Assembly (NCBI RefSeq): GCF_001713395.1
Contig: NZ_CP016452.1
Location: forward strand, 1,736,001-1,800,000
Length of the DNA: 64,000 nt
Origin: Sinorhizobium sp. RAC02
Lineage (GTDB): Bacteria; Pseudomonadota; Alphaproteobacteria; Rhizobiales; Rhizobiaceae
Reading direction: 5' to 3'
Shown: positions 1 through 64,000 of the stretch, piece after piece
Position numbering within the stretch: the stretch's first letter is position 1
Layout: the number at the start of each line of letters is the position of its first letter
Notes under the pieces: generated by a model
The model's input: the letters and a program-made list of their open reading frames with translations, nothing else
Databases searched by the model: none
Told to the model about the DNA's origin: nothing
Made by a program: the position numbers and the translations under genes

Positions 1-482
1 AGCGATTGCGTGAGATCGGTCGGATTGGCCTTGCCATCGCCGGGCAACCAGACAGCGCCGACGAGGTCGTCGATCGCCATGACCGGCCAGAGATCCTGCG
101 CCTCCTTCGGCGAGATCACCTCGATCGCGACGCCCTGCGCGCGGGCGGAGGCCGCGGTGCGTTTCAGCACCGTCATACGATCCGCCGTGCGCGCCACCGA
201 GACCGAGCCGCAGTTCTTCCAGCCTGTGGCAAGCCCCGTCTCAGCCTCCAGTTCGCTGTAGAGCTGCGTCGAATATTTGATGAGGCTTGTCATGTTGGCA
301 TGGCTGCGCAACTGGCCGACGAGACCGGCGGCATGCCAGGTCGTGCCGCCGCTGAGCTGCCCCTGCTCCAGGAGCACGACATCCGTCCAGCCAAGCTTGG
401 TCAGATGATAGGCGACCGAACAGCCGATGATGCCGCCGCCAATGATGACGACCTGTGCGTGTGTTGGAAATTCCTGCGCCAT
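1..482 (-). CDS. FAD-dependent amine oxidoreductase (dimethylglycine/sarcosine dehydrogenase type), C-terminus cut off
   Basis: Only the first 160 or so residues are in the window; the gene runs off the left edge. The ATG at 480-482 has GGGAGG about 8 nt upstream. Residues 10-36 form a Rossmann FAD fold (VVIIGGGIIGCSVAYHL then an acidic VLLEQ strand end), followed by SGGTTWHAAGLVGQLR, a signature of the dimethylglycine/sarcosine dehydrogenase-like DAO family. Such enzymes demethylate N-methylated glycines or related amines. The substrate cannot be read from this fragment, and whether a C-terminal GcvT domain follows is unknown. The adjacent DeoR and GlxA-type regulators suggest substrate-controlled catabolism. 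Family assignment is secure; the function is inferred. Confidence 0.8.
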   Translation of the reverse strand, partial: MAQEFPTHAQVVIIGGGIIGCSVAYHLTKLGWTDVVLLEQGQLSGGTTWHAAGLVGQLRSHANMTSLIKYSTQLYSELEAETGLATGWKNCGSVSVARTADRMTVLKRTAASARAQGVAIEVISPKEAQDLWPVMAIDDLVGAVWLPGDGKANPTDLTQS

Positions 483-570
483 AAAGCGACCTCCCGAAGC
501 TCTGGAAGGCCGCACCGTAGCAAAACGATGGAAAAGGACAAGACAAAAAGTTACAAATTATTACATTTCG

Positions 571-1353
571 TCACTCAGCAACGATCAAGGCTGGGCCTTT
601 TCGCTCCAGCGCCTCGCAAATCGCCTCCGGCGGACGGCGATCCACGACCACGCCGGCGGCAAGTTCGAACCGTGGAATCCGCAGCGGCGTCAGTCGGCCG
701 AATTTCGAGCTGTCGAGGAGGAAGTAGGCCTTGCCGGCCGTCGCCGCCATGCGCGACCGCTGTTCGGCGCCATTGCGAGTAAAGTCCGTCACCTCGCCAT
801 CCGGCGACAGGCCACCGCCACCCAGGAAGGCGACATCGACGCGGAAGTGATTGATCGCCTCCAGCGCATCAACGCCGATGGAGGCTTCCTCGTCTCGATC
901 GATCTCACCGCCCAGCATGTGCACACGCGTCATCGATTGCCGGCACATCAGAAGCGCGATCGAAAGCGAAGTCGTACAAATCGTTAGGTTTTTTCGCTCC
1001 AACAACGCGTGGGCCGTCGCAAGCGTGGTCGTACCAGAATCGAGAAAGACCACCATGCCGTCACGCACCAGATCCGCCGCAGCCCGGCCGATCGCAGCCT
1101 TTGCATCGGCATTCTCTTCGCGCCGCGCGGTAAAGGCCGCCTCTGTCGGCTCGAACAGGGTCGCGCCGCCATGCACGAGATCGAGCTGACCGCGATCGGC
1201 GAGAAGCTTCAGATCGCGGCGGATCGTCTGACGCGACACGTCGAAGAACTCAGCAAGCACGGTGATGCCGACCGTGCCGTCGGCAGCCAGGCGGCGAAGA
1301 ATCTCGCCGTGACGGCGGGGGGCAAGAGCCCGGGCGCTTTGAGGATCAGTCAT
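571..1353 (-). CDS. DeoR-family transcriptional regulator
   Basis: A 260-residue protein of normal DeoR length. Residues about 13-68 are a winged helix-turn-helix (RRHGEILRRL, then VSRQTIRRDLKLL and HGGA), and residues 80-240 are a DeoRC sugar-phosphate sensor domain with the conserved LDSGTTT and the C-terminal DSSKFG motif. DeoR proteins normally repress a nearby catabolic operon and are released by a phosphorylated sugar or related metabolite. It lies upstream of, and on the same strand as, the FAD oxidoreductase with an AT-rich gap of 88 nt that could hold a promoter and operator, so control of that gene is plausible. The ATG at 1353 lacks a strong ribosome site. Confidence 0.88.
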   Translation of the reverse strand: MTDPQSARALAPRRHGEILRRLAADGTVGITVLAEFFDVSRQTIRRDLKLLADRGQLDLVHGGATLFEPTEAAFTARREENADAKAAIGRAAADLVRDGMVVFLDSGTTTLATAHALLERKNLTICTTSLSIALLMCRQSMTRVHMLGGEIDRDEEASIGVDALEAINHFRVDVAFLGGGGLSPDGEVTDFTRNGAEQRSRMAATAGKAYFLLDSSKFGRLTPLRIPRFELAAGVVVDRRPPEAICEALERKGPALIVAE

Positions 1354-1527
1354 GTGGATATCTGCGGTGATTTTTGTTGTTTTGGCAAGCCGCGCGGCAA
1401 AAGCGTGGGTGGTTTCACACCCCCTATCATAGCGATTTCAGCCCCAACCTAACGCCGATCTTGTTCATTTATGTTGCATAATGTAATTGTTTTTTGCACA
1501 GTACCTCCGACACCGTGGGAGAGCACA

Positions 1528-2580
1528 ATGCAGCAGACATGCGCGCGGGGCGGCCGCTTCACTTTCTATCTGCTCGATAGTTTCACTCTGCATGCCTTTT
1601 CCGCAGCGGTGGAGGCGCTTCGCCTGGCCAATGCGGTGGCGAGTCGCCCGATCTATGGCTGGCATGTCGTGACAGGGGATGGCCAAGCCGTCTTGAGCGC
1701 CTGCGGAACCCGCATCGCGCCTGATGGAGCGCTTGCCGAGGCACGCGCGTGGCCGCATCAGCCGGTACAGTCGCGCCTCATCGTCGTTTGCGGCGGGCGA
1801 GCGGCCCCGCTAGAGGACAGGGCGCTTGAGGCATGGCTCCGGCTGTCCCGGCGCAACCGAGTTCCGCTCGCAGGCGTTGCCGGCGGGGTCTACTGTCTTG
1901 CACGAACCGGCATGGCCGACGGCCACCGCTGCACCGTGCACTGGGAACATTTCCCGGATTTTTCCGAACGGTTTTTCGCCGTCGACACACGCCAGAGCGC
2001 CTATGAGATCGACAATGACCTCTATACTTGCGCCGGCGGAAACGCGCCTTTCGATATGCTTCTGCGCATCGTGGAGGAAGATCTGGGGCAGGATGTCGTC
2101 AATCGCATCTGTGAGCTTTCGCTTTCCGAACGCGTGCGCGAAGCGGGCGAACGCCAGCGACTGCCGCTGCAGGCGCGCCTCGGCATCGACAACCCGATCC
2201 TGATCCGCATCGTCGAGCAAATGGAGGCGAATCTTGCCGAGCCGCTGAAGCTTGCCGACATGACGCCGGCAAGCGGGCTTTCGCGCCGCCAGATGGAGCG
2301 CCTGTTCCAGCGCGAGATGGGGCGATCGCCGGCGCGCTACTATCTCGATATGCGACTGGAGCGGGCGCACCTGCTGTTGCTCAGTTCATCGCAGCCCGTC
2401 ATCGAGATCGCCATGGCCTGCGGCTTCTCCAGCGCATCGCATTTTTCCCGGACCTATCGGGAGCGCCACGGCTGCACCCCGCTGGCAACGCGAATGGCCG
2501 AAACTGACCGTCGCCGACTCACCCTCGCGGGCGGTAAAGAGGAAAGCCGGATGGTTTTGGAGGAGCGTCGTGTCGCCTAA
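1528..2580 (+). CDS. GlxA-family AraC-type transcriptional regulator
   Basis: Residues about 10-180 are a DJ-1/PfpI-like (class I amidotransferase-like) domain, and residues about 230-335 are an AraC double helix-turn-helix containing SGLSRRQMERLFQREMG and IAMACGFSSASHFSRTY. This architecture defines the GlxA/GbdR/CdhR regulators, many of which activate amine or betaine catabolism. That would fit the dimethylglycine-dehydrogenase-like gene nearby, but the pairing is inference. The ATG at 1528 was chosen because GGGAGAG lies just upstream; an in-frame upstream extension to 1471 has no ribosome site. Length 350 aa is typical. It is divergent from the DeoR gene across a gap of about 170 bp. Confidence 0.88.
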   Translation: MQQTCARGGRFTFYLLDSFTLHAFSAAVEALRLANAVASRPIYGWHVVTGDGQAVLSACGTRIAPDGALAEARAWPHQPVQSRLIVVCGGRAAPLEDRALEAWLRLSRRNRVPLAGVAGGVYCLARTGMADGHRCTVHWEHFPDFSERFFAVDTRQSAYEIDNDLYTCAGGNAPFDMLLRIVEEDLGQDVVNRICELSLSERVREAGERQRLPLQARLGIDNPILIRIVEQMEANLAEPLKLADMTPASGLSRRQMERLFQREMGRSPARYYLDMRLERAHLLLLSSSQPVIEIAMACGFSSASHFSRTYRERHGCTPLATRMAETDRRRLTLAGGKEESRMVLEERRVA

Positions 2581-2685
2581 TGCGGAACAGGCGCATTTCA
2601 GCGCCGATCCGCGAGATTTTCCCAGGCAACCCCGCTCACGGCAGCTCATAACGAGGACAAAGTTGAGAAGGCAGCCAAGAATGCC

Positions 2686-3696
2686 TCACACGAAGACGAC
2701 GTTGTGCTCCTGCATGCGCAGGCGCGGGTCATGCGATCGTATCTCGACCGGCCGGCCTTCCAACACCTCGAAGCAGCGGGCCAGCGTGTCGTCGGAAAGA
2801 CGCCGCATCGCTTCGTCGGTGAAGAATGCCAGGTGTGGAGATAGGATGACATCGGGACGCCCGAAGAGGGCACTGAGGGGATGGCCCTCCTTCGCCAGGG
2901 GTTCCTGACCGTAGACATCCAGTCCGACGCCGCCGAGGCGGCCTGCAAGCACGGCTTCGACCAGTGCTGCCTCGTCGATTAGCGCGCCACGCGAAACATT
3001 GACGAGTATTGCCGATGGTTTCAGGCAGGCGAGTTCGGCCCGGCCGATCAGATGGCGTGTCGAGGCGTTCAGCATGGTGTGCAACGAAACGAAATCGCAT
3101 TGCCGCAACATCGCCTGAAGATCGTCGACCTTCTCGATTCCGGATGCGGCCATCGCTGCTGCATCGACATGCGGATCGTAGCCGAGAACACGCGCACGAA
3201 AGCCGGCGCCCGCCATGCGCGCCATGCTTCGGCCGATCTTTCCGGTGCCCACCAGTCCCATCGTCGCACCCGCAATGTCGCGCCCCAGCCAGCGACCATC
3301 CGGCCAGATCCAACCATCGCGCTCCATGGCCTGGCCAATCTCGGGTAGGCGCCTGGCAAGCGCAATCGTCAGGGCAAAGGCCGCTTCGGCCACCGTCTCC
3401 TGTGCGTAGTCCGGCACGTTGACGACCGGTATGCCACGCGCCATGGCTGCTGGAATGTCGATAGCATCGATGCCGACACCATATTTGACAATACCCCGAA
3501 GCCGCTTTGCCGCAGCGATGATGCGGGCGGTGATCGGCGTGTAGCACATCAGCAGGAGGTCGGCGTCCGCCACCTCCCACATCAGCCTGTCCTCCGGGAC
3601 GCCATCCGGCAACGCGACGAGTTCGACGCCGCGTGCGCGGAGACCGGCGTCGATTTCCGGGCATTCGATTTCCTGATCCGTCCGGACGGCTTTCAT
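2686..3696 (-). CDS. D-2-hydroxyacid dehydrogenase (NAD-binding)
   Basis: A 336-residue member of the D-isomer 2-hydroxyacid dehydrogenase family, closest in style to C-terminal-binding-protein/phosphoglycerate dehydrogenase types. The nucleotide-binding motif is GLVGTGKIG, and the catalytic triad is visible: Arg in VNVSRGALID, Glu in GLDVYGQEPL and His in LSPHLAFF. It would interconvert a 2-oxoacid and a D-2-hydroxyacid with NAD(P)H. It follows the predicted pbfA by 34 nt on the same strand and is probably co-transcribed, so a role in phosphonate metabolism is possible, but no substrate can be read. The phosphite dehydrogenase PtxD belongs to the same fold family; nothing here specifically supports that activity. 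Confidence 0.85.
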   Translation of the reverse strand: MKAVRTDQEIECPEIDAGLRARGVELVALPDGVPEDRLMWEVADADLLLMCYTPITARIIAAAKRLRGIVKYGVGIDAIDIPAAMARGIPVVNVPDYAQETVAEAAFALTIALARRLPEIGQAMERDGWIWPDGRWLGRDIAGATMGLVGTGKIGRSMARMAGAGFRARVLGYDPHVDAAAMAASGIEKVDDLQAMLRQCDFVSLHTMLNASTRHLIGRAELACLKPSAILVNVSRGALIDEAALVEAVLAGRLGGVGLDVYGQEPLAKEGHPLSALFGRPDVILSPHLAFFTDEAMRRLSDDTLARCFEVLEGRPVEIRSHDPRLRMQEHNVVFV

Positions 3697-3730
3697 GGCA
3701 TTGCTCCTGGTTTGTCCGATACCGGTCCCC

Positions 3731-5092
3731 TTAACCCGCGAGGATCGACTGTTCGACGATCGTCAGTGCCCGGTCGAGCTCCTCGCGGGAGGCCACCAGG
3801 GGCGGCGAGAGCGTCATGACGTTGCCCTGGCTGATTTTCAGGCTCAAACCCGCATCCAGGCAGCGATAATAGGCCCGTTCGGCCAGCGCATTGTCCGGCG
3901 TGAAATCCGTCCGGCTTGAGACGATCTCGACGCCGAAGAGCAGGCCGCGGCCGCGCACATCGCCGATTGCTGCGCAGCGTTCGCCGAAGGTCCCGAGCCG
4001 GTCCATCGCGTAGGCACCGAGTTCGGCGGCACGCTCGGCGAGCCCCTCCTCGAGGATGATGGAGATGGTCGTCAGCGCCGCGCGCGCGGTAACGGGGTTC
4101 TTTTCATGGGTGTAGTGGCCGATGGCATAATCGCCCGCGACATCGAGATCACGCCGGGCGACAACGCCGGCAATCGGCAGGATGCCGCCACCGAGCGATT
4201 TGCCGAGGACGAGGATGTCGGGAACGACCCCGTCGTGCTCGCACGCAAAGAAGCGGCCGGTCTTGCCGAGACCGGTCGGAATTTCGTCGAAGATCAGCAA
4301 GGTCCCGTGCCGGTCGCAGGCCTCGCGCACCTGTTTCCAGAAACCCGGTGCAGGCGGATTGGGCGTTGCCCGCATCGGCTCGGCGACAAGGGCTGCAAAA
4401 TCGCCCTCGCGCGCCAGCACGTAAGAAATCATGTTGGCGCAGGCGCGGGCGGAGCTTTCGAGATTGTCCTGGCCATAAGCGCAGTGGCGGTTCGCCCATG
4501 GCGCGACATGCTCGGCGCCCGGCAGGAGCGGGCCGGCGATGCCCGAGCGGAAGGTCGCCTCGCCGCCGACGCTCGACGCGCCGAAACCGGCGCCGTGGAA
4601 GGCGTCCCAGAAGGAAAGGGTCTTGAAGCGGCCGGTGGCGGCGCGCGCCAGCTTCAGTGCAACCTCGACCGCATCCGACCCACCCGTGGTGAACAGAACC
4701 TTGCCGAGATCGCCAGGCGCAAGCTTGCCCAGCATTTCGGCAAGCTCGACAGCAGGTTCGCAGGTGAAACGACGCGGCGCGAAACACAAATCGTCGATCT
4801 GGGCCTTGATCGCCTGTTTCAGCCGCGGATGGCCGTAGCCGATATGGTGGACACTGTTGCCGTGGAAATCCATGTAGCGCCGGCCGGCGGTGTCCTCGAT
4901 CCAGATGCCCTCCGCCTTGGCGATGGCCGACAGGCAGGGGCTGGACAGGCTCTGGTGGAGGAACGCGGCGGCGTCGCGCGCCACGAGGGAATGCGTGCGC
5001 TCATCGCCCATCCGGGCGTTCCAGGCCCCACGCGCCGCCGTCGTGTTGGCTTCGCCCTCCGTGTGTACCAAGGCGGGTGCTTTGGCCTTCAT
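3731..5092 (-). CDS. pbfA: Class-III PLP enzyme, likely (R)-1-hydroxy-2-aminoethylphosphonate ammonia-lyase
   Basis: A 453-residue class-III (acetylornithine-transaminase-like) PLP enzyme. Visible elements are the phosphate-binding TTGGSDAVEVALKLAR, the LIFDEIPTGLGKTG aspartate motif and the PLP lysine in ILVLGKSLGGG. In phosphonate-degrading bacteria such proteins beside phnW/phnA/phnY are PbfA lyases, which convert (R)-1-hydroxy-2-aminoethylphosphonate to phosphonoacetaldehyde and ammonia and so feed the PhnY-PhnA route. That family and context match here: an AEP transporter and phnWAY lie within 10 kb, and the divergent LysR is a paralogue of the one beside phnW. A plain omega-transaminase remains the alternative. 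It heads a likely two-gene operon with the D-2-hydroxyacid dehydrogenase. Confidence 0.75.
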   Translation of the reverse strand: MKAKAPALVHTEGEANTTAARGAWNARMGDERTHSLVARDAAAFLHQSLSSPCLSAIAKAEGIWIEDTAGRRYMDFHGNSVHHIGYGHPRLKQAIKAQIDDLCFAPRRFTCEPAVELAEMLGKLAPGDLGKVLFTTGGSDAVEVALKLARAATGRFKTLSFWDAFHGAGFGASSVGGEATFRSGIAGPLLPGAEHVAPWANRHCAYGQDNLESSARACANMISYVLAREGDFAALVAEPMRATPNPPAPGFWKQVREACDRHGTLLIFDEIPTGLGKTGRFFACEHDGVVPDILVLGKSLGGGILPIAGVVARRDLDVAGDYAIGHYTHEKNPVTARAALTTISIILEEGLAERAAELGAYAMDRLGTFGERCAAIGDVRGRGLLFGVEIVSSRTDFTPDNALAERAYYRCLDAGLSLKISQGNVMTLSPPLVASREELDRALTIVEQSILAG

Positions 5093-5230
5093 CGTTTTCT
5101 CCGATCATCGCAACATCGTGTTGCGAAACCTATCGCATCTATCGGAGCGCGGATAAAATCGATATTATTCTAGAAAATTAAGAATTTATCGATATCATGG
5201 AAGCGTCAATCTCAAAGGTCTTGGCCTCTC
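5093..5230. promoter_or_regulatory. Divergent pbfA / LysR regulatory region with repeated ATCGATAT
   Basis: This 138-bp AT-rich gap separates divergent pbfA and a LysR gene. ATCGATAT occurs twice, at 5158-5165 and 5188-5195, exactly 30 bp apart (about three helical turns). The second copy contains TATCGATA, an octamer also found before phnW at 15695-15702. The arrangement is typical of a LysR binding region, but the operator assignment is inference. Confidence 0.45.
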
Positions 5231-6115
5231 ATGCGCTATGTCCAGCTTCGGGCTTTCCACCACGTGGCTCTCGCCGGCAGCTTTTCGCGGGCCGCGCGCA
5301 CCTTGCACCTTACGCAGCCCGCCATTTCCGATCAGGTACGCTGGCTGGAAGAAGAGTATGATGCCGCCCTGTTCGTGCGAAAACGTCGCCAGATCGAGCT
5401 GACGCCAGCAGGGTCACGGCTGCTGGTGGCGACGCGCCGCCTGTTCGATGCCGAAGGCGAGGCGCTCGAGGTTCTTCAGGAGGAGCGGTCACTACGGGCG
5501 GGCATGCTCAGGATCGCAGCCGATTCGGTGGATCACGTCCTCGAGGTGCTCACTGTTTTCCAGAGCCGGTTTCCCGGCATCCAGATCAAGATCGTCGGTG
5601 GAAACTCGCATAGCATCGTCGAGTATCTGCTTGCCTATGATGTGGATATCGGGGTCCTTGGCGACATCGTCGATGAGCGGCCGTTCGAGGTTTTTTCGCT
5701 CAATGTCTCACCCGTCGTGCTCTTCGTCGCGCAGTCGCATCCCCTTGCGACCCGGGCAAGCCTTCCGCTCGAAGCATTGAGCGCGTGGCCCCTTGTCATG
5801 CGGGAGCAGGGTTCGCGCACCAGGCAGATGCTGGAGACGCTTGCCGAGGCGCAAGGCGTAGCCCTCCGTTGCGCAGTCGAGGCCGAGGGGCGCGAGGCCG
5901 TCCGACGGATCGTTGCCGCCGGGCTCGGTATCGGGGTCGTCTCCGAAGCGGAATTCGACAACGATCCGAGGCTGGTTAAAATCGCGCTCGAAGGCCATCC
6001 GCTTTCGATGCAAGAAAAGCTGATCTGCCTGAAGGATCGCCGCAACAGCAAGTCGATCCAGGCGTTCTTCGCAACAGCGCGATCGGTGTCGAGCGAGGCG
6101 CGTAGCGATCCTTGA
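5231..6115 (+). CDS. LysR-family regulator, likely of the pbfA operon
   Basis: A 294-residue LysR protein with an N-terminal winged helix (SFSRAARTLHLTQPAISDQV) and a C-terminal periplasmic-binding-like sensor domain. It begins MRYVQLRAFHHVA and is clearly paralogous to the LysR encoded at 16084-16965, which begins MRYVQLRAFHNVA and shares the TQPA.SDQVR.LEEEYD block. Each copy is divergent from an AEP-catabolic gene (pbfA here, phnW there). LysR proteins usually activate the divergent operon when they bind its substrate or an intermediate, so AEP or its hydroxylated form is a reasonable ligand guess. Its stop lies one base from that of the convergent LysR gene. Confidence 0.88.
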   Translation: MRYVQLRAFHHVALAGSFSRAARTLHLTQPAISDQVRWLEEEYDAALFVRKRRQIELTPAGSRLLVATRRLFDAEGEALEVLQEERSLRAGMLRIAADSVDHVLEVLTVFQSRFPGIQIKIVGGNSHSIVEYLLAYDVDIGVLGDIVDERPFEVFSLNVSPVVLFVAQSHPLATRASLPLEALSAWPLVMREQGSRTRQMLETLAEAQGVALRCAVEAEGREAVRRIVAAGLGIGVVSEAEFDNDPRLVKIALEGHPLSMQEKLICLKDRRNSKSIQAFFATARSVSSEARSDP

Positions 6116-6116
6116 T

Positions 6117-6983
6117 CTAGGCCGCCGTCATCTCGGACAGCCAGTCACGGAATGCCGCAACTTTCGGCAGGTTTTCCTTCGGCCCCGAGGTGAGGAACCA
6201 GTAGGAACCGGCAGCCGGAAGGCGGACGCCGAAAGGCTCCACGAGCAAGCCGCTGGAAAGCTCGCGCTCGATCAGGGCCGCCCTGCCCAACAACACGCCC
6301 TTGCCCTCCACTGCGGCCCGAATCGCCATGATCGACTGATCGAAGAACGACCCGGACGACGTATCGATGCCCTTGACGCCGGCATGGGTGAGCCATGTGT
6401 CCCAGTCTTCCGCATATCCGGGCACATGCAAAAGATCATGCCCCTTCAGATCCTGCGGGCAGGCGAGCGCCTCGGCATATTTCGGTCCACAGACCGGAAA
6501 TGCCTCGTCACGAAGCAGGAGCATCGCCTGGTGTTTCGGCCAGTTGCCCAGCCCGAACGCGATCGTCGCATCAACCTTGTCCTCACCGTGGTCGAGCGCC
6601 GTCAGCCTGAGGTCGATCTCAGGCTGACGTGCACGAAACAGATCGAGCCGCGGTGCTATCCATTGACTGGCAAACGACGTGGGCACGTGCACGACCAGCA
6701 TTTCGCGCGTGCCATGCCCGGCGAAACGGCGGCTGGCTTCGTCGATCGCGGCGAAGGCCAGGCCGAGCTCCTCGGCATAACGCCGACCCGGAACTGTCAG
6801 CCTGACGCCATTGGCATGCCGTGTGAACAGCTCCTTGCCGAGCCTGCCCTCAAGCGCGCGGATATGCTGCGAGACCGCGGATGGCGTGACGTTCAGTTCA
6901 ACGCCGGCGCCGGCGAACGTGCCGAGCCGCCCGGCGGACTCGAAGGCCCGAAGCCAATTCAGCGGCAAATGTGCGGAGGCCAT
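6117..6983 (-). CDS. LysR-family regulator (GcvA-like)
   Basis: A 288-residue LysR regulator of the GcvA subtype: the N-terminus LPLNWLRAFESAGRLGTF.GAG.ELNVTPSAVSQHIRALE is typical of that group, followed by the LysR substrate-binding domain. It is not closely similar to the two other LysR proteins in the window. It lies 99 nt downstream of the AEP permease gene on the same strand, so it may be read from the transporter operon or from its own promoter. Its target is not evident; GcvA-type proteins often act on amino-acid or amine metabolism. Confidence 0.85.
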   Translation of the reverse strand: MASAHLPLNWLRAFESAGRLGTFAGAGVELNVTPSAVSQHIRALEGRLGKELFTRHANGVRLTVPGRRYAEELGLAFAAIDEASRRFAGHGTREMLVVHVPTSFASQWIAPRLDLFRARQPEIDLRLTALDHGEDKVDATIAFGLGNWPKHQAMLLLRDEAFPVCGPKYAEALACPQDLKGHDLLHVPGYAEDWDTWLTHAGVKGIDTSSGSFFDQSIMAIRAAVEGKGVLLGRAALIERELSSGLLVEPFGVRLPAAGSYWFLTSGPKENLPKVAAFRDWLSEMTAA

Positions 6984-7082
6984 GACACCCTTAATTTTTC
7001 TAATCCTACCTCACGGTAGTCGCGTTTGCCTGGCCTGGCAAGAACGACTCCAGTGCGGTCCGATCAGGATCGTGGGCACCTC

Positions 7083-9098
7083 CTATCGCCACGCCTGGGT
7101 GCGGGCCAGTAGCCCTCGGGCGATCAGCGCGTGAATGAGCTTGGCGGCGACATTCGTGTAGAAGATCATCATGCCCATCGCCGCTGCCGGCGCGATATCG
7201 CCTGCATCATCCATGTTGAGCACGGCAACCGACGCAAGCTTGGTATCAGTGGAGTAGAGGAAGACCACCGCCGAGACCGTCGTCATCGCATTGACGAACA
7301 GATAGATCGCGATGTTGAGGATCGCCGGTAGGCAGACCGGCACCGTGACCCGGAAGAACAGCCTGTGGAACGGCTGCTTCAGCGACGAGGCGACGGATTC
7401 GAACTCCGGATCCATCTGCTTCAGGGCGGTGAGTGCCGTCAGATGCGCAACCGTGTAGAAATGCGTCACGGTACAGATCACGAGGATCGCCATCGTTCCG
7501 TAAATCGAGTTCAGCGGGTTAGCGGGATTGTTGAAGAAGAAGATGTAGGCAAGGCCGAGCACCATGCCCGGCACGGCCATGGGCATCATCGCCAGAAAGT
7601 GGAAGAGGCTGCGGCCGAAGCGGAAGCCATCCGTCTTCTCCACCATGTAGGCGCCGGCGAAGACGACGAGCGAGCCGAAGAATGCCGTCAGCAGAGCCAG
7701 CTTGATCGAGTTGCCATAGGCCGACCAGCCGCCGCCATCCATCAGGTCGAAGGCAAAATTCTTCGTCGTCAGCGTCAGGTCATAGGGCCAGAATTTTACA
7801 AGCGCCGCGATCTGGCACATGGCAATCATGCCGAGGATGAACAGGCTGACGAGGCACGCGAAGCCGAAGCAGATCCTGTCCATGCCGGCATTGGGTTTTG
7901 GCGCATAGGGCACAGCGCGGGCCGATAGCAGCGCCACCTGCCGCTTCTGCATGCGGCGGTCGACGGCGAAGGCGAGGATTGCCGGCACGAGCAGGATGAC
8001 GGAAACCACCGCCCCCATTTCGAAATTCTGCTGGCCGATCACCTGCTTGTAGATATCGACGGCGAGCATGCTGTATTGCCCGCCGATCACCTTTGGCAGG
8101 CCGAAATCCGTGATGACCAGCGTGAAGACGACGAACGCTGCCGAGACAATGCCGTAACGCGCGCCTGGCACCGTGACGGTGGTGAAGGTCCGCCATTTGC
8201 TGGCCTTCAGCGACGCGGCGGCCTCGTAGTGCCGCGCATCGGCAATGGACAGCGCCGTCAGGATGATGAGGAAGGCATGCGGCAGCGTGAAGAAGACCGA
8301 GCCGATGACGATGCCGATCGGACCATAGATGGAGTAACCCATCAGCCAGTCCTTGAAGACGCCTTGATTACCGAAGAGATAGACGAGCGCGATGCCCGGC
8401 AGCAGTGACGGCACAAGGATCGGGATCGTCAGGATGCCGCGGAAAAGACCCTTTAGCGGCATACAGCTACGCGTCAGTCCATAGGCGAGCGCAAAGGCGA
8501 TGGAGATCGTCACCACGGTGCTGATTGCCGCCATCAGCACCGAATTGTAGATGGAGCGGGCCAGTGCAGGCGTCGAGAAATAGGTCTTGAAGTTCTCGAG
8601 GCCAAGGCTGCTCGCCGGCCGCAACACGACACGCCGGAACGTGCCGGAATCGTATTCCCGCCAATCCGTCCCCTTCTCCAGCGTCGAGCCGGCAAGGAAG
8701 GCAGCGTCACCGGTCGTGCCGCGAATGCGGTAGTGAACGGAGCTGCGGAAGCTGAAGTCCGGGAAGAACTTGGTCGCGGCGAGGCGACCATCGGAACTGC
8801 TGGCAAGCTCGTCTTCCGCAACGACGCCGAGCTCTTGGTTGAGCGCGTCCGCGGTGACGATCGCCCCCCAGTTCGTGCGCGTTTCGTCGCTCACCTGGAA
8901 CTCGAAGGCGGCGAGATCGAAGTGGTAGGTCGAGAGGGATTTCGACAGCATGATGAAGAGCGGCGCGCCCAGGGCAACGACCAGGTAAAGCCCGATGACG
9001 GCCATGAAGCCAAGCTTTATGCGGTCGTCACGGGAGGTTTCCTGCCGCAGTCGCTTGCCGACCAGCGGCAGGTATGGTGCTTCAAGGTCGATGTTCAT
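7083..9098 (-). CDS. Fused two-domain AEP-type ABC transporter permease
   Basis: A 671-residue inner-membrane permease with two binding-protein-dependent transport permease domains in one chain, like the PhnU2-type AEP permease and the FbpB iron permeases. Each half carries an EAA-like loop (EAAASLKASKWRTFTTVTVPG and FESVASSLKQPFHRLFFRVT regions). A first membrane segment is near residues 28-50; between it and the LENFKTYFSTPALARSIYN segment there is an extra hydrophilic stretch of roughly 100 residues, probably periplasmic and not usual in the family. The ATG at 9098 is 9 nt after GAGGAG; a GTG at 9104 overlapping the ATPase stop is the alternative. It forms the channel for the neighbouring ATPase and binding protein. 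Confidence 0.88.
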   Translation of the reverse strand: MNIDLEAPYLPLVGKRLRQETSRDDRIKLGFMAVIGLYLVVALGAPLFIMLSKSLSTYHFDLAAFEFQVSDETRTNWGAIVTADALNQELGVVAEDELASSSDGRLAATKFFPDFSFRSSVHYRIRGTTGDAAFLAGSTLEKGTDWREYDSGTFRRVVLRPASSLGLENFKTYFSTPALARSIYNSVLMAAISTVVTISIAFALAYGLTRSCMPLKGLFRGILTIPILVPSLLPGIALVYLFGNQGVFKDWLMGYSIYGPIGIVIGSVFFTLPHAFLIILTALSIADARHYEAAASLKASKWRTFTTVTVPGARYGIVSAAFVVFTLVITDFGLPKVIGGQYSMLAVDIYKQVIGQQNFEMGAVVSVILLVPAILAFAVDRRMQKRQVALLSARAVPYAPKPNAGMDRICFGFACLVSLFILGMIAMCQIAALVKFWPYDLTLTTKNFAFDLMDGGGWSAYGNSIKLALLTAFFGSLVVFAGAYMVEKTDGFRFGRSLFHFLAMMPMAVPGMVLGLAYIFFFNNPANPLNSIYGTMAILVICTVTHFYTVAHLTALTALKQMDPEFESVASSLKQPFHRLFFRVTVPVCLPAILNIAIYLFVNAMTTVSAVVFLYSTDTKLASVAVLNMDDAGDIAPAAAMGMMIFYTNVAAKLIHALIARGLLARTQAWR

Positions 9099-9100
9099 CC

Positions 9101-10273
9101 TCACGCACTCCTCGGAAAGAGCAGCAGGCGATCGCGCGGGATTTCCACCTGGATGACGGCACCCGTCTCGATGCTGAGGCGCCGGACCGCATTGACGGAG
9201 AAGTCGGCGACAAGCGAGCGCTCCCCGAGCCGTGGCGCCGTCAACCGCGTGCGCCAGAACATGCCGAGAAACTCCATCTCCCGCACTTCGGCATCGATGA
9301 GGTTCTGCGGCGTCGCCGGCCGGTCAGCCGCGTTGACGGCATGCGCATCGGCGCCATGTGGGATGATATCGACCGGACGTACGACGGCTGTCGCGGTGTC
9401 GCCCGTCGCAAAACCCTCCGTCGGGCAGCAGAAGGCCGAATGACCGATCTCAACCTGGCCATCGGGCAGCACCTTGGCCGGAAACTGATTGGTCTCGCCG
9501 ATGAAGTCCGCAACGAACAGCGTGCGGGGATGACGGTAGATGTCCGTCGGCGAGCCGACCTGTTCGATGACGCCGTGATTCATGACGACGATCCGGTCCG
9601 CCATGGCAAGCGCTTCTTCCTGGTCGTGCGTAACCATGATTGTCGTCACGCCAAGCTTGCGCTGCAGCGCCTTGATTTCGTGGCGCAGGTGCACACGCAC
9701 CTTGGCATCAAGCGCCGACAGCGGTTCGTCGAGCAGGAGCAGGCCGGGCGAAATCGCGATCGCACGGGCAAGCGCGATGCGCTGCTGCTGACCGCCGGAA
9801 AGCTGGGCTGGATATTTCTTGCCCTGTGCTGAAAGACCGACCGTTGCCAGAAGCTCGGCGACGCGGGCGGCGATATCCGGTTTCGAGCGACCGGTATTTT
9901 CCAGACCAAAGGCAATGTTCTGCTCGATGGTGAGGTTCGGGAAGAGCGCATAGGACTGAAAGACGATGCCGTAATCGCGCCGGGATGCCGGCAGGGTCGA
10001 GATATTGCGATCACCTTGCAGGATGGTGCCCTGCGTCTGGAGATCGAGACCCGCAATCGCGCGCAGCAGGGTCGTCTTGCCACAGCCCGACGGGCCGAGG
10101 AAACAGATGAATTCGCCCTTTGCAATGGTAAGCGAGATGTCGCGCAGCGCGACGAAATCGCCATAGCTCTTCCAGAGATCGGTGATTTCCAGATAGGGCG
10201 ACGGCTTATGTGCCTCTCCGGTGTCGCGGGCAATGCTTGTGGGTGTCGGTTCGATCGACATGGCATGTCTCAT
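9101..10273 (-). CDS. AEP-type ABC transporter ATP-binding protein
   Basis: A 390-residue ABC ATPase with Walker A GPSGCGKTT, Q-loop VFQSYALFPN, signature LSGGQQQR, Walker B LLLLDEPLSALDAK and switch His in VTHDQEEAL. A C-terminal TOBE-like region follows residue about 270. It is of the CUT1/PotA-like class; family and neighbours match the putative AEP transporter set (binding protein, ATPase, fused permease, often called PhnS2/T2/U2). The ATG at 10273 is preceded by GGAG at 7-nt spacing; a TTG 27 nt upstream is less likely. It energises uptake of AEP or a close aminophosphonate. Confidence 0.88.
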   Translation of the reverse strand: MRHAMSIEPTPTSIARDTGEAHKPSPYLEITDLWKSYGDFVALRDISLTIAKGEFICFLGPSGCGKTTLLRAIAGLDLQTQGTILQGDRNISTLPASRRDYGIVFQSYALFPNLTIEQNIAFGLENTGRSKPDIAARVAELLATVGLSAQGKKYPAQLSGGQQQRIALARAIAISPGLLLLDEPLSALDAKVRVHLRHEIKALQRKLGVTTIMVTHDQEEALAMADRIVVMNHGVIEQVGSPTDIYRHPRTLFVADFIGETNQFPAKVLPDGQVEIGHSAFCCPTEGFATGDTATAVVRPVDIIPHGADAHAVNAADRPATPQNLIDAEVREMEFLGMFWRTRLTAPRLGERSLVADFSVNAVRRLSIETGAVIQVEIPRDRLLLFPRSA

Positions 10274-10316
10274 CTGCAAGCTCCGCTGGCTGTCAGGCAA
10301 TGGTCGAGAATGCGAA

Positions 10317-10342
10317 GGGCGGAGCGCGAAAACGCCCCGCCC
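10317..10342 (-). other. Intercistronic RNA hairpin after the AEP binding-protein gene
   Basis: A 10-bp inverted repeat with one mismatch (GGGCGGAGCG, six-base loop, CGCCCCGCCC) lies between the binding-protein and ATPase genes, without a U-run. Such hairpins often protect the binding-protein mRNA and allow it to be expressed above the membrane components. The effect here is inferred. Confidence 0.45.
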
Positions 10343-10354
10343 GGTCGATCAGGA

Positions 10355-11377
10355 TCAGCTCTTGGGTTCCGACTTCGCGTCGTAACGCTTCTGCCATTCC
10401 TTGAGGATGGCGCCGCGGTTGTTTGCGGCCCACTCGAAGTCGTTGTCGATCATCTTGGAGGCGATGTCGGACGGCAGATGCTCGACCTGCTTGGCGACGC
10501 CGGGATAGGCGACGACGGCATAGCCGACATTGTACATCTCGTTGGCTTCCTTGGTCACCGACCAGTCGACCAGGGTCTTGGCAGCATCGAGATTCGCCGT
10601 GCCGGCGATGATGGCCGTCGCCTCGGCTTCCCAACCCGAACCTTCGGACGGGAAGATGATGTCGATCGGCGCGCCGGCGCTCTTGGCCTTGGCGCCCGGG
10701 AATTCGAACGACACGCCGATGACAGCCTCACCCGCGCCGGCCATCTTGCAGGGTTTCGAGCCGGAATGCGTATAGGCCGAGATGTTCTCATGCAGTTTGT
10801 CCATGAAGGACCAGGCCTTCTCGTCGCCCCACATCTGCATCCAGCCCGAGACATCGAGGAAACCGGTGCCCGAGGAGGCCGGGTTCGGCATCACGATGTG
10901 GCCCTTGTATTCCGGCTTGGTCAGGTCATCCCAGCTCGTAGGCGCCTTGAGGCCGAGCTTTTCACCCTCCACGGTGTTGTAGCAGAGGGCCGCGACATAG
11001 GCGTCCATGCCGACCCAGCTCGGCGGTGTGTCCTTGTCGACGAATTTCTTGTCCAGCGCCGCGACATCCTTTGGCTCATAGGCCTCCAGCATGCCTTCGG
11101 TCTTGAGGAGAAGCAGCGACGTCGCCGCAAGGCCCCATACGACGTCGGCCTGCGGGTTGTCCTTTTCGGCAAGCAGCTTGGCGGTCATGATGCCGGTGGA
11201 ATCGCGCACCCAGTTGATCTTGATGTCGGGATGGGCCTTCTCGAAGGTCGCCTTGTAGCGGTCAAGGTCGACGGCTTCGACAGCGGTATAAACGGTGAGC
11301 TGGGTTTCAGCGAAAGCGATGGTGGGAAGCGCGGCTGTGACAGTGCCGGCAAGCAAAAAAAGCATGCGTTTGTTCAT
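10355..11377 (-). CDS. AEP-type ABC transporter substrate-binding protein
   Basis: A 340-residue periplasmic protein with a signal peptide (MNKRMLFLLAGTVTAALPTIAFAE, cleavage near residue 23-24). The mature part is a class-II (iron/AEP/spermidine-like) binding protein with LTVYTAVEAVDLDRYK at its start, the pattern seen in putative AEP-binding proteins. It captures AEP or a related aminophosphonate and delivers it to the permease encoded two genes downstream. It is first in a three-gene operon on this strand. Ligand specificity is inferred from family plus the phnWAY-pbfA context. Its upstream region (11378-11600) is AT-rich and holds an inverted repeat TTATC-N8-GATAA near 11500-11525. Confidence 0.88.
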   Translation of the reverse strand: MNKRMLFLLAGTVTAALPTIAFAETQLTVYTAVEAVDLDRYKATFEKAHPDIKINWVRDSTGIMTAKLLAEKDNPQADVVWGLAATSLLLLKTEGMLEAYEPKDVAALDKKFVDKDTPPSWVGMDAYVAALCYNTVEGEKLGLKAPTSWDDLTKPEYKGHIVMPNPASSGTGFLDVSGWMQMWGDEKAWSFMDKLHENISAYTHSGSKPCKMAGAGEAVIGVSFEFPGAKAKSAGAPIDIIFPSEGSGWEAEATAIIAGTANLDAAKTLVDWSVTKEANEMYNVGYAVVAYPGVAKQVEHLPSDIASKMIDNDFEWAANNRGAILKEWQKRYDAKSEPKS

Positions 11378-11608
11378 GATTGAAAATCTCCTCTGAAGGC
11401 CTGGAAAAACCGGGGAAGCACGGCGGGCGATCTAGGCGTCGCCCTTGTAGGATCGGCTTCAGGAGGCATTCTGCGCATTGGTTTTCAGTAAGTAAAATTT
11501 ATTATTCTTATCAATCGGAAGATAAAACCTATAGATCGTTTGCCGCTAAAACAGGCAGCCGCGTCACGTTTGCCGCCGCAATTGCCATAACCCGCCCAAC
11601 CGCAGGCA

Positions 11609-11639
11609 ACAAAAAAGGAGCCGCACGAAGCGGCTCCCG
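11609..11639 (-). terminator. Rho-independent terminator of the phnWAY operon
   Basis: On the minus strand, directly after phnY, GGAGCCGC, a five-base loop and GCGGCTCC form a perfect 8-bp stem (11617-11637) followed by six U. This is a standard intrinsic terminator and separates phnWAY from the transporter operon, which therefore has its own promoter in the remaining AT-rich gap. Confidence 0.85.
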
Positions 11640-11671
11640 GAAAGGGTGATCCTGTAGGGGATTGCTTCAGA

Positions 11672-13126
11672 TCACCAAGGCAAAGAGAAGGTTTTCACAT
11701 TGGTAAAACTCTTCATGGCTTCGATCACGCCCTCCTTGTAACCGTTGCCCGAATCCTTGATGCCGCCGAAGGGGCTCATCTCGATGCGGTAGCCCGGCAC
11801 CTCCCAGATGTTCACCGTGCCGACCTTCAGCCCTGCAATGTATTTCTGCATGCGGCGGAAGTCGTTGGTGCACACCCCGGAGGACAGGCCGAAGGCCGTC
11901 GAGTTGGAAAGCGCAATCAGCGCGTCGTCGTCATCCGGTGCACGGACGATCGGGATGATCGGCGCGAAGGTCTCCTCCATCACCAGTTCGCTCGCGTGGG
12001 AAACGTGGTCGACGACGATCGGCGGCAGCAGCGCACCGCGCCGACCCGGATCATAGAGGATCTGCGCGCCCTCCTCGGCCGCCTTGTGCACGCGGCGCTC
12101 GAAGACTTCCGCAGCCTTGGCATGCACGACCGTGCCCAGATCCATCGTCCGGTCCATGGGATCGCCGAACCTGAGCTTCTTCGCCCGCTCCAGCACCAGC
12201 GGCACGAAGCGGTCAGCCACACGCTCCTGGCAGAGGATGCGCTTGACTGCCGTGCAGCGCTGGCCGGAATTCTTCGTGGCCCCCGCGACCGCAAGGTCTG
12301 CCGCTCGCGCGAGGTCGTCATCCGACAGGTCGTTGAGGATGATCAGCGGGTCGTTGCCGCCCAGTTCAAGGATCTGGCGCTTGTAATGCGCATGCGTCGC
12401 GATCAGCTTGCCGACCGGCACGCTGCCAGTGAAGGTGATGAGATCGAAATTCGGATTGGTGATCATCTCCATGCCGATATCGCCCGGCCAGCCGGTGACG
12501 ACGGAGAGCATTTCCGGCGGCAGGCCAGCCTCGTAGAGGATGTCGGCGAGGACCAAAGCCGTCATCGGCGTCAGTTCGGTCGGCTTCAGCACCACACAAT
12601 TGTTGGTGGCGATCGCCGGCGCCACCTTGTGCGCCACCATGTTGAGTGGGTGGTTGAACGGGGTGATCGCCGAGATGGCGGTCAGCGGCTCGCGGGTGGT
12701 GAAGATCTTGCGCTGCTTGCCGTGGGGCGTGAGGTCGCAGGAGAAGATTTCACCATCGTCGTGAATGCACATCTGCCCGGAGAGCGTGAAGACATCGAAC
12801 GCGCGGCCGACCTCATAGAGGGAATCCTGCTTGGAAATGCCGAGTTCCAGCGTGATGAGGTCGGAAATCTCCTCCTTGCGGGCGACCAGCAGTTCGGCAG
12901 CCTTCAGGAGAATGCGCTGGCGCTCGTAGCGCGTCAGCTTCGGCTGGTAGGCGGCGGCGATCTCGAAAGCCTTGCGAGCGTGCTCCGCATTGCCGGCCGG
13001 GACGGTGCCGATGACGGCATCGTTCCAGGGGTAGTGCACCTCGACCACCCCTTCGGTATCGACCATCTTGCCGGCAATTCGCATCGGCTCGTGACGGATC
13101 GCGAATGTCGTTTCCACCTTGGTCAT
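11672..13126 (-). CDS. phnY: Phosphonoacetaldehyde dehydrogenase
   Basis: A 485-residue aldehyde dehydrogenase. The ITPFNHPLN active-site strand, the catalytic glutamate in LELGGNDP and the catalytic cysteine in [12 protein letters not shown] are all visible. Length and sequence agree with PhnY, which oxidises phosphonoacetaldehyde to phosphonoacetate with NAD+ in the PhnW-PhnY-PhnA route. The ATG at 13126 has AAGGAG 7 nt upstream; a longer in-frame extension would overlap phnA and is unlikely. It is the last gene of a tight phnW-phnA-phnY operon (10 nt from phnA) and is followed by an intrinsic terminator. Context makes the assignment firm. Confidence 0.93.
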
Positions 13127-13136
13127 CGTTCGCTCC

Positions 13137-14411
13137 TTATTTTGCCGGCTGCGCGGCTGCGACGAGCGCGTAGTAGAAGGCATCGAAGTTGCGCAATGTG
13201 CCGGCGGAGAGAAGCTCGGGCAGTGTGCGGTTGGCGATGAAGGGCACTTCCTGCTCCGTCAGGCCGCCATGCGAACGCAGTGGCTCGTTCAACGCGGCAA
13301 GGTCGTGCCGATGCTCGCTGGTGCCGAGTGTCTTATTCTCCGACGAGACGAGCACGATGTCGCCGATGCGGTCATCGGGAAGCTCGAAACGTATGCAGGC
13401 TTCCGGGCGGGACAGGACGACATCGATACCCTCGATCGCCTTCAGCCGCTCGATGATCTCCTCCTTGTCGGCGCCTTCCGGCAGGTACGCCGTGGCAAAC
13501 GAACCGAGTGCGCCGTGATGCACGACATAGGGGTCGGTGATCGGCAGGATGACGCGCGCGGCGTCCTTGCCGAGCCATTGGTCGAGCAGATCCTGCACGT
13601 AGATCACGTCCGGCGAGCCGTCCGCCTTGTGCTTCGGCTTCATGCCGTGGTCGGCGGTGACGACGATGGCTGCACCAAGCGCATCGAGTTCGGTCAGGTA
13701 CTTGTCGAACATCTCGTAGAAGTCGTTCGCCTGCTTCACGCCCGGGGCATATTTGTGCTGCACATAGTCGGTGGTCGTCAGATACATGACGTCCGGGCGG
13801 AACTCCTTGAGGAGCTTGACACCTGCGGCAAAGACGAACTCCGAGAGCTCCGCGGAATAGACTTCGGGCACGGGGCGGCCGAGCCAGGCCGACGCATTGT
13901 CGATACCGTGTTCCGCCTTGGTCGAGGTGTCGGATTTTTCGGAGGAGAAGCAGACCGCACGGCCTTCATCGAATTTCAGGCCATGACCGAGCAGCGCCCG
14001 CAGCTTGTCCTTGGCGGTCACCACCGCGACGCGGGCGCCGGCATCATAAAAGGCCTTGAAGACGGTTGGCGCGCGGAGGAATCGCGGGTCATTCATCATC
14101 ACTTCCTTGCCGGTCGCCGGCTCGTAGAGATAATTGCCGCAGATGCCGTGGATTGCAGGCGGGCGGCCGGTGGCGATGGAAAGGTTGTTGGGATTGGTGA
14201 AGCTCGGGATCACGCTGAGCGCGGTCCTTTCCGTGCCCGTCTTGCGGATGCGCGCAAGCGTCGGCATCAGGCCGGCCTTGATGGCCTCGTCGAGATAGGC
14301 CGGCTCGCAGCCGTCCAGGCAGATGGCAATCGCCGGGACGTTCGGCCAGGGATAGGTGCGCCGGTTGGCGGTGACGGTGATCGTGGACATCTGGTTCATC
14401 GGGAGTTCCAT
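13137..14411 (-). CDS. phnA: Phosphonoacetate hydrolase
   Basis: A 424-residue member of the alkaline phosphatase superfamily. Metal-binding and nucleophile motifs are visible: AICLDGCEP, the threonine in [39 protein letters not shown] and SHGGLTEQE. PhnA cleaves the C-P bond of phosphonoacetate to acetate and phosphate with two zinc ions, the last step of the pathway. No signal peptide is seen, so it acts in the cytoplasm. It sits between phnW (6 nt) and phnY (10 nt). The start is uncertain: an ATG at 14399 is an alternative, and neither has a strong ribosome site, as is common in coupled genes. Confidence 0.93.
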
Positions 14412-14417
14412 TCTTCG

Positions 14418-15620
14418 TTAAGCGGCGAGACGGCTGCGTTCTTCAAGGGCGATGGCTGGCGGAGCGGCGCTATCGACGCCCATTTCGGCCAGCGACGAGC
14501 GGGCAGCCTCAACCACGCGGCGCATGACATGCTCGTCCATGCGGCCGATGCAGCCGACGCGGAAACTGTCAACGACCGTCAGCTTGCCTGGGTAGATGAT
14601 GAAACCCTTGTCCTTCATCAGGCTGTAGAAACGATCGAAGGCGAAGGCCGGGTGGGCTGGGCTGAAGAAGGTGACGATGATCGGCGATAGCCACTGGTCG
14701 GCAAGCAGCGTCTCGAAGCCTGCCTCGCGCATGCCGGCCACCATGACATCGCGGTTGCGGGCGTAGCGCGCGCCGCGGGCTGCGACGCCGCCCTCCTCGC
14801 GATGCAGGCGCAGGGCCTCCAGGAAGGCGGCAACGACATGGGTCGGCGGCGTGAAGCGCCACTGGCCCGTCTTGTTCATGTAGTCCCACTGGGCATGCAC
14901 ATCGAGGCTCAGCGAATGGCTGCGGCCCTTGGCGGCTTCCAGCTCGCTCTTGCGGGCGATGACGAAGCCGAAGCCCGGCACACCCTCGATGCACTTGTTG
15001 GCGGAGGAAACGATGGCTTCGTAGCGGAAATCGGCAAGGCCGGCCGGCACGGCACCGAAGGCACTCATCGAATCGACGAGCAATTTACGGCCGTGAGCAT
15101 AGACGGTGTCGGATATTTCCTTCAGCGGGTTGAGGATGCCAGAGCTGGTTTCGCAATGGATGACCACGACATGGGTGATTGCCGGATCGGCATCGAGTGC
15201 CGCGGCGACTTCAGGGCCGCGTGGCGGCATGTAGTCGCCCTTGTCGATCGTGATATGGTCGCGCCCGAGATAGGAGAGCGTCTGCGCGATGCGCTTGCCA
15301 TAGGCGCCGTTGCTCAGCACCAGCACCTTGCCGTCACGCGGAACGAAGCTGCCGAGCATTGCCTCGACCGAGAAGGAACCGCTGCCCTGCATCGGGACAC
15401 AACCGAACTCGCCCTTGGTGTCACCGGCAATATCGAGGAGCTGGCGGCGTAGATCGCTGGTCATGGCACGGAAGTCGCCATCCCAGGAACCCCAGTCCCG
15501 CAGCATGGCTTCCTTGACTGAATAGGCGGTCGTCAGCGGGCCGGGGGTCAGCAGATAGGGTTCACCGAGCTTCGGTGATTCCAGCGGCGCGATCGTTCTG
15601 TCAGAAGCGGTGTTCGGCAT
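14418..15620 (-). CDS. phnW: 2-aminoethylphosphonate:pyruvate transaminase
   Basis: A 400-residue class-V aminotransferase. The N-terminus LGEPYLLTPGPLTT, MQGSGSFSVEAML, the aspartate in LLVDSMSAFG and the PLP lysine in SSANKCIEGVPGF are PhnW hallmarks. It converts AEP plus pyruvate to phosphonoacetaldehyde plus alanine, the entry step of AEP use. It heads the phnWAY operon and is divergent from a LysR gene that is its likely activator. The phosphonatase PhnX is absent; PhnY and PhnA are present, so the hydrolytic phosphonoacetate route is used. Confidence 0.94.
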   Translation of the reverse strand: MPNTASDRTIAPLESPKLGEPYLLTPGPLTTAYSVKEAMLRDWGSWDGDFRAMTSDLRRQLLDIAGDTKGEFGCVPMQGSGSFSVEAMLGSFVPRDGKVLVLSNGAYGKRIAQTLSYLGRDHITIDKGDYMPPRGPEVAAALDADPAITHVVVIHCETSSGILNPLKEISDTVYAHGRKLLVDSMSAFGAVPAGLADFRYEAIVSSANKCIEGVPGFGFVIARKSELEAAKGRSHSLSLDVHAQWDYMNKTGQWRFTPPTHVVAAFLEALRLHREEGGVAARGARYARNRDVMVAGMREAGFETLLADQWLSPIIVTFFSPAHPAFAFDRFYSLMKDKGFIIYPGKLTVVDSFRVGCIGRMDEHVMRRVVEAARSSLAEMGVDSAAPPAIALEERSRLAA

Positions 15621-16083
15621 GGTCCGTCCTCACGTTTTGCTTATCCGGGGATGACAATGCGGCTGAAAAATATATCTGTAAAATCGTTCTTTTGTATCGA
15701 TACATAGATTTTTCTTATGATCCTTAACTGTGGGCACCCGACTGCTTTCAAAAAGATCCCAGTCCGGCGCAGGCGCGGATAGGCCATAGCCGTGACCAAC
15801 GAATTGGCCTCCGTTCGCGTCTGCACAATCTCCAGATGGCTCTTGCAGCTGTTATCGAAGAGGTTGCGCACATGCTCCTTCTGGCGAGCCATCTCGCGCG
15901 CGCGATGAAGGGGTCTGGCGAGCGCCCGACAGCGACAAACTCAAGGCGATTGTCGCAAGGTCATGGAGGCGCTCCACCGCGGGGATGGAAATGCAAAAAC
16001 TATCACGCGCCGCTTTACATAAATCAAATCGTTGGTTTTAATATATTCATAAACTCAGCCTATATTCAGGGAGAGCATGCCAC
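15621..16083. promoter_or_regulatory. phnW / LysR divergent intergenic region
   Basis: A 463-bp AT-rich gap without a convincing gene. It carries a perfect 12-bp palindrome TGTATCGATACA at 15693-15704, about 75 bp before the phnW start; its TATCGATA core also occurs before pbfA (5187-5194). The region should hold the phnW promoter, the divergent LysR promoter and their shared operator. Exact -35/-10 elements could not be picked with confidence. Confidence 0.5.
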
Positions 16084-16965
16084 ATGCGCTATGTTCAGCT
16101 TCGCGCCTTCCACAACGTGGCCATCCATGGCGGGTTTTCGCGCGCGGCGGAGGCGCTGTTCCTCACCCAGCCCGCGGTTTCCGACCAGGTGCGCAAGCTC
16201 GAGGAGGAGTATGACGTCCTCCTCTTCAACCGGAACAAGAAGCAGGTGACGCTGACCCAGGCCGGCCAGCAGCTTCTGGAAATCACCCGGCGCATGTTCG
16301 ACGTCGAGCAGCAGGCGCTGGACCTGCTCTCGGAATCCCGGGCCCTGCGTGCTGGAAAGCTGCGGATCGTCGCCGACGCCGCCCACCACCTGCTCCACAT
16401 CCTCGCCGCCTTCCGCCGCGCCTACCCGTCCGTGCAGGTCTCGATCAATGCCGGCAACACGGAGACGGTCATCACCAGCCTGCATGCCTACGAGGCGGAC
16501 ATCGGCGTTCTCGGCGAAATCCCGCAATCCAGCGATTTCGAGATCCTGAAGCTCAACTCCACGCCGATTATCGCCTTCGCGAGCCGCGGCTATCCACTGG
16601 GCGATCAGAAGGAAGTCTCGTTCGCCGAACTTGCCAAACACCCCCTTGTCCTGCGTGAGCGCGGTTCGAAGACCCGTCAGAAGCTGGAGGCCATGGCCGA
16701 ACAATGCGGCGTCACCCTGACACCGCTCATCGAGGCGGAGGGACGCGAGGCGGTTCGCGAGATCGTCGCGGCCGGTGGCGGCGTGGGCTTCGTCTCCTCC
16801 GCCGAATTCGGCCAGGACAACCGCCTTGTTCCGATTCACATCAAGGCCCCGGAAATGCTGATGGACGAGGCGATGATCTGCCTGCGCGAGCGCAGCAACG
16901 GCAAACTCGTCAGCGCATTTTTCGACGTCGCACGACGGCTTTCGCGGGCGGAAGGCGGCCCGTGA
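16084..16965 (+). CDS. LysR-family regulator, likely of phnWAY
   Basis: A 293-residue LysR protein with the HTH GGFSRAAEALFLTQPAVSDQV and a standard substrate-binding domain. It is paralogous to the LysR at 5231-6115, sharing MRYVQLRAFH, the LEEEYD block and the EAEGREAVR.IVAAG.G.G.VS region near the C-terminus. Position opposite phnW indicates that it controls phnWAY, probably as an AEP-responsive activator. Whether the two paralogues cross-regulate is unknown. Confidence 0.9.
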   Translation: MRYVQLRAFHNVAIHGGFSRAAEALFLTQPAVSDQVRKLEEEYDVLLFNRNKKQVTLTQAGQQLLEITRRMFDVEQQALDLLSESRALRAGKLRIVADAAHHLLHILAAFRRAYPSVQVSINAGNTETVITSLHAYEADIGVLGEIPQSSDFEILKLNSTPIIAFASRGYPLGDQKEVSFAELAKHPLVLRERGSKTRQKLEAMAEQCGVTLTPLIEAEGREAVREIVAAGGGVGFVSSAEFGQDNRLVPIHIKAPEMLMDEAMICLRERSNGKLVSAFFDVARRLSRAEGGP

Positions 16966-16993
16966 CGTCTCCCGTCAGGGGACCGGTCCGCCT

Positions 16994-17692
16994 TTAACCG
17001 AAGTTCCGCTTGTAGGTTGATGCGATGAGCGTTGTGGCGGCGGCGAAGGCGGCCTCCTCGTCGCGCTGCTCGATCGCTTCAAGGATCGCCCCGTGCTGGG
17101 CCAGCGACTGGCCGAAGCCGCCAGAGGCGGCCATGGTTTTCGGAATGCTGATCGACAAAGCAGCCCGGATGACCGAGGAGACCGGCAGCAGGAAACGGTT
17201 GCCGGCAGCCTGGAAGATCTGGAGGTGGAAATCGATATCGGCCTCGATCGCCGCGTCGATGCCGGCCTGCTCCTCCGCCATGCGCAGGAAGGCCGCGCGG
17301 ATCGCCGCGTGGTGCGCGTCCGAACCACGACGGGCAGCAAGGCGTGCTGCAAGCGGCTCGATGGAAAGACGGATTTCGAAAAGCTCTTCGGCGAGCGCGT
17401 CCTGGTCCTCGGCATCACCCTGCCAGGACAGCACGACCGGATCGAGCGTGTTCCAGTGTTCTGCCGCCCGCACACGCGTGCCGAGCCGCGGCTTTGCCTC
17501 GATGAAGCCCTTCGTCGACAGGATTTTCAACGCCTCGCGCAGCGTCGTGCGGCTGACGCCGAGTGCTGCCAGCATGTCTGCCTCGCGCGGCAGGGTCTCG
17601 CCGACCTTCAGGTCGCCCAGCGTAATGCGCCGGCCGATATCGCCTGCGATACGGGCCGGCAGGCCGCGATCTTCCCGAGCGATTGGCTTCAT
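16994..17692 (-). CDS. FadR-type GntR regulator (FCD domain), third gene of the ilvD-like operon
   Basis: A 232-residue GntR protein. The winged helix spans about residues 12-75 (LPREADMLAALGVSRTTLREALKIL), followed by an all-helical FCD ligand domain with metal-binding-type residues (D.DFH and later H). Members often repress sugar-acid catabolic genes and respond to the acid. It lies 41 nt after the DapA-type gene on the same strand, giving ilvD-like, dapA-like, gntR order, so it probably autoregulates this operon. A second FadR-type protein is encoded at 21318-22088. Confidence 0.88.
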   Translation of the reverse strand: MKPIAREDRGLPARIAGDIGRRITLGDLKVGETLPREADMLAALGVSRTTLREALKILSTKGFIEAKPRLGTRVRAAEHWNTLDPVVLSWQGDAEDQDALAEELFEIRLSIEPLAARLAARRGSDAHHAAIRAAFLRMAEEQAGIDAAIEADIDFHLQIFQAAGNRFLLPVSSVIRAALSISIPKTMAASGGFGQSLAQHGAILEAIEQRDEEAAFAAATTLIASTYKRNFG

Positions 17693-17733
17693 GCACTCTC
17701 CCTTGCGTCTTCCCCGTACATAGACGGTCCGTC

Positions 17734-18642
17734 CTATTCGGGAAAGCCACCCAGGGCCGCCGCATAGCGCAGGGTCATTTCCAGGCCGATCGACGTGGGC
17801 CGCGTGGCGGGCGCTCGGTCGTGGATTGCGATGCCCGCACGCTCGCCGAACAGACGCTTGCCGTAGCAGATGAGGGCCTCGATGCCCTGCATGGTGAAGA
17901 CGACACCCGGCAGCATGCGGCGATATTCCTCCTCGGCATGCGAATCCCAGCCGTCACAGAAGAATTCGTAGGCGCGCACGGCATAGTCGATGGAATCGGG
18001 TGCCAGAATCAGGCCGCTACAGCCGATGCGCAGATTTTCCAGCAGTTCCAATCCCGCGCGGCCGTTGAAGACCGGCAGCCGACGTTCCGTCACCTCGATC
18101 AGGTGAGCGATATCGACGACCGGTCCCTCCCCCTTCACCAGGCGGATATTGGGGTGTTGGCGCACGAGATCGCGAATGTCCGTCGCCGTCAGACCCCGGC
18201 CCATCAGCGCCGGCGCGTTCTGGATGGCAAGCGGCAGGTCCGTGCATTCGGCGACGCGGCCAAAGAAACGGATATATTCGACGGCGGAGTATTGGCCGAC
18301 CATCGGCGGCTGGAGGATCAGCCAGTCGGCGCCGGCGACCGTCGCATGACGCACCTGGCGCACCTGTTCCTCGACCGAGGCGCCGAAGATCGTCAGCGCG
18401 ACGGGCACGCGGCCGGCGGTGTCCTCGACCACCCAGTCCATGATCGCCATGCGCTCGGCCTCATCGAGCTTGGAAGCCTCCGTGGCAAGGCCGAGGGCCG
18501 CCATACCGTGCACGCCGCTCGCCAGGCAGATTTCAACCTGCCGGCGCATCAAGGCGCGATCGAGTTTTTCCCGCTCATCGAAAAGCGCGTAGAGAATGGC
18601 GTGGATGCCGTGCAGGTCTTCAACGCGAAAATCCTTCACCAT
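17734..18642 (-). CDS. DapA-family aldolase/dehydratase, likely 2-keto-3-deoxy-L-arabinonate processing
   Basis: A 302-residue dihydrodipicolinate synthase-family class-I aldolase. The Schiff-base lysine is in NIRLVKGEGP and the substrate-loop motif VHGMAALGLATEASKL is typical of keto-deoxy-sugar-acid members. In non-phosphorylative arabinose catabolism this family supplies 2-keto-3-deoxy-L-arabinonate dehydratase (to alpha-ketoglutarate semialdehyde) or an aldolase (to pyruvate and glycolaldehyde). Which of the two cannot be decided by eye. The ATG at 18642 follows GAGGAGG; the in-frame extension upstream runs into the dehydratase gene and is not used. It is 7 nt after that gene, so the two act consecutively. 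Confidence 0.82.
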   Translation of the reverse strand: MVKDFRVEDLHGIHAILYALFDEREKLDRALMRRQVEICLASGVHGMAALGLATEASKLDEAERMAIMDWVVEDTAGRVPVALTIFGASVEEQVRQVRHATVAGADWLILQPPMVGQYSAVEYIRFFGRVAECTDLPLAIQNAPALMGRGLTATDIRDLVRQHPNIRLVKGEGPVVDIAHLIEVTERRLPVFNGRAGLELLENLRIGCSGLILAPDSIDYAVRAYEFFCDGWDSHAEEEYRRMLPGVVFTMQGIEALICYGKRLFGERAGIAIHDRAPATRPTSIGLEMTLRYAAALGGFPE

Positions 18643-18649
18643 CGCCTCC

Positions 18650-20365
18650 TCAATGGCTCTCGCGGGGGACAGCATGGCCGCTGCCACCGACGAGAAAATC
18701 AAGGTCAGCCCCCGTATCGGCCTGCATGACGCGATCGACATAGAGCCCCTGGTAGCCGCGGGTCATCTCCGGCACCGGCGGCACCCATTCGGCCTTTCTG
18801 CGGGCCAGTTCGGCATCGTCAACATCGAGATGCAGTCGACGGCCGGCGACGTCGAGTTCGATAAAATCCCCATCACGCACCAGCGCCAGCGGGCCGCCGA
18901 CGGCCGCTTCCGGTGCCGTATGCAGGACCACTGTGCCGAAGGCCGTGCCGGACATGCGGGCATCGGAAATCCGCACCATGTCGCGCACGCCCTTCTTCAG
19001 GAGTTTTTGCGGCAGTGCCATGTTGCCGACCTCGGCCATGCCCGGATACCCCCTCGGGCCGCAGTTCTTCAGAACCATAATCGAACTCTCGTCTATATCG
19101 AGGTCCGAATCGTCGATACGCGCCTTGTAATGATCGATGGTCTCGAAGACCACGGCGCGGCCACGGTGCTGCATCAGTGCCGGCGTTGCCGCCGATGGTT
19201 TGACGATGGCGCCGCTCGGCGCGAGGTTGCCGCGCAACACGGCGATGCCGCCGCTTGCGGTCAGCGCCCGGCCGCGCGGCAGGATGACGTCATCGTTGAA
19301 GTTTTCGACGCCATCGATATTCGCGCCGACGCTGCTGCCCGTGACTGTCAAAGCATCGAGGTCGAGGAGATCAGCAATTTCCTTCATGACAACCGGCAGG
19401 CCGCCGGCATAGTAGAAGTCCTCCATCAGGTAGCGGCCGGAGGGCATCAGGTTGAGGATGGTCGGCACGTCGCGGCCGAACTGGTCCCAATCGTCGAGCG
19501 ACAAGGGCGTGCCGGTGCGGCCGGCGATCGCCAGGAGGTGTACCACCGCATTGGTGGAGCCGCCGACCGCGCCGTTGACGCGGATGGCATTGGCGAAGGC
19601 CGCGCGTGTAAGAATCTTCGACAGGCGCAGGTCTTCGGCGACCATGCCGACGATGCGCCGGCCCGTCAGCCGCGCCAGTCTGGCCCGCTCGGCATCGACG
19701 GCGGGAACAGCGGCGTTGCCAGGAAGCGCGAGCCCCAGCGCTTCCACCATGGAGGCCATGGTCGAAGCCGTGCCCATGGTCATACAGTGGCCGGGCGAAC
19801 GCGACATGGCACTTTCGGCTGCCTGGAAATCCTTCTGCGACATCACGCCGGCGCGCACATCCTCGGAGAACTTCCAGACATCCGTGCCCGAACCGATGGT
19901 GCGACCGCGGAAACGGCCGTTCAGCATCGGTCCGCCGGAAATGACGATGGAGGGCAGGTCGCAGGAGGCCGCGCCCATGACGAGCGACGGCGTGGTCTTA
20001 TCGCAACCCGCCATCAGCACGACGCCGTCGATGGGATTGCCGCGGATCGCCTCCTCGACATCCATGGAGGCAAGATTGCGGAAGAGCATGGCGGTCGGGC
20101 GCAGGTTCGATTCACCGCAGGAGAAGACCGGGAACTCCACCGGCAGGCCGCCCGCCTCCAGCACGCCCGCCTTGATATGTTCGATAAGGCCGCGGAAATG
20201 CGCGTTGCAGGGTGTCAGTTCGGAGAAGGTGTTGCAGATGCCGATGACCGGGCGCCCGTCGAAAACGTCGTCCGGCAGTCCGTTGTTCTTCATCCAGCTC
20301 CGGTGAATGAACGCATCCTTGTCCAGCCCGCCAAACCAGTGCTGCGACCGCAGTTTCCGGGACAT
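18650..20365 (-). CDS. IlvD/Edd-family sugar-acid dehydratase, likely L-arabinonate dehydratase
   Basis: A 571-residue IlvD/Edd dehydratase. Three Fe-S cysteine motifs are intact: FSCGESNLRPTAML, LMAGCDKTTPSLVMG and SPGHCMTMGTASTM. The N-terminus (RS..WFGG.DK.AFIHRSWMKN.G.PDD.FDGRPVIGICNT) strongly resembles the rhizobial L-arabinonate dehydratase. It would dehydrate L-arabinonate (possibly also D-fuconate or galactonate) to the 2-keto-3-deoxy acid, the substrate of the next gene's product. The neighbouring AraFGH transporter supports the arabinose assignment. It has its own promoter region after the upstream SDR operon's terminator, and GGAGGAG precedes its start. Confidence 0.88.
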   Translation of the reverse strand: MSRKLRSQHWFGGLDKDAFIHRSWMKNNGLPDDVFDGRPVIGICNTFSELTPCNAHFRGLIEHIKAGVLEAGGLPVEFPVFSCGESNLRPTAMLFRNLASMDVEEAIRGNPIDGVVLMAGCDKTTPSLVMGAASCDLPSIVISGGPMLNGRFRGRTIGSGTDVWKFSEDVRAGVMSQKDFQAAESAMSRSPGHCMTMGTASTMASMVEALGLALPGNAAVPAVDAERARLARLTGRRIVGMVAEDLRLSKILTRAAFANAIRVNGAVGGSTNAVVHLLAIAGRTGTPLSLDDWDQFGRDVPTILNLMPSGRYLMEDFYYAGGLPVVMKEIADLLDLDALTVTGSSVGANIDGVENFNDDVILPRGRALTASGGIAVLRGNLAPSGAIVKPSAATPALMQHRGRAVVFETIDHYKARIDDSDLDIDESSIMVLKNCGPRGYPGMAEVGNMALPQKLLKKGVRDMVRISDARMSGTAFGTVVLHTAPEAAVGGPLALVRDGDFIELDVAGRRLHLDVDDAELARRKAEWVPPVPEMTRGYQGLYVDRVMQADTGADLDFLVGGSGHAVPRESH

Positions 20366-20410
20366 TTTTACTCCTCCACAAATGCACGCTTGTAAGCCAA
20401 CTTTTCTTTT

Positions 20411-20439
20411 CTCATATAATCGGAGTTATTTTTGGTCAA
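20411..20439 (-). promoter_or_regulatory. Candidate sigma-70 promoter of the dehydratase operon
   Basis: On the minus strand, TTGACC (20434-20439) is followed at 15-17 nt by an AT-rich TATATG/TATGAG block (20411-20418), about 50 nt before the dehydratase start. It lies between the upstream terminator and the gene, where a promoter is required. The -10 assignment is approximate. Confidence 0.5.
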
Positions 20440-20466
20440 GCGGCGGAACGGACAAACCGGACAAAG

Positions 20467-20499
20467 AAAAACCTCCGGCGAGGAGACGCCGGAGGTTTC
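20467..20499 (-). terminator. Intrinsic terminator of the FadR-SDR operon
   Basis: A perfect 11-bp stem (AACCTCCGGCG, six-base loop, CGCCGGAGGTT; 20470-20497) lies 30 nt after the SDR stop codon on the minus strand and is followed by UUUUUCUUU. It ends the gntR-SDR transcript and insulates the dehydratase operon. Confidence 0.85.
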
Positions 20500-20529
20500 A
20501 GATGGGATGGAGAGATGTGCCGAAGACGG

Positions 20530-21306
20530 TCAGGGGTGGTGCAGCACACTCATGCCGCCATCGACCGTCAGGCAGGTGGCATTCATGAAGGGACACTCGT
20601 CCGAGACCATGAAGAGCGCGGCCTTGGCGATCTCTTCCGGCGTCGCGATGCGCCCGCCCGGATGGAGCTTCATCGTTGCCGCCTCCGCGGCGACGGGATC
20701 CGGGAAACTGTCCCAGTATTCGACGGCCTTCTGCGTGCGCACATAGCCGGGCGCCAGCGCGTTCACGCGCACGCCCTGCCCGGCATATTCGAGGCCGAGC
20801 GCCTTGGTCATGCCGAGCAGCGCATGCTTGGCGACCGGATAGGGGAAGGTGTGCGGGATGATGGTGAAGGCGTGCGTCGAGGCGATGTTGAGGATGACGC
20901 CGCCGCCGTCTCCGATCATGCCCGGCAGCACGGCCTTGCTGCAGTTCCAGGCACCCTTGAGGTTGATGTCGAAGCAGCGCTCCCAGTCGGCATCGGATAG
21001 CTTCAGCGGCTCGAAGAAGACGTTGGCGCCGGCATTGTTGACCAGCGCGTTCGGCCAGCCGATTTCGCGCGTTGCCACGGCGACTGCCCGTTCGATTGCC
21101 TCCGCATCCGTGATGTCAGCTGTCGCATGGCCGATCTTGCCACCCGTCGCACGAAGCCGTTCGGCTTCCGCGGCGAGCAGATCGCCGTCTCGGTCGATCA
21201 GGAAGAGGCTCGCCCTTTCGGCAAGGAAGACTTCCGCGATGGCAAGGCCGATGCCCTGCGCCGCACCGGTGACGACGATCCGCTTCCCTTGAAGACGTCC
21301 AGCCAT
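20530..21306 (-). CDS. SDR dehydrogenase, likely sugar 1-dehydrogenase of the arabinose module
   Basis: A 258-residue classical short-chain dehydrogenase. It shows TGAAQGIG, NNAGAN and the catalytic Ser-Tyr-Lys set (Ser in NIASTHAF, then Tyr 13 residues on and Lys in YPVAK). In rhizobial non-phosphorylative pathways an SDR oxidises L-arabinose, D-galactose or L-fucose to the 1,4- or 1,5-lactone; context with AraFGH and an arabinonate-type dehydratase makes L-arabinose 1-dehydrogenase the best guess, though another SDR step is possible. It is 11 nt after the FadR-type gene and ends before an intrinsic terminator. Confidence 0.78.
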   Translation of the reverse strand: MAGRLQGKRIVVTGAAQGIGLAIAEVFLAERASLFLIDRDGDLLAAEAERLRATGGKIGHATADITDAEAIERAVAVATREIGWPNALVNNAGANVFFEPLKLSDADWERCFDINLKGAWNCSKAVLPGMIGDGGGVILNIASTHAFTIIPHTFPYPVAKHALLGMTKALGLEYAGQGVRVNALAPGYVRTQKAVEYWDSFPDPVAAEAATMKLHPGGRIATPEEIAKAALFMVSDECPFMNATCLTVDGGMSVLHHP

Positions 21307-21317
21307 GTGCGATCTCC

Positions 21318-22088
21318 TCAGCGTTCAGCGGTTGCGGGATGCTTGCGAACAGCGATCGCCAGATCGCGTGCCGCAAGATCAAGCATGCGGTGCGAGCATT
21401 CGCGCGCCGCCGCCTTGTCGCGCATGCGCAGCGCCTCGACGAGCCGCTTGTGGATTTCCAACGCTTCGTCCCGCGCGTCCGCCGCCTCATTCGAGGCGTG
21501 CAGTGAAAATTCCAGTGCCGCCTGGATGATGCTGGCAAGCTGCATGAAGACCTGGTTATGGCTGGCCTTCAGCAGGCCAGCATGAAAGGCGACGTCGGCC
21601 TGTGTGAACGCTTCGAGATCGCCCTCGGCGTCGCGCATGCGCTCCCAGGCCCGCTCGATTTCCGCCACCTCCTGCACCGTTGCCCGCGCGGCGGCAAATT
21701 CCGCCGCAAAGGGCTCGATGGCGCGACGCGCGTCGAGCACGCAGGTCAGGAGATCGAGTTCGAAGATGCGCGGGCCGATCCATTCCAGCACCTGCTGGTC
21801 GAGGATGTTCCACTCGTCCTTCGCACAGACGACGGTACCGACACGCGAACGCCCCCGCACAAGCCCCTTGGATTCGAGGATCTTCAGCGATTCCCGGATG
21901 ACCGTGCGGCTGACGCCGTAGCGCGTGCCCAGCTCGTTTTCCGTCGGCAGGAAGGCGCCGACCGGGAAGATGTCGGCGCAGATATCCGATGCGATCGTCC
22001 GCGTGACGTTCTTCTGCACGCGCGGACGGCGCACGCCGCCCTCGCCTTCGGGCACGCCCAAACCTTCACCCAGTTCCTGCACGGCCAT
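21318..22088 (-). CDS. FadR-type GntR regulator, divergent from araFGH
   Basis: A FadR-subfamily regulator with a winged helix (LPTENELGTRYGVSRTVIRESLKIL) and an FCD domain (AFTQADVAFHAGLLKAS). The ATG at 22088 is preceded by GGATGGAGA and gives 256 residues, normal for the family; an upstream ATG at 22172 lies inside the candidate operator and lacks a ribosome site. It is divergent from araF and forms an operon with the SDR, so it is the likely repressor of araFGH and itself, released by arabinose or a derived acid. Confidence 0.86.
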   Translation of the reverse strand: MAVQELGEGLGVPEGEGGVRRPRVQKNVTRTIASDICADIFPVGAFLPTENELGTRYGVSRTVIRESLKILESKGLVRGRSRVGTVVCAKDEWNILDQQVLEWIGPRIFELDLLTCVLDARRAIEPFAAEFAAARATVQEVAEIERAWERMRDAEGDLEAFTQADVAFHAGLLKASHNQVFMQLASIIQAALEFSLHASNEAADARDEALEIHKRLVEALRMRDKAAARECSHRMLDLAARDLAIAVRKHPATAER

Positions 22089-22167
22089 TCTCCATCCCAC
22101 TCTCAGCGATCCATAACCCAGTTCGTGCCCGATGGCACGATGCGGATTCGCCCTTGATGCCATCTCT

Positions 22168-22197
22168 ATCATACACTGATATTCAATTCATCATACA
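22168..22197. promoter_or_regulatory. Candidate FadR-type operator between gntR and araF
   Basis: ATCATACA is repeated exactly at 22168-22175 and 22190-22197, 22 bp apart (two helical turns), between the divergent gntR and araF genes. A possible araF -35 (TTGACG, 22205-22210) lies just downstream, so a bound repressor would block it. The operator role is inferred. Confidence 0.5.
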
Positions 22198-22272
22198 AGC
22201 GCAATTGACGAATATGATGAAAGACTTTACACAAAAGCTCACTGCACGCGCAGTTAATTTGGGAGAGAGACA

Positions 22273-23256
22273 ATGGGCTTTATCAAAGCAGCCATCCTGG
22301 CTGGCACCGTCGCCGTGTTCGCGGCCACCTCCGCCTTCGCCGCCGACGTGAAGATCGGCTTCATCGTGAAGCAGCCGGAAGAGCCGTGGTTCCAGGATGA
22401 ATGGAAGTTCGCCGACGTCGCCGCCAAGGAGAAGGGCTTCACGCTTGTCAAGATCGGCGCGGAAGACGGCGAGAAGGTTCAATCGGCCATCGACAATCTC
22501 GGCGCACAGGGCGTCCAGGGCTTCATCATCTGCACGCCGGACGTGAAGCTCGGCCCGGGCATCGTCGCCAAGGCCGCCGCAAACGACCTCAAGCTGATGA
22601 CCGTCGACGACCGCCTGGTCAATGCCGATGGCAGCCCGATCGAAGACGTCGCCCATATGGGCATCTCGGCCACCAAGATCGGCGAGGCCGTCGGCCAGAC
22701 GATCGTCGACGAGATCAAGAAGCGCGGCTGGGACATGAAGGACGTCGGCGCGATCCGCGTGTCCTACGACCAGCTGCCGACCGCCGTCGATCGCGTCGAA
22801 GGCGCTCTTTCCGTGCTGAAGGCCGCCGGCTTCCCGGAAGCCAACATTTTTGACGCCCCGCAGGCCAAGACCGACACGGAAGCAGCGCTGAACGCCGCAA
22901 CCGTCGTGCTCAACAAGAATGCCGGCATCAAGCATTGGGTCGCCGTCGGCCTCAATGACGAAGCCGTGCTCGGCGCCGTTCGCGCGACCGAAAGCGTCGG
23001 CATTCCCGCCGACAGCATGATCGGCGTGGGCATCGGCGGCGCGGATTCGGCAATCAACGAGTTCAAGAAGCCCACTGCCACCGGCTTCTTCGGCACGGTG
23101 ATCATCTCGCCGAAGCGCCACGGCTATGAGACCGCGCTCAACATGTATGAGTGGGTCGCCAACGGGAAGGAACCGGAAAAGCTGATCCTGACCGCCGGCC
23201 AGGTTGCGCTGCGCGACAACTACGAAACCGTTCGCAAGGATCTCGGCATCGAATAA
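22273..23256 (+). CDS. araF: L-arabinose-binding periplasmic protein
   Basis: A 327-residue periplasmic binding protein with a signal peptide ending SAFA-AD. The mature sequence closely follows the E. coli AraF pattern: KIGFIVKQPEEPWFQDEWKF, GAQGVQGFIICTPDVKLG, MTVDDRLVNADG, SATKIGEA and AVGLNDEAVLGAVRATE. It binds L-arabinose (AraF also takes D-galactose) for the AraG/AraH channel. GGGAGAGAGACA precedes the ATG. It is first in araF-araG-araH-mutarotase and is followed by a strong hairpin that probably raises its relative expression. Confidence 0.92.
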   Translation: MGFIKAAILAGTVAVFAATSAFAADVKIGFIVKQPEEPWFQDEWKFADVAAKEKGFTLVKIGAEDGEKVQSAIDNLGAQGVQGFIICTPDVKLGPGIVAKAAANDLKLMTVDDRLVNADGSPIEDVAHMGISATKIGEAVGQTIVDEIKKRGWDMKDVGAIRVSYDQLPTAVDRVEGALSVLKAAGFPEANIFDAPQAKTDTEAALNAATVVLNKNAGIKHWVAVGLNDEAVLGAVRATESVGIPADSMIGVGIGGADSAINEFKKPTATGFFGTVIISPKRHGYETALNMYEWVANGKEPEKLILTAGQVALRDNYETVRKDLGIE

Positions 23257-23279
23257 TCGTCCTCCCAAGATGATTTCAA

Positions 23280-23302
23280 CCCGGCGGCGTGCTGCCGCCG
23301 GG
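23280..23302 (+). other. Stem-loop between araF and araG
   Basis: A perfect 9-bp inverted repeat (CCCGGCGGC, loop GTGCT, GCCGCCGGG) just after araF, followed by CCTCTTTGG rather than a U-run. It looks like an mRNA-stabilising or partial-termination element that favours the binding protein over the ATPase and permease. Confidence 0.5.
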
Positions 23303-23322
23303 CCTCTTTGGGGGGTGGTGAC

Positions 23323-24855
23323 ATGCAGGACTTTCTTGAATTCAAGGCGATATCCAAGGGGTATCCCGGCGTGCAGGCGCTCGCCAACGTTTCCTTCTCC
23401 GTGAAGAAGGGTGCTGTCCACGGCCTGATGGGCGAAAACGGCGCAGGCAAATCGACCCTCATCCGCGTGCTGTCCGGCGACCAGTCGGCCGATACCGGCG
23501 AGATCCGCATCGACGGCCAGTTGCAGCACTACCGCTCGGTGCGTGATGCCTTCGAGGCCGGCGTCATCGTCATCCACCAGGAACTCCAGCTCGTGCCCGA
23601 GTTGACGGTCGCCGAAAACCTCTGGCTCGGCCGCTTTCCCGGCAAGGCAGGCGTGATCGACCGCACCCGTCTTGTCGGCGTGGTGAAGGAAAAACTTGCG
23701 GATATCGGCATCGACATCGATCCGACCGTCAAGGTCGCGGCACTTTCGATCGGCGAACGCCAGATGGTCGAGATCGCCAAGGCCGTGATGGCCGATGCGC
23801 GCGTCATCGCGCTCGACGAACCAACCTCCTCGCTCTCCTCCCGCGAAAGCGAAATCCTTTTCGCCCTGATCGACCGCCTGCGCGCGCAGGGCAAGGTCAT
23901 CCTCTATGTCTCGCACCGTCTCGACGAAATCTTCCGTCTGTGCGACAGCCTCACCGTGCTGCGCGACGGCAAGCTTGCCGCGCACCATCCGGAAATCGCC
24001 AAGGTCACGCGCGACCAGATCATCGCCGAAATGGTTGGCCGCGAAATCTCCAACATCTGGGGTTTTCGCCCACGCGAGCGCGGCGCCGTCCGACTGGAGG
24101 TCAAGAACCTCGCCGGGCCAAAACTGCGTACGCCGATCAATGTTTCCGTGCGCCAGGGTGAAATCCTCGGCTTCTTCGGCCTCATCGGTGCCGGGCGCAG
24201 CGAAATGGCGCGCCTCGTCTATGGCGCGGACAGTCGCTCGCAGGGCACCGTCAGTGTCGATGGGGCAACCGTCATACCCGACAGCCCGTCGCAGTCGATC
24301 CGCTCCGGCATCGTGCTTTGCCCGGAAGACCGAAAATTCGACGGTATCGTTCAGGGGCGCAACATCGAGGAGAACATGGCGATCTCCTCGCGCCGCCACT
24401 TCTCCCCTTTCGGCCTTCTCCAGCCGAAGAAAGAGGCGGAGCTTGCCGACCGCTTCATCGCGAAACTTCGCGTTCGCACGCCGTCGCGCAAACAGGACAT
24501 CATCAACCTCTCCGGTGGCAACCAGCAGAAGGTCATTCTCGGCCGCTGGCTTTCCGAACAGGGCGTAAAAGTCCTCATCATCGATGAGCCGACACGCGGC
24601 ATCGATGTCGGCGCCAAGTCGGAAATCTACGAAATCCTCTACGAGCTCGCCGGCCAGGGCATGGCGATCATCGTCATCTCCAGCGAACTGCCGGAGGTAA
24701 TGGGCATCACCGACCGCATCATGGTGATGTGCGAGGGCCGGGTTGCGGCCGATATCGAACGGGCCGATTTCGACGAGCGCCGCATCCTCGCCGCCGCGCT
24801 TCCCGATGTGTCCAATGCCAGCGAACTCCCCAACCAGCAGGTCCAGTCGCGATGA
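23323..24855 (+). CDS. araG: L-arabinose ABC transporter ATP-binding protein
   Basis: A 510-residue tandem ABC ATPase of the CUT2 sugar class. The first domain has Walker A GENGAGKST, signature LSIGERQMVEIAKAV and Walker B VIALDEPTSSLS; the second has a degenerate GLIGAGRSE Walker A, signature LSGGNQQK and LIIDEPTRGIDVG. This is the standard AraG/RbsA/MglA layout. The ATG at 23323 is 15 nt into the longest open frame and has a G-rich ribosome site just upstream. It powers arabinose import with AraH; its stop overlaps the araH start (ATGA). Confidence 0.92.
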   Translation: MQDFLEFKAISKGYPGVQALANVSFSVKKGAVHGLMGENGAGKSTLIRVLSGDQSADTGEIRIDGQLQHYRSVRDAFEAGVIVIHQELQLVPELTVAENLWLGRFPGKAGVIDRTRLVGVVKEKLADIGIDIDPTVKVAALSIGERQMVEIAKAVMADARVIALDEPTSSLSSRESEILFALIDRLRAQGKVILYVSHRLDEIFRLCDSLTVLRDGKLAAHHPEIAKVTRDQIIAEMVGREISNIWGFRPRERGAVRLEVKNLAGPKLRTPINVSVRQGEILGFFGLIGAGRSEMARLVYGADSRSQGTVSVDGATVIPDSPSQSIRSGIVLCPEDRKFDGIVQGRNIEENMAISSRRHFSPFGLLQPKKEAELADRFIAKLRVRTPSRKQDIINLSGGNQQKVILGRWLSEQGVKVLIIDEPTRGIDVGAKSEIYEILYELAGQGMAIIVISSELPEVMGITDRIMVMCEGRVAADIERADFDERRILAAALPDVSNASELPNQQVQSR

Positions 24856-25802
24856 CGTCTTTGAAAAAACTCCTCCTCGGCGAGCAAGGCCTCGTGGTCA
24901 TTTTCGCCATCGCCTTTGCCATCGTGGCGCTGACGGTCCCCAACTTCCTGACCGAGCGCAACATGCTCGGCCTGCTGCAATCGGTCGTCACCATCGGCAT
25001 CGTAGCCTGCACGATGATGTTCTGCCTCGCCTCGCGTGATTTCGACCTCTCGGTCGGCTCCACCGTCGCCTTTTCCGGCATGGTCGCCGTCATGGCCTCG
25101 AACGCCTCGGGCTCGATCCTCGTCGGCCTCATTGCCGCGCTCATCTGCGGTGGCGGCGTCGGCCTCGTCAACGGCGTGGTGATCGCCCGCTTCCGCATCA
25201 ACGCACTGATCACGACGCTCGCCACCATGCAGATCGTGCGCGGCCTCGCGCTGATCGCCTCGGACGGCCGCGCCGTCGGCATCAACGATCCGGGCTTCTA
25301 CCAGCTTGCGCTCTCGAAATTCCTCGGCATTCCGACGCCGATCTGGGTCATGACCGCCTTCTTCATCGTCTTCGGTTTTGTTTTGAACCGCACCGTCTTC
25401 GGCAAGAACACGCTGGCGATCGGCGGCAACCCGGAAGCCTCGCGCCTTGCCGGCGTCAACGTCTCCAACATGCGCATCTGGATCTTCGCGCTGCAGGGCC
25501 TCGTCTGCGCCGTTGCCGGCGTGCTGCTCGCCTCGCGCATCACCTCGGGCCAGCCGAATGCCGCGACGGGCCTCGAACTCTCGGTCATCTCGGCCTGCGT
25601 GCTCGGCGGTGTGTCGCTTGCCGGCGGCCGGGCGGCGATGACAGGCGTCATCGTCGGCGTGCTGATCATGGGCATTGCCGAAAACGTCATGAACCTGCTC
25701 AACATCCAGGCCTTTTACCAATATGTCGTGCGCGGCCTGATCCTGCTTCTCGCCGTGTTGCTCGACAACTTGCGCTCGGCCGCCGCCGGCCGGCACGTCT
25801 GA
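24852..25802 (+). CDS. araH: L-arabinose ABC transporter permease
   Basis: A 316-residue CUT2-family inner-membrane permease with about ten hydrophobic segments. Family motifs are SRDFDLSVGSTVAFSGMVAV near residue 65, INALITTLATMQIVRGLA, and GGNPEASRLAGVNV in the cytoplasmic loop that contacts the ATPase. The ATG at 24852 overlaps the araG stop by four bases, showing translational coupling; a longer in-frame extension inside araG is not needed. It forms the arabinose channel. Confidence 0.92.
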   Translation: MTSLKKLLLGEQGLVVIFAIAFAIVALTVPNFLTERNMLGLLQSVVTIGIVACTMMFCLASRDFDLSVGSTVAFSGMVAVMASNASGSILVGLIAALICGGGVGLVNGVVIARFRINALITTLATMQIVRGLALIASDGRAVGINDPGFYQLALSKFLGIPTPIWVMTAFFIVFGFVLNRTVFGKNTLAIGGNPEASRLAGVNVSNMRIWIFALQGLVCAVAGVLLASRITSGQPNAATGLELSVISACVLGGVSLAGGRAAMTGVIVGVLIMGIAENVMNLLNIQAFYQYVVRGLILLLAVLLDNLRSAAAGRHV

Positions 25803-25806
25803 CCCT

Positions 25807-26688
25807 GTGACGAAGGATATCATCCTTCTCGAAAAGGGCGGGCTCGCTGTCGAAGTGAGCCCACTCGGCGGCGCCATCCTTTCGGCCCGCTGGCATGGCA
25901 CCCCCATCCTCGCCCCGACGCCCTCGCCCGGCCTCGCTTCGCAGGTACTCGGCCGGGAAGCCTGTTTTCCCCTCGTCCCGTTCGGCAATCGCATCGAGGA
26001 CAACGGTTTCCGCTTCGGCGGTCGAAACTACAGGCTCTCACCCCGCACGGCCGATCCGCTCGTCCTGCACGGCGATGGATGGCTTGAGCGCTGGTCGACC
26101 CTCCGGCAGAATCGCCAGGAGATCGTGTTTCGCTATGCGCAGGAGGCGAGCGCCACAACACCCTTCGCCTACGAGGTGACCCAGACCATCGCCATTGACG
26201 AGGATCGCCTGAGCTTGTCCTTGACGGTCACAAACTGGGCAAACCATGCGCTTCCCTACGGCTTGGGCTTCCACCCCTACTTCCCGCGCACGCCGGAAAC
26301 GCGCCTTTTCGCAGAGGCCGCAAACCACTGGAGCGAGCAAGAAAATCATTTGCCGGGCAGTCCCGGCCCGGTTCTGCCAGACATGAACTTTGCATCCGGC
26401 GCCCGGCTTCCTGCGTACTGGCTAAACAACGCATTCGGCGGATGGAACGGCAAGGCAACCATCGAATGGCCGGAAACGGGAATTGCGCTTTCCATCGACG
26501 CTGACAGCATCTTCAAGCATTTCGTGCTCTATTCGCCATCGGCAGAAAGCGGTTTCTTCTGCTTCGAACCGATGACCCACCTTCCCAACGCCCATCACCA
26601 ACAGAAAAGTGGCGGGCTCAATACGCTCGCACGCGGGGAACAGCTTGCAGTACAGGTCGTCCTTCTCTGCCGGAGAGTTTCCCCCTAA
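25807..26688 (+). CDS. Aldose 1-epimerase (GalM-like) family protein
   Basis: A 293-residue galactose-mutarotase-like beta-sandwich protein starting at a GTG four bases after araH. The conserved substrate His is in LPYGLGFHPYFP and the catalytic Glu in FFCFEPMTHLPN; FPLVPFGNRIEDN is the usual N-terminal motif. It would interconvert alpha and beta anomers of the imported sugar so the right anomer meets the SDR dehydrogenase. Operon position after AraFGH fits an arabinose mutarotase. It is the last gene before the change to the glycan island. Confidence 0.82.
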   Translation: MTKDIILLEKGGLAVEVSPLGGAILSARWHGTPILAPTPSPGLASQVLGREACFPLVPFGNRIEDNGFRFGGRNYRLSPRTADPLVLHGDGWLERWSTLRQNRQEIVFRYAQEASATTPFAYEVTQTIAIDEDRLSLSLTVTNWANHALPYGLGFHPYFPRTPETRLFAEAANHWSEQENHLPGSPGPVLPDMNFASGARLPAYWLNNAFGGWNGKATIEWPETGIALSIDADSIFKHFVLYSPSAESGFFCFEPMTHLPNAHHQQKSGGLNTLARGEQLAVQVVLLCRRVSP

Positions 26689-26990
26689 GCAGCACTTGGC
26701 AGCGTCGAGATGCATGGCATCGATCATGCTAGCCTCCAGCTTGGGACTTCCGCCGACATGGCCGCGAAAACACCGAGTACACACCGCCTCGCTGTAAACG
26801 ACTTGTCAGTTGCAAGAAGCGGGTATCCGCAAATCCTGGGGCTATTCAGAGGGATGCTCGGCTGGTGTCAGGTCGGCCACCCGTATGGCGTTATAGCCGG
26901 CTTCAGGAGGGAGCCTGTTCGTCGCCTTGCCTATCGGAGCCCCTACCATCTCACGAGTTAGGGGCTCCGGCAAAGTCAGCGCGGCTAAAT
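26689..26990. other. Non-coding gap at the boundary of the arabinose and glycan regions, with a hairpin
   Basis: No credible gene is seen in these 302 bp. Near the end a perfect 10-bp inverted repeat (GGAGCCCCTA 26936-26945, TAGGGGCTCC 26959-26968, 13-base loop) lies between the convergent mutarotase-like gene and pseC. It could act as a bidirectional terminator, although no U-run follows on either strand. Confidence 0.45.
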
Positions 26991-28160
26991 TCACCGCTGC
27001 AACGCACCACGCAGGGTATCGACGATGTAGCGTTGCTCGTCGTGCGTGAGGTTTGGGTATAGGGGAAGCGTCAAGGCTTCCCTATAATAGTGTTCCGTCT
27101 CTGGAAGATGAGTATCGACGTGACCATGTTCCCGCCAGTAAGGCTGCGTATGAACTGGAATGTAATGAACATTCACACCAATATTGTGAGCTGTCATTAC
27201 GTCAAAAACCGCTTTCCTGTTTGGAGAGCCGGCTACGTCCGGGACACGAATGATATAGAGGTGAAAAGCAGAATAGGTGTCGTTTCGGCGGTACGGTGTC
27301 ACGACGGGAATGTCGCTCAGCAAGGCGTCGTAGCGGGCGGCAAGAGCGTGACGCGCTGCGACGAAAGCATCGAGACGTGCCATCTGGCTTGCCCCAAGTG
27401 CCGCCTGAAGATCCGTCAATCGATAGTTGAAACCTAGGCCTTGCTGCTCGTAGTACCATGGGCCGTCCGGGACCTTGGACATAAGATCCGGTGCCCTTGT
27501 GATGCCGTGGCTACGTAGCAAAGCCATTTTTGCAGCTAGCTCATCATCGTTGGTCGTCACCATGCCGCCTTCGGCGGTGGTGATGATTTTTACAGGATGA
27601 AAGCTGAAAACTGTGATGTCCGAAAACTCACATCTCCCGACAGGCGTGCCCTTGTACTTTCCGCCAACGGCGTGCGACGCGTCCTCAACGATTTTGAAGC
27701 CGAATTCGCGAGACAACGCTGCAATCGCTTCCATGTCGCAGGACTGTCCCGCCATATGAACCGGGATGACAATCTTGGGAAGCCTGCCATCGACCTTGGC
27801 CTGCTTGAGTTTGGCCTCCAAACGTTCCGGGCAAAGGTTGAACGTTACGGGGTCGATGTCTACGAAATCGACGTCAGCCCCAAGATAGCGGCCGCAGTTC
27901 GCGGACGCCACAAAGGTAATGGACGACGTCCACAGCAAATCGCCAGGACCAAGGCCCAGGGCTGCGCAGGCGATGTGTAGCGCCGAAGTCGCGCTATTGA
28001 CCGCCAGCGCATGCCGCACGCCACAATACTCAGCGACCGCCGCCTCGAAACGAGGCACAGCTGGCCCCTGCGTCAGAAAATCCGACTGGAGGGTCTCAAT
28101 GACTGCTGCCACGTCAGCATCATTGATGTCCTGGCGGCCATACGGGATGCGACCGCTCAT
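26991..28160 (-). CDS. pseC: UDP-4-amino-4,6-dideoxy-N-acetyl-beta-L-altrosamine transaminase
   Basis: A 389-residue DegT/DnrJ/EryC1-family PLP aminotransferase. The start IPYGRQDINDADVAAV, SITFVASANCGRYLGADVDF, IVEDASHAVGG and the PLP lysine in FSFHPVKIITTAEGG are all typical of PseC. It adds the C4 amino group to the 4-keto sugar from PseB, the second step of CMP-pseudaminic acid synthesis. The ATG at 28160 overlaps the pseB stop (ATGA), so translation is coupled; a longer in-frame extension into pseB is rejected. Confidence 0.92.
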   Translation of the reverse strand: MSGRIPYGRQDINDADVAAVIETLQSDFLTQGPAVPRFEAAVAEYCGVRHALAVNSATSALHIACAALGLGPGDLLWTSSITFVASANCGRYLGADVDFVDIDPVTFNLCPERLEAKLKQAKVDGRLPKIVIPVHMAGQSCDMEAIAALSREFGFKIVEDASHAVGGKYKGTPVGRCEFSDITVFSFHPVKIITTAEGGMVTTNDDELAAKMALLRSHGITRAPDLMSKVPDGPWYYEQQGLGFNYRLTDLQAALGASQMARLDAFVAARHALAARYDALLSDIPVVTPYRRNDTYSAFHLYIIRVPDVAGSPNRKAVFDVMTAHNIGVNVHYIPVHTQPYWREHGHVDTHLPETEHYYREALTLPLYPNLTHDEQRYIVDTLRGALQR

Positions 28161-29155
28161 ATTTTTCCAATCTTGTGGCTGTTTGCTTCTATCCATACCC
28201 CGAGCTCACTGGAACTCATCCATTCAGTGTTGTTGTCGCTCGTGTAAGCGAAGTCAGGCGCAACCTTCTTGCCGACCTTGATCCGCTCTTCGGAAATATG
28301 CCAGTTGTGAATTGCCGGCAGAATTTTGTAATAGCTATCGTATTCGTAGGTGTATTCAGCATCCTCAAGACCGATCATCTGCTCATGCAGTTTTTCACCA
28401 GGCCGGATGCCGACGATCTTGTGTTGAGCATCGGGGGCAACGGTCATCGCAACGTCCGTAACCTTCATGGACGGAATACGCTTCACGTAGATCTCGCCGC
28501 CGACCATGTCGTCGAACGCGTGCCAGACCAACTCCACACCCTGCTCCAGAGTGATCATAAAACGTGTCATCCGCTCATCGGTAATCGGAAGTTCACCTGA
28601 ATCCCGAACAGACATGAAGAACGGAATGACTGAGCCGCGCGAGCCCATCACGTTCCCATAGCGAACGACGGCAAATCGCGTTTCGTGGCTGCCCGCATAG
28701 GAATTCCCGGCGATAAACAACTTGTCAGACGCGAGCTTGGTAGCACCGTAAAGATTTATCGGGCTGCTTGCCTTATCGGTGGACAAAGCAACGACGCGCT
28801 TGATGCCACGATCAATGCAGGCGTCAATCAAATTCATTGCGCCGTTAATGTTCGTCTTGACGCATTCGAATGGATTGTACTCGGCGGTTGGCACGATTTT
28901 CGTCGCCGCAGCATGAACAACGTAATCAACGCCGTCGAGGGCGCGGTAAAGTCGCTCGCGATCACGCACGTCACCGATGAAGAAGCGCACACGCTTGTCA
29001 TGGCCGTATTTCTGCGCCATTTCCCACTGCTTCATCTCATCTCGGGAGTAGATGATCAGTCGCTTTGGGTTGAATTTCTCCAGAGTCATCGGCACAAACG
29101 TGTTGCCAAACGAACCTGTTCCGCCGGTTATCAGAATTGTACTATTATTGAGCAT
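28157..29155 (-). CDS. pseB: UDP-N-acetylglucosamine 4,6-dehydratase (inverting)
   Basis: A 332-residue extended SDR of the PseB/FlaA1 family: ILITGGTGSFGNTFV, SRDEMKQWEM, VVHAAATKIVPTAEYNPFE and the STDKAS / YGATK catalytic region. It converts UDP-GlcNAc to the 4-keto-6-deoxy-L-arabino sugar, the first committed step to pseudaminic acid. GAGG lies just upstream of the start. It pairs with pseC on the minus strand, divergent from pseG across 237 bp that must contain both promoters. Confidence 0.94.
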   Translation of the reverse strand: MLNNSTILITGGTGSFGNTFVPMTLEKFNPKRLIIYSRDEMKQWEMAQKYGHDKRVRFFIGDVRDRERLYRALDGVDYVVHAAATKIVPTAEYNPFECVKTNINGAMNLIDACIDRGIKRVVALSTDKASSPINLYGATKLASDKLFIAGNSYAGSHETRFAVVRYGNVMGSRGSVIPFFMSVRDSGELPITDERMTRFMITLEQGVELVWHAFDDMVGGEIYVKRIPSMKVTDVAMTVAPDAQHKIVGIRPGEKLHEQMIGLEDAEYTYEYDSYYKILPAIHNWHISEERIKVGKKVAPDFAYTSDNNTEWMSSSELGVWIEANSHKIGKI

Positions 29156-29392
29156 TTTGCCTCGTCAAACCATTTAGACTCTCTAGGATTCAGCATCCAT
29201 GTCCGCAGCCTTTTAGCCAATAGCCTCTGAACTGCCAAGAAGGAAAGGATCGGTTCAGGTGATAATAACAGAAACGGCAACTTCCGCTCTTGGAGAGAGC
29301 CGTCTAAAAGGTAGCTCCACCCCGGTGAAAAATAGCTCTTGGGTCGGGAACTATCCACAGTGATCTTATGCGGCGATTCAAGACCTGACAAA

Positions 29393-30490
29393 ATGAGCAC
29401 AAGCGAACGATCCAGCGCACCTCGGAAACTTCTCATAGTCTGTGACAGCGGCCCAAATATTGGCTTTGGGCACCTCATGAGAAGCAGGGCAATAGCCGAT
29501 ACGGCGTGCCGAAACGGGATCGAGACGACGATCATTGGCCCCAAGCTACATTACTCGAACGAGCACGACAGAACCCGTTTTGCGGAGTGGATAGAATATC
29601 CAGAAAAGGGCGTCGACGGATGGGAGGACTGGACCCGATTACTGACACGGGTCGCGCAATCAAAAGGAGTTCGGCACGCAATAATCGATGACTATAGAGT
29701 CCCTAGTGCTCAGCAATTGGTGCTTCGGGAACATGGACTACGCATACTTCACCAATATGACGCCAGCGCCCCTCCTTCTTTTGCCGCCAACCTCGCCGTA
29801 AACGCCAGCCCGGCGGAAAGCGCGGCGCGCCACGCAAAGCAGTTGCTTCGCCATGATGTCGACTTCTTGAATGGGCCACGCTTTGCCGTGATAAGGGAGG
29901 CATTCGCCGCGACAGCCGTGCGCCCCATTGAAAGACCGGTCCGGCGAATTTTGGTTACGTTCGGTGGGGGAGACGACCGCGGCGGGATAGGGTTTTCAAT
30001 TGGGTCATTGGCGCCAGCCTTGCGGCTGCGGCCTGACATAAGGCTTGTCGTGATGACCAGCGCGCAGAATCCCAATGTATCGGCAATCAAATCGCTGATT
30101 GAAGGGCAAGGGCTTTCCAATGTCGACATCGAACTTGATCATCCAGACGTTCCCGCGTTGATGGCTTCCTGCGATCTAGCGGTTATGGCCGGTGGCACAT
30201 CAGTCTATGAAGCGGCCTTCTGTGGCCTGCCGATGATATTGATCGCGATTGCCTCTAATCAAGAAGGGCAATGCAAGGGATGGGACGGGCTCCGCGCCGC
30301 GCGCTATCTCGGCAACATCCAGGAGTTGCGTGAGCGCCATTTACTCAGCTGCACCCTCTCGCTACTTGACGACCGAGACGCAAGAATGAATATGGCGCGC
30401 GCCGGTAGGGACAATGTTGATTTAAAGGGCGCGACAAGACTTCTTGAGGCTTTGTTTGAACGCGAACTGGGATTTGAGGTAATTCAATGA
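29393..30490 (+). CDS. pseG: UDP-2,4-diacetamido-2,4,6-trideoxy-beta-L-altropyranose hydrolase
   Basis: A 365-residue GT-B-like hydrolase of the PseG family. GFGHLMRSRAIADTA is the PseG signature near residue 23, with IIDDY, ILVTFGGGDDRGG, and DLAVMAGGTSVYEAAFCGLP in the C-terminal UDP-binding half. It removes UDP to give the free trideoxy hexose used by PseI. The ATG at 29393 (MSTSERS) is chosen because the family start lies near the LLIVCDSGP strand; a TTG 54 nt upstream extends further. Its stop overlaps the following ATP-grasp gene (ATGA). Its natural substrate carries an acyl group at N4, yet no PseH is present, which bears on its neighbours. Confidence 0.85.
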   Translation: MSTSERSSAPRKLLIVCDSGPNIGFGHLMRSRAIADTACRNGIETTIIGPKLHYSNEHDRTRFAEWIEYPEKGVDGWEDWTRLLTRVAQSKGVRHAIIDDYRVPSAQQLVLREHGLRILHQYDASAPPSFAANLAVNASPAESAARHAKQLLRHDVDFLNGPRFAVIREAFAATAVRPIERPVRRILVTFGGGDDRGGIGFSIGSLAPALRLRPDIRLVVMTSAQNPNVSAIKSLIEGQGLSNVDIELDHPDVPALMASCDLAVMAGGTSVYEAAFCGLPMILIAIASNQEGQCKGWDGLRAARYLGNIQELRERHLLSCTLSLLDDRDARMNMARAGRDNVDLKGATRLLEALFERELGFEVIQ

Positions 30491-31638
30491 ACAATACCGT
30501 GCTGGTGCTGGGAAGCAATGCAGGGCAGACAGACCTGATTCGCCATATGAAGTCTCGTGGCTGGCGAACGGTGGCGTGCGCGCATGTCAGGAATCTTCCA
30601 GGCGAAGCTATCGCTGATGCGTTCGAGCAAGTCGATGTGCGGGATCCGGATGCCGTCGCAGCGCTTGCAAAGCGAGTGGGCGCAGACTTGGTCTATTCGG
30701 TCTCCTCGGACCTGGCCATCAAGACGGCAGTAAGCGTATCAGAGCGCCTGGGATTGCCACATTTTTACAGCAGCGATTTCATCGACCTCCTTGATCAAAA
30801 ACACAAACTTCGTGCTCACCTCAATCAGAACGGGCTCAGTGAAGTTGCATATAAGCAGGTAACTAGCGCATCCGAAGGAAAGGGATGGTCGTCGTTTCCC
30901 TGCGTCGTCAAGCCTGCCGATGCGCAGGGCCAACGGGGAGTTGTGGTCGTCAAGGACAGCGACGAGCTGCTTGGGGCCTTGGACGCCGCGATTTTATTGT
31001 CTCCCAGCAAAACAGCGGTGGTAGAAGCCTACTTAGATGGCGTTGAAATTTCTTCGAATGTCCTCGTCTATCAAGGCGAGGTCGTTGTGAATGAGGTTTC
31101 GGAACGTCTCGTACACAGCGGTCACCTGTTTGGAATTCCGCGCGGTCATCTCGTTCCCTGTTACAATGTGTCCGAGGAAATGCGAGCTGCTGCGCGCCAA
31201 CTTGTCCGCGATGTCGTCGCCTCGTTGCAGATCACAAGCGGTTGCTTGTATTTTCAGATGAAAATCACGCCGGACGGTCCGAAGATAATTGAAATCGCCC
31301 CCCGGCTCGACGGCTGCCACATGTGGCGTCTTATATATCACGCCCGTGGTTTTGATTTTCTAGCCGCCACCGTAGACGTATTGCTCGGCAAGGCCCCCGC
31401 GCTAGCCCTGCGGCGGGAAGACATACCCCTTCATGAGTTGCTGTTCCAACAGACCCCGCCGGGCAGCGTCTTTCAAGAAGCCGATTTTCCTGTACCAGCA
31501 AACGCGCACTATCACGAATACCGCTATTCTGACGGAGAGACGGTATTGCCTATAAACGGCCTTATGGAAGTGGTTGGCTATTATGTACGCATGACCCCGG
31601 CGGATGAGGTCAGCAAATATGGTGCGGACAAACGATAA
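30487..31638 (+). CDS. ATP-grasp ligase in the pseudaminic-acid cluster
   Basis: A 383-residue ATP-grasp protein. A pre-ATP-grasp Rossmann-like part (NTVLVLGSNAGQTDLIRHMKSRGW) precedes the nucleotide region (FPCVVKPADAQGQRGVVVV, VVEAYLDGVEISSNV) and the Mg-binding strand KIIEIAPRLDGCHMWRLI. Such enzymes join a carboxylate to an amine through an acyl phosphate. It is coupled to pseG (4-bp overlap) and to the epimerase gene (1-bp overlap). No PseH acetyltransferase is in the window, so it may acylate or aminoacylate an amino group of the nonulosonic acid or its precursor. That role is inference; the substrate cannot be read from sequence. Confidence 0.8.
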   Translation: MNNTVLVLGSNAGQTDLIRHMKSRGWRTVACAHVRNLPGEAIADAFEQVDVRDPDAVAALAKRVGADLVYSVSSDLAIKTAVSVSERLGLPHFYSSDFIDLLDQKHKLRAHLNQNGLSEVAYKQVTSASEGKGWSSFPCVVKPADAQGQRGVVVVKDSDELLGALDAAILLSPSKTAVVEAYLDGVEISSNVLVYQGEVVVNEVSERLVHSGHLFGIPRGHLVPCYNVSEEMRAAARQLVRDVVASLQITSGCLYFQMKITPDGPKIIEIAPRLDGCHMWRLIYHARGFDFLAATVDVLLGKAPALALRREDIPLHELLFQQTPPGSVFQEADFPVPANAHYHEYRYSDGETVLPINGLMEVVGYYVRMTPADEVSKYGADKR

Positions 31639-32552
31639 TGCGCGTTGCTGTAACCGGCGGGAATGGCTTCATAGGAAGCTATTTGTGCAAAAGGCTTCTA
31701 GATCGCGGAGATGACGTGGTCTGTATCGGGAGATCGCATGAATCTCTCGAGCAGATCGAGGGAGCCGTCGAAAGACATGTAACAGACTTCAGTCCCCAAG
31801 ACATAACAACCGCAATGGCCGGTTGCTCCGTCCTCATACACCTCGCTGGCAGGCGAAGTGTGCGCGGGGAAGACATGGAGCTTGTCGCAGAATTTGCGCA
31901 TACTGGCCTCACGATGCTTGATGGATTGCTCAGGGGTGCTTTGGCAAATGGCTTGAGACAGGTTGTGCAGGCGTCATCGATAGCGGTATATTCCGGGGCC
32001 AATACAAAGCCCTATTTCGAAAAAGAAGTTCCGATACCTGCAAGCAACTATGGATTGGCAAAGCTCTTCTGCGAACAGTACGCAGACTGGTGGAGTTCGC
32101 GGCATGGGATACCGGTTGCACATCTTCGCCTTGCGGCATCCTTCGGAGCTGGCGAACGCCTATCGCCGGCGCTAATGAACATTAGCGACCGCGCCTTTCA
32201 AAAAAAGAAAGTCAAGATTTCGGAGAGTGGACGCCACGCAATCGATCAAATTTATGTCGCGGACGTAGTCAATGCTATTCTGCGCATAGTAGATAACGGC
32301 GCCAAAGGCGCCTATAACATTGGTTCCGGCAGGGCCGTCAGTGTTCTTGAAATAGCAGAAACGGCAAACGATGTGTTCGGCAACGACGGAAACCTCGTCG
32401 TCGAGCCTGCCAATGAGCATTCCCGGCCCTCGGGAATCCACAATCATATGGTTATAGACCGCGCGCGCGAGCAGCTTGGCTGGGAGCCGGAATACACCTT
32501 AAGGCGTGGCCTTGAAGAAATGAGAGACAAATGGAGCTTGCTGCAAAAATGA
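31638..32552 (+). CDS. NAD-dependent epimerase/dehydratase (extended SDR)
   Basis: A 304-residue extended SDR with the NAD motif VTGGNGFIGSYL, catalytic YGLAK near residue 135-140, and the C-terminal QIYVADVVNAILRI and GAYNIGSG motifs. It resembles sugar-nucleotide 4-epimerases, reductases or dehydratases. It is coupled to the ATP-grasp gene upstream (TAATG) and to pseI downstream (ATGA), so it probably modifies a precursor in the same pathway, for example by making an epimer or reduced variant. It is not part of the canonical six-enzyme pseudaminic acid route. Confidence 0.82.
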   Translation: MRVAVTGGNGFIGSYLCKRLLDRGDDVVCIGRSHESLEQIEGAVERHVTDFSPQDITTAMAGCSVLIHLAGRRSVRGEDMELVAEFAHTGLTMLDGLLRGALANGLRQVVQASSIAVYSGANTKPYFEKEVPIPASNYGLAKLFCEQYADWWSSRHGIPVAHLRLAASFGAGERLSPALMNISDRAFQKKKVKISESGRHAIDQIYVADVVNAILRIVDNGAKGAYNIGSGRAVSVLEIAETANDVFGNDGNLVVEPANEHSRPSGIHNHMVIDRAREQLGWEPEYTLRRGLEEMRDKWSLLQK

Positions 32553-33625
32553 CCACGTCTAGTGTTCCGACGATCAAACAGGCCCTCTATGCTGGCACGC
32601 CGAAAGCCAATGACACGACCCCTTTCATCATCGCGGAGATGTCGGGCAATCACAACGCGTCACTCGAAAGAGCGCTGCGGATGGTCGATATCGCGGCCGA
32701 AGCAGGAGCAGATGCAGTCAAGCTGCAGACTTTCAAGCCGGAAACGATGACCCTCAACGTCAAGAAAGAGGGTTTTACGGTTACGGCAGAAAAGTCGCTT
32801 TGGAAGGGCAGAGAGCTGTTCTCGCTTTTTAAGGAGGCACAGACTGCTTGGGAATGGCATAAGCCAATTTTTGAACGGGCCAAAGAGCGAGGCATTCTTT
32901 GCTTCAGCTCCGCATTTGACGAAAGTTCCGTCGATTTCCTGGAGGAGATGGGCGCGCCAGCTTATAAAATTGCCTCGTTTGAATGCACCGACGTGCCTCT
33001 TATTCGATACGTCGCCCAGACAGGCAAACCGATGATCATTTCGACGGGAATGGCTTCACTGGGTGAAATCGAAGATGCGGTCGGGGCGGCGCGAGACGGC
33101 GGGTGCACAAACCTGACCCTGTTGAAGTGCACCAGCACTTATCCAGCAACGCCTGAGACGAGCAATCTGCTCACTATACCGCATATGAAGAGCCTGTTCG
33201 GTTGCGATATCGGACTGTCCGACCATACTCTCGGGATCGGTGCCGCGATCGCGGCTGTGGCATTCGGTGCGACAGTTATCGAAAAGCATTATACGATTGC
33301 TCGGGCCGACGGCGGTGTCGATTCCGCGTTTTCGCTAGAGCCCGACGAATTCAAAAGCCTCGTGACTGAAACGAAAGTGGCCCACGCTGCTCTCGGTAGG
33401 ATCAGCTACGGCGCATCTGCCGAGGAACAACATGCCCGGTCCAAACGCCGCTCACTATATATTGCAGCAGACATGGCCAAAGGAGACATCCTGACAAAGG
33501 ATAATCTCAAGCGCATCCGGCCAGGCCTCGGCCTAGCCCCGAAATACTACGAAAGCATGTTGGGACGCAGGGTAAACCGCGATCTGGAAATAGGTACGCC
33601 TTTCACGCTTGAGTTGATTGGATGA
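32549..33625 (+). CDS. pseI: Pseudaminic acid synthase
   Basis: An approximately 358-residue NeuB-family synthase. PFIIAEMSGNHN, ADAVKLQTFKPETMTL, AFDESSVDFLEEMGAPAYKIASFE, LLKCTSTYPATPE and DIGLSDHT lie in the TIM barrel, and the C-terminal antifreeze-like SAF domain (SLYIAADMAKGDILTKDNLKRIRPGLGL) starts near residue 295. It condenses the trideoxy sugar with phosphoenolpyruvate. The PseI-type MSGNHN argues for pseudaminic rather than sialic or legionaminic acid. The ATG at 32549 overlaps the preceding stop; an ATG at 32531 is an alternative. Confidence 0.92.
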   Translation: MTTSSVPTIKQALYAGTPKANDTTPFIIAEMSGNHNASLERALRMVDIAAEAGADAVKLQTFKPETMTLNVKKEGFTVTAEKSLWKGRELFSLFKEAQTAWEWHKPIFERAKERGILCFSSAFDESSVDFLEEMGAPAYKIASFECTDVPLIRYVAQTGKPMIISTGMASLGEIEDAVGAARDGGCTNLTLLKCTSTYPATPETSNLLTIPHMKSLFGCDIGLSDHTLGIGAAIAAVAFGATVIEKHYTIARADGGVDSAFSLEPDEFKSLVTETKVAHAALGRISYGASAEEQHARSKRRSLYIAADMAKGDILTKDNLKRIRPGLGLAPKYYESMLGRRVNRDLEIGTPFTLELIG

Positions 33626-33827
33626 TGGCGTTTGGACACCACCCCGAGGTCTTCGGTGTCGCTGGAGCGCGTAACATATCAACCAGCGTTGCGGCCCGAT
33701 CTTCGGTCTGCCTCCCGGCAGCTCTTAGTCCATGCCCCAATCGCGGCCCGGAACTGTTGTCGCTTGTGACCGTACACGGGCATCGAGAACGCAGCAGAAA
33801 CACACTGATCTTGAGGAAGGTTCCACA

Positions 33828-36800
33828 ATGGAGCGCGCTATGATAGCCCCACAGAAGCCTTCGAATGGGCGCTGGACTATCAAGCGCTATCTCGCTCCCC
33901 TCTCCCTTAAGGTGGCGCTTAAATTTGCAGAGTACGGCTACCCCAACAAAGCGCTTGCCGTCTTGAGGTGGCGAAATCCCAAGGCGGCGTTGCAGCTTCA
34001 GGCCGACCTTCTGCGCAGGATGGGCCGTGAAGCCGAAGCGCGTGAAATGAGCGTTCGCGCATTGAGGAAAATACTCGCAAACTTCACGAGAGCCAACAAT
34101 ATTACTGGCATGCTTCGCGTGCTGGCCCAGCTAGAGGCTTTGGGCGGCTCCGGGCAAACCGCGGCCGGCAAAAAGATCGTAAATTACCTCAGCAATAAAG
34201 ATGATCGGGAAAAACTTTCCCACGCTACTGAAGCTATCCTGAAAGCTTATCCAGAAAGCAAGTATTTACTGTACCTTGCGGTGTTAACCCGGTCGCTGCT
34301 GGGCGATTATCGGACATCGGCAAACCGAATCGAAACGCTTCTCGCAGATTCGGCTGTCCTGACGGATCGAAAGAAGAAACCCCAGTTTACGTTCTACGTA
34401 CAATGCTGGGACGTGATTGATCGAATTGCTCGCGAGAACGTCGATTGGTCAAGCGAGGACGTTTCTGATGGCGGCGCACCGCAGCTTGAGTTCAACACAC
34501 CTGACGATACCCAACCTGACGACACCCAGAATGAACTTGACAATGATGGGCCAATCCGCGCGGAAACTATTGCGCATTTGCCTATCGCAAATGATGCCTC
34601 ACCAGACTCCGTCTTAGGTGCTCAGGTCCATTTTTTCAAGGAAACCCTAATCGAAGGACGGCGGCAGGCGGAGTTTTTGGCTCTGTGCGAAGAAGAGTTC
34701 CGCAACGCGCCCGCGCTCTCTTCAAAAATCTCGACTATTCGGCAGATGCTCCGCGTTGGGCGACGCCAGCTTCCCGACTACCGTCCGGCGTACGAGCGCG
34801 CAAGCGCTTGTCTGGACGAAGTGATGGCTGAAATCCGTGAAACGCTTCTGGAAGCAGACCCGCTAACGCTCATCACGCAAAAGCGAATCAGCACACTTTG
34901 CCAACTGCTCGTTCTGGTTCGAAAACTTGGCCGCCGCGAACTAGCCGAGGAGATTAACCAGCTTTTTGTCGTCCTCGCCAAGCATAAAAAAGTCGGCCCG
35001 GACATCTGGCAAGCCGCGGCGGTTATCGCAGCGGAAGCAGATTGCCACGAACATGCCGACGCGGTCATTCGAGCGACGCAGCGCCTCAAGCCAAAGCACG
35101 AGAATGACATCAGAAATTACCTGCGCTACGCTGTTTTGGCACAGCAGTATAAGGCCGGCGCTACATTTGTAGCGAGTTTGGCTAAGGGGTTTCGTCAGCG
35201 TGCGTGCTGTATACACTACGCCGAAATATTGCGTCGCCAGGGCCTATTCAAGGAAGCCGAAACGCTCGTTGCAGGGATCCTGGGCAACATTCTGGCAAAT
35301 CCAAAAGCTCTAAAACCCGTACAGTGTTATCAAATTTTTATTCAAAAAGGTGAGTTGGAATTCCTGCGTCAAACAGCAGACATCCTTCGCGAGCAACAAC
35401 AACCGCAGAAGCCGAAAGAGATTGTCTTGGTTTTTGCGCGCACTGTGGGAATGATGAGCAACTACCCTATCATGGCGCTTCGCGAATTCAAGCGCCGGGG
35501 ATGGGCTCTAATTCCGGTCGTTGAGGGCCACTTTCCTCTCGACAAGACGGGCGATCCAGATATCGATGCCATGAGCTATGCCATTACAAAGAATGCAGAG
35601 CTTTCAACGGCGGCCTCTAAAATTCTTCCGCCGTTGGAAAATTTCGCGTTTTCGCTGGACGAGGGCCGCGTATCCTGGGACGACATCGATCTTTCCCACC
35701 CGCTCTGGGAAGACGCGTCGATCAAAAGGCGGCGCTATTCGGTGGTATGGGAATGCCCGGAATTGCAGCAAACGTCGGAAACGCTCGTCAACTGGACGAA
35801 ATCCGCTGCCCGCGTTTTAAGTCATGTGCAGTCTCTACAGCAAAAAGATCCTGAACTGCGTGTGGCGATCGTCGGTCTCTTCAGTTCGCGACTCCCGGAT
35901 GCGCTGTTACGTTTCTACTGCGACACCAACGGCAATCCAGATCGGCTGTTTTTCTTGCATGCGGCCAACGGTTACCAGAATTATTTCAACAACTTCTCCA
36001 CGAACGTCTCTGAGCGGTTCGTTTTGCGTAATATGACGCGCTTCCCACAGGCGCGGTCGGCAAGTTTCCCTCTCCCTGACAACTTTGCCAATTATTACGA
36101 TGAAAAGCGTCGGGAAGCCGATGAAATATTGGAGCGCTTCGAGGGGGTGACGAGGGTAAAACGATCTACAATGGGGCAGCGTGAACGCTCCCCTGATGCC
36201 GAAGCCGCCCGCAAGCGTATTTTGGAATGGCGTGCCCAAGGCGGTAAGGTCGCATGTGCGTTTGGCAAGGTCGTCTGTGATTCAGGAACCCCTTTCAACG
36301 GAGGCCCCACCCACGAGAACATGAGCGATTGGATCAATCATTGCGTTCGGGTGGTTGAAAATACGAAGACTTTGCTGCTGGTGAAGCCTCATCCGCATGA
36401 AACCAACAACCAAGTCGCAACCTTTCCAACTGAGTATTTTCGCGACCTTATTACAGAGCCGCTTGGCGAGAACGTAATGTTCCTGGGCAACCGTTGGTTT
36501 GATATGCACGATATGGGCGAGTTGATCGACATCGGTCTCATCTACAATGGCACGACTGCTGTCGAGCTGGGTATAATGGGTATTCCCTGCGTCCTCGCAG
36601 GGCATTTTGCACCGATTGACTACCCCATCGGTCACGTGGCGCCTCAGACCCGCAGCGAATTTGAAGAGTATCTTCGCTTCGAAAAGATCGCCCACGTCTC
36701 TAGTGACATCAAGAAACGCTCAGCTGTGTGGCTCAACTATATGAGCGACGAGAATTTCACCGTGGACTACCGTTTCCATACGAGACAGATTACCAACAAG

Positions 36801-36962
36801 AAGATCTATCCGCCTTTCTGGTTTCAGGAGGATGTGGCCGACATAGATAAGCGCGACGCCTCTGCGGCGATACTTGTTGATCGCGCACTGGGCCTGCGAG
36901 CCGAACCAGGTGGCAGGATTGAAGACACCGCGCCTGCCGCCCTCCCACAAGAGGTTCCATAA
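33828..36962 (+). CDS. Large fusion: helical-repeat region plus capsule-type GT-B glycosyltransferase
   Basis: A 1044-residue cytosolic protein without signal peptide or membrane segment. Roughly residues 10-560 are alpha-helical and TPR-like, with a polar low-complexity insert near 220-250 (PDDTQPDDTQNELDND). Residues about 560-1000 look like a capsular polysaccharide synthase/KpsS-like GT-B transferase: LVFARTVGMMSNYPIMAL, KPHPHE at 853-858 and YNGTTAVELGIMGIPCVLAGH at 906-926. Placed between pseI and pseF, it is the best candidate for the enzyme that transfers the CMP-activated nonulosonic acid to its acceptor (capsule, LPS or flagellin), with the helical part perhaps binding a protein acceptor. 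ATG 33828 follows GAGGAAGG. The GT call is moderate; acceptor and donor are inferred. Confidence 0.7.
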   Translation: MERAMIAPQKPSNGRWTIKRYLAPLSLKVALKFAEYGYPNKALAVLRWRNPKAALQLQADLLRRMGREAEAREMSVRALRKILANFTRANNITGMLRVLAQLEALGGSGQTAAGKKIVNYLSNKDDREKLSHATEAILKAYPESKYLLYLAVLTRSLLGDYRTSANRIETLLADSAVLTDRKKKPQFTFYVQCWDVIDRIARENVDWSSEDVSDGGAPQLEFNTPDDTQPDDTQNELDNDGPIRAETIAHLPIANDASPDSVLGAQVHFFKETLIEGRRQAEFLALCEEEFRNAPALSSKISTIRQMLRVGRRQLPDYRPAYERASACLDEVMAEIRETLLEADPLTLITQKRISTLCQLLVLVRKLGRRELAEEINQLFVVLAKHKKVGPDIWQAAAVIAAEADCHEHADAVIRATQRLKPKHENDIRNYLRYAVLAQQYKAGATFVASLAKGFRQRACCIHYAEILRRQGLFKEAETLVAGILGNILANPKALKPVQCYQIFIQKGELEFLRQTADILREQQQPQKPKEIVLVFARTVGMMSNYPIMALREFKRRGWALIPVVEGHFPLDKTGDPDIDAMSYAITKNAELSTAASKILPPLENFAFSLDEGRVSWDDIDLSHPLWEDASIKRRRYSVVWECPELQQTSETLVNWTKSAARVLSHVQSLQQKDPELRVAIVGLFSSRLPDALLRFYCDTNGNPDRLFFLHAANGYQNYFNNFSTNVSERFVLRNMTRFPQARSASFPLPDNFANYYDEKRREADEILERFEGVTRVKRSTMGQRERSPDAEAARKRILEWRAQGGKVACAFGKVVCDSGTPFNGGPTHENMSDWINHCVRVVENTKTLLLVKPHPHETNNQVATFPTEYFRDLITEPLGENVMFLGNRWFDMHDMGELIDIGLIYNGTTAVELGIMGIPCVLAGHFAPIDYPIGHVAPQTRSEFEEYLRFEKIAHVSSDIKKRSAVWLNYMSDENFTVDYRFHTRQITNKKIYPPFWFQEDVADIDKRDASAAILVDRALGLRAEPGGRIEDTAPAALPQEVP

Positions 36963-37012
36963 GGGCATGGTGGGTACAACCAAGCACCGCTACCAAGTCA
37001 GGATCTAGTTTC

Positions 37013-37726
37013 GTGCAAATCGCGATCATACCCGCCCGGGGAGGAAGCAAACGCATTCCGCGTAAAAACATATTGCCTTTCCTTGGTCGCCCGATGCTGA
37101 GTTGGCCAATCTCGGCTGCGGTTCGCAGTGGGCTTTTTGATAGGGTAATCGTATCAACCGACGACGATGAGATCGCCGACGTGGCTCGAAGCGCAGGCGC
37201 GGAAGTGCCGTTCAAACGGCCGGAGGAAATTTCAGACGATTTAACGCCGACGCGCGCGGTCATCAATCACGCCATCAATAGCGCCGAGACCTTCTTCGAT
37301 CGAAGGGTGGATTTAGCGTGCTGTATCTATGCCACCGCACCGATGATCGAGCCCGATGACCTTTGTGCTGCACATGCGTGCCTGACGACAGAACCAAACG
37401 TCGATTTCGTCTTCGCTGCCGCGCATTTCGCGTACCCGGTCCAAAGAGCTTTGGTGGCAAATGAAAGCGGAACAGTCGATATGCTTTGGCCCGAGTATCG
37501 TACGACCAGAAGCCAGGATTTACCGGAAGCATTTCACGATGCCGGACAGTTCTACTGGGGACGTCGCGACGCATTCCTTGAGAATAAACCGATGTTTTCG
37601 GATCACGCCCATCCCTATATGATGCCGAGATCACGTGTTCAGGATATCGATACGCCAGAAGACTGGGCGTTTGCTGAGAAGCTGATGCAGCTTCATCTTC
37701 AACTTCCCTCGTCACAACGGCCATAG
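37013..37726 (+). CDS. pseF: Pseudaminic acid cytidylyltransferase
   Basis: A 237-residue CMP-sugar synthetase: IAIIPARGGSKRIPRKNI is the CTP-binding motif, followed by VIVSTDDDEIADVARSAGAEVPF and the C-terminal MPRSRVQDIDTPEDWAFAE. FHDAGQFYWGR is characteristic of PseF and related nonulosonate enzymes. It activates the finished sugar as the CMP derivative for transfer. The start is a GTG at 37013 with AGGATC upstream. It is the last gene of the low-GC part of the glycan island. Confidence 0.9.
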   Translation: MQIAIIPARGGSKRIPRKNILPFLGRPMLSWPISAAVRSGLFDRVIVSTDDDEIADVARSAGAEVPFKRPEEISDDLTPTRAVINHAINSAETFFDRRVDLACCIYATAPMIEPDDLCAAHACLTTEPNVDFVFAAAHFAYPVQRALVANESGTVDMLWPEYRTTRSQDLPEAFHDAGQFYWGRRDAFLENKPMFSDHAHPYMMPRSRVQDIDTPEDWAFAEKLMQLHLQLPSSQRP

Positions 37727-38146
37727 ATTTTTAGCATCAGAAGTAGATCCCTATGGGGGCATAACCAGCTTTGGCGTGGAATGACGATAAAGTCAGGATC
37801 TCTATCCTCCTTCGCCCTCTTGCGGATACACAACGATTCTCTGACTAGGCTGTTTGGGGCCACTTTTAATGGTGCTGTATGTTGTAAAATTTGCCAACCT
37901 GGACCGGGTTTCTTTGAGAAGGTGATTATTTCATTGATTACTTTCCAATAGAGATCAACAGGGAGGCTTTATTATTCAGGGCTCAGCAATTGGGAAAGTT
38001 ACCCTGCGCTCTATGATCTTGATCGGGTCTCGCGCAGAACGTTGATGATTTTGTCGGGAGCCGACGCCGGGAGCTGACACGATCAACGTTGCGTCCTATC
38101 TCACCTCATGATATTTGCGCTCGTTCGCAAAGAGGTGAAGCCAGCA
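37727..38146. other. AT-rich gap between pseF and the acyl-transfer gene set
   Basis: A 420-bp low-GC stretch with no convincing gene. It holds an inverted repeat of AACGTTGAT (38040-38048) and ATCAACGTT (38083-38091) shortly before the AAC(3)-FkbH start. It marks the change from the low-GC pse genes to the higher-GC downstream set, which suggests the two parts were joined separately; it probably contains the promoter of the second set. Confidence 0.4.
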
Positions 38147-40684
38147 ATGCAACTTGATATTGAGGAAACCCGCGCGCGCCCTTCTTCCGAACATTCCGAA
38201 ATCGGAGATGCGACATCGCGCGTCGCCTTCTACAGCGCGCTGAAAGCCGTCCTCTCTGGCGAACCATCCATCGCCGTTGTCCACAATTCTCTTTCGTCCC
38301 TGCTTGCCGAGCGCAGCTTTGGGCGTTTCGATGCCCTTTATGCTCTTAATCGTCTTGCGCGCGAAGGCTGGACCTTCGCCATACCGGCGTTCACCTTCAG
38401 CTTCTGCCGGGGTAAGACATATAGCTATCGCAACAGCCCGTCGGAAGTCGGTCTCCTTGCGGACTGGGCGCTGAGTGGTCTTCCGACCGCGCGCCGCACC
38501 GCGCATCCGATTTATTCCTTCGTCGTCTTTGGTCCAAGCGCCGCCGACATTCTTGCCTGTACCGGTGAAACGACATTCGGACGCGGCTCGACATTCGAGT
38601 TTTTCGAGGCTAACCGCGCGACGATCGTCATGCTCGGCTGCGGCTGGAACTATTGCACCCCGTTCCATCGGTATGAGGAACTGGCCAAAGTCCCTTATCG
38701 CTACATGAAGACGTTCACCGGCGAGGGCGATTTCGGCACAGGGTCCGCTCAGGTCACGGCACAAATGTATGTGCGTGATCTGCAAGCAGACCCTCGCAAC
38801 GACTTTATGCCTGCGGTGAAGGAACTACGACGCAGGGGGGCGATCAAGACCGCTAAGCTCTGGCGCGGCGTTGTCGAGTCGGTAGCCATGAACCACTTGG
38901 CCGAAGTCTGCCGCGAGCAGCTCAAGGCGGACGGCTACGCCCATGTCAGCAATGGGCCGGCTGTCTCCCAGAGTTTCGCCGCCCGACGCGCACGCGAGCG
39001 TCAGGGACCGCTGAAGGTAGCGGTGCTTGGCAGCTCGAATGTGGAGATCCTCCGCGCAGCACTGGAGGGGGAAGTCGCCGCGCATGTGCAGGACCGTACC
39101 GTCGAAACGTTCAGCGTGCCTTATGGACAGATGCAGCGCGCGCTCATCGACCCTTCCGTCGGGCTTTTGGGCTTCGGTGCCGAATACACGCTTTTTGCAG
39201 ACAGGCTCGAGGACGTCGCCGCGACGGTTTCCATCGATGGGATAGACGCCGGACTGCTTCACGACCGCGTTGCCGACTATGCCGACGCGATCGTGCACTA
39301 TCGCCAACAAGCGCGCGGCTGGATATTCGTCGCGCGCTTCGCAGCATTGCGCGCGACCGGCGAGAGTTCCACCACTCAGGCACGCCTGATCGCGGAGATG
39401 AACGGCATTCTGGAAGCGGCGCTGCAAGGCGTCGACCAGATCGCCTGGATCGACATGGCACAGCAGGCAGCTCTTTCGAAAGGGCGCGTCACCGACGACC
39501 GCTTGTGGCATCTCGGGCGCTTCCCCTTCACGGAGCCTTTCTCGCAGCAACTGGCCAAGCACGTGACCGGACTGGTTCTTGCTGCAATGGGCAAGACCGC
39601 ACGCGTCCTGGTCGTCGATCTCGACAACACGATGTGGGGTGGAGTGCTCGGCGAAGACGGCATCGACGGCGTGAAGATTGCCGGCGACTATCCAGGCAAC
39701 GCCTTCCTCGCCTTCCAGAAGGCGCTACGCACCCTGGCACGCCGTGGGATAGCGATTGCCATAGCCAGCAAGAACGACACCGATCTAGCCTTGAAGATGA
39801 TCGATGAACATCCGGGCATGGAGATCCGCAGCACCGACATCGTCACGCACAGGATAAACTGGAGCCCGAAGTTCTCGAACATCCAGGAAATTTGCGACGA
39901 ACTGAGCCTTGGCTTGGAATCGGCGCTCTTCATCGACGACAATCCGGTCGAGCGCGAAGGCGTCAAACGGAATCTCCCTGCCGTCAAGGTCCTGGATCTT
40001 CCTCCCGACCCCGCCGAATATGCCGAGACGCTGCTTTCTTCGCCGTGGCTTGGCGTTATCTCCGTCACGGCTGAAGATCTGAAGCGGGTCGAAAGCTACA
40101 AGAACCGCGCCAAGATCGAACAGAGCCGCAAGACGGCCGTGAGCCTGGAGGATTTCTACAAAAGCCTCGGCATGACCTTGCATATGAAGCCGGTCGACGC
40201 CACCAACATCGCCCGTGCAGCGCAGCTCTGCAAGAAGACCAACCAGTTCAACACCACCACTCGGCGCTACGAGGCCGCCGATCTCACCGCGATTGCCGCT
40301 GCCGGCGGAGATGTGGCCGTCATCGCGCTGGAGGACAAGTATTCCGGCGAGGAGAACATCGGCCTGATCATCGTGAAGGACCATCCCGACAGGGAGGCGG
40401 CGGGCCTGATCGACCTCTATCTGATGTCCTGCCGTGTGTTGGGTCGCGGCCTGGAGACCGCAATAACCCGCTGGGCGATGACCCGCGGAACGCGGCGCGG
40501 CTGGCGGGAACTCAGGGGGCCCATCATCGAGACGGAACGCAATACCCCGGTTCGAGGTGTGTATCGGGACACCGGATTCGCTTACGAGGAAGCTTCGGGC
40601 GAGTGGGTGGCGGCATGCAGCCCCGATGTGGCCCTGCCGTCCTACCTCACCATTGCCGATCACATGCCGACTTCCAGCCGCTGA
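38147..40684 (+). CDS. AAC(3)-type N-acyltransferase fused to FkbH-like HAD-IIIC acyl-loading protein
   Basis: An 845-residue fusion. Residues about 10-265 resemble AAC(3)-family acyltransferases (VVHNSLSSL, AIPAFTFSF, TAHPIYSFVVFGP with the catalytic-type His, TPFHRYEE). Residues about 285-470 are SGNH/linker-like, and the HAD motif VVDLDNTMWGGVLGEDG starts at 489 (Asp491 and Asp493). A GNAT-like C-terminal half (KKTNQFNTTTRRY, EDKYSGEENIGLIIVKD) is standard for FkbH. FkbH enzymes load a glyceryl-type unit onto an acyl carrier protein; AAC(3) enzymes acylate sugar amines. An ACP is encoded in the next gene. I infer synthesis and transfer of a non-acetyl N-acyl group onto an amino sugar. ATG 38147 follows GAGGTG; ATG 38108 has no ribosome site. 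Confidence 0.8.
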   Translation: MQLDIEETRARPSSEHSEIGDATSRVAFYSALKAVLSGEPSIAVVHNSLSSLLAERSFGRFDALYALNRLAREGWTFAIPAFTFSFCRGKTYSYRNSPSEVGLLADWALSGLPTARRTAHPIYSFVVFGPSAADILACTGETTFGRGSTFEFFEANRATIVMLGCGWNYCTPFHRYEELAKVPYRYMKTFTGEGDFGTGSAQVTAQMYVRDLQADPRNDFMPAVKELRRRGAIKTAKLWRGVVESVAMNHLAEVCREQLKADGYAHVSNGPAVSQSFAARRARERQGPLKVAVLGSSNVEILRAALEGEVAAHVQDRTVETFSVPYGQMQRALIDPSVGLLGFGAEYTLFADRLEDVAATVSIDGIDAGLLHDRVADYADAIVHYRQQARGWIFVARFAALRATGESSTTQARLIAEMNGILEAALQGVDQIAWIDMAQQAALSKGRVTDDRLWHLGRFPFTEPFSQQLAKHVTGLVLAAMGKTARVLVVDLDNTMWGGVLGEDGIDGVKIAGDYPGNAFLAFQKALRTLARRGIAIAIASKNDTDLALKMIDEHPGMEIRSTDIVTHRINWSPKFSNIQEICDELSLGLESALFIDDNPVEREGVKRNLPAVKVLDLPPDPAEYAETLLSSPWLGVISVTAEDLKRVESYKNRAKIEQSRKTAVSLEDFYKSLGMTLHMKPVDATNIARAAQLCKKTNQFNTTTRRYEAADLTAIAAAGGDVAVIALEDKYSGEENIGLIIVKDHPDREAAGLIDLYLMSCRVLGRGLETAITRWAMTRGTRRGWRELRGPIIETERNTPVRGVYRDTGFAYEEASGEWVAACSPDVALPSYLTIADHMPTSSR

Positions 40685-40843
40685 TTGCCCGGCCACGTTT
40701 CAGAGACCCGACCATGAAGCAGTTCCCGCCTGCCACGACCGGATATCTGCCCAAGAGACCACGCGTTTTGACTGTGCCGATGGACCGCGCCCTGCTGTCG
40801 GTCCCCGGCAGCCATCTTCAAAGCAACAACACCCGAGGTACAT

Positions 40844-42325
40844 GTGACATTGACCACAGCCTTTGATCGATTCCAGATCGGCGATCACATTGTTTTCGAC
40901 AAAACGTTCGACCAGTCGCAATTCGATGCGTTCTCGAGCCTGAGCGGCGACCGCAATCCGTTCCACCACGATTCGGCCTATGCAGCTCTCCAGGGCTCTG
41001 ACCCGCGCACGATCGTGCCTCTGCACATGACGCTCGCACCTCTCTCCATGATCGCCGGCATGGTCTTTCCGGGCGAGCCCTCCCTCTATCTCGGGCACGA
41101 GATCCGAGCCGCGAAGCCGGTCCACTATGGTGAAACGCTTCGCTATTCGGCGCGCATCGAAAGCGTCAACCAAAGCCATCACGTTCTTAACCTGCGGGTG
41201 CTGGCCCTGAAAGGCTCGGCGATCGTCCTTGATGCCACGATGCGGGTGCAGGCGCGATATGCCGATTGGGAATTCAATCCGCTCCATCCGATCCGGCGCG
41301 AAGAGGATGCTACAGCGCTCATTACCGGCGGCTCCGGTGAGATCGGCCAGGCAATCGCGGTCGCGCTGGCGCGGCAGGGTTACAGGTTGCTGCTTCAAGA
41401 CCGCGGGCCTTCCGCGCGTCGCGACACCCTGGCCGCATTGCTTGAACACGAGAAGGCCAGCTTCGAATTCGTGGCCGCCGACCTCGCCTCCGGGACGGGA
41501 CGCTCGGCTTTGACGCACGAGATCAAGGCGTACCGGGATCTTGGCCTCGTCGTTCATGCGGCGTCGGCTCCGGTCGAAGCCTCCGCGGAGACCCATGTCG
41601 CCATCGCATTCTCGGCTCTGGAGGCCATTGCCCAGGCCGCGCTACCCACCATGCTCGCTCGGCAAAGCGGTGCTTTTGTGTTGCTGGGAACCGTCGCTGT
41701 GGAAACGTTCCCACCGGGTTGGGAGGCCTATGCGGGCGCCAAGATGATGGCGACGCAGAGCCTTCGCTCGCTCGACACCGCGAACCGTCCCTACGGCGTC
41801 ACCGGCCATACACTTGCACCGGGATATGTGGCCACTGCCTTTTCAGAAGCATATCGCGGCCCCGAAGCGTCGGCCTTGCTTCCCGCCGAGGTCGCATCGC
41901 GCCTGCTTACCCTGCTGAATGACCGCAAGTCCCTCGACCGTGACATGATCATCGAGCCCGGCAGGATCGAGCGCGGGCGTTTCGGCTTCGTGCCGGCCGG
42001 ATCGCGGGTCCAGTCTTCCGCTTCGCCTGCCGGCGGGTTGCAGGAAGGGAGTGCCACCTCACTTGCGAGCGCGCCGAATGGCGGCGGATCGGACACCCAG
42101 CTGCAGCGCACAGTCCTGGCGGCGCTCAAGCTGCCGGCCGACTACGACCTCACCGGCGGTGGGCTTGGCATAACTCCCGGTTGGGACTCTCTTCGCCACA
42201 TCGAGCTTCTGCTAACGATTGAAAACCAGTACGGCGTGCGGTTCACCTCGGGCGAGATCGACGCCACGCACCGCCTGGATCAACTCACCCGATTGCTTCA
42301 GCAGAAACGGCAGGTGCAAGTATGA
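40844..42325 (+). CDS. MaoC hydratase - SDR ketoreductase - acyl carrier protein fusion
   Basis: A 493-residue three-domain protein. Residues 1-145 are a MaoC-like hot-dog hydratase with the SGDRNPFHHD motif (Asp36, His41). Residues 150-385 are an SDR (TGGSGEIGQ, YAGAK at 296-300), where the usual catalytic Ser is Thr283. Residues about 420-490 are an acyl carrier protein, with the phosphopantetheine site Ser449 in GWDSLRHIELL. Together these can reduce and hydrate or dehydrate an acyl chain held on the ACP, for example to give a 3-hydroxyacyl group. The start is a GTG at 40844 after GAGG, because an ATG two bases earlier meets a stop at once. Its stop overlaps the next gene (ATGA). Confidence 0.85.
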   Translation: MTLTTAFDRFQIGDHIVFDKTFDQSQFDAFSSLSGDRNPFHHDSAYAALQGSDPRTIVPLHMTLAPLSMIAGMVFPGEPSLYLGHEIRAAKPVHYGETLRYSARIESVNQSHHVLNLRVLALKGSAIVLDATMRVQARYADWEFNPLHPIRREEDATALITGGSGEIGQAIAVALARQGYRLLLQDRGPSARRDTLAALLEHEKASFEFVAADLASGTGRSALTHEIKAYRDLGLVVHAASAPVEASAETHVAIAFSALEAIAQAALPTMLARQSGAFVLLGTVAVETFPPGWEAYAGAKMMATQSLRSLDTANRPYGVTGHTLAPGYVATAFSEAYRGPEASALLPAEVASRLLTLLNDRKSLDRDMIIEPGRIERGRFGFVPAGSRVQSSASPAGGLQEGSATSLASAPNGGGSDTQLQRTVLAALKLPADYDLTGGGLGITPGWDSLRHIELLLTIENQYGVRFTSGEIDATHRLDQLTRLLQQKRQVQV

Positions 42326-43629
42326 ATGATATGCCACAGAATCTCGCAGGGCCGGAAGAAGGGTTGGCGATGCATGCGCTCGCCACCGAACTGTTTCCCA
42401 TCTGCCGGAGCATCACCGGTGACGGCGTGCGTCAGACCTTCGATATCCTGAAGCGCTACTGCCCGAATCTCGAGACCTTTTCCCTCAAGTCAGGCGAGCC
42501 GGTGCTTGACTGGACGATACCCGACGAGTGGAATATCCGTTCGGCGCGGCTTATCGGTCCGTCCGGCGAGGTGATTTGCGACTTCGCGGACCACAACCTT
42601 CACGTGGTTGGATACTCGGAGCCCGTCGATCGCGTGTTGTCGCTTGAAGAGCTTCAGCCGCATCTGCACTCCCTGCCGGATCAGCCCGACGCCATCCCCT
42701 ACGTCACCTCCTACTACCGCCGGTATTGGGGCTTCTGCATCCCTCACAGCAAGCGTGCAATGCTGCAGCCGGGATCGTATCGCGCGGTGATCGACAGCAC
42801 GCTTGCACCGGGCGAACTGATCTATGGTGAGGCCAAAATCCCCGGCGAAAGCGAGGAGGAGATTTTCGTCTCCACCTATATCTGCCACCCATCGATGGCG
42901 AACAACGAACTGTCGGGACCGATGGTCACGACATGGCTGGCGCGATGGATCGCCTCGGCGCCACGGCGCTACAGTTATCGCATCGTCTTCGTACCCGAAA
43001 CGATCGGCTCGATCGCCTATATCAGCCGAAATCTTGCTGAAATGAAGAAGCGTATCGTCGCGGGCTTCAATGTTTCCTGCGTCGGTGACGACAGGGTCTA
43101 CTCCTATCTGCCGTCGAGGGACGGCAACACATTGGCCGACCGCGCGGCCAAGCATGTTCTCGCCCACATCGATCCCGACTATATCCGCTACCGATACCTC
43201 GACAGAGGCAGTGACGAGCGCCAATATTGTTCGCCCGGCGTGGATCTGCCGGTGGCTTCCGTTATGAGGTCGAAATACGGTCGCTATCCGGAATATCATA
43301 CGTCGCTCGACGACCTGACGCTTGTAACCCCGGCGGGTCTCCAGGGTGGGTTGGATGCGCTCAAACGCTGCATCGAGTGCATCGAAGGCAATCTCCGCTA
43401 CAAGGTGACGGTTTTGGGCGAGCCGCAGCTCGGTCGGCGTGGCCTCTATCCCACGATGTCCACGAAGGGTAGCGCCGCGGGCGTGCGCTCCATGATGAAC
43501 TTCATCGCCTATGCCGATGGCACGCGCGACTTACTGGATGTCGCCGAAATCATTGGCACGCCGGCATGGGAGCTTCTCGATTTCGCGCGAAAGCTGGTGG
43601 AACACGGACTTATGGAAGCCGTCGATTGA
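42322..43629 (+). CDS. DUF4910 / aminopeptidase-like zinc protein of glycan clusters
   Basis: A 435-residue protein of the DUF4910 (with DUF2172) family, distantly related to M28-type peptidases. It shows LFPICRSITGDGVRQTFDIL at the N-terminus, STYICHPSMANNELSGP (metal-binding type His), FVPETIGSIAYI, GSDERQYCSPGVDLPVASVMRSKYG and YPEYHTSLDDLTLV, with a winged-helix-like C-terminus. The family recurs in polysaccharide and flagellin-glycosylation clusters next to ACP and FkbH genes, but its reaction is not established to my knowledge; amidohydrolase or acyl-transfer activity on an N-acylated sugar is a reasonable guess. It is translationally coupled to the MaoC-SDR-ACP gene. Confidence 0.82.
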   Translation: MNDMPQNLAGPEEGLAMHALATELFPICRSITGDGVRQTFDILKRYCPNLETFSLKSGEPVLDWTIPDEWNIRSARLIGPSGEVICDFADHNLHVVGYSEPVDRVLSLEELQPHLHSLPDQPDAIPYVTSYYRRYWGFCIPHSKRAMLQPGSYRAVIDSTLAPGELIYGEAKIPGESEEEIFVSTYICHPSMANNELSGPMVTTWLARWIASAPRRYSYRIVFVPETIGSIAYISRNLAEMKKRIVAGFNVSCVGDDRVYSYLPSRDGNTLADRAAKHVLAHIDPDYIRYRYLDRGSDERQYCSPGVDLPVASVMRSKYGRYPEYHTSLDDLTLVTPAGLQGGLDALKRCIECIEGNLRYKVTVLGEPQLGRRGLYPTMSTKGSAAGVRSMMNFIAYADGTRDLLDVAEIIGTPAWELLDFARKLVEHGLMEAVD

Positions 43630-43758
43630 TCCGTTGTATTCACATGAGGCTCTAGTCCGGCCTCCGCAGCGAACATATCACCCTTCCAGGCCGGCGATCG
43701 GAGAGGAACTGGAAACCGCCGTCTCAACAAGCCTCGACGAAAATCACACCTTCCCGCC

Positions 43759-45000
43759 ATGGTTGTCGACGTGGTTGACGGCATGGGCGCCCCCCATTTT
43801 ACGAAGCCATTCCTTGAGGCTAGCAGAAACTCGGTAAACGGCTGGAATAGAGACGAGATGACGATCGAACCCATACACCGCGAAACCTTTGTATTGATGC
43901 CCAGAGCAGGCTCGAAGAAGCTTGTCGTCATCTTCTCCGCAACGGACAACAAGGCTGGAAAATTCACTTTTTGGAATGTTTCTAAGTCTATCAGCGACAA
44001 CGTTCTGTTCGTAAACAATGGCAACCGCAACGAATGGTATCAGCATGGGGTCCTCGGGCTCGGGGACACGGCGGAAAAAACGGTTGAAGCCATACGCAAC
44101 TACGCCCGGCTTGTCGGCGCGGAGAGCTTGTATATGGTCGGCGTAAGCATGGGAGGCGCCGGCGCCCTGTTGCACGGAGCCTTGGCGGGCGCGCAAGTCT
44201 TGGCATTTTGTCCGGAGACCTTGATCAATCTGCCGCACAGCCGCTGCAGGAAGTATATGACTCCTGGGACGAAGATCCCCTATCCGGATCTTTCCAAACT
44301 GATTACACCAGCTTCAAGGCGCATATATATCGTCTCCGGACAGTCCGACCCCGTCGACATATATTGCGCCTCTACTTTAGAGGGTATTGAGAACGTCGTG
44401 GTGAAGACGATCATTGGCGAAGCGCACGCGGTTCAGGTTGCGCTTCACAACCAAAATAAGCTCATCCCACTAATACGTGACTTCGTAAACGACCGGCCGG
44501 TTGCCCGCATAGAAGGTGAAGGGAATTATACGAAAATCCCCGGGTTTTCATATGAATACTTTCGCACATATTGCTCCGTGTCCGACAGGGATTGGGCGAG
44601 TGCCGAAATGCACGGCAGGAACGCTATTGCATTGAACCCGACTTCAGAGGAGGTAAACTCCATGCTGGGACGAGCACTGATGTCGCTGGGGCGGGCGAAT
44701 GATGCCTATGCTTTCGTCGCGGCCGCCGCCGCCCTTGCTCCGGACGACATCAATGCCCGGTTTGCGTTTGCGAGTTGCCTGCGCCGGATGGGAGATACAG
44801 ATCGCTCAGCTCAACTTCACACGCGCCTTACTGTGGATGCTCCTGAGCTTGCGAAATCCTATTATGAGCTTGGAGTTATATACGCCGGGAGGAAGGATAA
44901 AAAGAACGCCAAGCTGCACTTTCAAAAAGCGGCGGACCTTGAGCCGGCAAATCCAAAGTATAGCAGCAAAATCAACCCAGTTGCCGAGAAATCGGCATAA
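43759..45000 (+). CDS. Alpha/beta-hydrolase-like protein with C-terminal TPR repeats
   Basis: A protein of up to 413 residues. The first 270 or so form an alpha/beta-hydrolase-type domain (KKLVVIFSATDN, nucleophile elbow GVSMGGAGAL, IYIVSGQSDPVD, GEAHAVQ with a possible catalytic His). Residues about 280-400 contain three TPR-like repeats (AEMHGRNAIALNP, AALAPDDINARFAFASCL, AKLHFQKAADLEPANPKY). There is no signal peptide. Its GC is lower than that of the preceding genes, like the pse part of the island. It may deacylate or transfer an acyl group within the glycan pathway; this is inference. The start is uncertain; ATGs at 43783 and 43858 are alternatives. Confidence 0.7.
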   Translation: MVVDVVDGMGAPHFTKPFLEASRNSVNGWNRDEMTIEPIHRETFVLMPRAGSKKLVVIFSATDNKAGKFTFWNVSKSISDNVLFVNNGNRNEWYQHGVLGLGDTAEKTVEAIRNYARLVGAESLYMVGVSMGGAGALLHGALAGAQVLAFCPETLINLPHSRCRKYMTPGTKIPYPDLSKLITPASRRIYIVSGQSDPVDIYCASTLEGIENVVVKTIIGEAHAVQVALHNQNKLIPLIRDFVNDRPVARIEGEGNYTKIPGFSYEYFRTYCSVSDRDWASAEMHGRNAIALNPTSEEVNSMLGRALMSLGRANDAYAFVAAAAALAPDDINARFAFASCLRRMGDTDRSAQLHTRLTVDAPELAKSYYELGVIYAGRKDKKNAKLHFQKAADLEPANPKYSSKINPVAEKSA

Positions 45001-45188
45001 GGCCTCCCTTGAGGCGGGTGGTTGCCCTGAGCAATCGCCTCCTCTTTCTGGCTCATCCCCATACAAACCTGACCTCTGGCCAGCAGCCGGTATTTTGGAC
45101 GCTGAGTTAAGCTGATCTATCCTGTTTTCAAATGTATTCGGGCTGCTATAGCCTCGTGTAGAGTGACAGCGCTTCAGATTTAGAAGGG

Positions 45189-45953
45189 TCAGGCCACCGT
45201 CGCACCCGTCATGATGGCGACGACGTCGTTCATGGAGTGGGTTTTGGGCGTGACCACCGCGGCGCGCCGGCCGAGGCGCATGATGTGGATGCGGTCGGCG
45301 ATGTCGAAGACGTTCGGCATGTTGTGGCTGATCAGAACGACGGGCAGGCCTCGGTCGCGGATCGAGCGGATGAGTTCCAACACCTGCCCCGTCTCGCGCA
45401 CGCCGAGCGCCGCCGTCGGCTCGTCCATGATGACCAGCTTACGGGCGAAGAGCGCAGCGCGGGCGACGGCCACCCCCTGCCGTTGGCCGCCCGAAAGCGA
45501 TTCCACCGGACTGTCGATCGCTGGCAGGCGGAACTTCAGTTCACCCATGGCGCGGCGGGCTTCCTCGCGCATGCCCTTCTTGTCGAGGCGGCGAAAGAGG
45601 CTGCCGAGGAGGCCCGGTGCGCGCCATTCCCGGCCAAGGAAGAGATTTGCGGCGATGTCGAGCGCGGGAGCAACGGCAAGATCCTGATAAACCGTCTCGA
45701 TGCCGGCATGGCGCGCATCGAGCGGCCCGCGGAAATGGACCGGCTCGCCGTCGAGCAGAATTTCGCCGCTCGTCGGGCGCACGGCGCCGGTCAGCGTCTT
45801 GATGAGCGTCGACTTGCCGGCACCGTTGTCGCCGACGACAGCAAGGATCTCTCCATCCCGAAGTTCAAAATCGACACCGTCGAGCGCGGTGACATGGCCA
45901 TAGGTTTTCACCACATTGCGCGCTTCGAGAACCACATGCGGAACGTCGGACAT
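45189..45953 (-). CDS. Sugar ABC transporter ATP-binding protein (single domain)
   Basis: A 254-residue single-domain ABC ATPase: Walker A GDNGAGKST, Q-loop TVYQDLAVAP, signature LSGGQRQGVAVARA, Walker B LVIMDEPTAALG and switch ISHNMPNVFDIADRI. Single-domain ATPases with CUT2-type permeases are typical of the rhizobial fructose transporter FrcBCA, rather than the double-length RbsA type. The ATG at 45953 overlaps the permease stop by one base; a longer in-frame extension across the permease gene is not used. It is the last gene of the kinase-SBP-permease-ATPase operon. Confidence 0.9.
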   Translation of the reverse strand: MSDVPHVVLEARNVVKTYGHVTALDGVDFELRDGEILAVVGDNGAGKSTLIKTLTGAVRPTSGEILLDGEPVHFRGPLDARHAGIETVYQDLAVAPALDIAANLFLGREWRAPGLLGSLFRRLDKKGMREEARRAMGELKFRLPAIDSPVESLSGGQRQGVAVARAALFARKLVIMDEPTAALGVRETGQVLELIRSIRDRGLPVVLISHNMPNVFDIADRIHIMRLGRRAAVVTPKTHSMNDVVAIMTGATVA

Positions 45954-46945
45954 CAGCTCTTCCTCCGGGACATCTGGTCGAGCGCAACGGCGATGATGAC
46001 GAGGACGCCGGTCACGAGGTCCTGCCAGAGCGGATCGATGCCGGCGAGCGTCAGGCCGTTGCGCAGGACGCCGACGATGAGGGCGCCGATCAGCGTGCCG
46101 ATGAGCCCACCGCGTCCCCCAAAAAGGCTGGTGCCGCCGATCACCACAGCGGTGATCGAATCGAGGTTGGCGCTCTGCATGGCATTCGGATCGGCATTGG
46201 GGATTCGCCCAAGCGCCAGCCACGCGGCGATGCCATAGATGAGGCCGGCGAGCACGTAGACGGACAAGAGGTGACGGCGTACCGGGATACCGACGAGACG
46301 GGCGGCTTCGGCGTTGTTGCCGATGGCATAGACGTGGCGCCCCCACTTCGTCTGGTTCAGCAGATACCAGACGACACCATAGAGCGCGAACATGATCAGC
46401 ACGCCGTAGGTAAGCACGAAGCCGCCGAGCTTCATCGTGTTGCCCGTCCAGGCGAGGAAGGGATCGCGCACCGGGAAGGCGCCGCCTTCCGAGATCAACC
46501 GCAGCGCCGCCGTCAGGATACCGAGGATCCCGAGCGTGACGATGAAGGGTGGTAGTCGGAGGCCGCTGACGAGCCCCCCGGCGGCAAGCCCGGCCGCGGT
46601 GCAGAGCAGCACGGCAAAGCCCATGGAAAGCACCGGGTCATAACCGAGATTGACCAGCTTGCCCGCGACGATGGTGCCGAGCACGCAGATGGCACCGACG
46701 GCGAGATCGATGCCGGCCGTCATGATCACGAGCGTCTGGCCGATCGCCAGGACGCCGATGATGACTGTCTGTTGCAGGATGATCGACAGGTTCTGGGTGG
46801 CGAGAAAGCGGGGGTTGGTCAGCGCGAAGATCACGCAGAAGCCGACAAGGACCAGAAGCGGCCCCACCGACGGGGTCCCCAGGATGCGGGCCTTCAGGCT
46901 TCGCGGCGTCTCGGCCGGGGAAACGTTGGCTGTGGTCATGGACAT
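45953..46945 (-). CDS. Sugar ABC transporter permease (CUT2, FrcC-like)
   Basis: A 330-residue CUT2 permease with about ten membrane segments. Family motifs include IMTAGIDLAVGAICVLGTI, PPFIVTLGILGILTAALRLIS, GNNAEAARLVGIPVRR and ITAVVIGGTSLFGGRGGLIGTL. It forms the channel for the sugar bound by the preceding binding protein. It lies 92 nt downstream of the binding-protein gene and one base overlaps the ATPase gene. Confidence 0.91.
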   Translation of the reverse strand: MSMTTANVSPAETPRSLKARILGTPSVGPLLVLVGFCVIFALTNPRFLATQNLSIILQQTVIIGVLAIGQTLVIMTAGIDLAVGAICVLGTIVAGKLVNLGYDPVLSMGFAVLLCTAAGLAAGGLVSGLRLPPFIVTLGILGILTAALRLISEGGAFPVRDPFLAWTGNTMKLGGFVLTYGVLIMFALYGVVWYLLNQTKWGRHVYAIGNNAEAARLVGIPVRRHLLSVYVLAGLIYGIAAWLALGRIPNADPNAMQSANLDSITAVVIGGTSLFGGRGGLIGTLIGALIVGVLRNGLTLAGIDPLWQDLVTGVLVIIAVALDQMSRRKS

Positions 46946-47037
46946 CCCGTGCGTCAGGATCGTTTATGCGGGGCCGTTCGCCCGGTCGGGACCGCAGTGG
47001 CTCAACGCCTCAAGCGGTCCCGCCGGGAGAAAGGGGA

Positions 47038-48054
47038 TCAGTCACCCCAGCAGTTTTCAAGGCCCCAGGCGGTGTCTTTCGATTCCAGACCCTCGACCGG
47101 CTTGTCGGTGATGAGGAAGGAACCTGTGTTGACGAAGCCACTCGGCTTGGTGCCGGACGCGGCATATTCTATCACCGCATCGACGCCCATCGAGGCCATC
47201 TTGTAGGGGAACTGCATGACGGTGGCGACAATCTTGCCATCCTTGACGTCGCGCACGCCGGCGCAGCCGCCGTCGATCGAGGTCAGCATCACGTCGCCTT
47301 CCTTGCCGAAGGATTTCAGTGCTGCAAAGGCCCCGGCAGCCGCCGGTTCGTTGATCGTGTAAACGGCATTGATTTCGCCGTTCTTGGAGAGCAGGTTCTC
47401 CATTCCGACCTGGCCCTTGTCCTGCGCGCCGTTGGTGATTGCCGCGCCCGCAATCGACGGGTCGCCCTCGGCAATGCCGAAACCCTTCAGGTAGCCGTCG
47501 TGGCGGAACGTATCGACCGTGCCGCCGGGCGTACCGTCGAGCATGGCGACGACCGCCTTCTTGTCGCCCATCGCCTTGCGGGCATAGGCGCCCTGCTGCA
47601 CGCCGGCTTCGAAATTGTCAGTGGCGAAGGTGGCGTCGACGGCATCGGCGGGGTCCGTCGCCGTATCGAGCGCGATCACCAGGACGCCCGCCTCGCGAGC
47701 CTTCTTGATGACGTCGAGCATGCCGGACGAATTGTTCGGCGTGACCAGGATGCCCTTGGCGCCGGCGCTGATCAGGTCCTCGATGGCGGCGACCTGGCCC
47801 TCGTTGTCGCCGTCGAACTTGCCGGCGCGGGCGATCAGCTTGGCGCCCTTCTCGGTGGCGCGGGCCTCCGCGGCCTGGCGCATCTTTACGAAGAAGGGAT
47901 TGACCTCGGTTTTCGTGACGAGGCCGACGATGACCTCGTCGGCTGCGGCAGCGCCGGGGCCGAACACAAGGCCGAATGCGAGTCCGGCGGCGGCGATGCC
48001 GGCCCGCCAGGTGGTAGTTGAATATGCGGATGTGCGAATGCGATGAAACGACAT
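47038..48054 (-). CDS. Sugar ABC transporter substrate-binding protein (FrcB-like)
   Basis: A 338-residue periplasmic binding protein with a signal peptide (RAGIAAAGLAFGLVFGPGAAAA-DE). The mature sequence resembles rhizobial FrcB: IVGLVTKTEVNPFFVKM, FDGDNEGQVAAIEDLISAGAKGILVTP, VIALDTATDPADAVDATFATDN, YTINEPAAAGAFAALKS and SIDGGCAGVRDVKDG. FrcB binds fructose and some ribose or mannose, but the linked ribulokinase-type kinase suggests a pentose, pentitol or ketose here. The ATG at 48054 follows GGGAGGA. A candidate ROK operator lies upstream at 48185-48200. Confidence 0.9.
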   Translation of the reverse strand: MSFHRIRTSAYSTTTWRAGIAAAGLAFGLVFGPGAAAADEVIVGLVTKTEVNPFFVKMRQAAEARATEKGAKLIARAGKFDGDNEGQVAAIEDLISAGAKGILVTPNNSSGMLDVIKKAREAGVLVIALDTATDPADAVDATFATDNFEAGVQQGAYARKAMGDKKAVVAMLDGTPGGTVDTFRHDGYLKGFGIAEGDPSIAGAAITNGAQDKGQVGMENLLSKNGEINAVYTINEPAAAGAFAALKSFGKEGDVMLTSIDGGCAGVRDVKDGKIVATVMQFPYKMASMGVDAVIEYAASGTKPSGFVNTGSFLITDKPVEGLESKDTAWGLENCWGD

Positions 48055-48184
48055 GAAATCCTCCCAAAATTCAACGATGCCGCTGAGCCCTCCCGGCTCT
48101 TTCGGCGGGCATGGCCTCTCCTCAAAGGCCAAGGAGATTAGGTCATCTCTTTTGGATAAAGTCAAATAGGAATTACTTATCTTT

Positions 48185-48200
48185 TGTATATTTTTATGCA
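48185..48200 (-). promoter_or_regulatory. Candidate ROK operator upstream of the binding-protein gene
   Basis: TGCAT-N6-ATACA on the minus strand, between the kinase and binding-protein genes. The same 16-bp pattern occurs in the ROK/kinase divergent region at 49843-49858, which suggests a shared repressor and a second, internal promoter for the transporter genes. Confidence 0.5.
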
Positions 48201-48213
48201 AAAAAGAAGAATT

Positions 48214-49779
48214 TCAGACTGGCGCTCCGCTCTCCAAGCCGCGCAACGCATGCAGAGCCGCGTGCACGCTCTCCCCGCCTGAAAGGCCGCGATAGATATC
48301 ATAGGCTGCTTGATAGCGCCGTGCCTGCGGCTCGCGCGGAGAAATCCGCTCCACGCTGCGTGCGCCAAAACGTTCGGCGCCTTCGGCATAGCTGGCGACA
48401 GTGCCGGCGGCAACCGCACCGTGGATGGCGGCACCAACGGCAGTGGCATTCGCGATCTCGGGCACCTCGACGGGATGGTCGAGCACATCGGCCATGATCT
48501 GGATCAGCAGGGGGTTGGCGCGGGCAAGACCGCTCGACATCAACACACGCTCGGGTGCAAGACCGCCGGCCGGGAAGAGATCGAAGATCGCCCGCGCACC
48601 AAAACAAAGGCCTTCCATCAGGGCCAGGTAGATTTCGGCCGCCGTCGTCTGACGTGTCAGGCCTGCCAGGAGGCCGGAAAGCATGCCGTCCGCATAGGGC
48701 ACGCGGTTGCCGCCCAGCCAGTCGAGCGCAACGAGTTTTCCGGCAGCCGGTGCAAGCGCCGCCGCTTCCGCATTATAGGCGCGAAAACTCTCGTCGATAT
48801 CCGCGCCGCGTGGAAAGGTCCGTGCGAACCAGGCGAGCGTATCGCCGAAGCTCGGCTGGCCGGCCTCGTAACACCAGAGCTGGCGCATGGAGCCGTCGAA
48901 GGCGACGCCCTCTATGCCGGGCGGCAGCGGCCGGTAGATGTCGCTGAGATAGAGATAGGCCGCGGAAGTGCCGAGTGCACCGATGAAGGCACCCGGCGTC
49001 GTGCCGCCGATCGCCGGCAGCATGACATGGGAATCGATGACGGCGACGGCGACGGTCGCGCGCCCTTCGATGCCCGTCAGGTCGCGCCATTGCGCAGAGA
49101 GGGAGCCGGCGGGCGAGCCGACGGCAAGCGGGTTCGCCAGCCGTCGATCGAGATCCGCGACGATGCCCTGCGGATAGCCGGCACCGGCTGAAAACTGCGC
49201 TTTGTACGCGGCAAAGCCTAGACCCCGCGCCTCCCGCCCGGTCAATTGCCACACGAGCCAGTCGCCGCTCTCGATGAAGCGGTCCGTCTCGGCCCAGATC
49301 GCCGGCGCTTCCGCCGCGATCTGCGCCGCCTTCGCCAGCAGCCACTCGCCGGAAACCCGGCCTCCGAAATTGGCAAGGAACGGATGGGAACGCGCATTGA
49401 TCGCATCCGCATAGGCCTGTGCATTGTGCTTCCACAATTTGACATAGGCATGCGGCACAGCGGGATGGAGGCGAGAGAGCGGCACGCCGTCGGCGCGCGC
49501 GGGCAACGGGGAACTGGCGGTAAAGCCGAGGCCGATGCCCTCAACGACACGTCCGCGCCCGAGCCGCGAAAGAATCTCGAAGGCCGCTTCCGTATAATCC
49601 TCGGCGTTCTGAAGGGCGAAGCCGGAAGGCAGGCGGGTCCCGTCTGGCAGCGCCCGGGTCATGATGCCATGCCGATAAGGATGGACATACTGCCCCACCT
49701 GCTGTCCGCTCTCGACCTCCACCAGCACGCCGCGCGCGGATTCAGATCCGAAGTCCAGTCCGATGAGATACGTGGTCAC
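48214..49779 (-). CDS. FGGY carbohydrate kinase, ribulokinase type
   Basis: A 521-residue FGGY kinase. The N-terminal phosphate motif LIGLDFGSESARGVLV and the SHVMLPAIGGTTPGAFIGALGTSAAY region are typical of ribulokinases (AraB class); the C-terminal domain has LMSSGLARANPLLIQIMADVL and ATAVGAAIHGAVAAG. It would phosphorylate a ketopentose or pentitol in the cytoplasm with ATP after import by the adjoining ABC transporter. A GTG at 49779 with GGGGAAGG upstream is preferred; an ATG at 49824 lies close to the operator region and has no ribosome site. It heads the operon, divergent from the ROK gene. No isomerase or epimerase is linked here. Confidence 0.88.
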   Translation of the reverse strand: MTTYLIGLDFGSESARGVLVEVESGQQVGQYVHPYRHGIMTRALPDGTRLPSGFALQNAEDYTEAAFEILSRLGRGRVVEGIGLGFTASSPLPARADGVPLSRLHPAVPHAYVKLWKHNAQAYADAINARSHPFLANFGGRVSGEWLLAKAAQIAAEAPAIWAETDRFIESGDWLVWQLTGREARGLGFAAYKAQFSAGAGYPQGIVADLDRRLANPLAVGSPAGSLSAQWRDLTGIEGRATVAVAVIDSHVMLPAIGGTTPGAFIGALGTSAAYLYLSDIYRPLPPGIEGVAFDGSMRQLWCYEAGQPSFGDTLAWFARTFPRGADIDESFRAYNAEAAALAPAAGKLVALDWLGGNRVPYADGMLSGLLAGLTRQTTAAEIYLALMEGLCFGARAIFDLFPAGGLAPERVLMSSGLARANPLLIQIMADVLDHPVEVPEIANATAVGAAIHGAVAAGTVASYAEGAERFGARSVERISPREPQARRYQAAYDIYRGLSGGESVHAALHALRGLESGAPV

Positions 49780-49839
49780 GAGGCGCCTTCCCCTACGGTC
49801 ATTGCCCAATATACACAAATCCATACATAAATTGCAATC

Positions 49840-49861
49840 TTATGCATTATATTATACATAA
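49840..49861. promoter_or_regulatory. Candidate ROK operator between kinase operon and ROK gene
   Basis: A 22-bp imperfect palindrome with TTATG and CATAA ends (four mismatched positions), containing TGCAT-N6-ATACA, in the 158-bp divergent region. Size and AT-rich symmetry resemble NagC/XylR-type ROK operators. An extra half-site CCATACATAA lies at 49821-49830. Confidence 0.55.
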
Positions 49862-49937
49862 CTGCCGCCGACACTAAACTGCGGCTTTATCTTGCCTGCC
49901 TTTCCCGCTAAACCGATCCGGCAATAGGAGTTTTGCC

Positions 49938-51167
49938 ATGGTGCGGTCGGATGAGGCGCAAGACAGACCAACGCTCGACGGCGCCGGAGGCATCCTGTCC
50001 CTGATTGCGGCCGGAAGTGCCGCCTCGCGCGCCGAACTGCTCTCGGCCTCCGGCCTATCGCGGGTAACGGTGACGCAGCGGCTGAACGCGCTGCTTTCCA
50101 GCGGGCTTGTGCGTGAGACGGAAAAGACCCTGCCGAGCGGCGGCCGACCAACCCGGGTGCTGGCGATCAACGCGGCAAGCGGCTTCCTGCTGGTCGCCAA
50201 TATCGGCGAAACCCACATCCATCTCGCCGCCATGGACGCGACGCCGGCGATCCTTTCTCAAACGACGCTGCCTTTTTCAGCGACGAGCGGCCCAGAGGCG
50301 ACGCTCGCCCAGATCGCCGACGCCTTCGCCGCGCTGGCGGGGGGGGAAGCGGAGGTGACCCACGGCATGTTCCTCGGCATCAGCCTCAGCCTGCCGACGC
50401 CGGTGGATTTCAAGCGCGGCTGCGTCGTCGGCCCCTCGGTGCTACCGGGCTGGGACGAGTTCGACATCATCGGCCACCTCAAGGCGCGGTTCGATGTGCC
50501 GGTCTATGTCGAAAACGACGTGAACCTCATGACCATCTGTGAGCACAAGCGGCGCTTTCCGGCAGTGGAAGACATGCTCTTCGTGAAAGTCGGCACCGGC
50601 ATGGGCAGCGGCATGATCGCCGGTGGGCGGTTGTTTCGCGGTGCGCAGGGTGCGGCAGGCGATATCGGCCATATCCAGTTCCTGTCGGAAGACGCGCCGC
50701 TCTGCCGCTGCGGCAAGTTCGGCTGCGTGGAGGCGCGCGCCGCCGGTTGGGCCATCGCCCGTGACCTCTCCGCGCGCGGCTTTCGCGCCGAGACGGCCCG
50801 CGACGTTATCGATCTCGTCGAGCAGCGCAAACCCGAGGCGCTGATGCTGCTGCGCGCCGCCGGGCGCACGATCGGCGAGGCCATTTCCGACGTAGTCAGC
50901 ATCATCAATCCGAGCCTGATCGTCATCGGCGGCACCCTGGCACGCGGCGGAGACTTGATACTCTCCGGGATCCGCGAACTCGTCTACCAGCGCTGCCTAC
51001 CGCTCGCCACGCGCGACCTCTCGATCACGTTGTCAACCGTGCACGAGGACAGCGCTTTGTTCGGCGCCGCCTATCTCTTGCTGGACGACGTCTTTGCCCC
51101 CACGAAGATCGATCAACTTCTTGAACGGTACAGCGCCACGATGATGCCGGCCCGCCAAGGCGCATAG
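49938..51167 (+). CDS. ROK-family transcriptional repressor
   Basis: A 409-residue NagC/XylR-type regulator. An N-terminal winged helix (ASRAELLSASGLSRVTVTQRL) precedes a ROK sugar-binding domain with VENDVNLM, GTGMGSGMIAGG, the zinc motif CRCGKFGCVEA and IGGTLARGGD. ROK repressors leave DNA when the inducing sugar binds. Divergence from the kinase-transporter operon and the palindrome between them indicate that it controls that operon. AGGAG precedes the ATG. Confidence 0.9.
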   Translation: MVRSDEAQDRPTLDGAGGILSLIAAGSAASRAELLSASGLSRVTVTQRLNALLSSGLVRETEKTLPSGGRPTRVLAINAASGFLLVANIGETHIHLAAMDATPAILSQTTLPFSATSGPEATLAQIADAFAALAGGEAEVTHGMFLGISLSLPTPVDFKRGCVVGPSVLPGWDEFDIIGHLKARFDVPVYVENDVNLMTICEHKRRFPAVEDMLFVKVGTGMGSGMIAGGRLFRGAQGAAGDIGHIQFLSEDAPLCRCGKFGCVEARAAGWAIARDLSARGFRAETARDVIDLVEQRKPEALMLLRAAGRTIGEAISDVVSIINPSLIVIGGTLARGGDLILSGIRELVYQRCLPLATRDLSITLSTVHEDSALFGAAYLLLDDVFAPTKIDQLLERYSATMMPARQGA

Positions 51168-51251
51168 CCTTCCATCTGGCGACGATCCACTTGGGTTATT
51201 GGCCTTGCTTCTCCAACAGCAGCACGGAGATCGACCTCTTATCGTGAGGCC

Positions 51252-51497
51252 TTAGTGCCGGGTGCCTATGGCATTGTCCGCGATGATCGAGACGACGCCC
51301 TCATGGGGGAAAACCACATGCGTGACAGGCGCGCCGTCTTCGAAAATGACGTCACCGGTGTTCATTGGCCTGACGTCGGCATGCATACGGAAGAACTCCT
51401 GGGCCTGCGGCCGGATGGAGTCGAGTATCCTGTTGCGTAGCGGCCCCATAGAATTGTCTTTTTCTTTCAATGGGTCAGCCCCGAATTTATCCGTCAA
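51252..51497 (-). pseudogene. Truncated Crp/Fnr-family regulator, N-terminal fragment only
   Basis: An 81-codon open frame whose residues 18-75 (GPLRNRILDSIRP, MNTGDVIFEDGAPVTHVVFPHEGVVSII) match the start of a cyclic-nucleotide-binding domain of Crp/Fnr regulators common in rhizobia. It stops after IIADNAIGTRH, before the rest of the effector domain and the DNA-binding domain, which are normally another 150 residues or so. No continuation is seen downstream. It is most likely a degraded gene; a functional 81-residue product is unlikely. Confidence 0.65.
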
Positions 51498-51593
51498 ATT
51501 TTCTTAGTAGCCGGATAACCTAAATCAATCCCTAATATAAACACGGCGCCTGCACTGACACGAAGTGCGGCCTGATTACGGCTGGAGTCACCA

Positions 51594-53894
51594 ATGGAAG
51601 ACCTGCCATCGCATCACCTGTCAGAATACATGCAGCCGTCCGACACATTCAAGCACCGTTCCGACCACGATGATCACGTCAGCGAGAGCCGGATCAGCCA
51701 CATGATACAGCAAAATGCCGGCTCCCGCACGGACGGCCAAGGGGTCGAGTTGACGAAGCTGCTGGACGCTTATCAGGCCGCGCTCGACCGACACGCCATC
51801 GTCGCCGTCACCGACAGGCGAAGTAGGATACTCTCTGCCAACAGGCAATTCTGTGCGGTGAGCGGCTATCGCGAAGAGGAGCTCGTTGGTCAGCCGCACC
51901 GTCTCGTCAATTCCGGATACCATCCAGGCGAATTCTTCCAATCCATGTGGAGAACGATCGCCGACGGTCAGGTTTGGCACGGCGAGATCTGCAACCGTGC
52001 GAAGGGTGGCAACCTCTATTGGGTCGACACGACCATTGTTCCGCTCATCGGCTTCGACGGGCGCGTGGAGGCCTATATTTCGGTACGCTACGACATCACC
52101 AAGCGCAAGGCGGCCGAGCAGGCCCTGCGCGAAGAGGTCGAACGGCGACGCGATGCCGAGGCGCTGCTCGTCGACGTCATGGAGACGGTGCCGGACGGCA
52201 TTGCTGCCTTCGATGCGAATGACCGCCTCGTTCTCTTCAACCGTTCCTATGCAAATCTTCATGTGCGTTCGGCCGAGGCAATCCGAATTGGAGCCAGTTT
52301 CGAGTCCATCCTGCGGCACGGGCTGGAAAACGGCCAATACGTCCTTCCGCGCAAGACGGGCGGGTCCCATCAGGCATGGCTTCGCGCCCGGTTGCGCGCG
52401 CACAGCAACCCTGGACGAAGTACAGTGCAGGAGCTGTCCGACGGTCGCTGGATACAAATTCGAGAGCGCCGCTCCACCTCCGGCAATACGGTCGGGACGC
52501 GCACCGACATCACCGAGCTGAAGCGTTCGGAATCGGCTATCAAGTTCCTCGCGGAGCACGATCCGCTTACCGGGCTGTTGAACCGGTCGGTGCTTTCCCA
52601 ACGGCTCGACGAAGCTGTAGCGGCCTGCCGACGCAATCAAACTGGCGGCCTGCTGATGGTCATGGATCTCGACGGCTTCAAAAAGATCAACGATTCCATG
52701 GGCCACGCGGCGGGCGATGCCTTGCTCAAGACCGTCGCACAGCGCCTCATGGAGACGCTCCGCCGCTCAGATACCGTAGTTCGGCTCGGCGGCGACGAGT
52801 TCGCAGTCATCGTACCGCAGCTCGGCCAGCGCGATAAAATAGACGCGCTCGCACAGCGGTTGCTTGCAGCAATCCAGCGCTCGACCGCGATCCAGCGTCG
52901 CACGCTGACGCCGCGGCTCAGTCTCGGCATCGCGCGCTTCCCACAGGACGGTCATACGCTGGAGGCGTTGCTGCGAAAGGCCGACATGGCACTCTATCGG
53001 GCCAAAGCCGAGGGCCGCGGCACCTACCGCATCTTCACGCGCGCCATGCGCGCCCATGTCGAACAACGCGGTCGCCTTACCACCGCGCTCACCAAGGCCG
53101 TTGCCCGTGGCGCGATCGACATCGCGCTGCAACCGCAGTTCACGCTTTGCGATCGCAAGCTCACGGGCTTCGAGGCGTTGGCGCGCTGGAACCATGAGGG
53201 GCGGCCGGTCAGTCCGTCCGACTTCATCGCCATCGCCGAGGAAAGCGGCTTGATAGGCGATCTCGGGAATCAGGTCCTGAACAAGGCCCTCGAAGCGGTC
53301 AGCGGTTTGCGGCGGAATGGCATCAAGACAGGTCCGGTCGCGATTAACATCGCCTCGGCACAGATACGGCATGCCGGCTTCATCTCCATGCTTCAAGCGA
53401 ATGTTCACCGCCACGGCTTGAGACCTGGCGACGTCGAAATCGAACTTACCGAGAACATCCTGCTCGATGAAGCTGGCGATGAGATCGCCAGCACGCTGAA
53501 GACATTGCAAAGTGCAGGCTTTTCCATTGCACTAGACGACTTCGGGACTGGCTATGCCTCGCTTTCTCACCTCGGCCGCTTTCCCATTGATCGCATCAAG
53601 ATAGACCATGGCTTCGTGTCCCGGATAAGCAGCACGCAGGATACCTGTACAATCGTTCGTGCGATCATCGGCCTTGCCCATGCCCTCGGCATGACAGTCG
53701 TTGCCGAGGGCATTGAAACGCCTGACCAGTTGGAGCAGCTACTGGCCTATGGTTGTGATTTTGGCCAGGGTTACCTGTTTTCGCCGCCGCTTGCGCCAGA
53801 CCAGCTGGCGACCTGCTTCCGCCACGGAATGGATTTCGCCCCAACTGCAGCAGTCCTCGGCGGACCTCCCGGCGCGGCCCGACCCAACACTTGA
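51594..53894 (+). CDS. PAS-PAS-GGDEF-EAL cyclic-di-GMP signalling protein
   Basis: A 766-residue cytosolic protein without membrane segments. PAS-type sensor domains lie near residues 60-175 (ILSANRQFCAVSGYREEELVGQPHRLVNSGYHP) and 190-310, then a GGDEF domain with the intact motif at 399-403 and an EAL domain with EAL at 527-529. EAL residues for metal and substrate (ELTEN, ALDDFGTGYASLSHL, KIDHGF, VAEGIET) look intact. It may therefore both make and degrade c-di-GMP, controlling motility, attachment or polysaccharide in response to a redox or small-molecule signal. GGAG lies 6 nt before the ATG. It is single-gene with no evident operon partner. Confidence 0.9.
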   Translation: MEDLPSHHLSEYMQPSDTFKHRSDHDDHVSESRISHMIQQNAGSRTDGQGVELTKLLDAYQAALDRHAIVAVTDRRSRILSANRQFCAVSGYREEELVGQPHRLVNSGYHPGEFFQSMWRTIADGQVWHGEICNRAKGGNLYWVDTTIVPLIGFDGRVEAYISVRYDITKRKAAEQALREEVERRRDAEALLVDVMETVPDGIAAFDANDRLVLFNRSYANLHVRSAEAIRIGASFESILRHGLENGQYVLPRKTGGSHQAWLRARLRAHSNPGRSTVQELSDGRWIQIRERRSTSGNTVGTRTDITELKRSESAIKFLAEHDPLTGLLNRSVLSQRLDEAVAACRRNQTGGLLMVMDLDGFKKINDSMGHAAGDALLKTVAQRLMETLRRSDTVVRLGGDEFAVIVPQLGQRDKIDALAQRLLAAIQRSTAIQRRTLTPRLSLGIARFPQDGHTLEALLRKADMALYRAKAEGRGTYRIFTRAMRAHVEQRGRLTTALTKAVARGAIDIALQPQFTLCDRKLTGFEALARWNHEGRPVSPSDFIAIAEESGLIGDLGNQVLNKALEAVSGLRRNGIKTGPVAINIASAQIRHAGFISMLQANVHRHGLRPGDVEIELTENILLDEAGDEIASTLKTLQSAGFSIALDDFGTGYASLSHLGRFPIDRIKIDHGFVSRISSTQDTCTIVRAIIGLAHALGMTVVAEGIETPDQLEQLLAYGCDFGQGYLFSPPLAPDQLATCFRHGMDFAPTAAVLGGPPGAARPNT

Positions 53895-54179
53895 TCCTGG
53901 TTTGCGGCCATTGCACTCCGGGGCTGAAGGAGAGCCGCGACGCAAACCGCCCGGGAAGGTAGGTCGCGGCAACCGCAGCGGTGCCACTCAACCGTGGGTG
54001 AAGTGCATCGCACGATCGCCTTCATCGGAAACGTCCTTTTGTGAAAGGCGAAACGAGAACACCCGACAGGGCGGCGGTTCCCTCCCGCGCATGGTCGTGC
54101 GGATGAGGAGTTGCAGGACCGTGAAGCAATGCATAAATTGCGTCCGCGGCGCTAAGGCCGTTCAGATCACGAGGATAGA
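53895..54179. other. Leader region upstream of the cold-shock gene
   Basis: A 285-bp stretch with no convincing gene. Part of it is probably the long 5' untranslated leader typical of cspA-type genes, whose folding changes with temperature. No sharp promoter element was identified by eye. Confidence 0.35.
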
Positions 54180-54383
54180 ATGGCAACTGGAACCGTAAAA
54201 TTTTTCAATCAGGACAAGGGCTTTGGCTTCATCACGCCGGATAGCGGCGGGCCAGACGTATTTGTCCACGTGTCGGCCTTGCAGGCTGGCGGCTCGCTTC
54301 AGGACGGCCAAAAGGTCAGCTATGACGTTGGCCAGGACCGCAAGACCGGAAAGTCGAAGGCGGAAAACGTTCACTCGATCTGA
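54180..54383 (+). CDS. Cold-shock domain protein (CspA family)
   Basis: A 67-residue single cold-shock domain protein. [18 protein letters not shown] and DVFVHVSAL carry the RNP1 and RNP2 single-strand nucleic-acid-binding motifs. It acts as an RNA chaperone; rhizobia have several such paralogues, only some of them cold-induced. The ATG follows an AGGAT ribosome site. A 12-bp hairpin follows the gene. Confidence 0.95.
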
Positions 54384-54399
54384 TCGAGCACCATGTGCG

Positions 54400-54433
54400 G
54401 CCTTGCGATGCCAGATGAGGCGCATCGCAAGGC
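54400..54433 (+). terminator. Likely terminator hairpin after the cold-shock gene
   Basis: A perfect 12-bp stem (GCCTTGCGATGC, ten-base loop, GCATCGCAAGGC) 17 nt after the stop. No clear U-run follows, so termination is probable rather than certain. The rest of the 394-bp gap up to 54777 shows no credible gene. Confidence 0.6.
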
Positions 54434-54777
54434 CGCTACCGTATCAAAGAGCAGCGGGTTCTCGCAGGAAACACCCCGCACTCGCCGCAGCCGCAGATAC
54501 CTTGCAGCGGTGGTTACAATATGACCGGGATCATCCGACAGCCCCCTCAGTGCCGGTTTCGCCCTGCTACTCCTCGCTTCCGTTCTCGCTGCTCCTGGTG
54601 GGTGTCAGCGTGACGAATAGCCTCCTTGATCGCCGAAAGTGTCTGAAACCGCCCCTATCGAGCGGATTCATTTGCTCGGCGCCGAGCGAAGCAGATTTAT
54701 TGTGCAGCGCAGCAACCATATCTCCATCCAGGGGTTAGAGTGGACGCGCCAGCCCGGCGCGTCACCTGGAGCACCCG

Positions 54778-55869
54778 ATGAGATCCTTATCCGATACACT
54801 CGAACGCCTCGCGCGGATGCGGTCGAGCAAACCCACGACACCAACCGCCTCCTCCATCCTGAGAAAGCTCGATCATTTCGGGAGCAACCCCGGCGCCCTG
54901 TCAGCCTGGCACCATATACCCAAGCAATTGCCGGTCGCACCGGCCTTGGTGGTCGTGCTGCACGGCTGCACGCAGACCGCCGCCGGCTACGACGCCGGTT
55001 CTGGCTGGACCGCGCTGGCCGAGGACGACGGCTTCGTGGTGCTCTTTCCCGAACAGGTTCGGCAGAACAATGCGAACCTGTGCTTCAACTGGTTCAGCGT
55101 CGCTGACACGCAGCGCGATCGGGGCGAGGCGCTGTCCATCCGGCAGATGATTGCGACGATGGTCGCTACCCACCCTATCGATGAACGGCGGATCTACATC
55201 ACTGGCCTCTCGGCGGGCGGCGCGATGGCAAATGCCATGATGGCCTGCTACCCGGACGTGTTTGCGGGTGGCGCCATCATCGCCGGCCTTCCCTATGCTG
55301 CCGCTTCGAGCATTCCGGAGGCGTTTGATCGCATGCGCGGTCACGGACTTGCCCCGACCAATGTCGCGCAGACAAGCCTGCGCGCCGCCTCGCGGCATGA
55401 TGGCGCGTGGCCGACGATTTCCGTCTGGCATGGAGCGAGCGACAAGACGGTGGTTCCCGAAAATGCGGCGGCGATCGTCGCGCAATGGCGCGGCGTGCAT
55501 GGCCTGGCGGACCACCCGACCGCATCGGAAACATTTAACCGGCATTCCCGATCGGTGTGGCGTGATGCGCACAGCAGGGATGCGATAGAGCTTTACCAGA
55601 TCTCCGGCATGGGACACGGAACGCCCATCGACGCATCCTCGGGCTATGGCAGGGGCGCACCCTTCATGCTCGATGTCGGCATATCCTCCACGGTAGAGAT
55701 CGCACGAAACTGGGGCCTTGTCGCCTCCTTCGAGCGTCGCGAAAATACGAGACCCGAAACATCGCGGGAGCAGCCGGCCGCGCGCCAAACGCCGCCAAGC
55801 GGCGGCGCTGAAAACAAGATTCAATCAGTCATCGAGAAAGCACTGCGCTCGGCCGGGCTGATGAAATGA
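54778..55869 (+). CDS. PHB-depolymerase-family esterase
   Basis: A 363-residue alpha/beta-hydrolase of the LpqC/PhaZ-like (esterase PHB) family. VVVLHGCTQTAAGYDAGSGW forms the oxyanion region, the lipase box with the nucleophile is GLSAGGAMANAM, the acid is in VWHGASDKTVVP and the His in ISGMGHGTPID. It hydrolyses esters such as polyhydroxyalkanoate fragments, feruloyl or acetylated polysaccharides; the actual substrate is unknown. No clear signal peptide is present. GGAG lies 7 nt upstream of the ATG. Confidence 0.85.
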   Translation: MRSLSDTLERLARMRSSKPTTPTASSILRKLDHFGSNPGALSAWHHIPKQLPVAPALVVVLHGCTQTAAGYDAGSGWTALAEDDGFVVLFPEQVRQNNANLCFNWFSVADTQRDRGEALSIRQMIATMVATHPIDERRIYITGLSAGGAMANAMMACYPDVFAGGAIIAGLPYAAASSIPEAFDRMRGHGLAPTNVAQTSLRAASRHDGAWPTISVWHGASDKTVVPENAAAIVAQWRGVHGLADHPTASETFNRHSRSVWRDAHSRDAIELYQISGMGHGTPIDASSGYGRGAPFMLDVGISSTVEIARNWGLVASFERRENTRPETSREQPAARQTPPSGGAENKIQSVIEKALRSAGLMK

Positions 55870-56189
55870 GAAGCCGGTCCCCAACCTATCGCACTCTACG
55901 TTCCGCCCGGCGGAACGTCATCTCCGCTCGAAGGCTTGTGAGTCCAGCCCACCCGAAAATGTGATCGGATTTTCGAATGTCTGCAGAAAGGACATTGAAC
56001 GACCTCTTCCTTGAGGCGCGGAAGAAAGAGGTCGGCGTTCAGGGTTCTCAAATCGCTTGAGCGCCGGTCATTATAGGATGCCGTATTGGAGCCCAGAGGT
56101 TCTGGCACCGCTGCGAGGCGGCGTGAAATGGACGATGCGCGATGGCTGACGATTGCACCATCCCCGCCCGGCAAGGTTGGGGGGGCGCC
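55870..56189. other. Intergenic gap with a hairpin after the esterase gene
   Basis: These 320 bp hold no convincing gene. A palindrome ACGTTCCG-N5-CGGAACGT (55898-55918) just after the esterase stop could act as a terminator or mRNA end, though no U-run follows. The remainder lies between convergent genes. Confidence 0.45.
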
Positions 56190-56864
56190 CTAGTGCTTGG
56201 TCGCCATCCACAGAACATGGCGGGCACCACCGCGCTTGCCATTGGCGCGCACGTTCACCTCGTCGGTAGCAAAGCCTACGTCACGCAACCGGCGTGTAAA
56301 AGCGCTATCCGGCGCGGATGACCAGACGCCCAGCACCCCGCCTGCCCGTAGAGCAACCTTAGCGGCACGAAGGCCATTGTGGTTATAGAGGCTGTCGTTG
56401 GAGGCGCGCGTCAGGCCATCGGGACCGTTGTCGACATCAAGCAGGATGGCATCGAAGGCGGCCTTCGTCGACCGGATCAGCGCACCGACATCAACGACAT
56501 GGATCTTGACGCGTGGATCATCGAGTGTGCCGTTGTGGAGATCGGCCATGGGTCCGCGCGCCCAATCGACGATCGCCGGAACGAGCTCCGCGACAACGAT
56601 ATGGGCGTCGTCGGCCAGGGCACCAAGAGCGGCCCGCAACGTGAACCCCATGCCGAGGCCACCGATCAATATGCTGGCGTTTTTCCGACCGGCAATCCGC
56701 TCGCAGCCAAGCGTCGCTAGCGCCTCTTCCGAACCGCTCAGCCTGCTGTTCATCAGCTCTGTCGCGCCAAGCATGATGGAAAACTCGCTACCCCGCTGCT
56801 TCAGGCGCAGCTCGCCGCCATCACCGGGAATGGGTGCACGATCGAGCTGAATCCAAGGAAGCAT
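56190..56864 (-). CDS. Spermidine-synthase-like class-I SAM-fold protein
   Basis: A 224-residue protein of the spermine/spermidine-synthase-like group. ILIGGLGMGFTLRAAL is the Rossmann nucleotide motif, VAELVPAIVDWAR the acidic ribose-binding strand, and DAILLDVDNGPDGLT the active-site strand. It is shorter than true spermidine synthases (about 290 residues), lacking the N-terminal beta-barrel, so polyamine synthesis is doubtful; it is more likely an uncharacterised methyl- or aminopropyl-transferase. Confidence 0.78.
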   Translation of the reverse strand: MLPWIQLDRAPIPGDGGELRLKQRGSEFSIMLGATELMNSRLSGSEEALATLGCERIAGRKNASILIGGLGMGFTLRAALGALADDAHIVVAELVPAIVDWARGPMADLHNGTLDDPRVKIHVVDVGALIRSTKAAFDAILLDVDNGPDGLTRASNDSLYNHNGLRAAKVALRAGGVLGVWSSAPDSAFTRRLRDVGFATDEVNVRANGKRGGARHVLWMATKH

Positions 56865-56977
56865 CGGCGTATCTCATTGTGTTGTTCAGAGGGCCTCGTA
56901 ACATGAGTGCCGCACCAAACACATCATATTATTGACGAGCCGGAAAGCAATGAACCGCGCCAGTTCGCGGCTCCTGT

Positions 56978-57100
56978 GCCGAACAGGAACGGGTGAGCGT
57001 TTTCACCCATGCCGCCATCTGGCAGGGCTTTAGTGCCTGGCCTTTGTCAATCGATGCCTACACCCGCTCCATCGTCGGCTGGCGGTTAACCCGGACCGGC
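56978..57100 (+). pseudogene. IS3-family transposase remnant (orfB catalytic-core fragment)
   Basis: Translation reads PNRNG, then after a one-base frameshift VSVFTHAAIWQGFSAWPLSI and DAYTRSIVGWRLTRT. This aligns by eye with the IS407/IS3 OrfB core (pattern PN..WV.DFTYVATW.GF...F.ID.Y.R.IVGWR.S.T). Both ends are missing, the frame is broken, and no terminal inverted repeats are recognisable. It marks an old insertion in a decaying stretch. Confidence 0.65.
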
Positions 57101-57196
57101 GGCCCCACATCACGAAAGCTCGGTTTCTCACAAAAACCCAGGGCGAAGACGACCCGTTTCCGAACCGCCTTCATCTCGAAGCTCCCGCGCATTGTC

Positions 57197-57450
57197 TCAA
57201 CGCCTGCGATGCAGGAGCATCCCGGCATGATGGAGTACACCACCGCCAAAATCGCCGTCGGCCGTGAAGCCGGCATCGTCCCGGTACTCGATATGGTTGT
57301 CGGAAACGTCATATCGTCCCTGGTAGGCGCTTTCGCGCTGGCCACGCGCCTCGTCATAGCGCCCGTTCGCAAGCAGTTCATGCCGGACGCGTCCCTCCGC
57401 GGCTACCCACACCACAGGCCGACATAAGGATGGGCGATGGCGTCCCGCAT
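57197..57450 (-). pseudogene. Atu4866-family gene broken by a 5-bp tandem duplication
   Basis: The reading frame starts MRDAIAHPYVGLW, then ends in CG-stop. Five bases later the expected continuation resumes in another frame: VAAEGRVRHELLANGRYDEA, then AYQGRYDVSDNHIEY and DDAGFTADGDF...LHHAGM, the Atu4866 family pattern. The break coincides with TGTGGTGTGG on the coding strand (CCACACCACA near 57409-57418), a perfect tandem duplication of TGTGG. Removing one copy restores a single 82-residue frame of normal family length. GGAAGGG precedes the ATG. The family's function is unknown; this copy is a recent pseudogene or a phase-variable state. Confidence 0.75.
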
Positions 57451-57651
57451 CACTCGACCCTTCCCAAGAACGTTTCGATGGCTTGCGGCTCTACGACCCA
57501 GGCATAGTTGGCTCTGCGCCATCAGTAGGTTCCGGCTGTTTGTCATAGCCACCTCCTCCTTGACGCCACTAGAATCTTTCGGGAGCTTCAAGGCATGCCT
57601 CATGGCCCCTCGTCACCACCGGGATGTCGCGCGAAACCGATCAGGAGGTGC

Positions 57652-57974
57652 ACCGCGGGTTCTGCTCGAGGTCATCGTGGAGCAGGTCCGGGTCCAGGTC
57701 CTCACCAGTCGTGTGTCAATCGATCATGGCGCGCAATCGTTGGACACCAGCGTCCGGACACTGCAACGGGAATTGAATCGTGGGCACCGATTTTCGCGGA
57801 TTGTCGAGCGCAACAAGGGTTCCGCGACCCACTGAACTCCCGCAACACACCAACGGCTCGATCACGCCGGTATCGGCCGAATTGGGATATTCGTCTCCAG
57901 CCAACTTCGGGCACACTTTCCGAAAGGCAACCAGCCGCGGGCCGTGGGAGTTTCGCTCGACTGTCTCTTGTTGA
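57652..57974 (+). pseudogene. AraC-family regulator remnant, frameshifted
   Basis: Two pieces of an AraC-type DNA-binding domain lie in different frames. The first, ending in a stop at about 57835, reads SIDHGAQSLDTSVRTLQREL (first HTH). The second, ending at 57974, reads NGSITPVSAELGYSSPANFG then HTFRKATSRGPWEFR (second HTH). The linker is disrupted and no intact N-terminal sensor domain is seen. It is a decayed gene next to the IS3 and Atu4866 remnants. Confidence 0.65.
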
Positions 57975-58078
57975 CAGGCCCACATCGACCGTTCGGCAAC
58001 ACGAACGTCACTTGGCAATACCAACTGTTTAGCGAATCTAGACAGCTATGGTCGTCAAAGACCAGGGGATGCGAGCGG

Positions 58079-58534
58079 TCAATCTTCCTCTATGGCGCCT
58101 CGGTCCATTTGCATTTGCCGCACCATGTTTCGTCCCGCGAGCGCCAGTTCAAACAAGAAGACAACGAGCGATCCAATGAGCGAGACGATGGCTCCTCCGA
58201 AGAACCAGAAGAGGTTTTCCTGGCGCAATTCGATGGCAAGAGTGCCAGCGAGCAGATTCAAGATCGCGCCGCCCGTGCAAATGCCGGCCACCACGCCAAG
58301 CGTCACCGCAACTTCAAGCACAAGTGCCCTTCGCCGCAAATAGGCAAGCTGCGACCGAAAGATCTTGTTTTGCTGCTGCCCACGATCGGTGATCTCGTTC
58401 AGCCGGTCCGATACTCTCCCGAGGCGGATGGTATAGATGCTGACAAAGCCTGCGGTGCCGGCCAACAGGAAAACCGGCGCTAAAGACGTTTGGATAACGA
58501 CGGCAAGGTCACTGACAATCGGCGGTGTATCCAT
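58079..58534 (-). CDS. DUF2721 membrane protein
   Basis: A 151-residue protein matching the DUF2721 family: an N-terminal hydrophobic segment (TSLAPVFLLAGTAGFVSIYTIRLGRVSDR), a charged middle (QLAYLRRRALVLE), then two further membrane segments (VAVTLGVVAGICTGGAILNLL and FFGGAIVSLIGSLVVFLFEL). It is a small inner-membrane protein of unknown function. The ATG at 58534 with GAGGAG 5 nt upstream is preferred to a GTG two codons earlier. Confidence 0.85.
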   Translation of the reverse strand: MDTPPIVSDLAVVIQTSLAPVFLLAGTAGFVSIYTIRLGRVSDRLNEITDRGQQQNKIFRSQLAYLRRRALVLEVAVTLGVVAGICTGGAILNLLAGTLAIELRQENLFWFFGGAIVSLIGSLVVFLFELALAGRNMVRQMQMDRGAIEED

Positions 58535-58777
58535 AAGCACTCCTCAGGTGTCCATCGCAGGCATTCCACGTCACCCGGCCTGCGATCAGTTCACGTAGAC
58601 GACGACGCAGCGGCCGCTGTAGTTCTGGTAGCAGGTGCCTCCACAGCCCGGCGTTGCCGCCAGAGGCCTCGAGATCGACTTTCACCTGTTTCATCTCACT
58701 TGTCTTCTTGTCGAGTGGATGTCCGCGAGCATCCCAAAGATTTGGTCGTGTCGCTGGCGACCGCTTCATACCGGCAG

Positions 58778-59071
58778 TCATTGGTTCTGGCCGGGCTTTC
58801 GCCTTCCGAGGCCGAGAGCCTCGCGCAGTTCGGCAACCAGTAGATCGATAAGCTCCAGCCATTCACGGGTTCGCTCTTCGCGCAAATCCTCCGGCGTGGT
58901 CTGCGCAACCCTGGAGAGGGCGGCCTTGGCTTCGGCGAGTTCCTGGCAAAGATCGCAGAACGCCTCACTATGGTTCATCAGTCTGCGGATGGCGAGTTCG
59001 GCGTGCGGAAACCGGTGCGCCGCAGCGGCAAACGAAAGCTCCTTGCCGATCAGTCTGCCGTTCATCCCCAT
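58778..59071 (-). CDS. Small conserved-type hypothetical protein, helical
   Basis: A 97-residue predominantly helical protein (AELAIRRLMNHSEAFCDLCQ, ELAEAKAALSRV, REWLELIDLLVAELREAL). GGAGAGG precedes the ATG at 59071; an ATG two codons later also works. Short rhizobial proteins with a similar FRRL...F..LC.DLA.A..AL pattern exist, but no function is known to me. In the 243-bp gap between it and the DUF2721 gene, a short minus-strand frame reads CGGTCYQNYSGRCVVVYVN before a stop (about 58585-58675) but has no start codon, possibly the remnant of a small cysteine-rich peptide. Confidence 0.6.
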   Translation of the reverse strand: MGMNGRLIGKELSFAAAAHRFPHAELAIRRLMNHSEAFCDLCQELAEAKAALSRVAQTTPEDLREERTREWLELIDLLVAELREALGLGRRKPGQNQ

Positions 59072-59307
59072 CACGCCTCTCCGAGCAGCCATAGATTAGG
59101 GGGAGCCCTGCAGTACGCCTAGCGAGTTTCTGTAACCTACGTCGTATATTGCGGCGCCGAGCTTGTTGGCGGATGTTTGCCGGGTTCCGAAACCACCCGC
59201 GCAAGTAGCGGCTCTCTCTATTGCCGCGCAGACACCGGGTATGTAACCTGTCGCGGAGCGGTGCCTCTGGAACCAGAGACAGCGGTCTATGCAATCGGGG
59301 GGTTGCC

Positions 59308-61521
59308 GTGACTTATCCTGCCGCATTCAGAGCGGGCACGCCGCTTTCCAGCGATGACAGATGCCGCGCCCAACTTGCCCGTATCCTGCGGAGCCCTGAT
59401 TTTGATGCAACCGATCGCGAACGCCGGTTCCTTGAATACATCATCGAAGAAACGCTGGCCGGGCGGGGCAATCGGATAAAGGCCTATACGATTGCCGTGG
59501 GAGTATTCGGCCGGGACAGTGCCTTCGACCCGCAAAACGATCCGATCGTGCGCATCGCCGCCAGCCATCTGCGCCGCGCTCTCGAACGGTATTACCTAAT
59601 GGCGCCGACGGCGGAAGACGTTTTCATCACAGTCCCCAAAGGAAGCTATGTCCCCACCTTCTCGGTGCTGTCTCCCAGCGACGCTGATGCGCCGGGAGAG
59701 GCCAGTGGAAAACAAGGTATATCGGAGCCAAGCACTGACGTGGCTACGCCGGCTCGGCAGACCCCGAGCGACGAGGATGTTCGCGCCCAGGTCGAACGCA
59801 TCGTTTCAAGCCCGGAGTTCCACAGTGCCGGGCGCGGAGCGACCTTCCTGACTTATATCGTCGAGGAGACACTGGCGGGCCGCGCCCAGCGCATCAAGGG
59901 CTATTCGCTCGCGATCGAAGTGTTCAAGCGGGATGAGAGCTTCACGCAGGACGATCCCGTCGTGCGCATAGAGGCGGCACGCCTGCGGCGGGCCCTCGAG
60001 CGTTATTATCTGGTGGCCGGCCAGCGCGACCCGCTCAGGATAGACGTTCCCAAAGGCGGCTACGTGCCCGTCTTTCGCTGGAACACCCCGCTGACGGGAG
60101 AAGCCGAGCCCGTAGCGGCGCCGGATGCGATACAGCCCGCGACCGTTGCGAGGTGGCGTTACAGCAGCGGTCTGATCGCGGGCCTCATGGCGGTTATCGC
60201 CGTCATGGCACTCGCCTACTGGATAGTCGATCGGCCCGGTTCGGTATCGTTTTTCCAGGCCGGAACCGCGTTGGAGGCCGATGGACCCACGCTCGTAGTC
60301 GCGCCCTTCGCCAATCTCGGAGAGGGTCCGAACGCCGCCCTTTATGCGCAGGGGATAACGGAAGAGCTCCTGACGGCGCTTCCGCGTTTCAAGGAGATAA
60401 ACGTGTTTGGTCGAGAGACGTCGAAATCGCTCTCGCCGGATGTCGATGTATCACAGGTCCGCACGGAGCTTGGTGCGGGCTATCTGCTCGCGGGTGGTGT
60501 GCGGGCCTCGGGCCACCGCATTCGCGTGACCGTGCGGCTTCTCGACACGTCGGACGGCGCAATCCTGTGGGCGCAGGACTACGACGATGATCTGCAGTCA
60601 CGCGACCTGTTTGCCATTCAGACCGACATTGCAAACAAGGTTGCCACCGCCGTCGCGCAACCCTACGGCATCATGGCCCGCGCAGATGTCGCCGCGGCGC
60701 CGCCCGATGATCTCAGCGCCTACAAATGTACGCTGGACTTCTATGACTATCGCTCGGAACTCAGCGTCGAGCGTCATGCCGAAGTGAGAGAATGTCTTGA
60801 GAATGCCGTGGCCCTGTATCCGGGTTACGCGACCGCCTGGGCAATGCTGTCGATCACCTATGTCGACGAAGAGCGTTTCCGGTTCAACCCGAGGGCCGGC
60901 ACGCCGACGCCCGTGGAGCGGGCACTCCAGGCGGCGCGGCGGGCAACCCAGCTTGATCCGAGCAATACCCGCGGTCTTCAGGCGCTGATGATGGCGTTAT
61001 TCTTCAACCGGCAGTTCGCTGAGTCGATGCGCTTCGGGGAGCAGGCGCTTGCTACAAACCCCAACGATACCGAGCTTATGGGGGAGTTCGGGACGCGCCT
61101 GGCCATAGGCGGGCAATGGCGACGCGGCGCGACACTTCTTGACCGGGCGCTCGCGCTCAATCCCGGCGCCGCCGGCTACTATCATGGAACCCGTGGCCTC
61201 TCCGCCTATATGCTGGGCGACTATCCGACCGCCGTCGCCGAGATCAAGCAGGCGGATCTGCAAAAATTCCCGCTCTTTCACATCGTCGCCGCGGTCATCT
61301 ATGCAGAAGCGGGCATGGACGAGGAAGCCCGCCGAGAGGGCGAGATCTTCGTGCGGATGCGGCCGGACTTTCTGCCCAACCTCACCGCTGAACTTACGCT
61401 GAGGAATATCCGACCCATCGACCAGACACGTCTGGTTTCCGGGATCCGCAAGGCCGGATTGCCCGTACCCGATGACGTGGGACCGGGCACCTCCGCCTCG
61501 TCAACGACCTCTGGGCTTTGA
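59308..61521 (+). CDS. TolB/FlgO-like and TPR membrane protein with a duplicated N-terminal domain
   Basis: A 737-residue protein. Two tandem copies of a domain of about 90 residues fill the N-terminus (copy 1: FLEYIIEETLAGRGNRIKAY, VRIAASHLRRALERYYL; copy 2: FLTYIVEETLAGRAQRIKGY, VRIEAARLRRALERYYL). One membrane segment near residue 285 (GLIAGLMAVIAVMALAYWIV) follows, then a TolB/FlgO-like domain (LVVAPFANLGEG, YAQGITEELLTALPRF) and four or more TPR repeats. Single-copy versions are common in rhizobia and are often annotated as adenylate-cyclase-related or TPR proteins; no cyclase domain is present here. A cytosolic sensor or DNA-binding N-terminus with a periplasmic TPR part is plausible. 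The GTG at 59308 after a G-run is preferred to an upstream start. Confidence 0.75.
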   Translation: MTYPAAFRAGTPLSSDDRCRAQLARILRSPDFDATDRERRFLEYIIEETLAGRGNRIKAYTIAVGVFGRDSAFDPQNDPIVRIAASHLRRALERYYLMAPTAEDVFITVPKGSYVPTFSVLSPSDADAPGEASGKQGISEPSTDVATPARQTPSDEDVRAQVERIVSSPEFHSAGRGATFLTYIVEETLAGRAQRIKGYSLAIEVFKRDESFTQDDPVVRIEAARLRRALERYYLVAGQRDPLRIDVPKGGYVPVFRWNTPLTGEAEPVAAPDAIQPATVARWRYSSGLIAGLMAVIAVMALAYWIVDRPGSVSFFQAGTALEADGPTLVVAPFANLGEGPNAALYAQGITEELLTALPRFKEINVFGRETSKSLSPDVDVSQVRTELGAGYLLAGGVRASGHRIRVTVRLLDTSDGAILWAQDYDDDLQSRDLFAIQTDIANKVATAVAQPYGIMARADVAAAPPDDLSAYKCTLDFYDYRSELSVERHAEVRECLENAVALYPGYATAWAMLSITYVDEERFRFNPRAGTPTPVERALQAARRATQLDPSNTRGLQALMMALFFNRQFAESMRFGEQALATNPNDTELMGEFGTRLAIGGQWRRGATLLDRALALNPGAAGYYHGTRGLSAYMLGDYPTAVAEIKQADLQKFPLFHIVAAVIYAEAGMDEEARREGEIFVRMRPDFLPNLTAELTLRNIRPIDQTRLVSGIRKAGLPVPDDVGPGTSASSTTSGL

Positions 61522-61628
61522 TCGCACTCCGCTGGAAGGTTACCCGACAGGCTGGGGAGTGAACCAGTGGCGCTGCCATCGACGGGAGGTCGCAACCAGG
61601 CCGCCATGTTTGAGCCAAAGCTCTCAAT

Positions 61629-61670
61629 TCAAAGACAACGGTACGCCGATCAAAGACAACGGTACGCCGA
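61629..61670. repeat. 21-bp perfect tandem duplication
   Basis: The 21-bp unit beginning TCAAAGACAA and ending GTACGCCGA occurs twice without a spacer (61629-61649, 61650-61670) in the gap between the convergent TPR and sugar-binding-protein genes. A third partial copy precedes as TTCAAAG only by chance-level match. It is probably a replication-slippage product without evident function. Confidence 0.85.
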
Positions 61671-61710
61671 GCACACAACAGGTTTCGAGTTGCCGCCGGT
61701 CTATGAAACA

Positions 61711-61740
61711 AAAGGTGCCGGGGTAACCGCCCCGGCACTT
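61711..61740 (-). terminator. Intrinsic terminator of the orphan sugar-binding-protein gene
   Basis: On the minus strand a perfect 9-bp stem (GTGCCGGGG / CCCCGGCAC, six-base loop, 61715-61738) is followed by UUUUGUUU, 15 nt after the stop codon. It shows that this gene is transcribed alone. Confidence 0.85.
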
Positions 61741-61753
61741 TGCTTACCTTTCC

Positions 61754-63022
61754 TCAACGAGCGGCGGCGACGGCGTCGGCCAGTTCGGCGGCGGCATCCG
61801 CGGAAGCAAGGTCCGAGTTGAAATGGCGCGTCACCACGTCTGTGATAGCGGCCGTCACCGAGGCGTTGGCAGCGTGGGTGTACGCCACGGTCGGCATTGC
61901 AGTGCCGCTCTTCGAGGATGCCGCAAGGTCAGCGACATTCTTGAGTGCGCAGCTGTCGAGACCATCGGTCGGAGCGTTGGAAACCGCGGGGATCGACCCC
62001 TTCGCGATGTTGAACTTGAGCTGCACCTGCGGGTCCATGATCGCGTTGGCGAGAATCGCCTGCGCCTTCTTCGCATCGGCGTCGGGTTGCTCGAACATCG
62101 AGAAGGAGTTGACCAGGAACACGAAGTCATTGCCGGTTCCGGGCGCGGCAAAGCAGAGGAAGTCAGTCTGCGCCTTCTTGCCTGCATTGGTGAACTCGCC
62201 CTTCGACCAGTCGCCCATGATCTGCATGGCCGCCTTGTTCTCGATCACCATGGCGGTCGCGAGGTTCCAGTCGCGACCGGAGAAATTGTCGTCGACCATG
62301 CCGCGCAACAGCCGCATCTGGTCGAAGACCTTCACCATCGTCTCGCCGCGCAGCGTGGCATCGTCGAGGTCGACGAACGCTTTGTGGTAGAAGTCCGGCC
62401 CGCCAATGCCGAGCGCCACGCTATCGAACAGCGTCACGTCCTGCCAGGGCTGGCCGCCATGGGCGAGCGGCACGATGCCGGCTTCCCAGAATTTGGGCGC
62501 CAGCGCATTGAACTCTTCCCAGCTCGTCGGAGGGGTGGCACCGATCTTGTCGAAGGCAGCCTTCGATCCCCAGACCATGTTGACGCGGTGAATATTGGTC
62601 GGCGCCGAAACCCAGCGGCCATCGACCTTCGTGAAAGCCTTTACCGCCTCCGGCAGCGCCTCGTCCCATTTCCCCGCTTCCGCGATGTCCTTGAGATCGG
62701 CGAGCATGCCGGCCTTCGCCCAATCGATGATGTTGTAGCCCAGCATCAGCATGGCGGCCGGCGGATTGCCGGAGGAGATGCGCGCCTGCAACGCCGTCTT
62801 TGCCTGGTCGCCACCACCACCGGCGATCGGCGCATCGATCCAGCTCACGCCCTCCGCCTCGACCTTCTTCTTGACCTCGGCAAGCGCGGCCGCCTCACCG
62901 CCCGCTGTCCAGAAATGCATGACCTCGACGCTCGGCTCGGCCCGGGCGATCAAGGCCGGAAAAAGCACGGCAAAACCCATCGCGGCTGCGCGCAGCAGCC
63001 CCGTTCTGACCTGTTTCTGCAT
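61754..63022 (-). CDS. GtsA-like sugar ABC transporter substrate-binding protein, orphan
   Basis: A 422-residue CUT1-class periplasmic binding protein with a signal peptide (AAAMGFAVLFPALIARA-EP). It resembles GtsA glucose/mannose-type proteins: VEVMHFWTAGGEAAAL, GGGGDQAKTALQARISSGNPP, APTNIHRVNMVW, PLAHGGQPWQDVTLFDSVAL and MQIMGDWSKGEF. No permease or ATPase gene is linked: the transcript ends at an intrinsic terminator and the next gene is convergent. It therefore serves a transporter encoded elsewhere or is a chemotaxis or sensing protein. GGAGGA lies 9 nt before ATG 63022. A LacI-type operator controls the promoter. Confidence 0.88.
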   Translation of the reverse strand: MQKQVRTGLLRAAAMGFAVLFPALIARAEPSVEVMHFWTAGGEAAALAEVKKKVEAEGVSWIDAPIAGGGGDQAKTALQARISSGNPPAAMLMLGYNIIDWAKAGMLADLKDIAEAGKWDEALPEAVKAFTKVDGRWVSAPTNIHRVNMVWGSKAAFDKIGATPPTSWEEFNALAPKFWEAGIVPLAHGGQPWQDVTLFDSVALGIGGPDFYHKAFVDLDDATLRGETMVKVFDQMRLLRGMVDDNFSGRDWNLATAMVIENKAAMQIMGDWSKGEFTNAGKKAQTDFLCFAAPGTGNDFVFLVNSFSMFEQPDADAKKAQAILANAIMDPQVQLKFNIAKGSIPAVSNAPTDGLDSCALKNVADLAASSKSGTAMPTVAYTHAANASVTAAITDVVTRHFNSDLASADAAAELADAVAAAR

Positions 63023-63158
63023 GTGAACGTTTCCTCCCCAGGTTTTGCGCTCCCTGACGCACCGCACCGGACCTGAAACCGGACGGTGACGTGATTAGGA
63101 CTGCCCGGAACCGCGCGAGGATCCTCCCATCACGCAGGCAGCGGCATCCTGTTTCGAA

Positions 63159-63187
63159 GCTATAATTGGAACGTTCCAATAAATCAA
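63159..63187 (-). promoter_or_regulatory. Promoter with LacI-type operator filling the -35/-10 spacer
   Basis: On the minus strand TTGATT (63182-63187) and TATAGC (63159-63164) are separated by exactly 17 bp, and that spacer contains the perfect 16-bp palindrome ATTGGAACGTTCCAAT (63165-63180). A LacI-family repressor bound there would exclude RNA polymerase. It lies about 140 bp before the sugar-binding-protein start. Confidence 0.7.
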
Positions 63188-63290
63188 GCCGCCCGAGACC
63201 ACTTGCTCATTTGATCATCATGAAGTTATCTGTGGTAATTCGCCATTTCTTGGCGGTAAGTATGGGCGAAGCATCCGCTTCGGCATAGAA

Positions 63291-63306
63291 ATTGGAACGT
63301 TCTAGT
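63291..63306. promoter_or_regulatory. Second, imperfect LacI-type operator
   Basis: ATTGGAACGTTCTAGT matches the perfect site at 63165-63180 in 14 of 16 positions and lies 126 bp upstream, centre to centre, an integral 12 helical turns. It may be an auxiliary operator for loop formation. Confidence 0.55.
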
Positions 63307-63433
63307 AAAACTGCGAAAAATAGCCTTGTCTTTGCGGGTCGGCCAGAAGCCACTGGCACCACCCACTTGGCATGGACAGCATTGTACTGAAGTGAGGGTG
63401 AACCCTTGGGTTAAATCGAGATGGACCCGTCGG

Positions 63434-63694
63434 TCAAAACAGCCCTAGTTTCGCGAGAAGGGGTGCTGGAAAACAGGCTTTCAATTTCGCTACATCTGCT
63501 GCGGCGACAACCATCTCGCCTTCCATCCAGATATCGTATTCCATCTCGATGCGCATGCCGTCCCGCTCAAGCACCGCCCAACTGTGGTCAAGGCCGCCAC
63601 CCGTTTCGACACGCCATCCCTCGTCCCGCAATGCAGATATAGCCGCGTACCAGACGTCTTTGGGGATCTCAAAACAGTGAATTCGTTCGGACAC
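63434..63694 (-). CDS. Hypothetical small protein
   Basis: An 86-residue cytosolic protein (IHCFEIPKDVWYAAISAL, WAVLERDGMRIEMEYDIWM, MVVAAADVAKLKACFPAPLL). It has alternating helix and strand character, one GTG start at 63694 with a G-rich ribosome site, and no family I recognise. It is transcribed alone toward the sugar-binding-protein promoter region. Confidence 0.55.
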   Translation of the reverse strand: MSERIHCFEIPKDVWYAAISALRDEGWRVETGGGLDHSWAVLERDGMRIEMEYDIWMEGEMVVAAADVAKLKACFPAPLLAKLGLF

Positions 63695-63871
63695 CTCGTC
63701 CCCCCGTGGCAACTCGTCGCGATATCACTCGTTAACAGGGCCGGTCCGCCATATCACCCTACCGTGTCGCGGCTGAAACGAATTCCGTGGAAATCATTGA
63801 CATCAATGGCGAACGGCCGAGCGACCGGTGGGGAATCCGCCTACGATTTCTGTCCTAGCGAAGGGCACACA

Positions 63872-64000
63872 ATGCGCATTCTTCTCCTTCTTGCCTCTCT
63901 GATCGTCGGAACGATTGCCGGCATCTACCTGTTCGGTGTGATCTGGCGAACCACCGCTCCGGAAGGTTCCATGGCGATGATCGTTGGCGGAGGGACGCCG
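63872..64000 (+). CDS. Hypothetical membrane-anchored or secreted protein, C-terminus cut off
   Basis: An ATG at 63872 opens a frame that runs off the right edge (43 codons visible). The N-terminus MRILLLLASLIVGTIAGIYL then FGVIWRTTAPEGS is a signal sequence or single membrane anchor. GAAGGG lies 8 nt upstream. The mature part is too short to assign a family. Confidence 0.6.
   Translation, partial: MRILLLLASLIVGTIAGIYLFGVIWRTTAPEGSMAMIVGGGTP

Follow-up and report, generated by a model that had tools for sequence, protein, structure and literature searches.

In Campylobacter, the flagellin-glycan locus encodes a DUF2172 protein (Cj1295), an FkbH protein (cj1302) and an N-acetyltransferase entry (Cj1296/7) (PMC3068675, PMC7099621, PMC6321876). 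Knockout of Cj1295 leads to the loss of 5-N-(2,3-di-O-methylglyceroyl)-pseudaminic acid (Pse), the glyceroyl group of which is located at C5 and not at C7 (PMC3068675). This sugar is also absent from strain 12664, in which fkbH gene cj1302 is present as a pseudogene only, and from strain 12661, which lacks cj1301, these two strains differing in further genes as well (PMC7099621). A second parallel is the Clostridium acetobutylicum cluster CA_C2186-2199, for which Table 2 of PMC4000134 lists NeuB, an ATP-grasp ligase, a nucleotidyltransferase, an epimerase, a DUF4910 protein (3k9t), N-acetyltransferases (one with a HAD domain) and an acyl carrier protein (ACP); PseB, PseC and PseG are not in that table, and the function of the cluster is given there as inferred only.

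The island analysed here, located in a 64,000 nt stretch of Sinorhizobium sp. RAC02 DNA (referred to as the window), combines elements of these systems with those of the canonical PseBCHGIF pathway of Campylobacter and Helicobacter (Table 1). It encompasses the components of a Cj1295-type cassette, i.e. DUF4910/DUF2172, FkbH, ACP and an N-acyltransferase, yet AAC(3) and FkbH form one protein and MaoC, SDR and ACP another, no methyltransferase was recognised near them among the window genes scanned (Pfam, NCBIfam), and C. jejuni, unlike the island, possesses PseH (PMC7910423). FkbH, its DxD motif and an ACP are shared with polyketide systems in which FkbH loads ACPs, but no polyketide synthase is found among the island genes and FkbH is fused to an AAC(3) N-acyltransferase. 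The initial annotation knew of no characterised version of this gene set, which overlooks Campylobacter; there the product has been established, the enzymes being uncharacterised in the literature searched.

Table 1. Features of the pse island and adjoining genes (positions within the window)
Feature	Position	Strand	Family evidence
pseC, PLP aminotransferase	26991..28196	-	TIGR03588 (NCBIfam) 546 bits, cut-off 423.5, passed
pseB, UDP-GlcNAc 4,6-dehydratase (inverting)	28157..29155	-	TIGR03589 (NCBIfam) 539.3 bits, cut-off 407.75, passed
pseG, divergent UDP-sugar hydrolase, module 1	29339..30490	+	TIGR03590 124.2 bits, under cut-off 153.55
ATP-grasp amide ligase (module 1), proposed to substitute for PseH	30487..31638	+	PF13535
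Extended SDR (NAD-dependent epimerase type), ATP-grasp partner, module 1	31638..32552	+	PF01370, E 1e-35
pseI, pseudaminic acid synthase	32531..33625	+	TIGR03586 (NCBIfam) 479.3 bits, cut-off 340.25, passed
1076-aa protein, accompanies module 1	33732..36962	+	No Pfam match above cut-off
pseF, CMP-pseudaminic acid synthetase	37013..37726	+	TIGR03584 (NCBIfam) 306.5 bits, cut-off 205.7, passed
Fusion of an AAC(3)-like N-acyltransferase with FkbH (HAD and acyl-ACP loading), module 2	38108..40684	+	PF02522, TIGR01686
MaoC dehydratase, SDR reductase and ACP in one protein, module 2	40844..42325	+	PF01575, PF00106
DUF4910/DUF2172 M28-like protein with wHTH, Cj1295 family, module 2	42322..43629	+	PF16254 334.1 bits
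TPR-repeat protein	43759..45000	+	TPR families (Pfam); N-terminal part without Pfam match

The initial annotation had listed PseB, PseC, PseG, PseI and PseF as present. Four of these were confirmed above curated cut-offs, as in the canonical pathway; PseG is divergent and falls below its cut-off, with PseG nevertheless representing the top-scoring family and a GFGH motif being present. The island further departs from PseBCHGIF in that an ATP-grasp gene and an SDR gene are inserted between pseG and pseI, and in that no PseH was found above background. The latter had been reported for the window, and a search of the entire genome (6.63 Mb, three contigs, 99.99% complete) extended it: the top match to TIGR03585 was 27.7 bits against a cut-off of 93.1. 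In control genomes this model gave matches in 13 of 14, one of them above cut-off, and the Bradyrhizobium jicamae GNAT encoded between pseG and pseI reached only 30 bits. TIGR03585 is thus insensitive to divergent PseH proteins and was dropped as sole evidence, and the genome was re-searched with a profile built from 13 pse-linked GNATs. This yielded 14 matches, the best of which (55.2 bits) corresponds to background, as secondary GNATs reach 60.5 bits in genomes that harbour a linked GNAT; four linked GNATs, all part of the profile, scored 154-206 bits. Genome G878, which carries a related locus (L102), likewise displayed background scores only. A PseH that was merely overlooked was rejected as an explanation, neither model having produced an above-background match genome-wide. 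The absence of PseH by itself proves little, since Aeromonas islands often lack pseH (PMC7874193), Shewanella oneidensis lacks a clear PseH orthologue (PMC3765264), and 19 of 64 alphaproteobacterial PseI contexts sampled here are also without a GNAT of 100 bits.

The ATP-grasp gene overlaps pseG by 4 nt (30487-30490), confirming the coupling of these genes proposed earlier. Its product was modelled with a pLDDT of 93.2 and a complete ATP-grasp fold, the closest folds being 4dim, the L-amino-acid ligases BL00235 (3vot), RizA (4wd3) and BacD (3vmm), and PurT, with biotin carboxylases scoring similarly; the predicted fold matches carboxylate-amine ligases and related enzymes. The match to the three L-amino-acid ligases is nearly full-length, although identity is 14-19% and the proposed acceptor of the island ligase is an amino sugar. 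The SDR gene, which had gone unnamed in the initial annotation, adjoins the ATP-grasp gene in the window and in loci L102, L140, L141, L142 and L143. Locus L102 presents the order pseG (50% identity to the window), ATP-grasp (69%), SDR (68%), pseI (82%) and a gene of the 1076-aa type. The pseG-ATP-grasp-SDR arrangement was also identified in plasmid records of Marinovum (L140) and Tritonibacter (L141), together with pseB, pseC and pseI, and of Paracoccus denitrificans (L142), with pseB and pseC, and with pseI on the opposite strand. The ATP-grasp gene directly follows pseG in all five module-1 loci (the window and four other alphaproteobacteria), and the PseG proteins of these loci form a single clade (support 100/100). 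No description of an ATP-grasp ligase in a PseH-less Pse locus was found in the literature searched.

The distribution of PseH was compared with that of the ligase across the 64 PseI contexts (20 kb sampled). A PseH-like GNAT of at least 100 bits was detected in 45 of the 64 when the whole context was considered, and in 40 of the 64 within 3 kb of pseI, as opposed to none of the five ATP-grasp loci in the stretch read for each (about 21 kb of plasmid records for Marinovum, Tritonibacter and P. denitrificans). Conversely, the window-type ATP-grasp was found in none of the 64 contexts at E 1e-8, including the 19 in which no GNAT reaches 100 bits, some of these 19 being available as short contigs only; L155 and L165 encode pseB, pseC, pseF and pseI with no GNAT match in the sampled 20 kb. 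The cut-off was raised from 60 bits, at which 46 of 64 contexts are positive, to 100 bits because an unlinked GNAT of the island's own genome scores 67 bits with the profile used for this comparison, which was trained on the same contexts. Fisher values for the exclusion were 0.004 and 0.0008 at 100 bits, with loci treated as independent; as the ATP-grasp loci were collected by searching for ATP-grasp and their PseG proteins form one clade, the exclusion may represent a single evolutionary event. AAC(3)-FkbH is confined to the window among the five loci in the stretches read, Tritonibacter having a stand-alone AAC(3). Since these loci share the absence of PseH, its loss tracks the ATP-grasp ligase and not the ACP line.

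The fusions described for module 2 were borne out. AAC(3) (PF02522, E 6.6e-20) and FkbH (TIGR01686, 281.1 bits, cut-off 146.65) are encoded by one gene, in which H187, D504, D506 and C775 are invariant among 21 aligned sequences including the window, leaving the FkbH HAD motif (D504 and D506) intact. The domain belongs to the PF02522 superfamily, whereas the aminoglycoside-resistance equivalog (NCBIfam) gave 34 bits against a cut-off of 270. In MaoC-SDR-ACP, the ACP scores 13.1 bits (Pfam cut-off 20.8), with the proposed S449 located within GWDSL; this serine and the SDR motif YxxxK are retained in all nine aligned rows, window included, and the MaoC motif is lost in L099. The DUF4910 gene, which lies within the span of the initial annotation but was not named there, additionally matches PF09940 (125.8 bits), PF16221 (86.5 bits) and 3k9t (E 1.6e-102), and is tied to Cj1295 through the domain family, as Cj1295 is named a DUF2172 protein (PMC6321876). 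The standard metallopeptidase site is absent from DUF4910 proteins (PMC4000134), and eight of nine cassette copies carry Asn where 3k9t has Asp. We propose the DUF4910 protein as a putative sugar N-deacylase or transacylase.

Module 2 recurs in distant taxa, including beside a PseH-like GNAT in Bradyrhizobium. DUF4910 is encoded near AAC(3)-FkbH in 9 of 11 loci and with a stand-alone AAC(3) in L141, L153 and L159; FkbH without DUF4910 also occurs. AAC(3)-FkbH was rejected as a common trait of relatives: among 397 genomes of the order, the one that carries the window gave the sole match at E 1e-90, and 4 of 398 matched in the phylum sample, own included; 4 of 199 in the family sample match at E 1e-60, the three besides the window's own through the FkbH part only. 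Among the matches listed, a contig scan with this protein returned mostly plain FkbH genes (at least 80 loci), the AAC(3) part being fused in 4 of 80 (L007-L010) at E 1e-5; among those listed for the AAC(3) part, it is a separate gene in L081 and a weak match (E 6e-4) in L025, beside FkbH, ACP and MaoC-SDR matches. An ACP is fused to AAC(3)-FkbH in 8 of 120 homologues among the matches listed, and also in L009, where no MaoC-SDR match occurs within 10 kb. A Pfam TylF gene is found next to module 2 in L008, and a methyltransferase was recognised by eye in L007.

Taken together, it appears about evenly balanced whether the island specifies a Pse-type nonulosonic acid by a PseH-less route, with N-acyl groups subsequently remodelled, through two independent modules. 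In the best reading, the ATP-grasp ligase supplies the N4 (C7) amide in place of PseH and module 2 exchanges the C5 N-acyl group for an ACP-built C3 hydroxyacid; this reading draws on the observed gene content, fusions, conservation and lack of an above-background PseH-like GNAT in the genome, from which we infer all substrates, acyl identities and acyl positions. PseB and PseC would generate UDP-4-amino-4,6-dideoxy-L-AltNAc, the PseC product, after which the ligase and its partner SDR would join a free carboxylate, perhaps that of an amino acid, to the 4-amine as an amide via an acyl phosphate, replacing the acetyl-CoA-dependent step. A co-evolved PseG would accept this product, and PseI and PseF would complete CMP-Pse. 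In module 2, FkbH would load a C3 acid derived from 1,3-bisphosphoglycerate onto the ACP (D-glyceryl-ACP), which MaoC and SDR may convert to lactyl-ACP, with bryostatin as the lactyl precedent. In line with the role proposed for Campylobacter Cj1295, the DUF4910 protein would release or exchange the N-acetyl at C5, and the ACP-borne acyl would then be placed on the C5 amine by the AAC(3) domain. The non-acetyl, ACP-borne N-acyl group (hydroxyacyl or glyceryl type) of the initial annotation thus survives as the best reading, in view of the ACP and AAC(3)-FkbH fusions and the neighbouring Cj1295-family DUF4910. That both N-acyl groups arise without an acetyl-CoA step, i.e. an aminoacyl-like group at C7 and a glyceryl group, or lactyl where MaoC-SDR is present, at C5, is put forward tentatively, as rather unlikely. 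Literature searches for FkbH with lactyl, and for FkbH with aminoglycoside and ATP-grasp, returned nothing, and the passages searched for bryostatin with FkbH contain nothing on lactyl.

A divergent GNAT encoded elsewhere in the genome could fill the PseH role, with the ligase acting as a late tailoring enzyme that, for instance, attaches an amino acid to Pse; the sugar would then retain its N7-acetyl. The 14 profile matches, the GNAT-free contexts L155 and L165, and amino-acid tailoring of Pse in Campylobacter (Pse5Am7Ac8GlnNAc, PMC3068675) are consistent with this, but the background scores in both the island's own genome and G878, the invariable position of the ligase after pseG and the associated PseG clade render it unlikely. 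We consider distinctly unlikely the model of the initial annotation, in which AAC(3)-FkbH and the ACP replace PseH by acylating the 4-amine before PseG. An AAC(3) acyltransferase does accompany the missing PseH, the scan of window genes revealed no further linked N-acyltransferase of the CoA type, and the domain is a sequence relative of FrbF (3sma), which acts on a nucleotide-linked amine. However, cassette genes adjoin PseH-like GNATs in L007, L053 and L081, such GNATs occur in six of seven sampled PseI contexts with an AAC(3), FkbH or DUF4910 match, the five PseH-less loci of module-1 type share the ATP-grasp and SDR genes, four of them having no AAC(3)-FkbH in the stretch read, and in Campylobacter it is C5, not C7, that carries the glyceroyl group.

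That module 2 acts on another amine, either in some other amino sugar or in a compound that is not a sugar, its pse neighbourhood being incidental, seems improbable. In Erwinia and Rahnella plasmids, AAC(3)-FkbH and MaoC-SDR are part of a cluster resembling those for small molecules, which also encodes an aminotransferase, a CDP-alcohol phosphatidyltransferase, an ATP-grasp protein and an MFS transporter, nonulosonic acid (NulO) genes being absent in the stretch read, and L081 has a second aminotransferase beside an unfused set. Against this, the window island showed no recognisable further sugar aminotransferase, 5 of 11 loci encode a NulO synthase near module 2 (of the remaining six, three are represented by at most 16 kb), and Cj1295 affects Pse.

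The ATP-grasp and SDR pair, tied to one PseG clade, represents a concrete candidate for PseH-less pseudaminic-type pathways, including that of P. denitrificans, and would, if the assignment is correct, constitute a new PseH-independent route in alphaproteobacteria. The DUF4910/Cj1295 family is linked to a compact, fused N-acyl cassette with parts amenable to purification and assay. If the reading holds, the C3 acid transferred could be predicted from whether MaoC-SDR is present, and chemists could use sequence data to infer which N-acyl variants of sialic-acid-like sugars bacteria make.

The 1076-aa protein, which by eye possibly comprises a TPR-like region and a capsule-type glycosyltransferase, has homologues (33-44%) in L102, L140, L141 and L142. 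Homologues of the TPR-repeat protein, whose N-terminal region resembles an alpha/beta hydrolase on visual inspection, adjoin pseI in two module-1 loci (L140, 33%; L141, 32%). In Jannaschia, an ATP-grasp-SDR pair and a gene with the name dTDP-4-amino-4,6-dideoxygalactose transaminase, i.e. another 4-amino-sugar maker, are separated by 2.4 kb.

The window's island and the related loci are summarised in the table. Four Pse genes of the window passed the curated NCBIfam cut-offs; the PseG-like gene failed (124.2 bits against a cut-off of 153.55), although PseG was still its best family, and comparison with the UDP-sugar hydrolase structure 3hbm, which we take to be C. jejuni PseG, gave an E-value of 4.2e-7 with the GFGH motif kept. 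In the first of two modules (pseG/ATP-grasp/SDR, then pseI), successive genes overlap by 4, 1 and 22 nt, respectively. The second module, referred to here as the cassette, consists of AAC(3)-FkbH, MaoC-SDR-ACP and DUF4910, the latter two overlapping by 4 nt. Ser449 of MaoC-SDR-ACP, named as the ACP serine in the initial annotation, proved correct on checking and is conserved in all nine aligned rows. The Pfam ACP model gave only 13.1 bits for this part of the protein, and the same ACP was observed C-terminally on 8 of the 120 AAC(3)-FkbH homologues among the matches listed (39-56% identity).

Coordinates and gene content of the island and of selected other loci
Locus	Coordinates	Strand	Content
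Window	within 26991-43629	minus	pseC, pseB
Window	within 26991-43629	plus	PseG-like, ATP-grasp, SDR, pseI, 1076-aa protein, pseF, AAC(3)-FkbH, MaoC-SDR-ACP, DUF4910
L221 (own genome, second nonulosonic-acid locus, C1:2712500-2732000)	4530-11626	minus	NeuB-type synthase, NeuC-like (by eye), stand-alone FkbH, 326-aa GNAT-like (by eye), CMP-transferase
L081 (Anaerohalosphaeraceae MAG)	7335-11719		unfused cassette: ACP, AAC(3), MaoC, methyltransferase, FkbH as separate genes
L153 (PseI context)	13252-15140		DUF4910, stand-alone AAC(3); PseH-like GNAT in same context
L159 (PseI context)	11765-16517		DUF4910, stand-alone AAC(3); PseH-like GNAT in same context
L094 (Erwinia rhapontici plasmid)	10462-21454		AAC(3)-FkbH, MaoC-SDR; neighbours aminotransferase, CDP-alcohol phosphatidyltransferase, ATP-grasp, MFS transporter
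L095 (Rahnella sikkimica plasmid)	10462-21369		as L094
L025 (Comamonadaceae MAG)	10001-13805		weak AAC(3) match (E 6e-4) beside FkbH, ACP and MaoC-SDR matches
L099	1427-2908		MaoC-SDR-ACP copy; MaoC active-site motif gone, SDR and ACP motifs retained
L142 (Paracoccus denitrificans plasmid)	12049-14016		655-aa asparagine-synthase-like protein (by eye), flanked by SDR and 1076-aa-type gene
L143 (Jannaschia sp. M317 plasmid)	9989-15458		ATP-grasp (38%)-SDR pair adjoining CatB-like acetyltransferase

PseH, the GNAT N-acetyltransferase acting on the 4-amine before PseG, had been reported as missing from the window, and in searches of the complete genome of the strain (6.63 Mb, 3 contigs) no gene stood out as PseH either. 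The NCBIfam model TIGR03585 reached at most 27.7 bits across this genome against a cut-off of 93.1; among controls, 13 of 14 genomes gave a signal, one above the cut-off. This model represents a weak test, because in Bradyrhizobium jicamae (L007) it gives just 30 bits to the GNAT that separates pseG from pseI; when used as a query, this GNAT had no match in the genome of the window strain. A second profile, built from 13 pse-linked GNATs, assigned 154-206 bits to the linked GNAT and at most 60.5 bits to the next GNATs in four contributing genomes, with best scores of 55.2 bits in the window's genome and 51.3 bits in G878, another genome of the order; as the positives belong to the training set, this is a calibration and not an independent test. 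A very divergent, unlinked GNAT acting as PseH in the window's genome is possible. Islands without PseH as such are already known from published accounts, including an Aeromonas tally (only pseG in 58 strains, both pseG and pseH in 125, only pseH in 22, neither in 4; PMC7874193) and Shewanella oneidensis, described as being without a clear PseH orthologue (PMC3765264).

The initial annotation, while correct in its observation and plausible in proposing a non-acetyl, ACP-borne N-acyl group, attributed the absence of PseH to the AAC(3)-FkbH/ACP line, which is probably wrong. Cassette genes were found beside PseH-like GNATs in L007, L053 (GNAT of 107.3 bits, above the TIGR03585 cut-off) and L081. 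Furthermore, six of the seven sampled PseI contexts with an AAC(3), FkbH or DUF4910 match contain a GNAT of at least 100 bits somewhere (L153 and L159 with DUF4910 and AAC(3), L154 with DUF4910, and L179, L199 and L204 with FkbH), the seventh, the FkbH-containing L174, having a GNAT of 53 bits. C5, the position of the Campylobacter glyceroyl group, also differs from that served by PseH. The cassette is thus probably not a PseH replacement. More novel, and testable, is the ATP-grasp/SDR/PseG unit as a candidate stand-in for PseH.

To compare these loci with PseI loci in general, a class-wide PseI search was used, which gave positives in 65 of 385 genomes; all 64 places outside the own genome were taken, with up to 20 kb around each (13 being shorter than 15 kb). 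A profile for PseH-like GNATs, for which the 64 contexts themselves served as the training set, detected a GNAT of at least 100 bits in 45 of them (41 of the 51 of at least 15 kb), and within 3 kb of pseI in 40. No window-type ATP-grasp was detected among the 64 contexts at E 1e-8, a single 24% match (E 3e-4) occurring in L169. Conversely, none of the five ATP-grasp loci with pseG (window, G878 and the three plasmid loci of Marinovum, Tritonibacter and Paracoccus) contained the GNAT (Fisher tests of GNAT presence, 0.004 and 0.0008, assuming independence of the loci). The PseGs of these five loci form one clade with a long stem (100/100 support), so the mutual exclusion possibly represents one ancient exchange. 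The distinct PseG clade is in itself suggestive, in that the hydrolase needing to accept the N4-acylated sugar is a different one where the ATP-grasp is present.

Across 397 genomes of the order, the ATP-grasp query matched, besides the own genome, only G878, where the window's gene order is kept, including a homologue of the 1076-aa gene, with identities of 50% (pseG), 69% (ATP-grasp), 68% (SDR) and 82% (pseI), and with pseC nearby. Neither AAC(3)-FkbH, MaoC-SDR-ACP nor DUF4910 had a match within 19.5 kb of this locus, and at E 1e-90 AAC(3)-FkbH was found in the own genome only among the 397 (G878 being 86% complete). Plasmid loci of Marinovum algicola, Tritonibacter mobilis and P. denitrificans each contain pseB, pseC, pseG, ATP-grasp, SDR and pseI; pseF was recognised in the latter two, the Marinovum ATP-grasp is broken across two frames, and pseI, pseC and pseB lie on the opposite strand in P. 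denitrificans. The Tritonibacter locus also encodes DUF4910 and a stand-alone AAC(3), with no match to FkbH or ACP. In Jannaschia, where 21 kb of sequence gave no match to pseG or pseI, the ATP-grasp-SDR pair is located 2.4 kb from rffA, which is annotated as dTDP-4-amino-4,6-dideoxygalactose transaminase; the two genes possibly act on 4-amino sugars of other kinds. In L008, an Asn_synthase gene was observed two genes from NeuB.

The predicted structure of the ATP-grasp protein (pLDDT 93.2) exhibits the fold of amino-acid ligases, PurT, PurK and biotin carboxylases, and its sequence profile ranked 4dim and the L-amino-acid ligase 3vot at the top; the substrate is not readable from the fold of this model.

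With respect to the cassette, FkbH domains are described as generally putting unusual units on ACPs (PMC4552970). That the ACP shares a polypeptide with MaoC and SDR suggests dehydration and reduction of the ACP-borne unit. A glyceryl unit drawn from 1,3-bisphosphoglycerate is the predicted load of FkbH; MaoC and SDR may convert it to lactyl, and loci without MaoC-SDR, such as L009, would then yield glyceryl amides. The AAC(3) domain, whose family histidine H187 (presumably catalytic) is invariant in 21 aligned sequences, may move the acyl group from the ACP to the sugar amine, and DUF4910 may free or exchange the C5 acyl. Ordinary metallopeptidase chemistry of DUF4910 is uncertain, as 8 of the 9 cassette copies carry Asn at the position of an Asp in structure 3k9t.

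The cassette is linked to known chemistry by DUF4910, the family of C. jejuni Cj1295. We take Cj1296/7 to be AAC(3)-like and Cj1299 to be an ACP. Cj1295 has been described as DUF2172, a putative M28-family protein (PMC6321876), and as a polysaccharide-biosynthesis family member with an aminopeptidase-like domain, whose knockout lost di-O-methylglyceroyl pseudaminic acid, the group being 5-N-(2,3-di-O-methylglyceroyl); the authors proposed C5 acetyl removal as its role and entered Cj1296/7 as an N-acetyltransferase in their Table 1 (PMC3068675). Dimethylglyceroyl sugars were reported as absent from strains 12664, with cj1302 (fkbH domain) as a pseudogene only, and 12661, without cj1301 (PMC7099621), which is a correlation, since these strains differ in further genes. 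The genes that accompany DUF4910 have been described before, as the neighbourhood reported for 3k9t comprises NeuB, ATP-grasp, ACP, an N-acetyltransferase and an N-acetyltransferase with HAD, with amino-sugar transacylation or deacylation suggested (PMC4000134). New here are the fused form of this gene set, its uncoupling from the loss of PseH and an interpretation that takes in the Campylobacter product.

AAC(3)-FkbH is rare in relatives of the organism, yet widely scattered elsewhere: the protein database yielded at least 129 homologues, and loci occurred, among the matches listed, in Alphaproteobacteria, Riflebacteria and enterobacterial plasmids. Among 11 loci compared (window, L007-L010, L093-L095 and L097-L099), DUF4910 was nearby in nine, being missing from the Erwinia and Rahnella plasmids, and a nonulosonic-acid synthase in five (window, L007, L008, L010 and L093), with L097-L099 representing stretches of 10.7-16 kb only. 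L009 encodes a single AAC(3)-FkbH-ACP protein plus DUF4910, with no MaoC-SDR match within 10 kb. The unfused cassette of L081 adjoins pse genes with a PseG-GNAT fusion, and comes straight after a second aminotransferase gene. The two enterobacterial plasmid loci resemble a cluster for a small molecule, perhaps a phosphonate, in which the acyl cassette is put to use again, and L025 is a possible divergent cassette. As in Tritonibacter, DUF4910 and stand-alone AAC(3) lack an FkbH match in L153 and L159, where they are perhaps a minimal N-acyl exchange pair. The stand-alone FkbH of the second nonulosonic-acid locus in the window's genome displayed 35% identity to the FkbH of the window.
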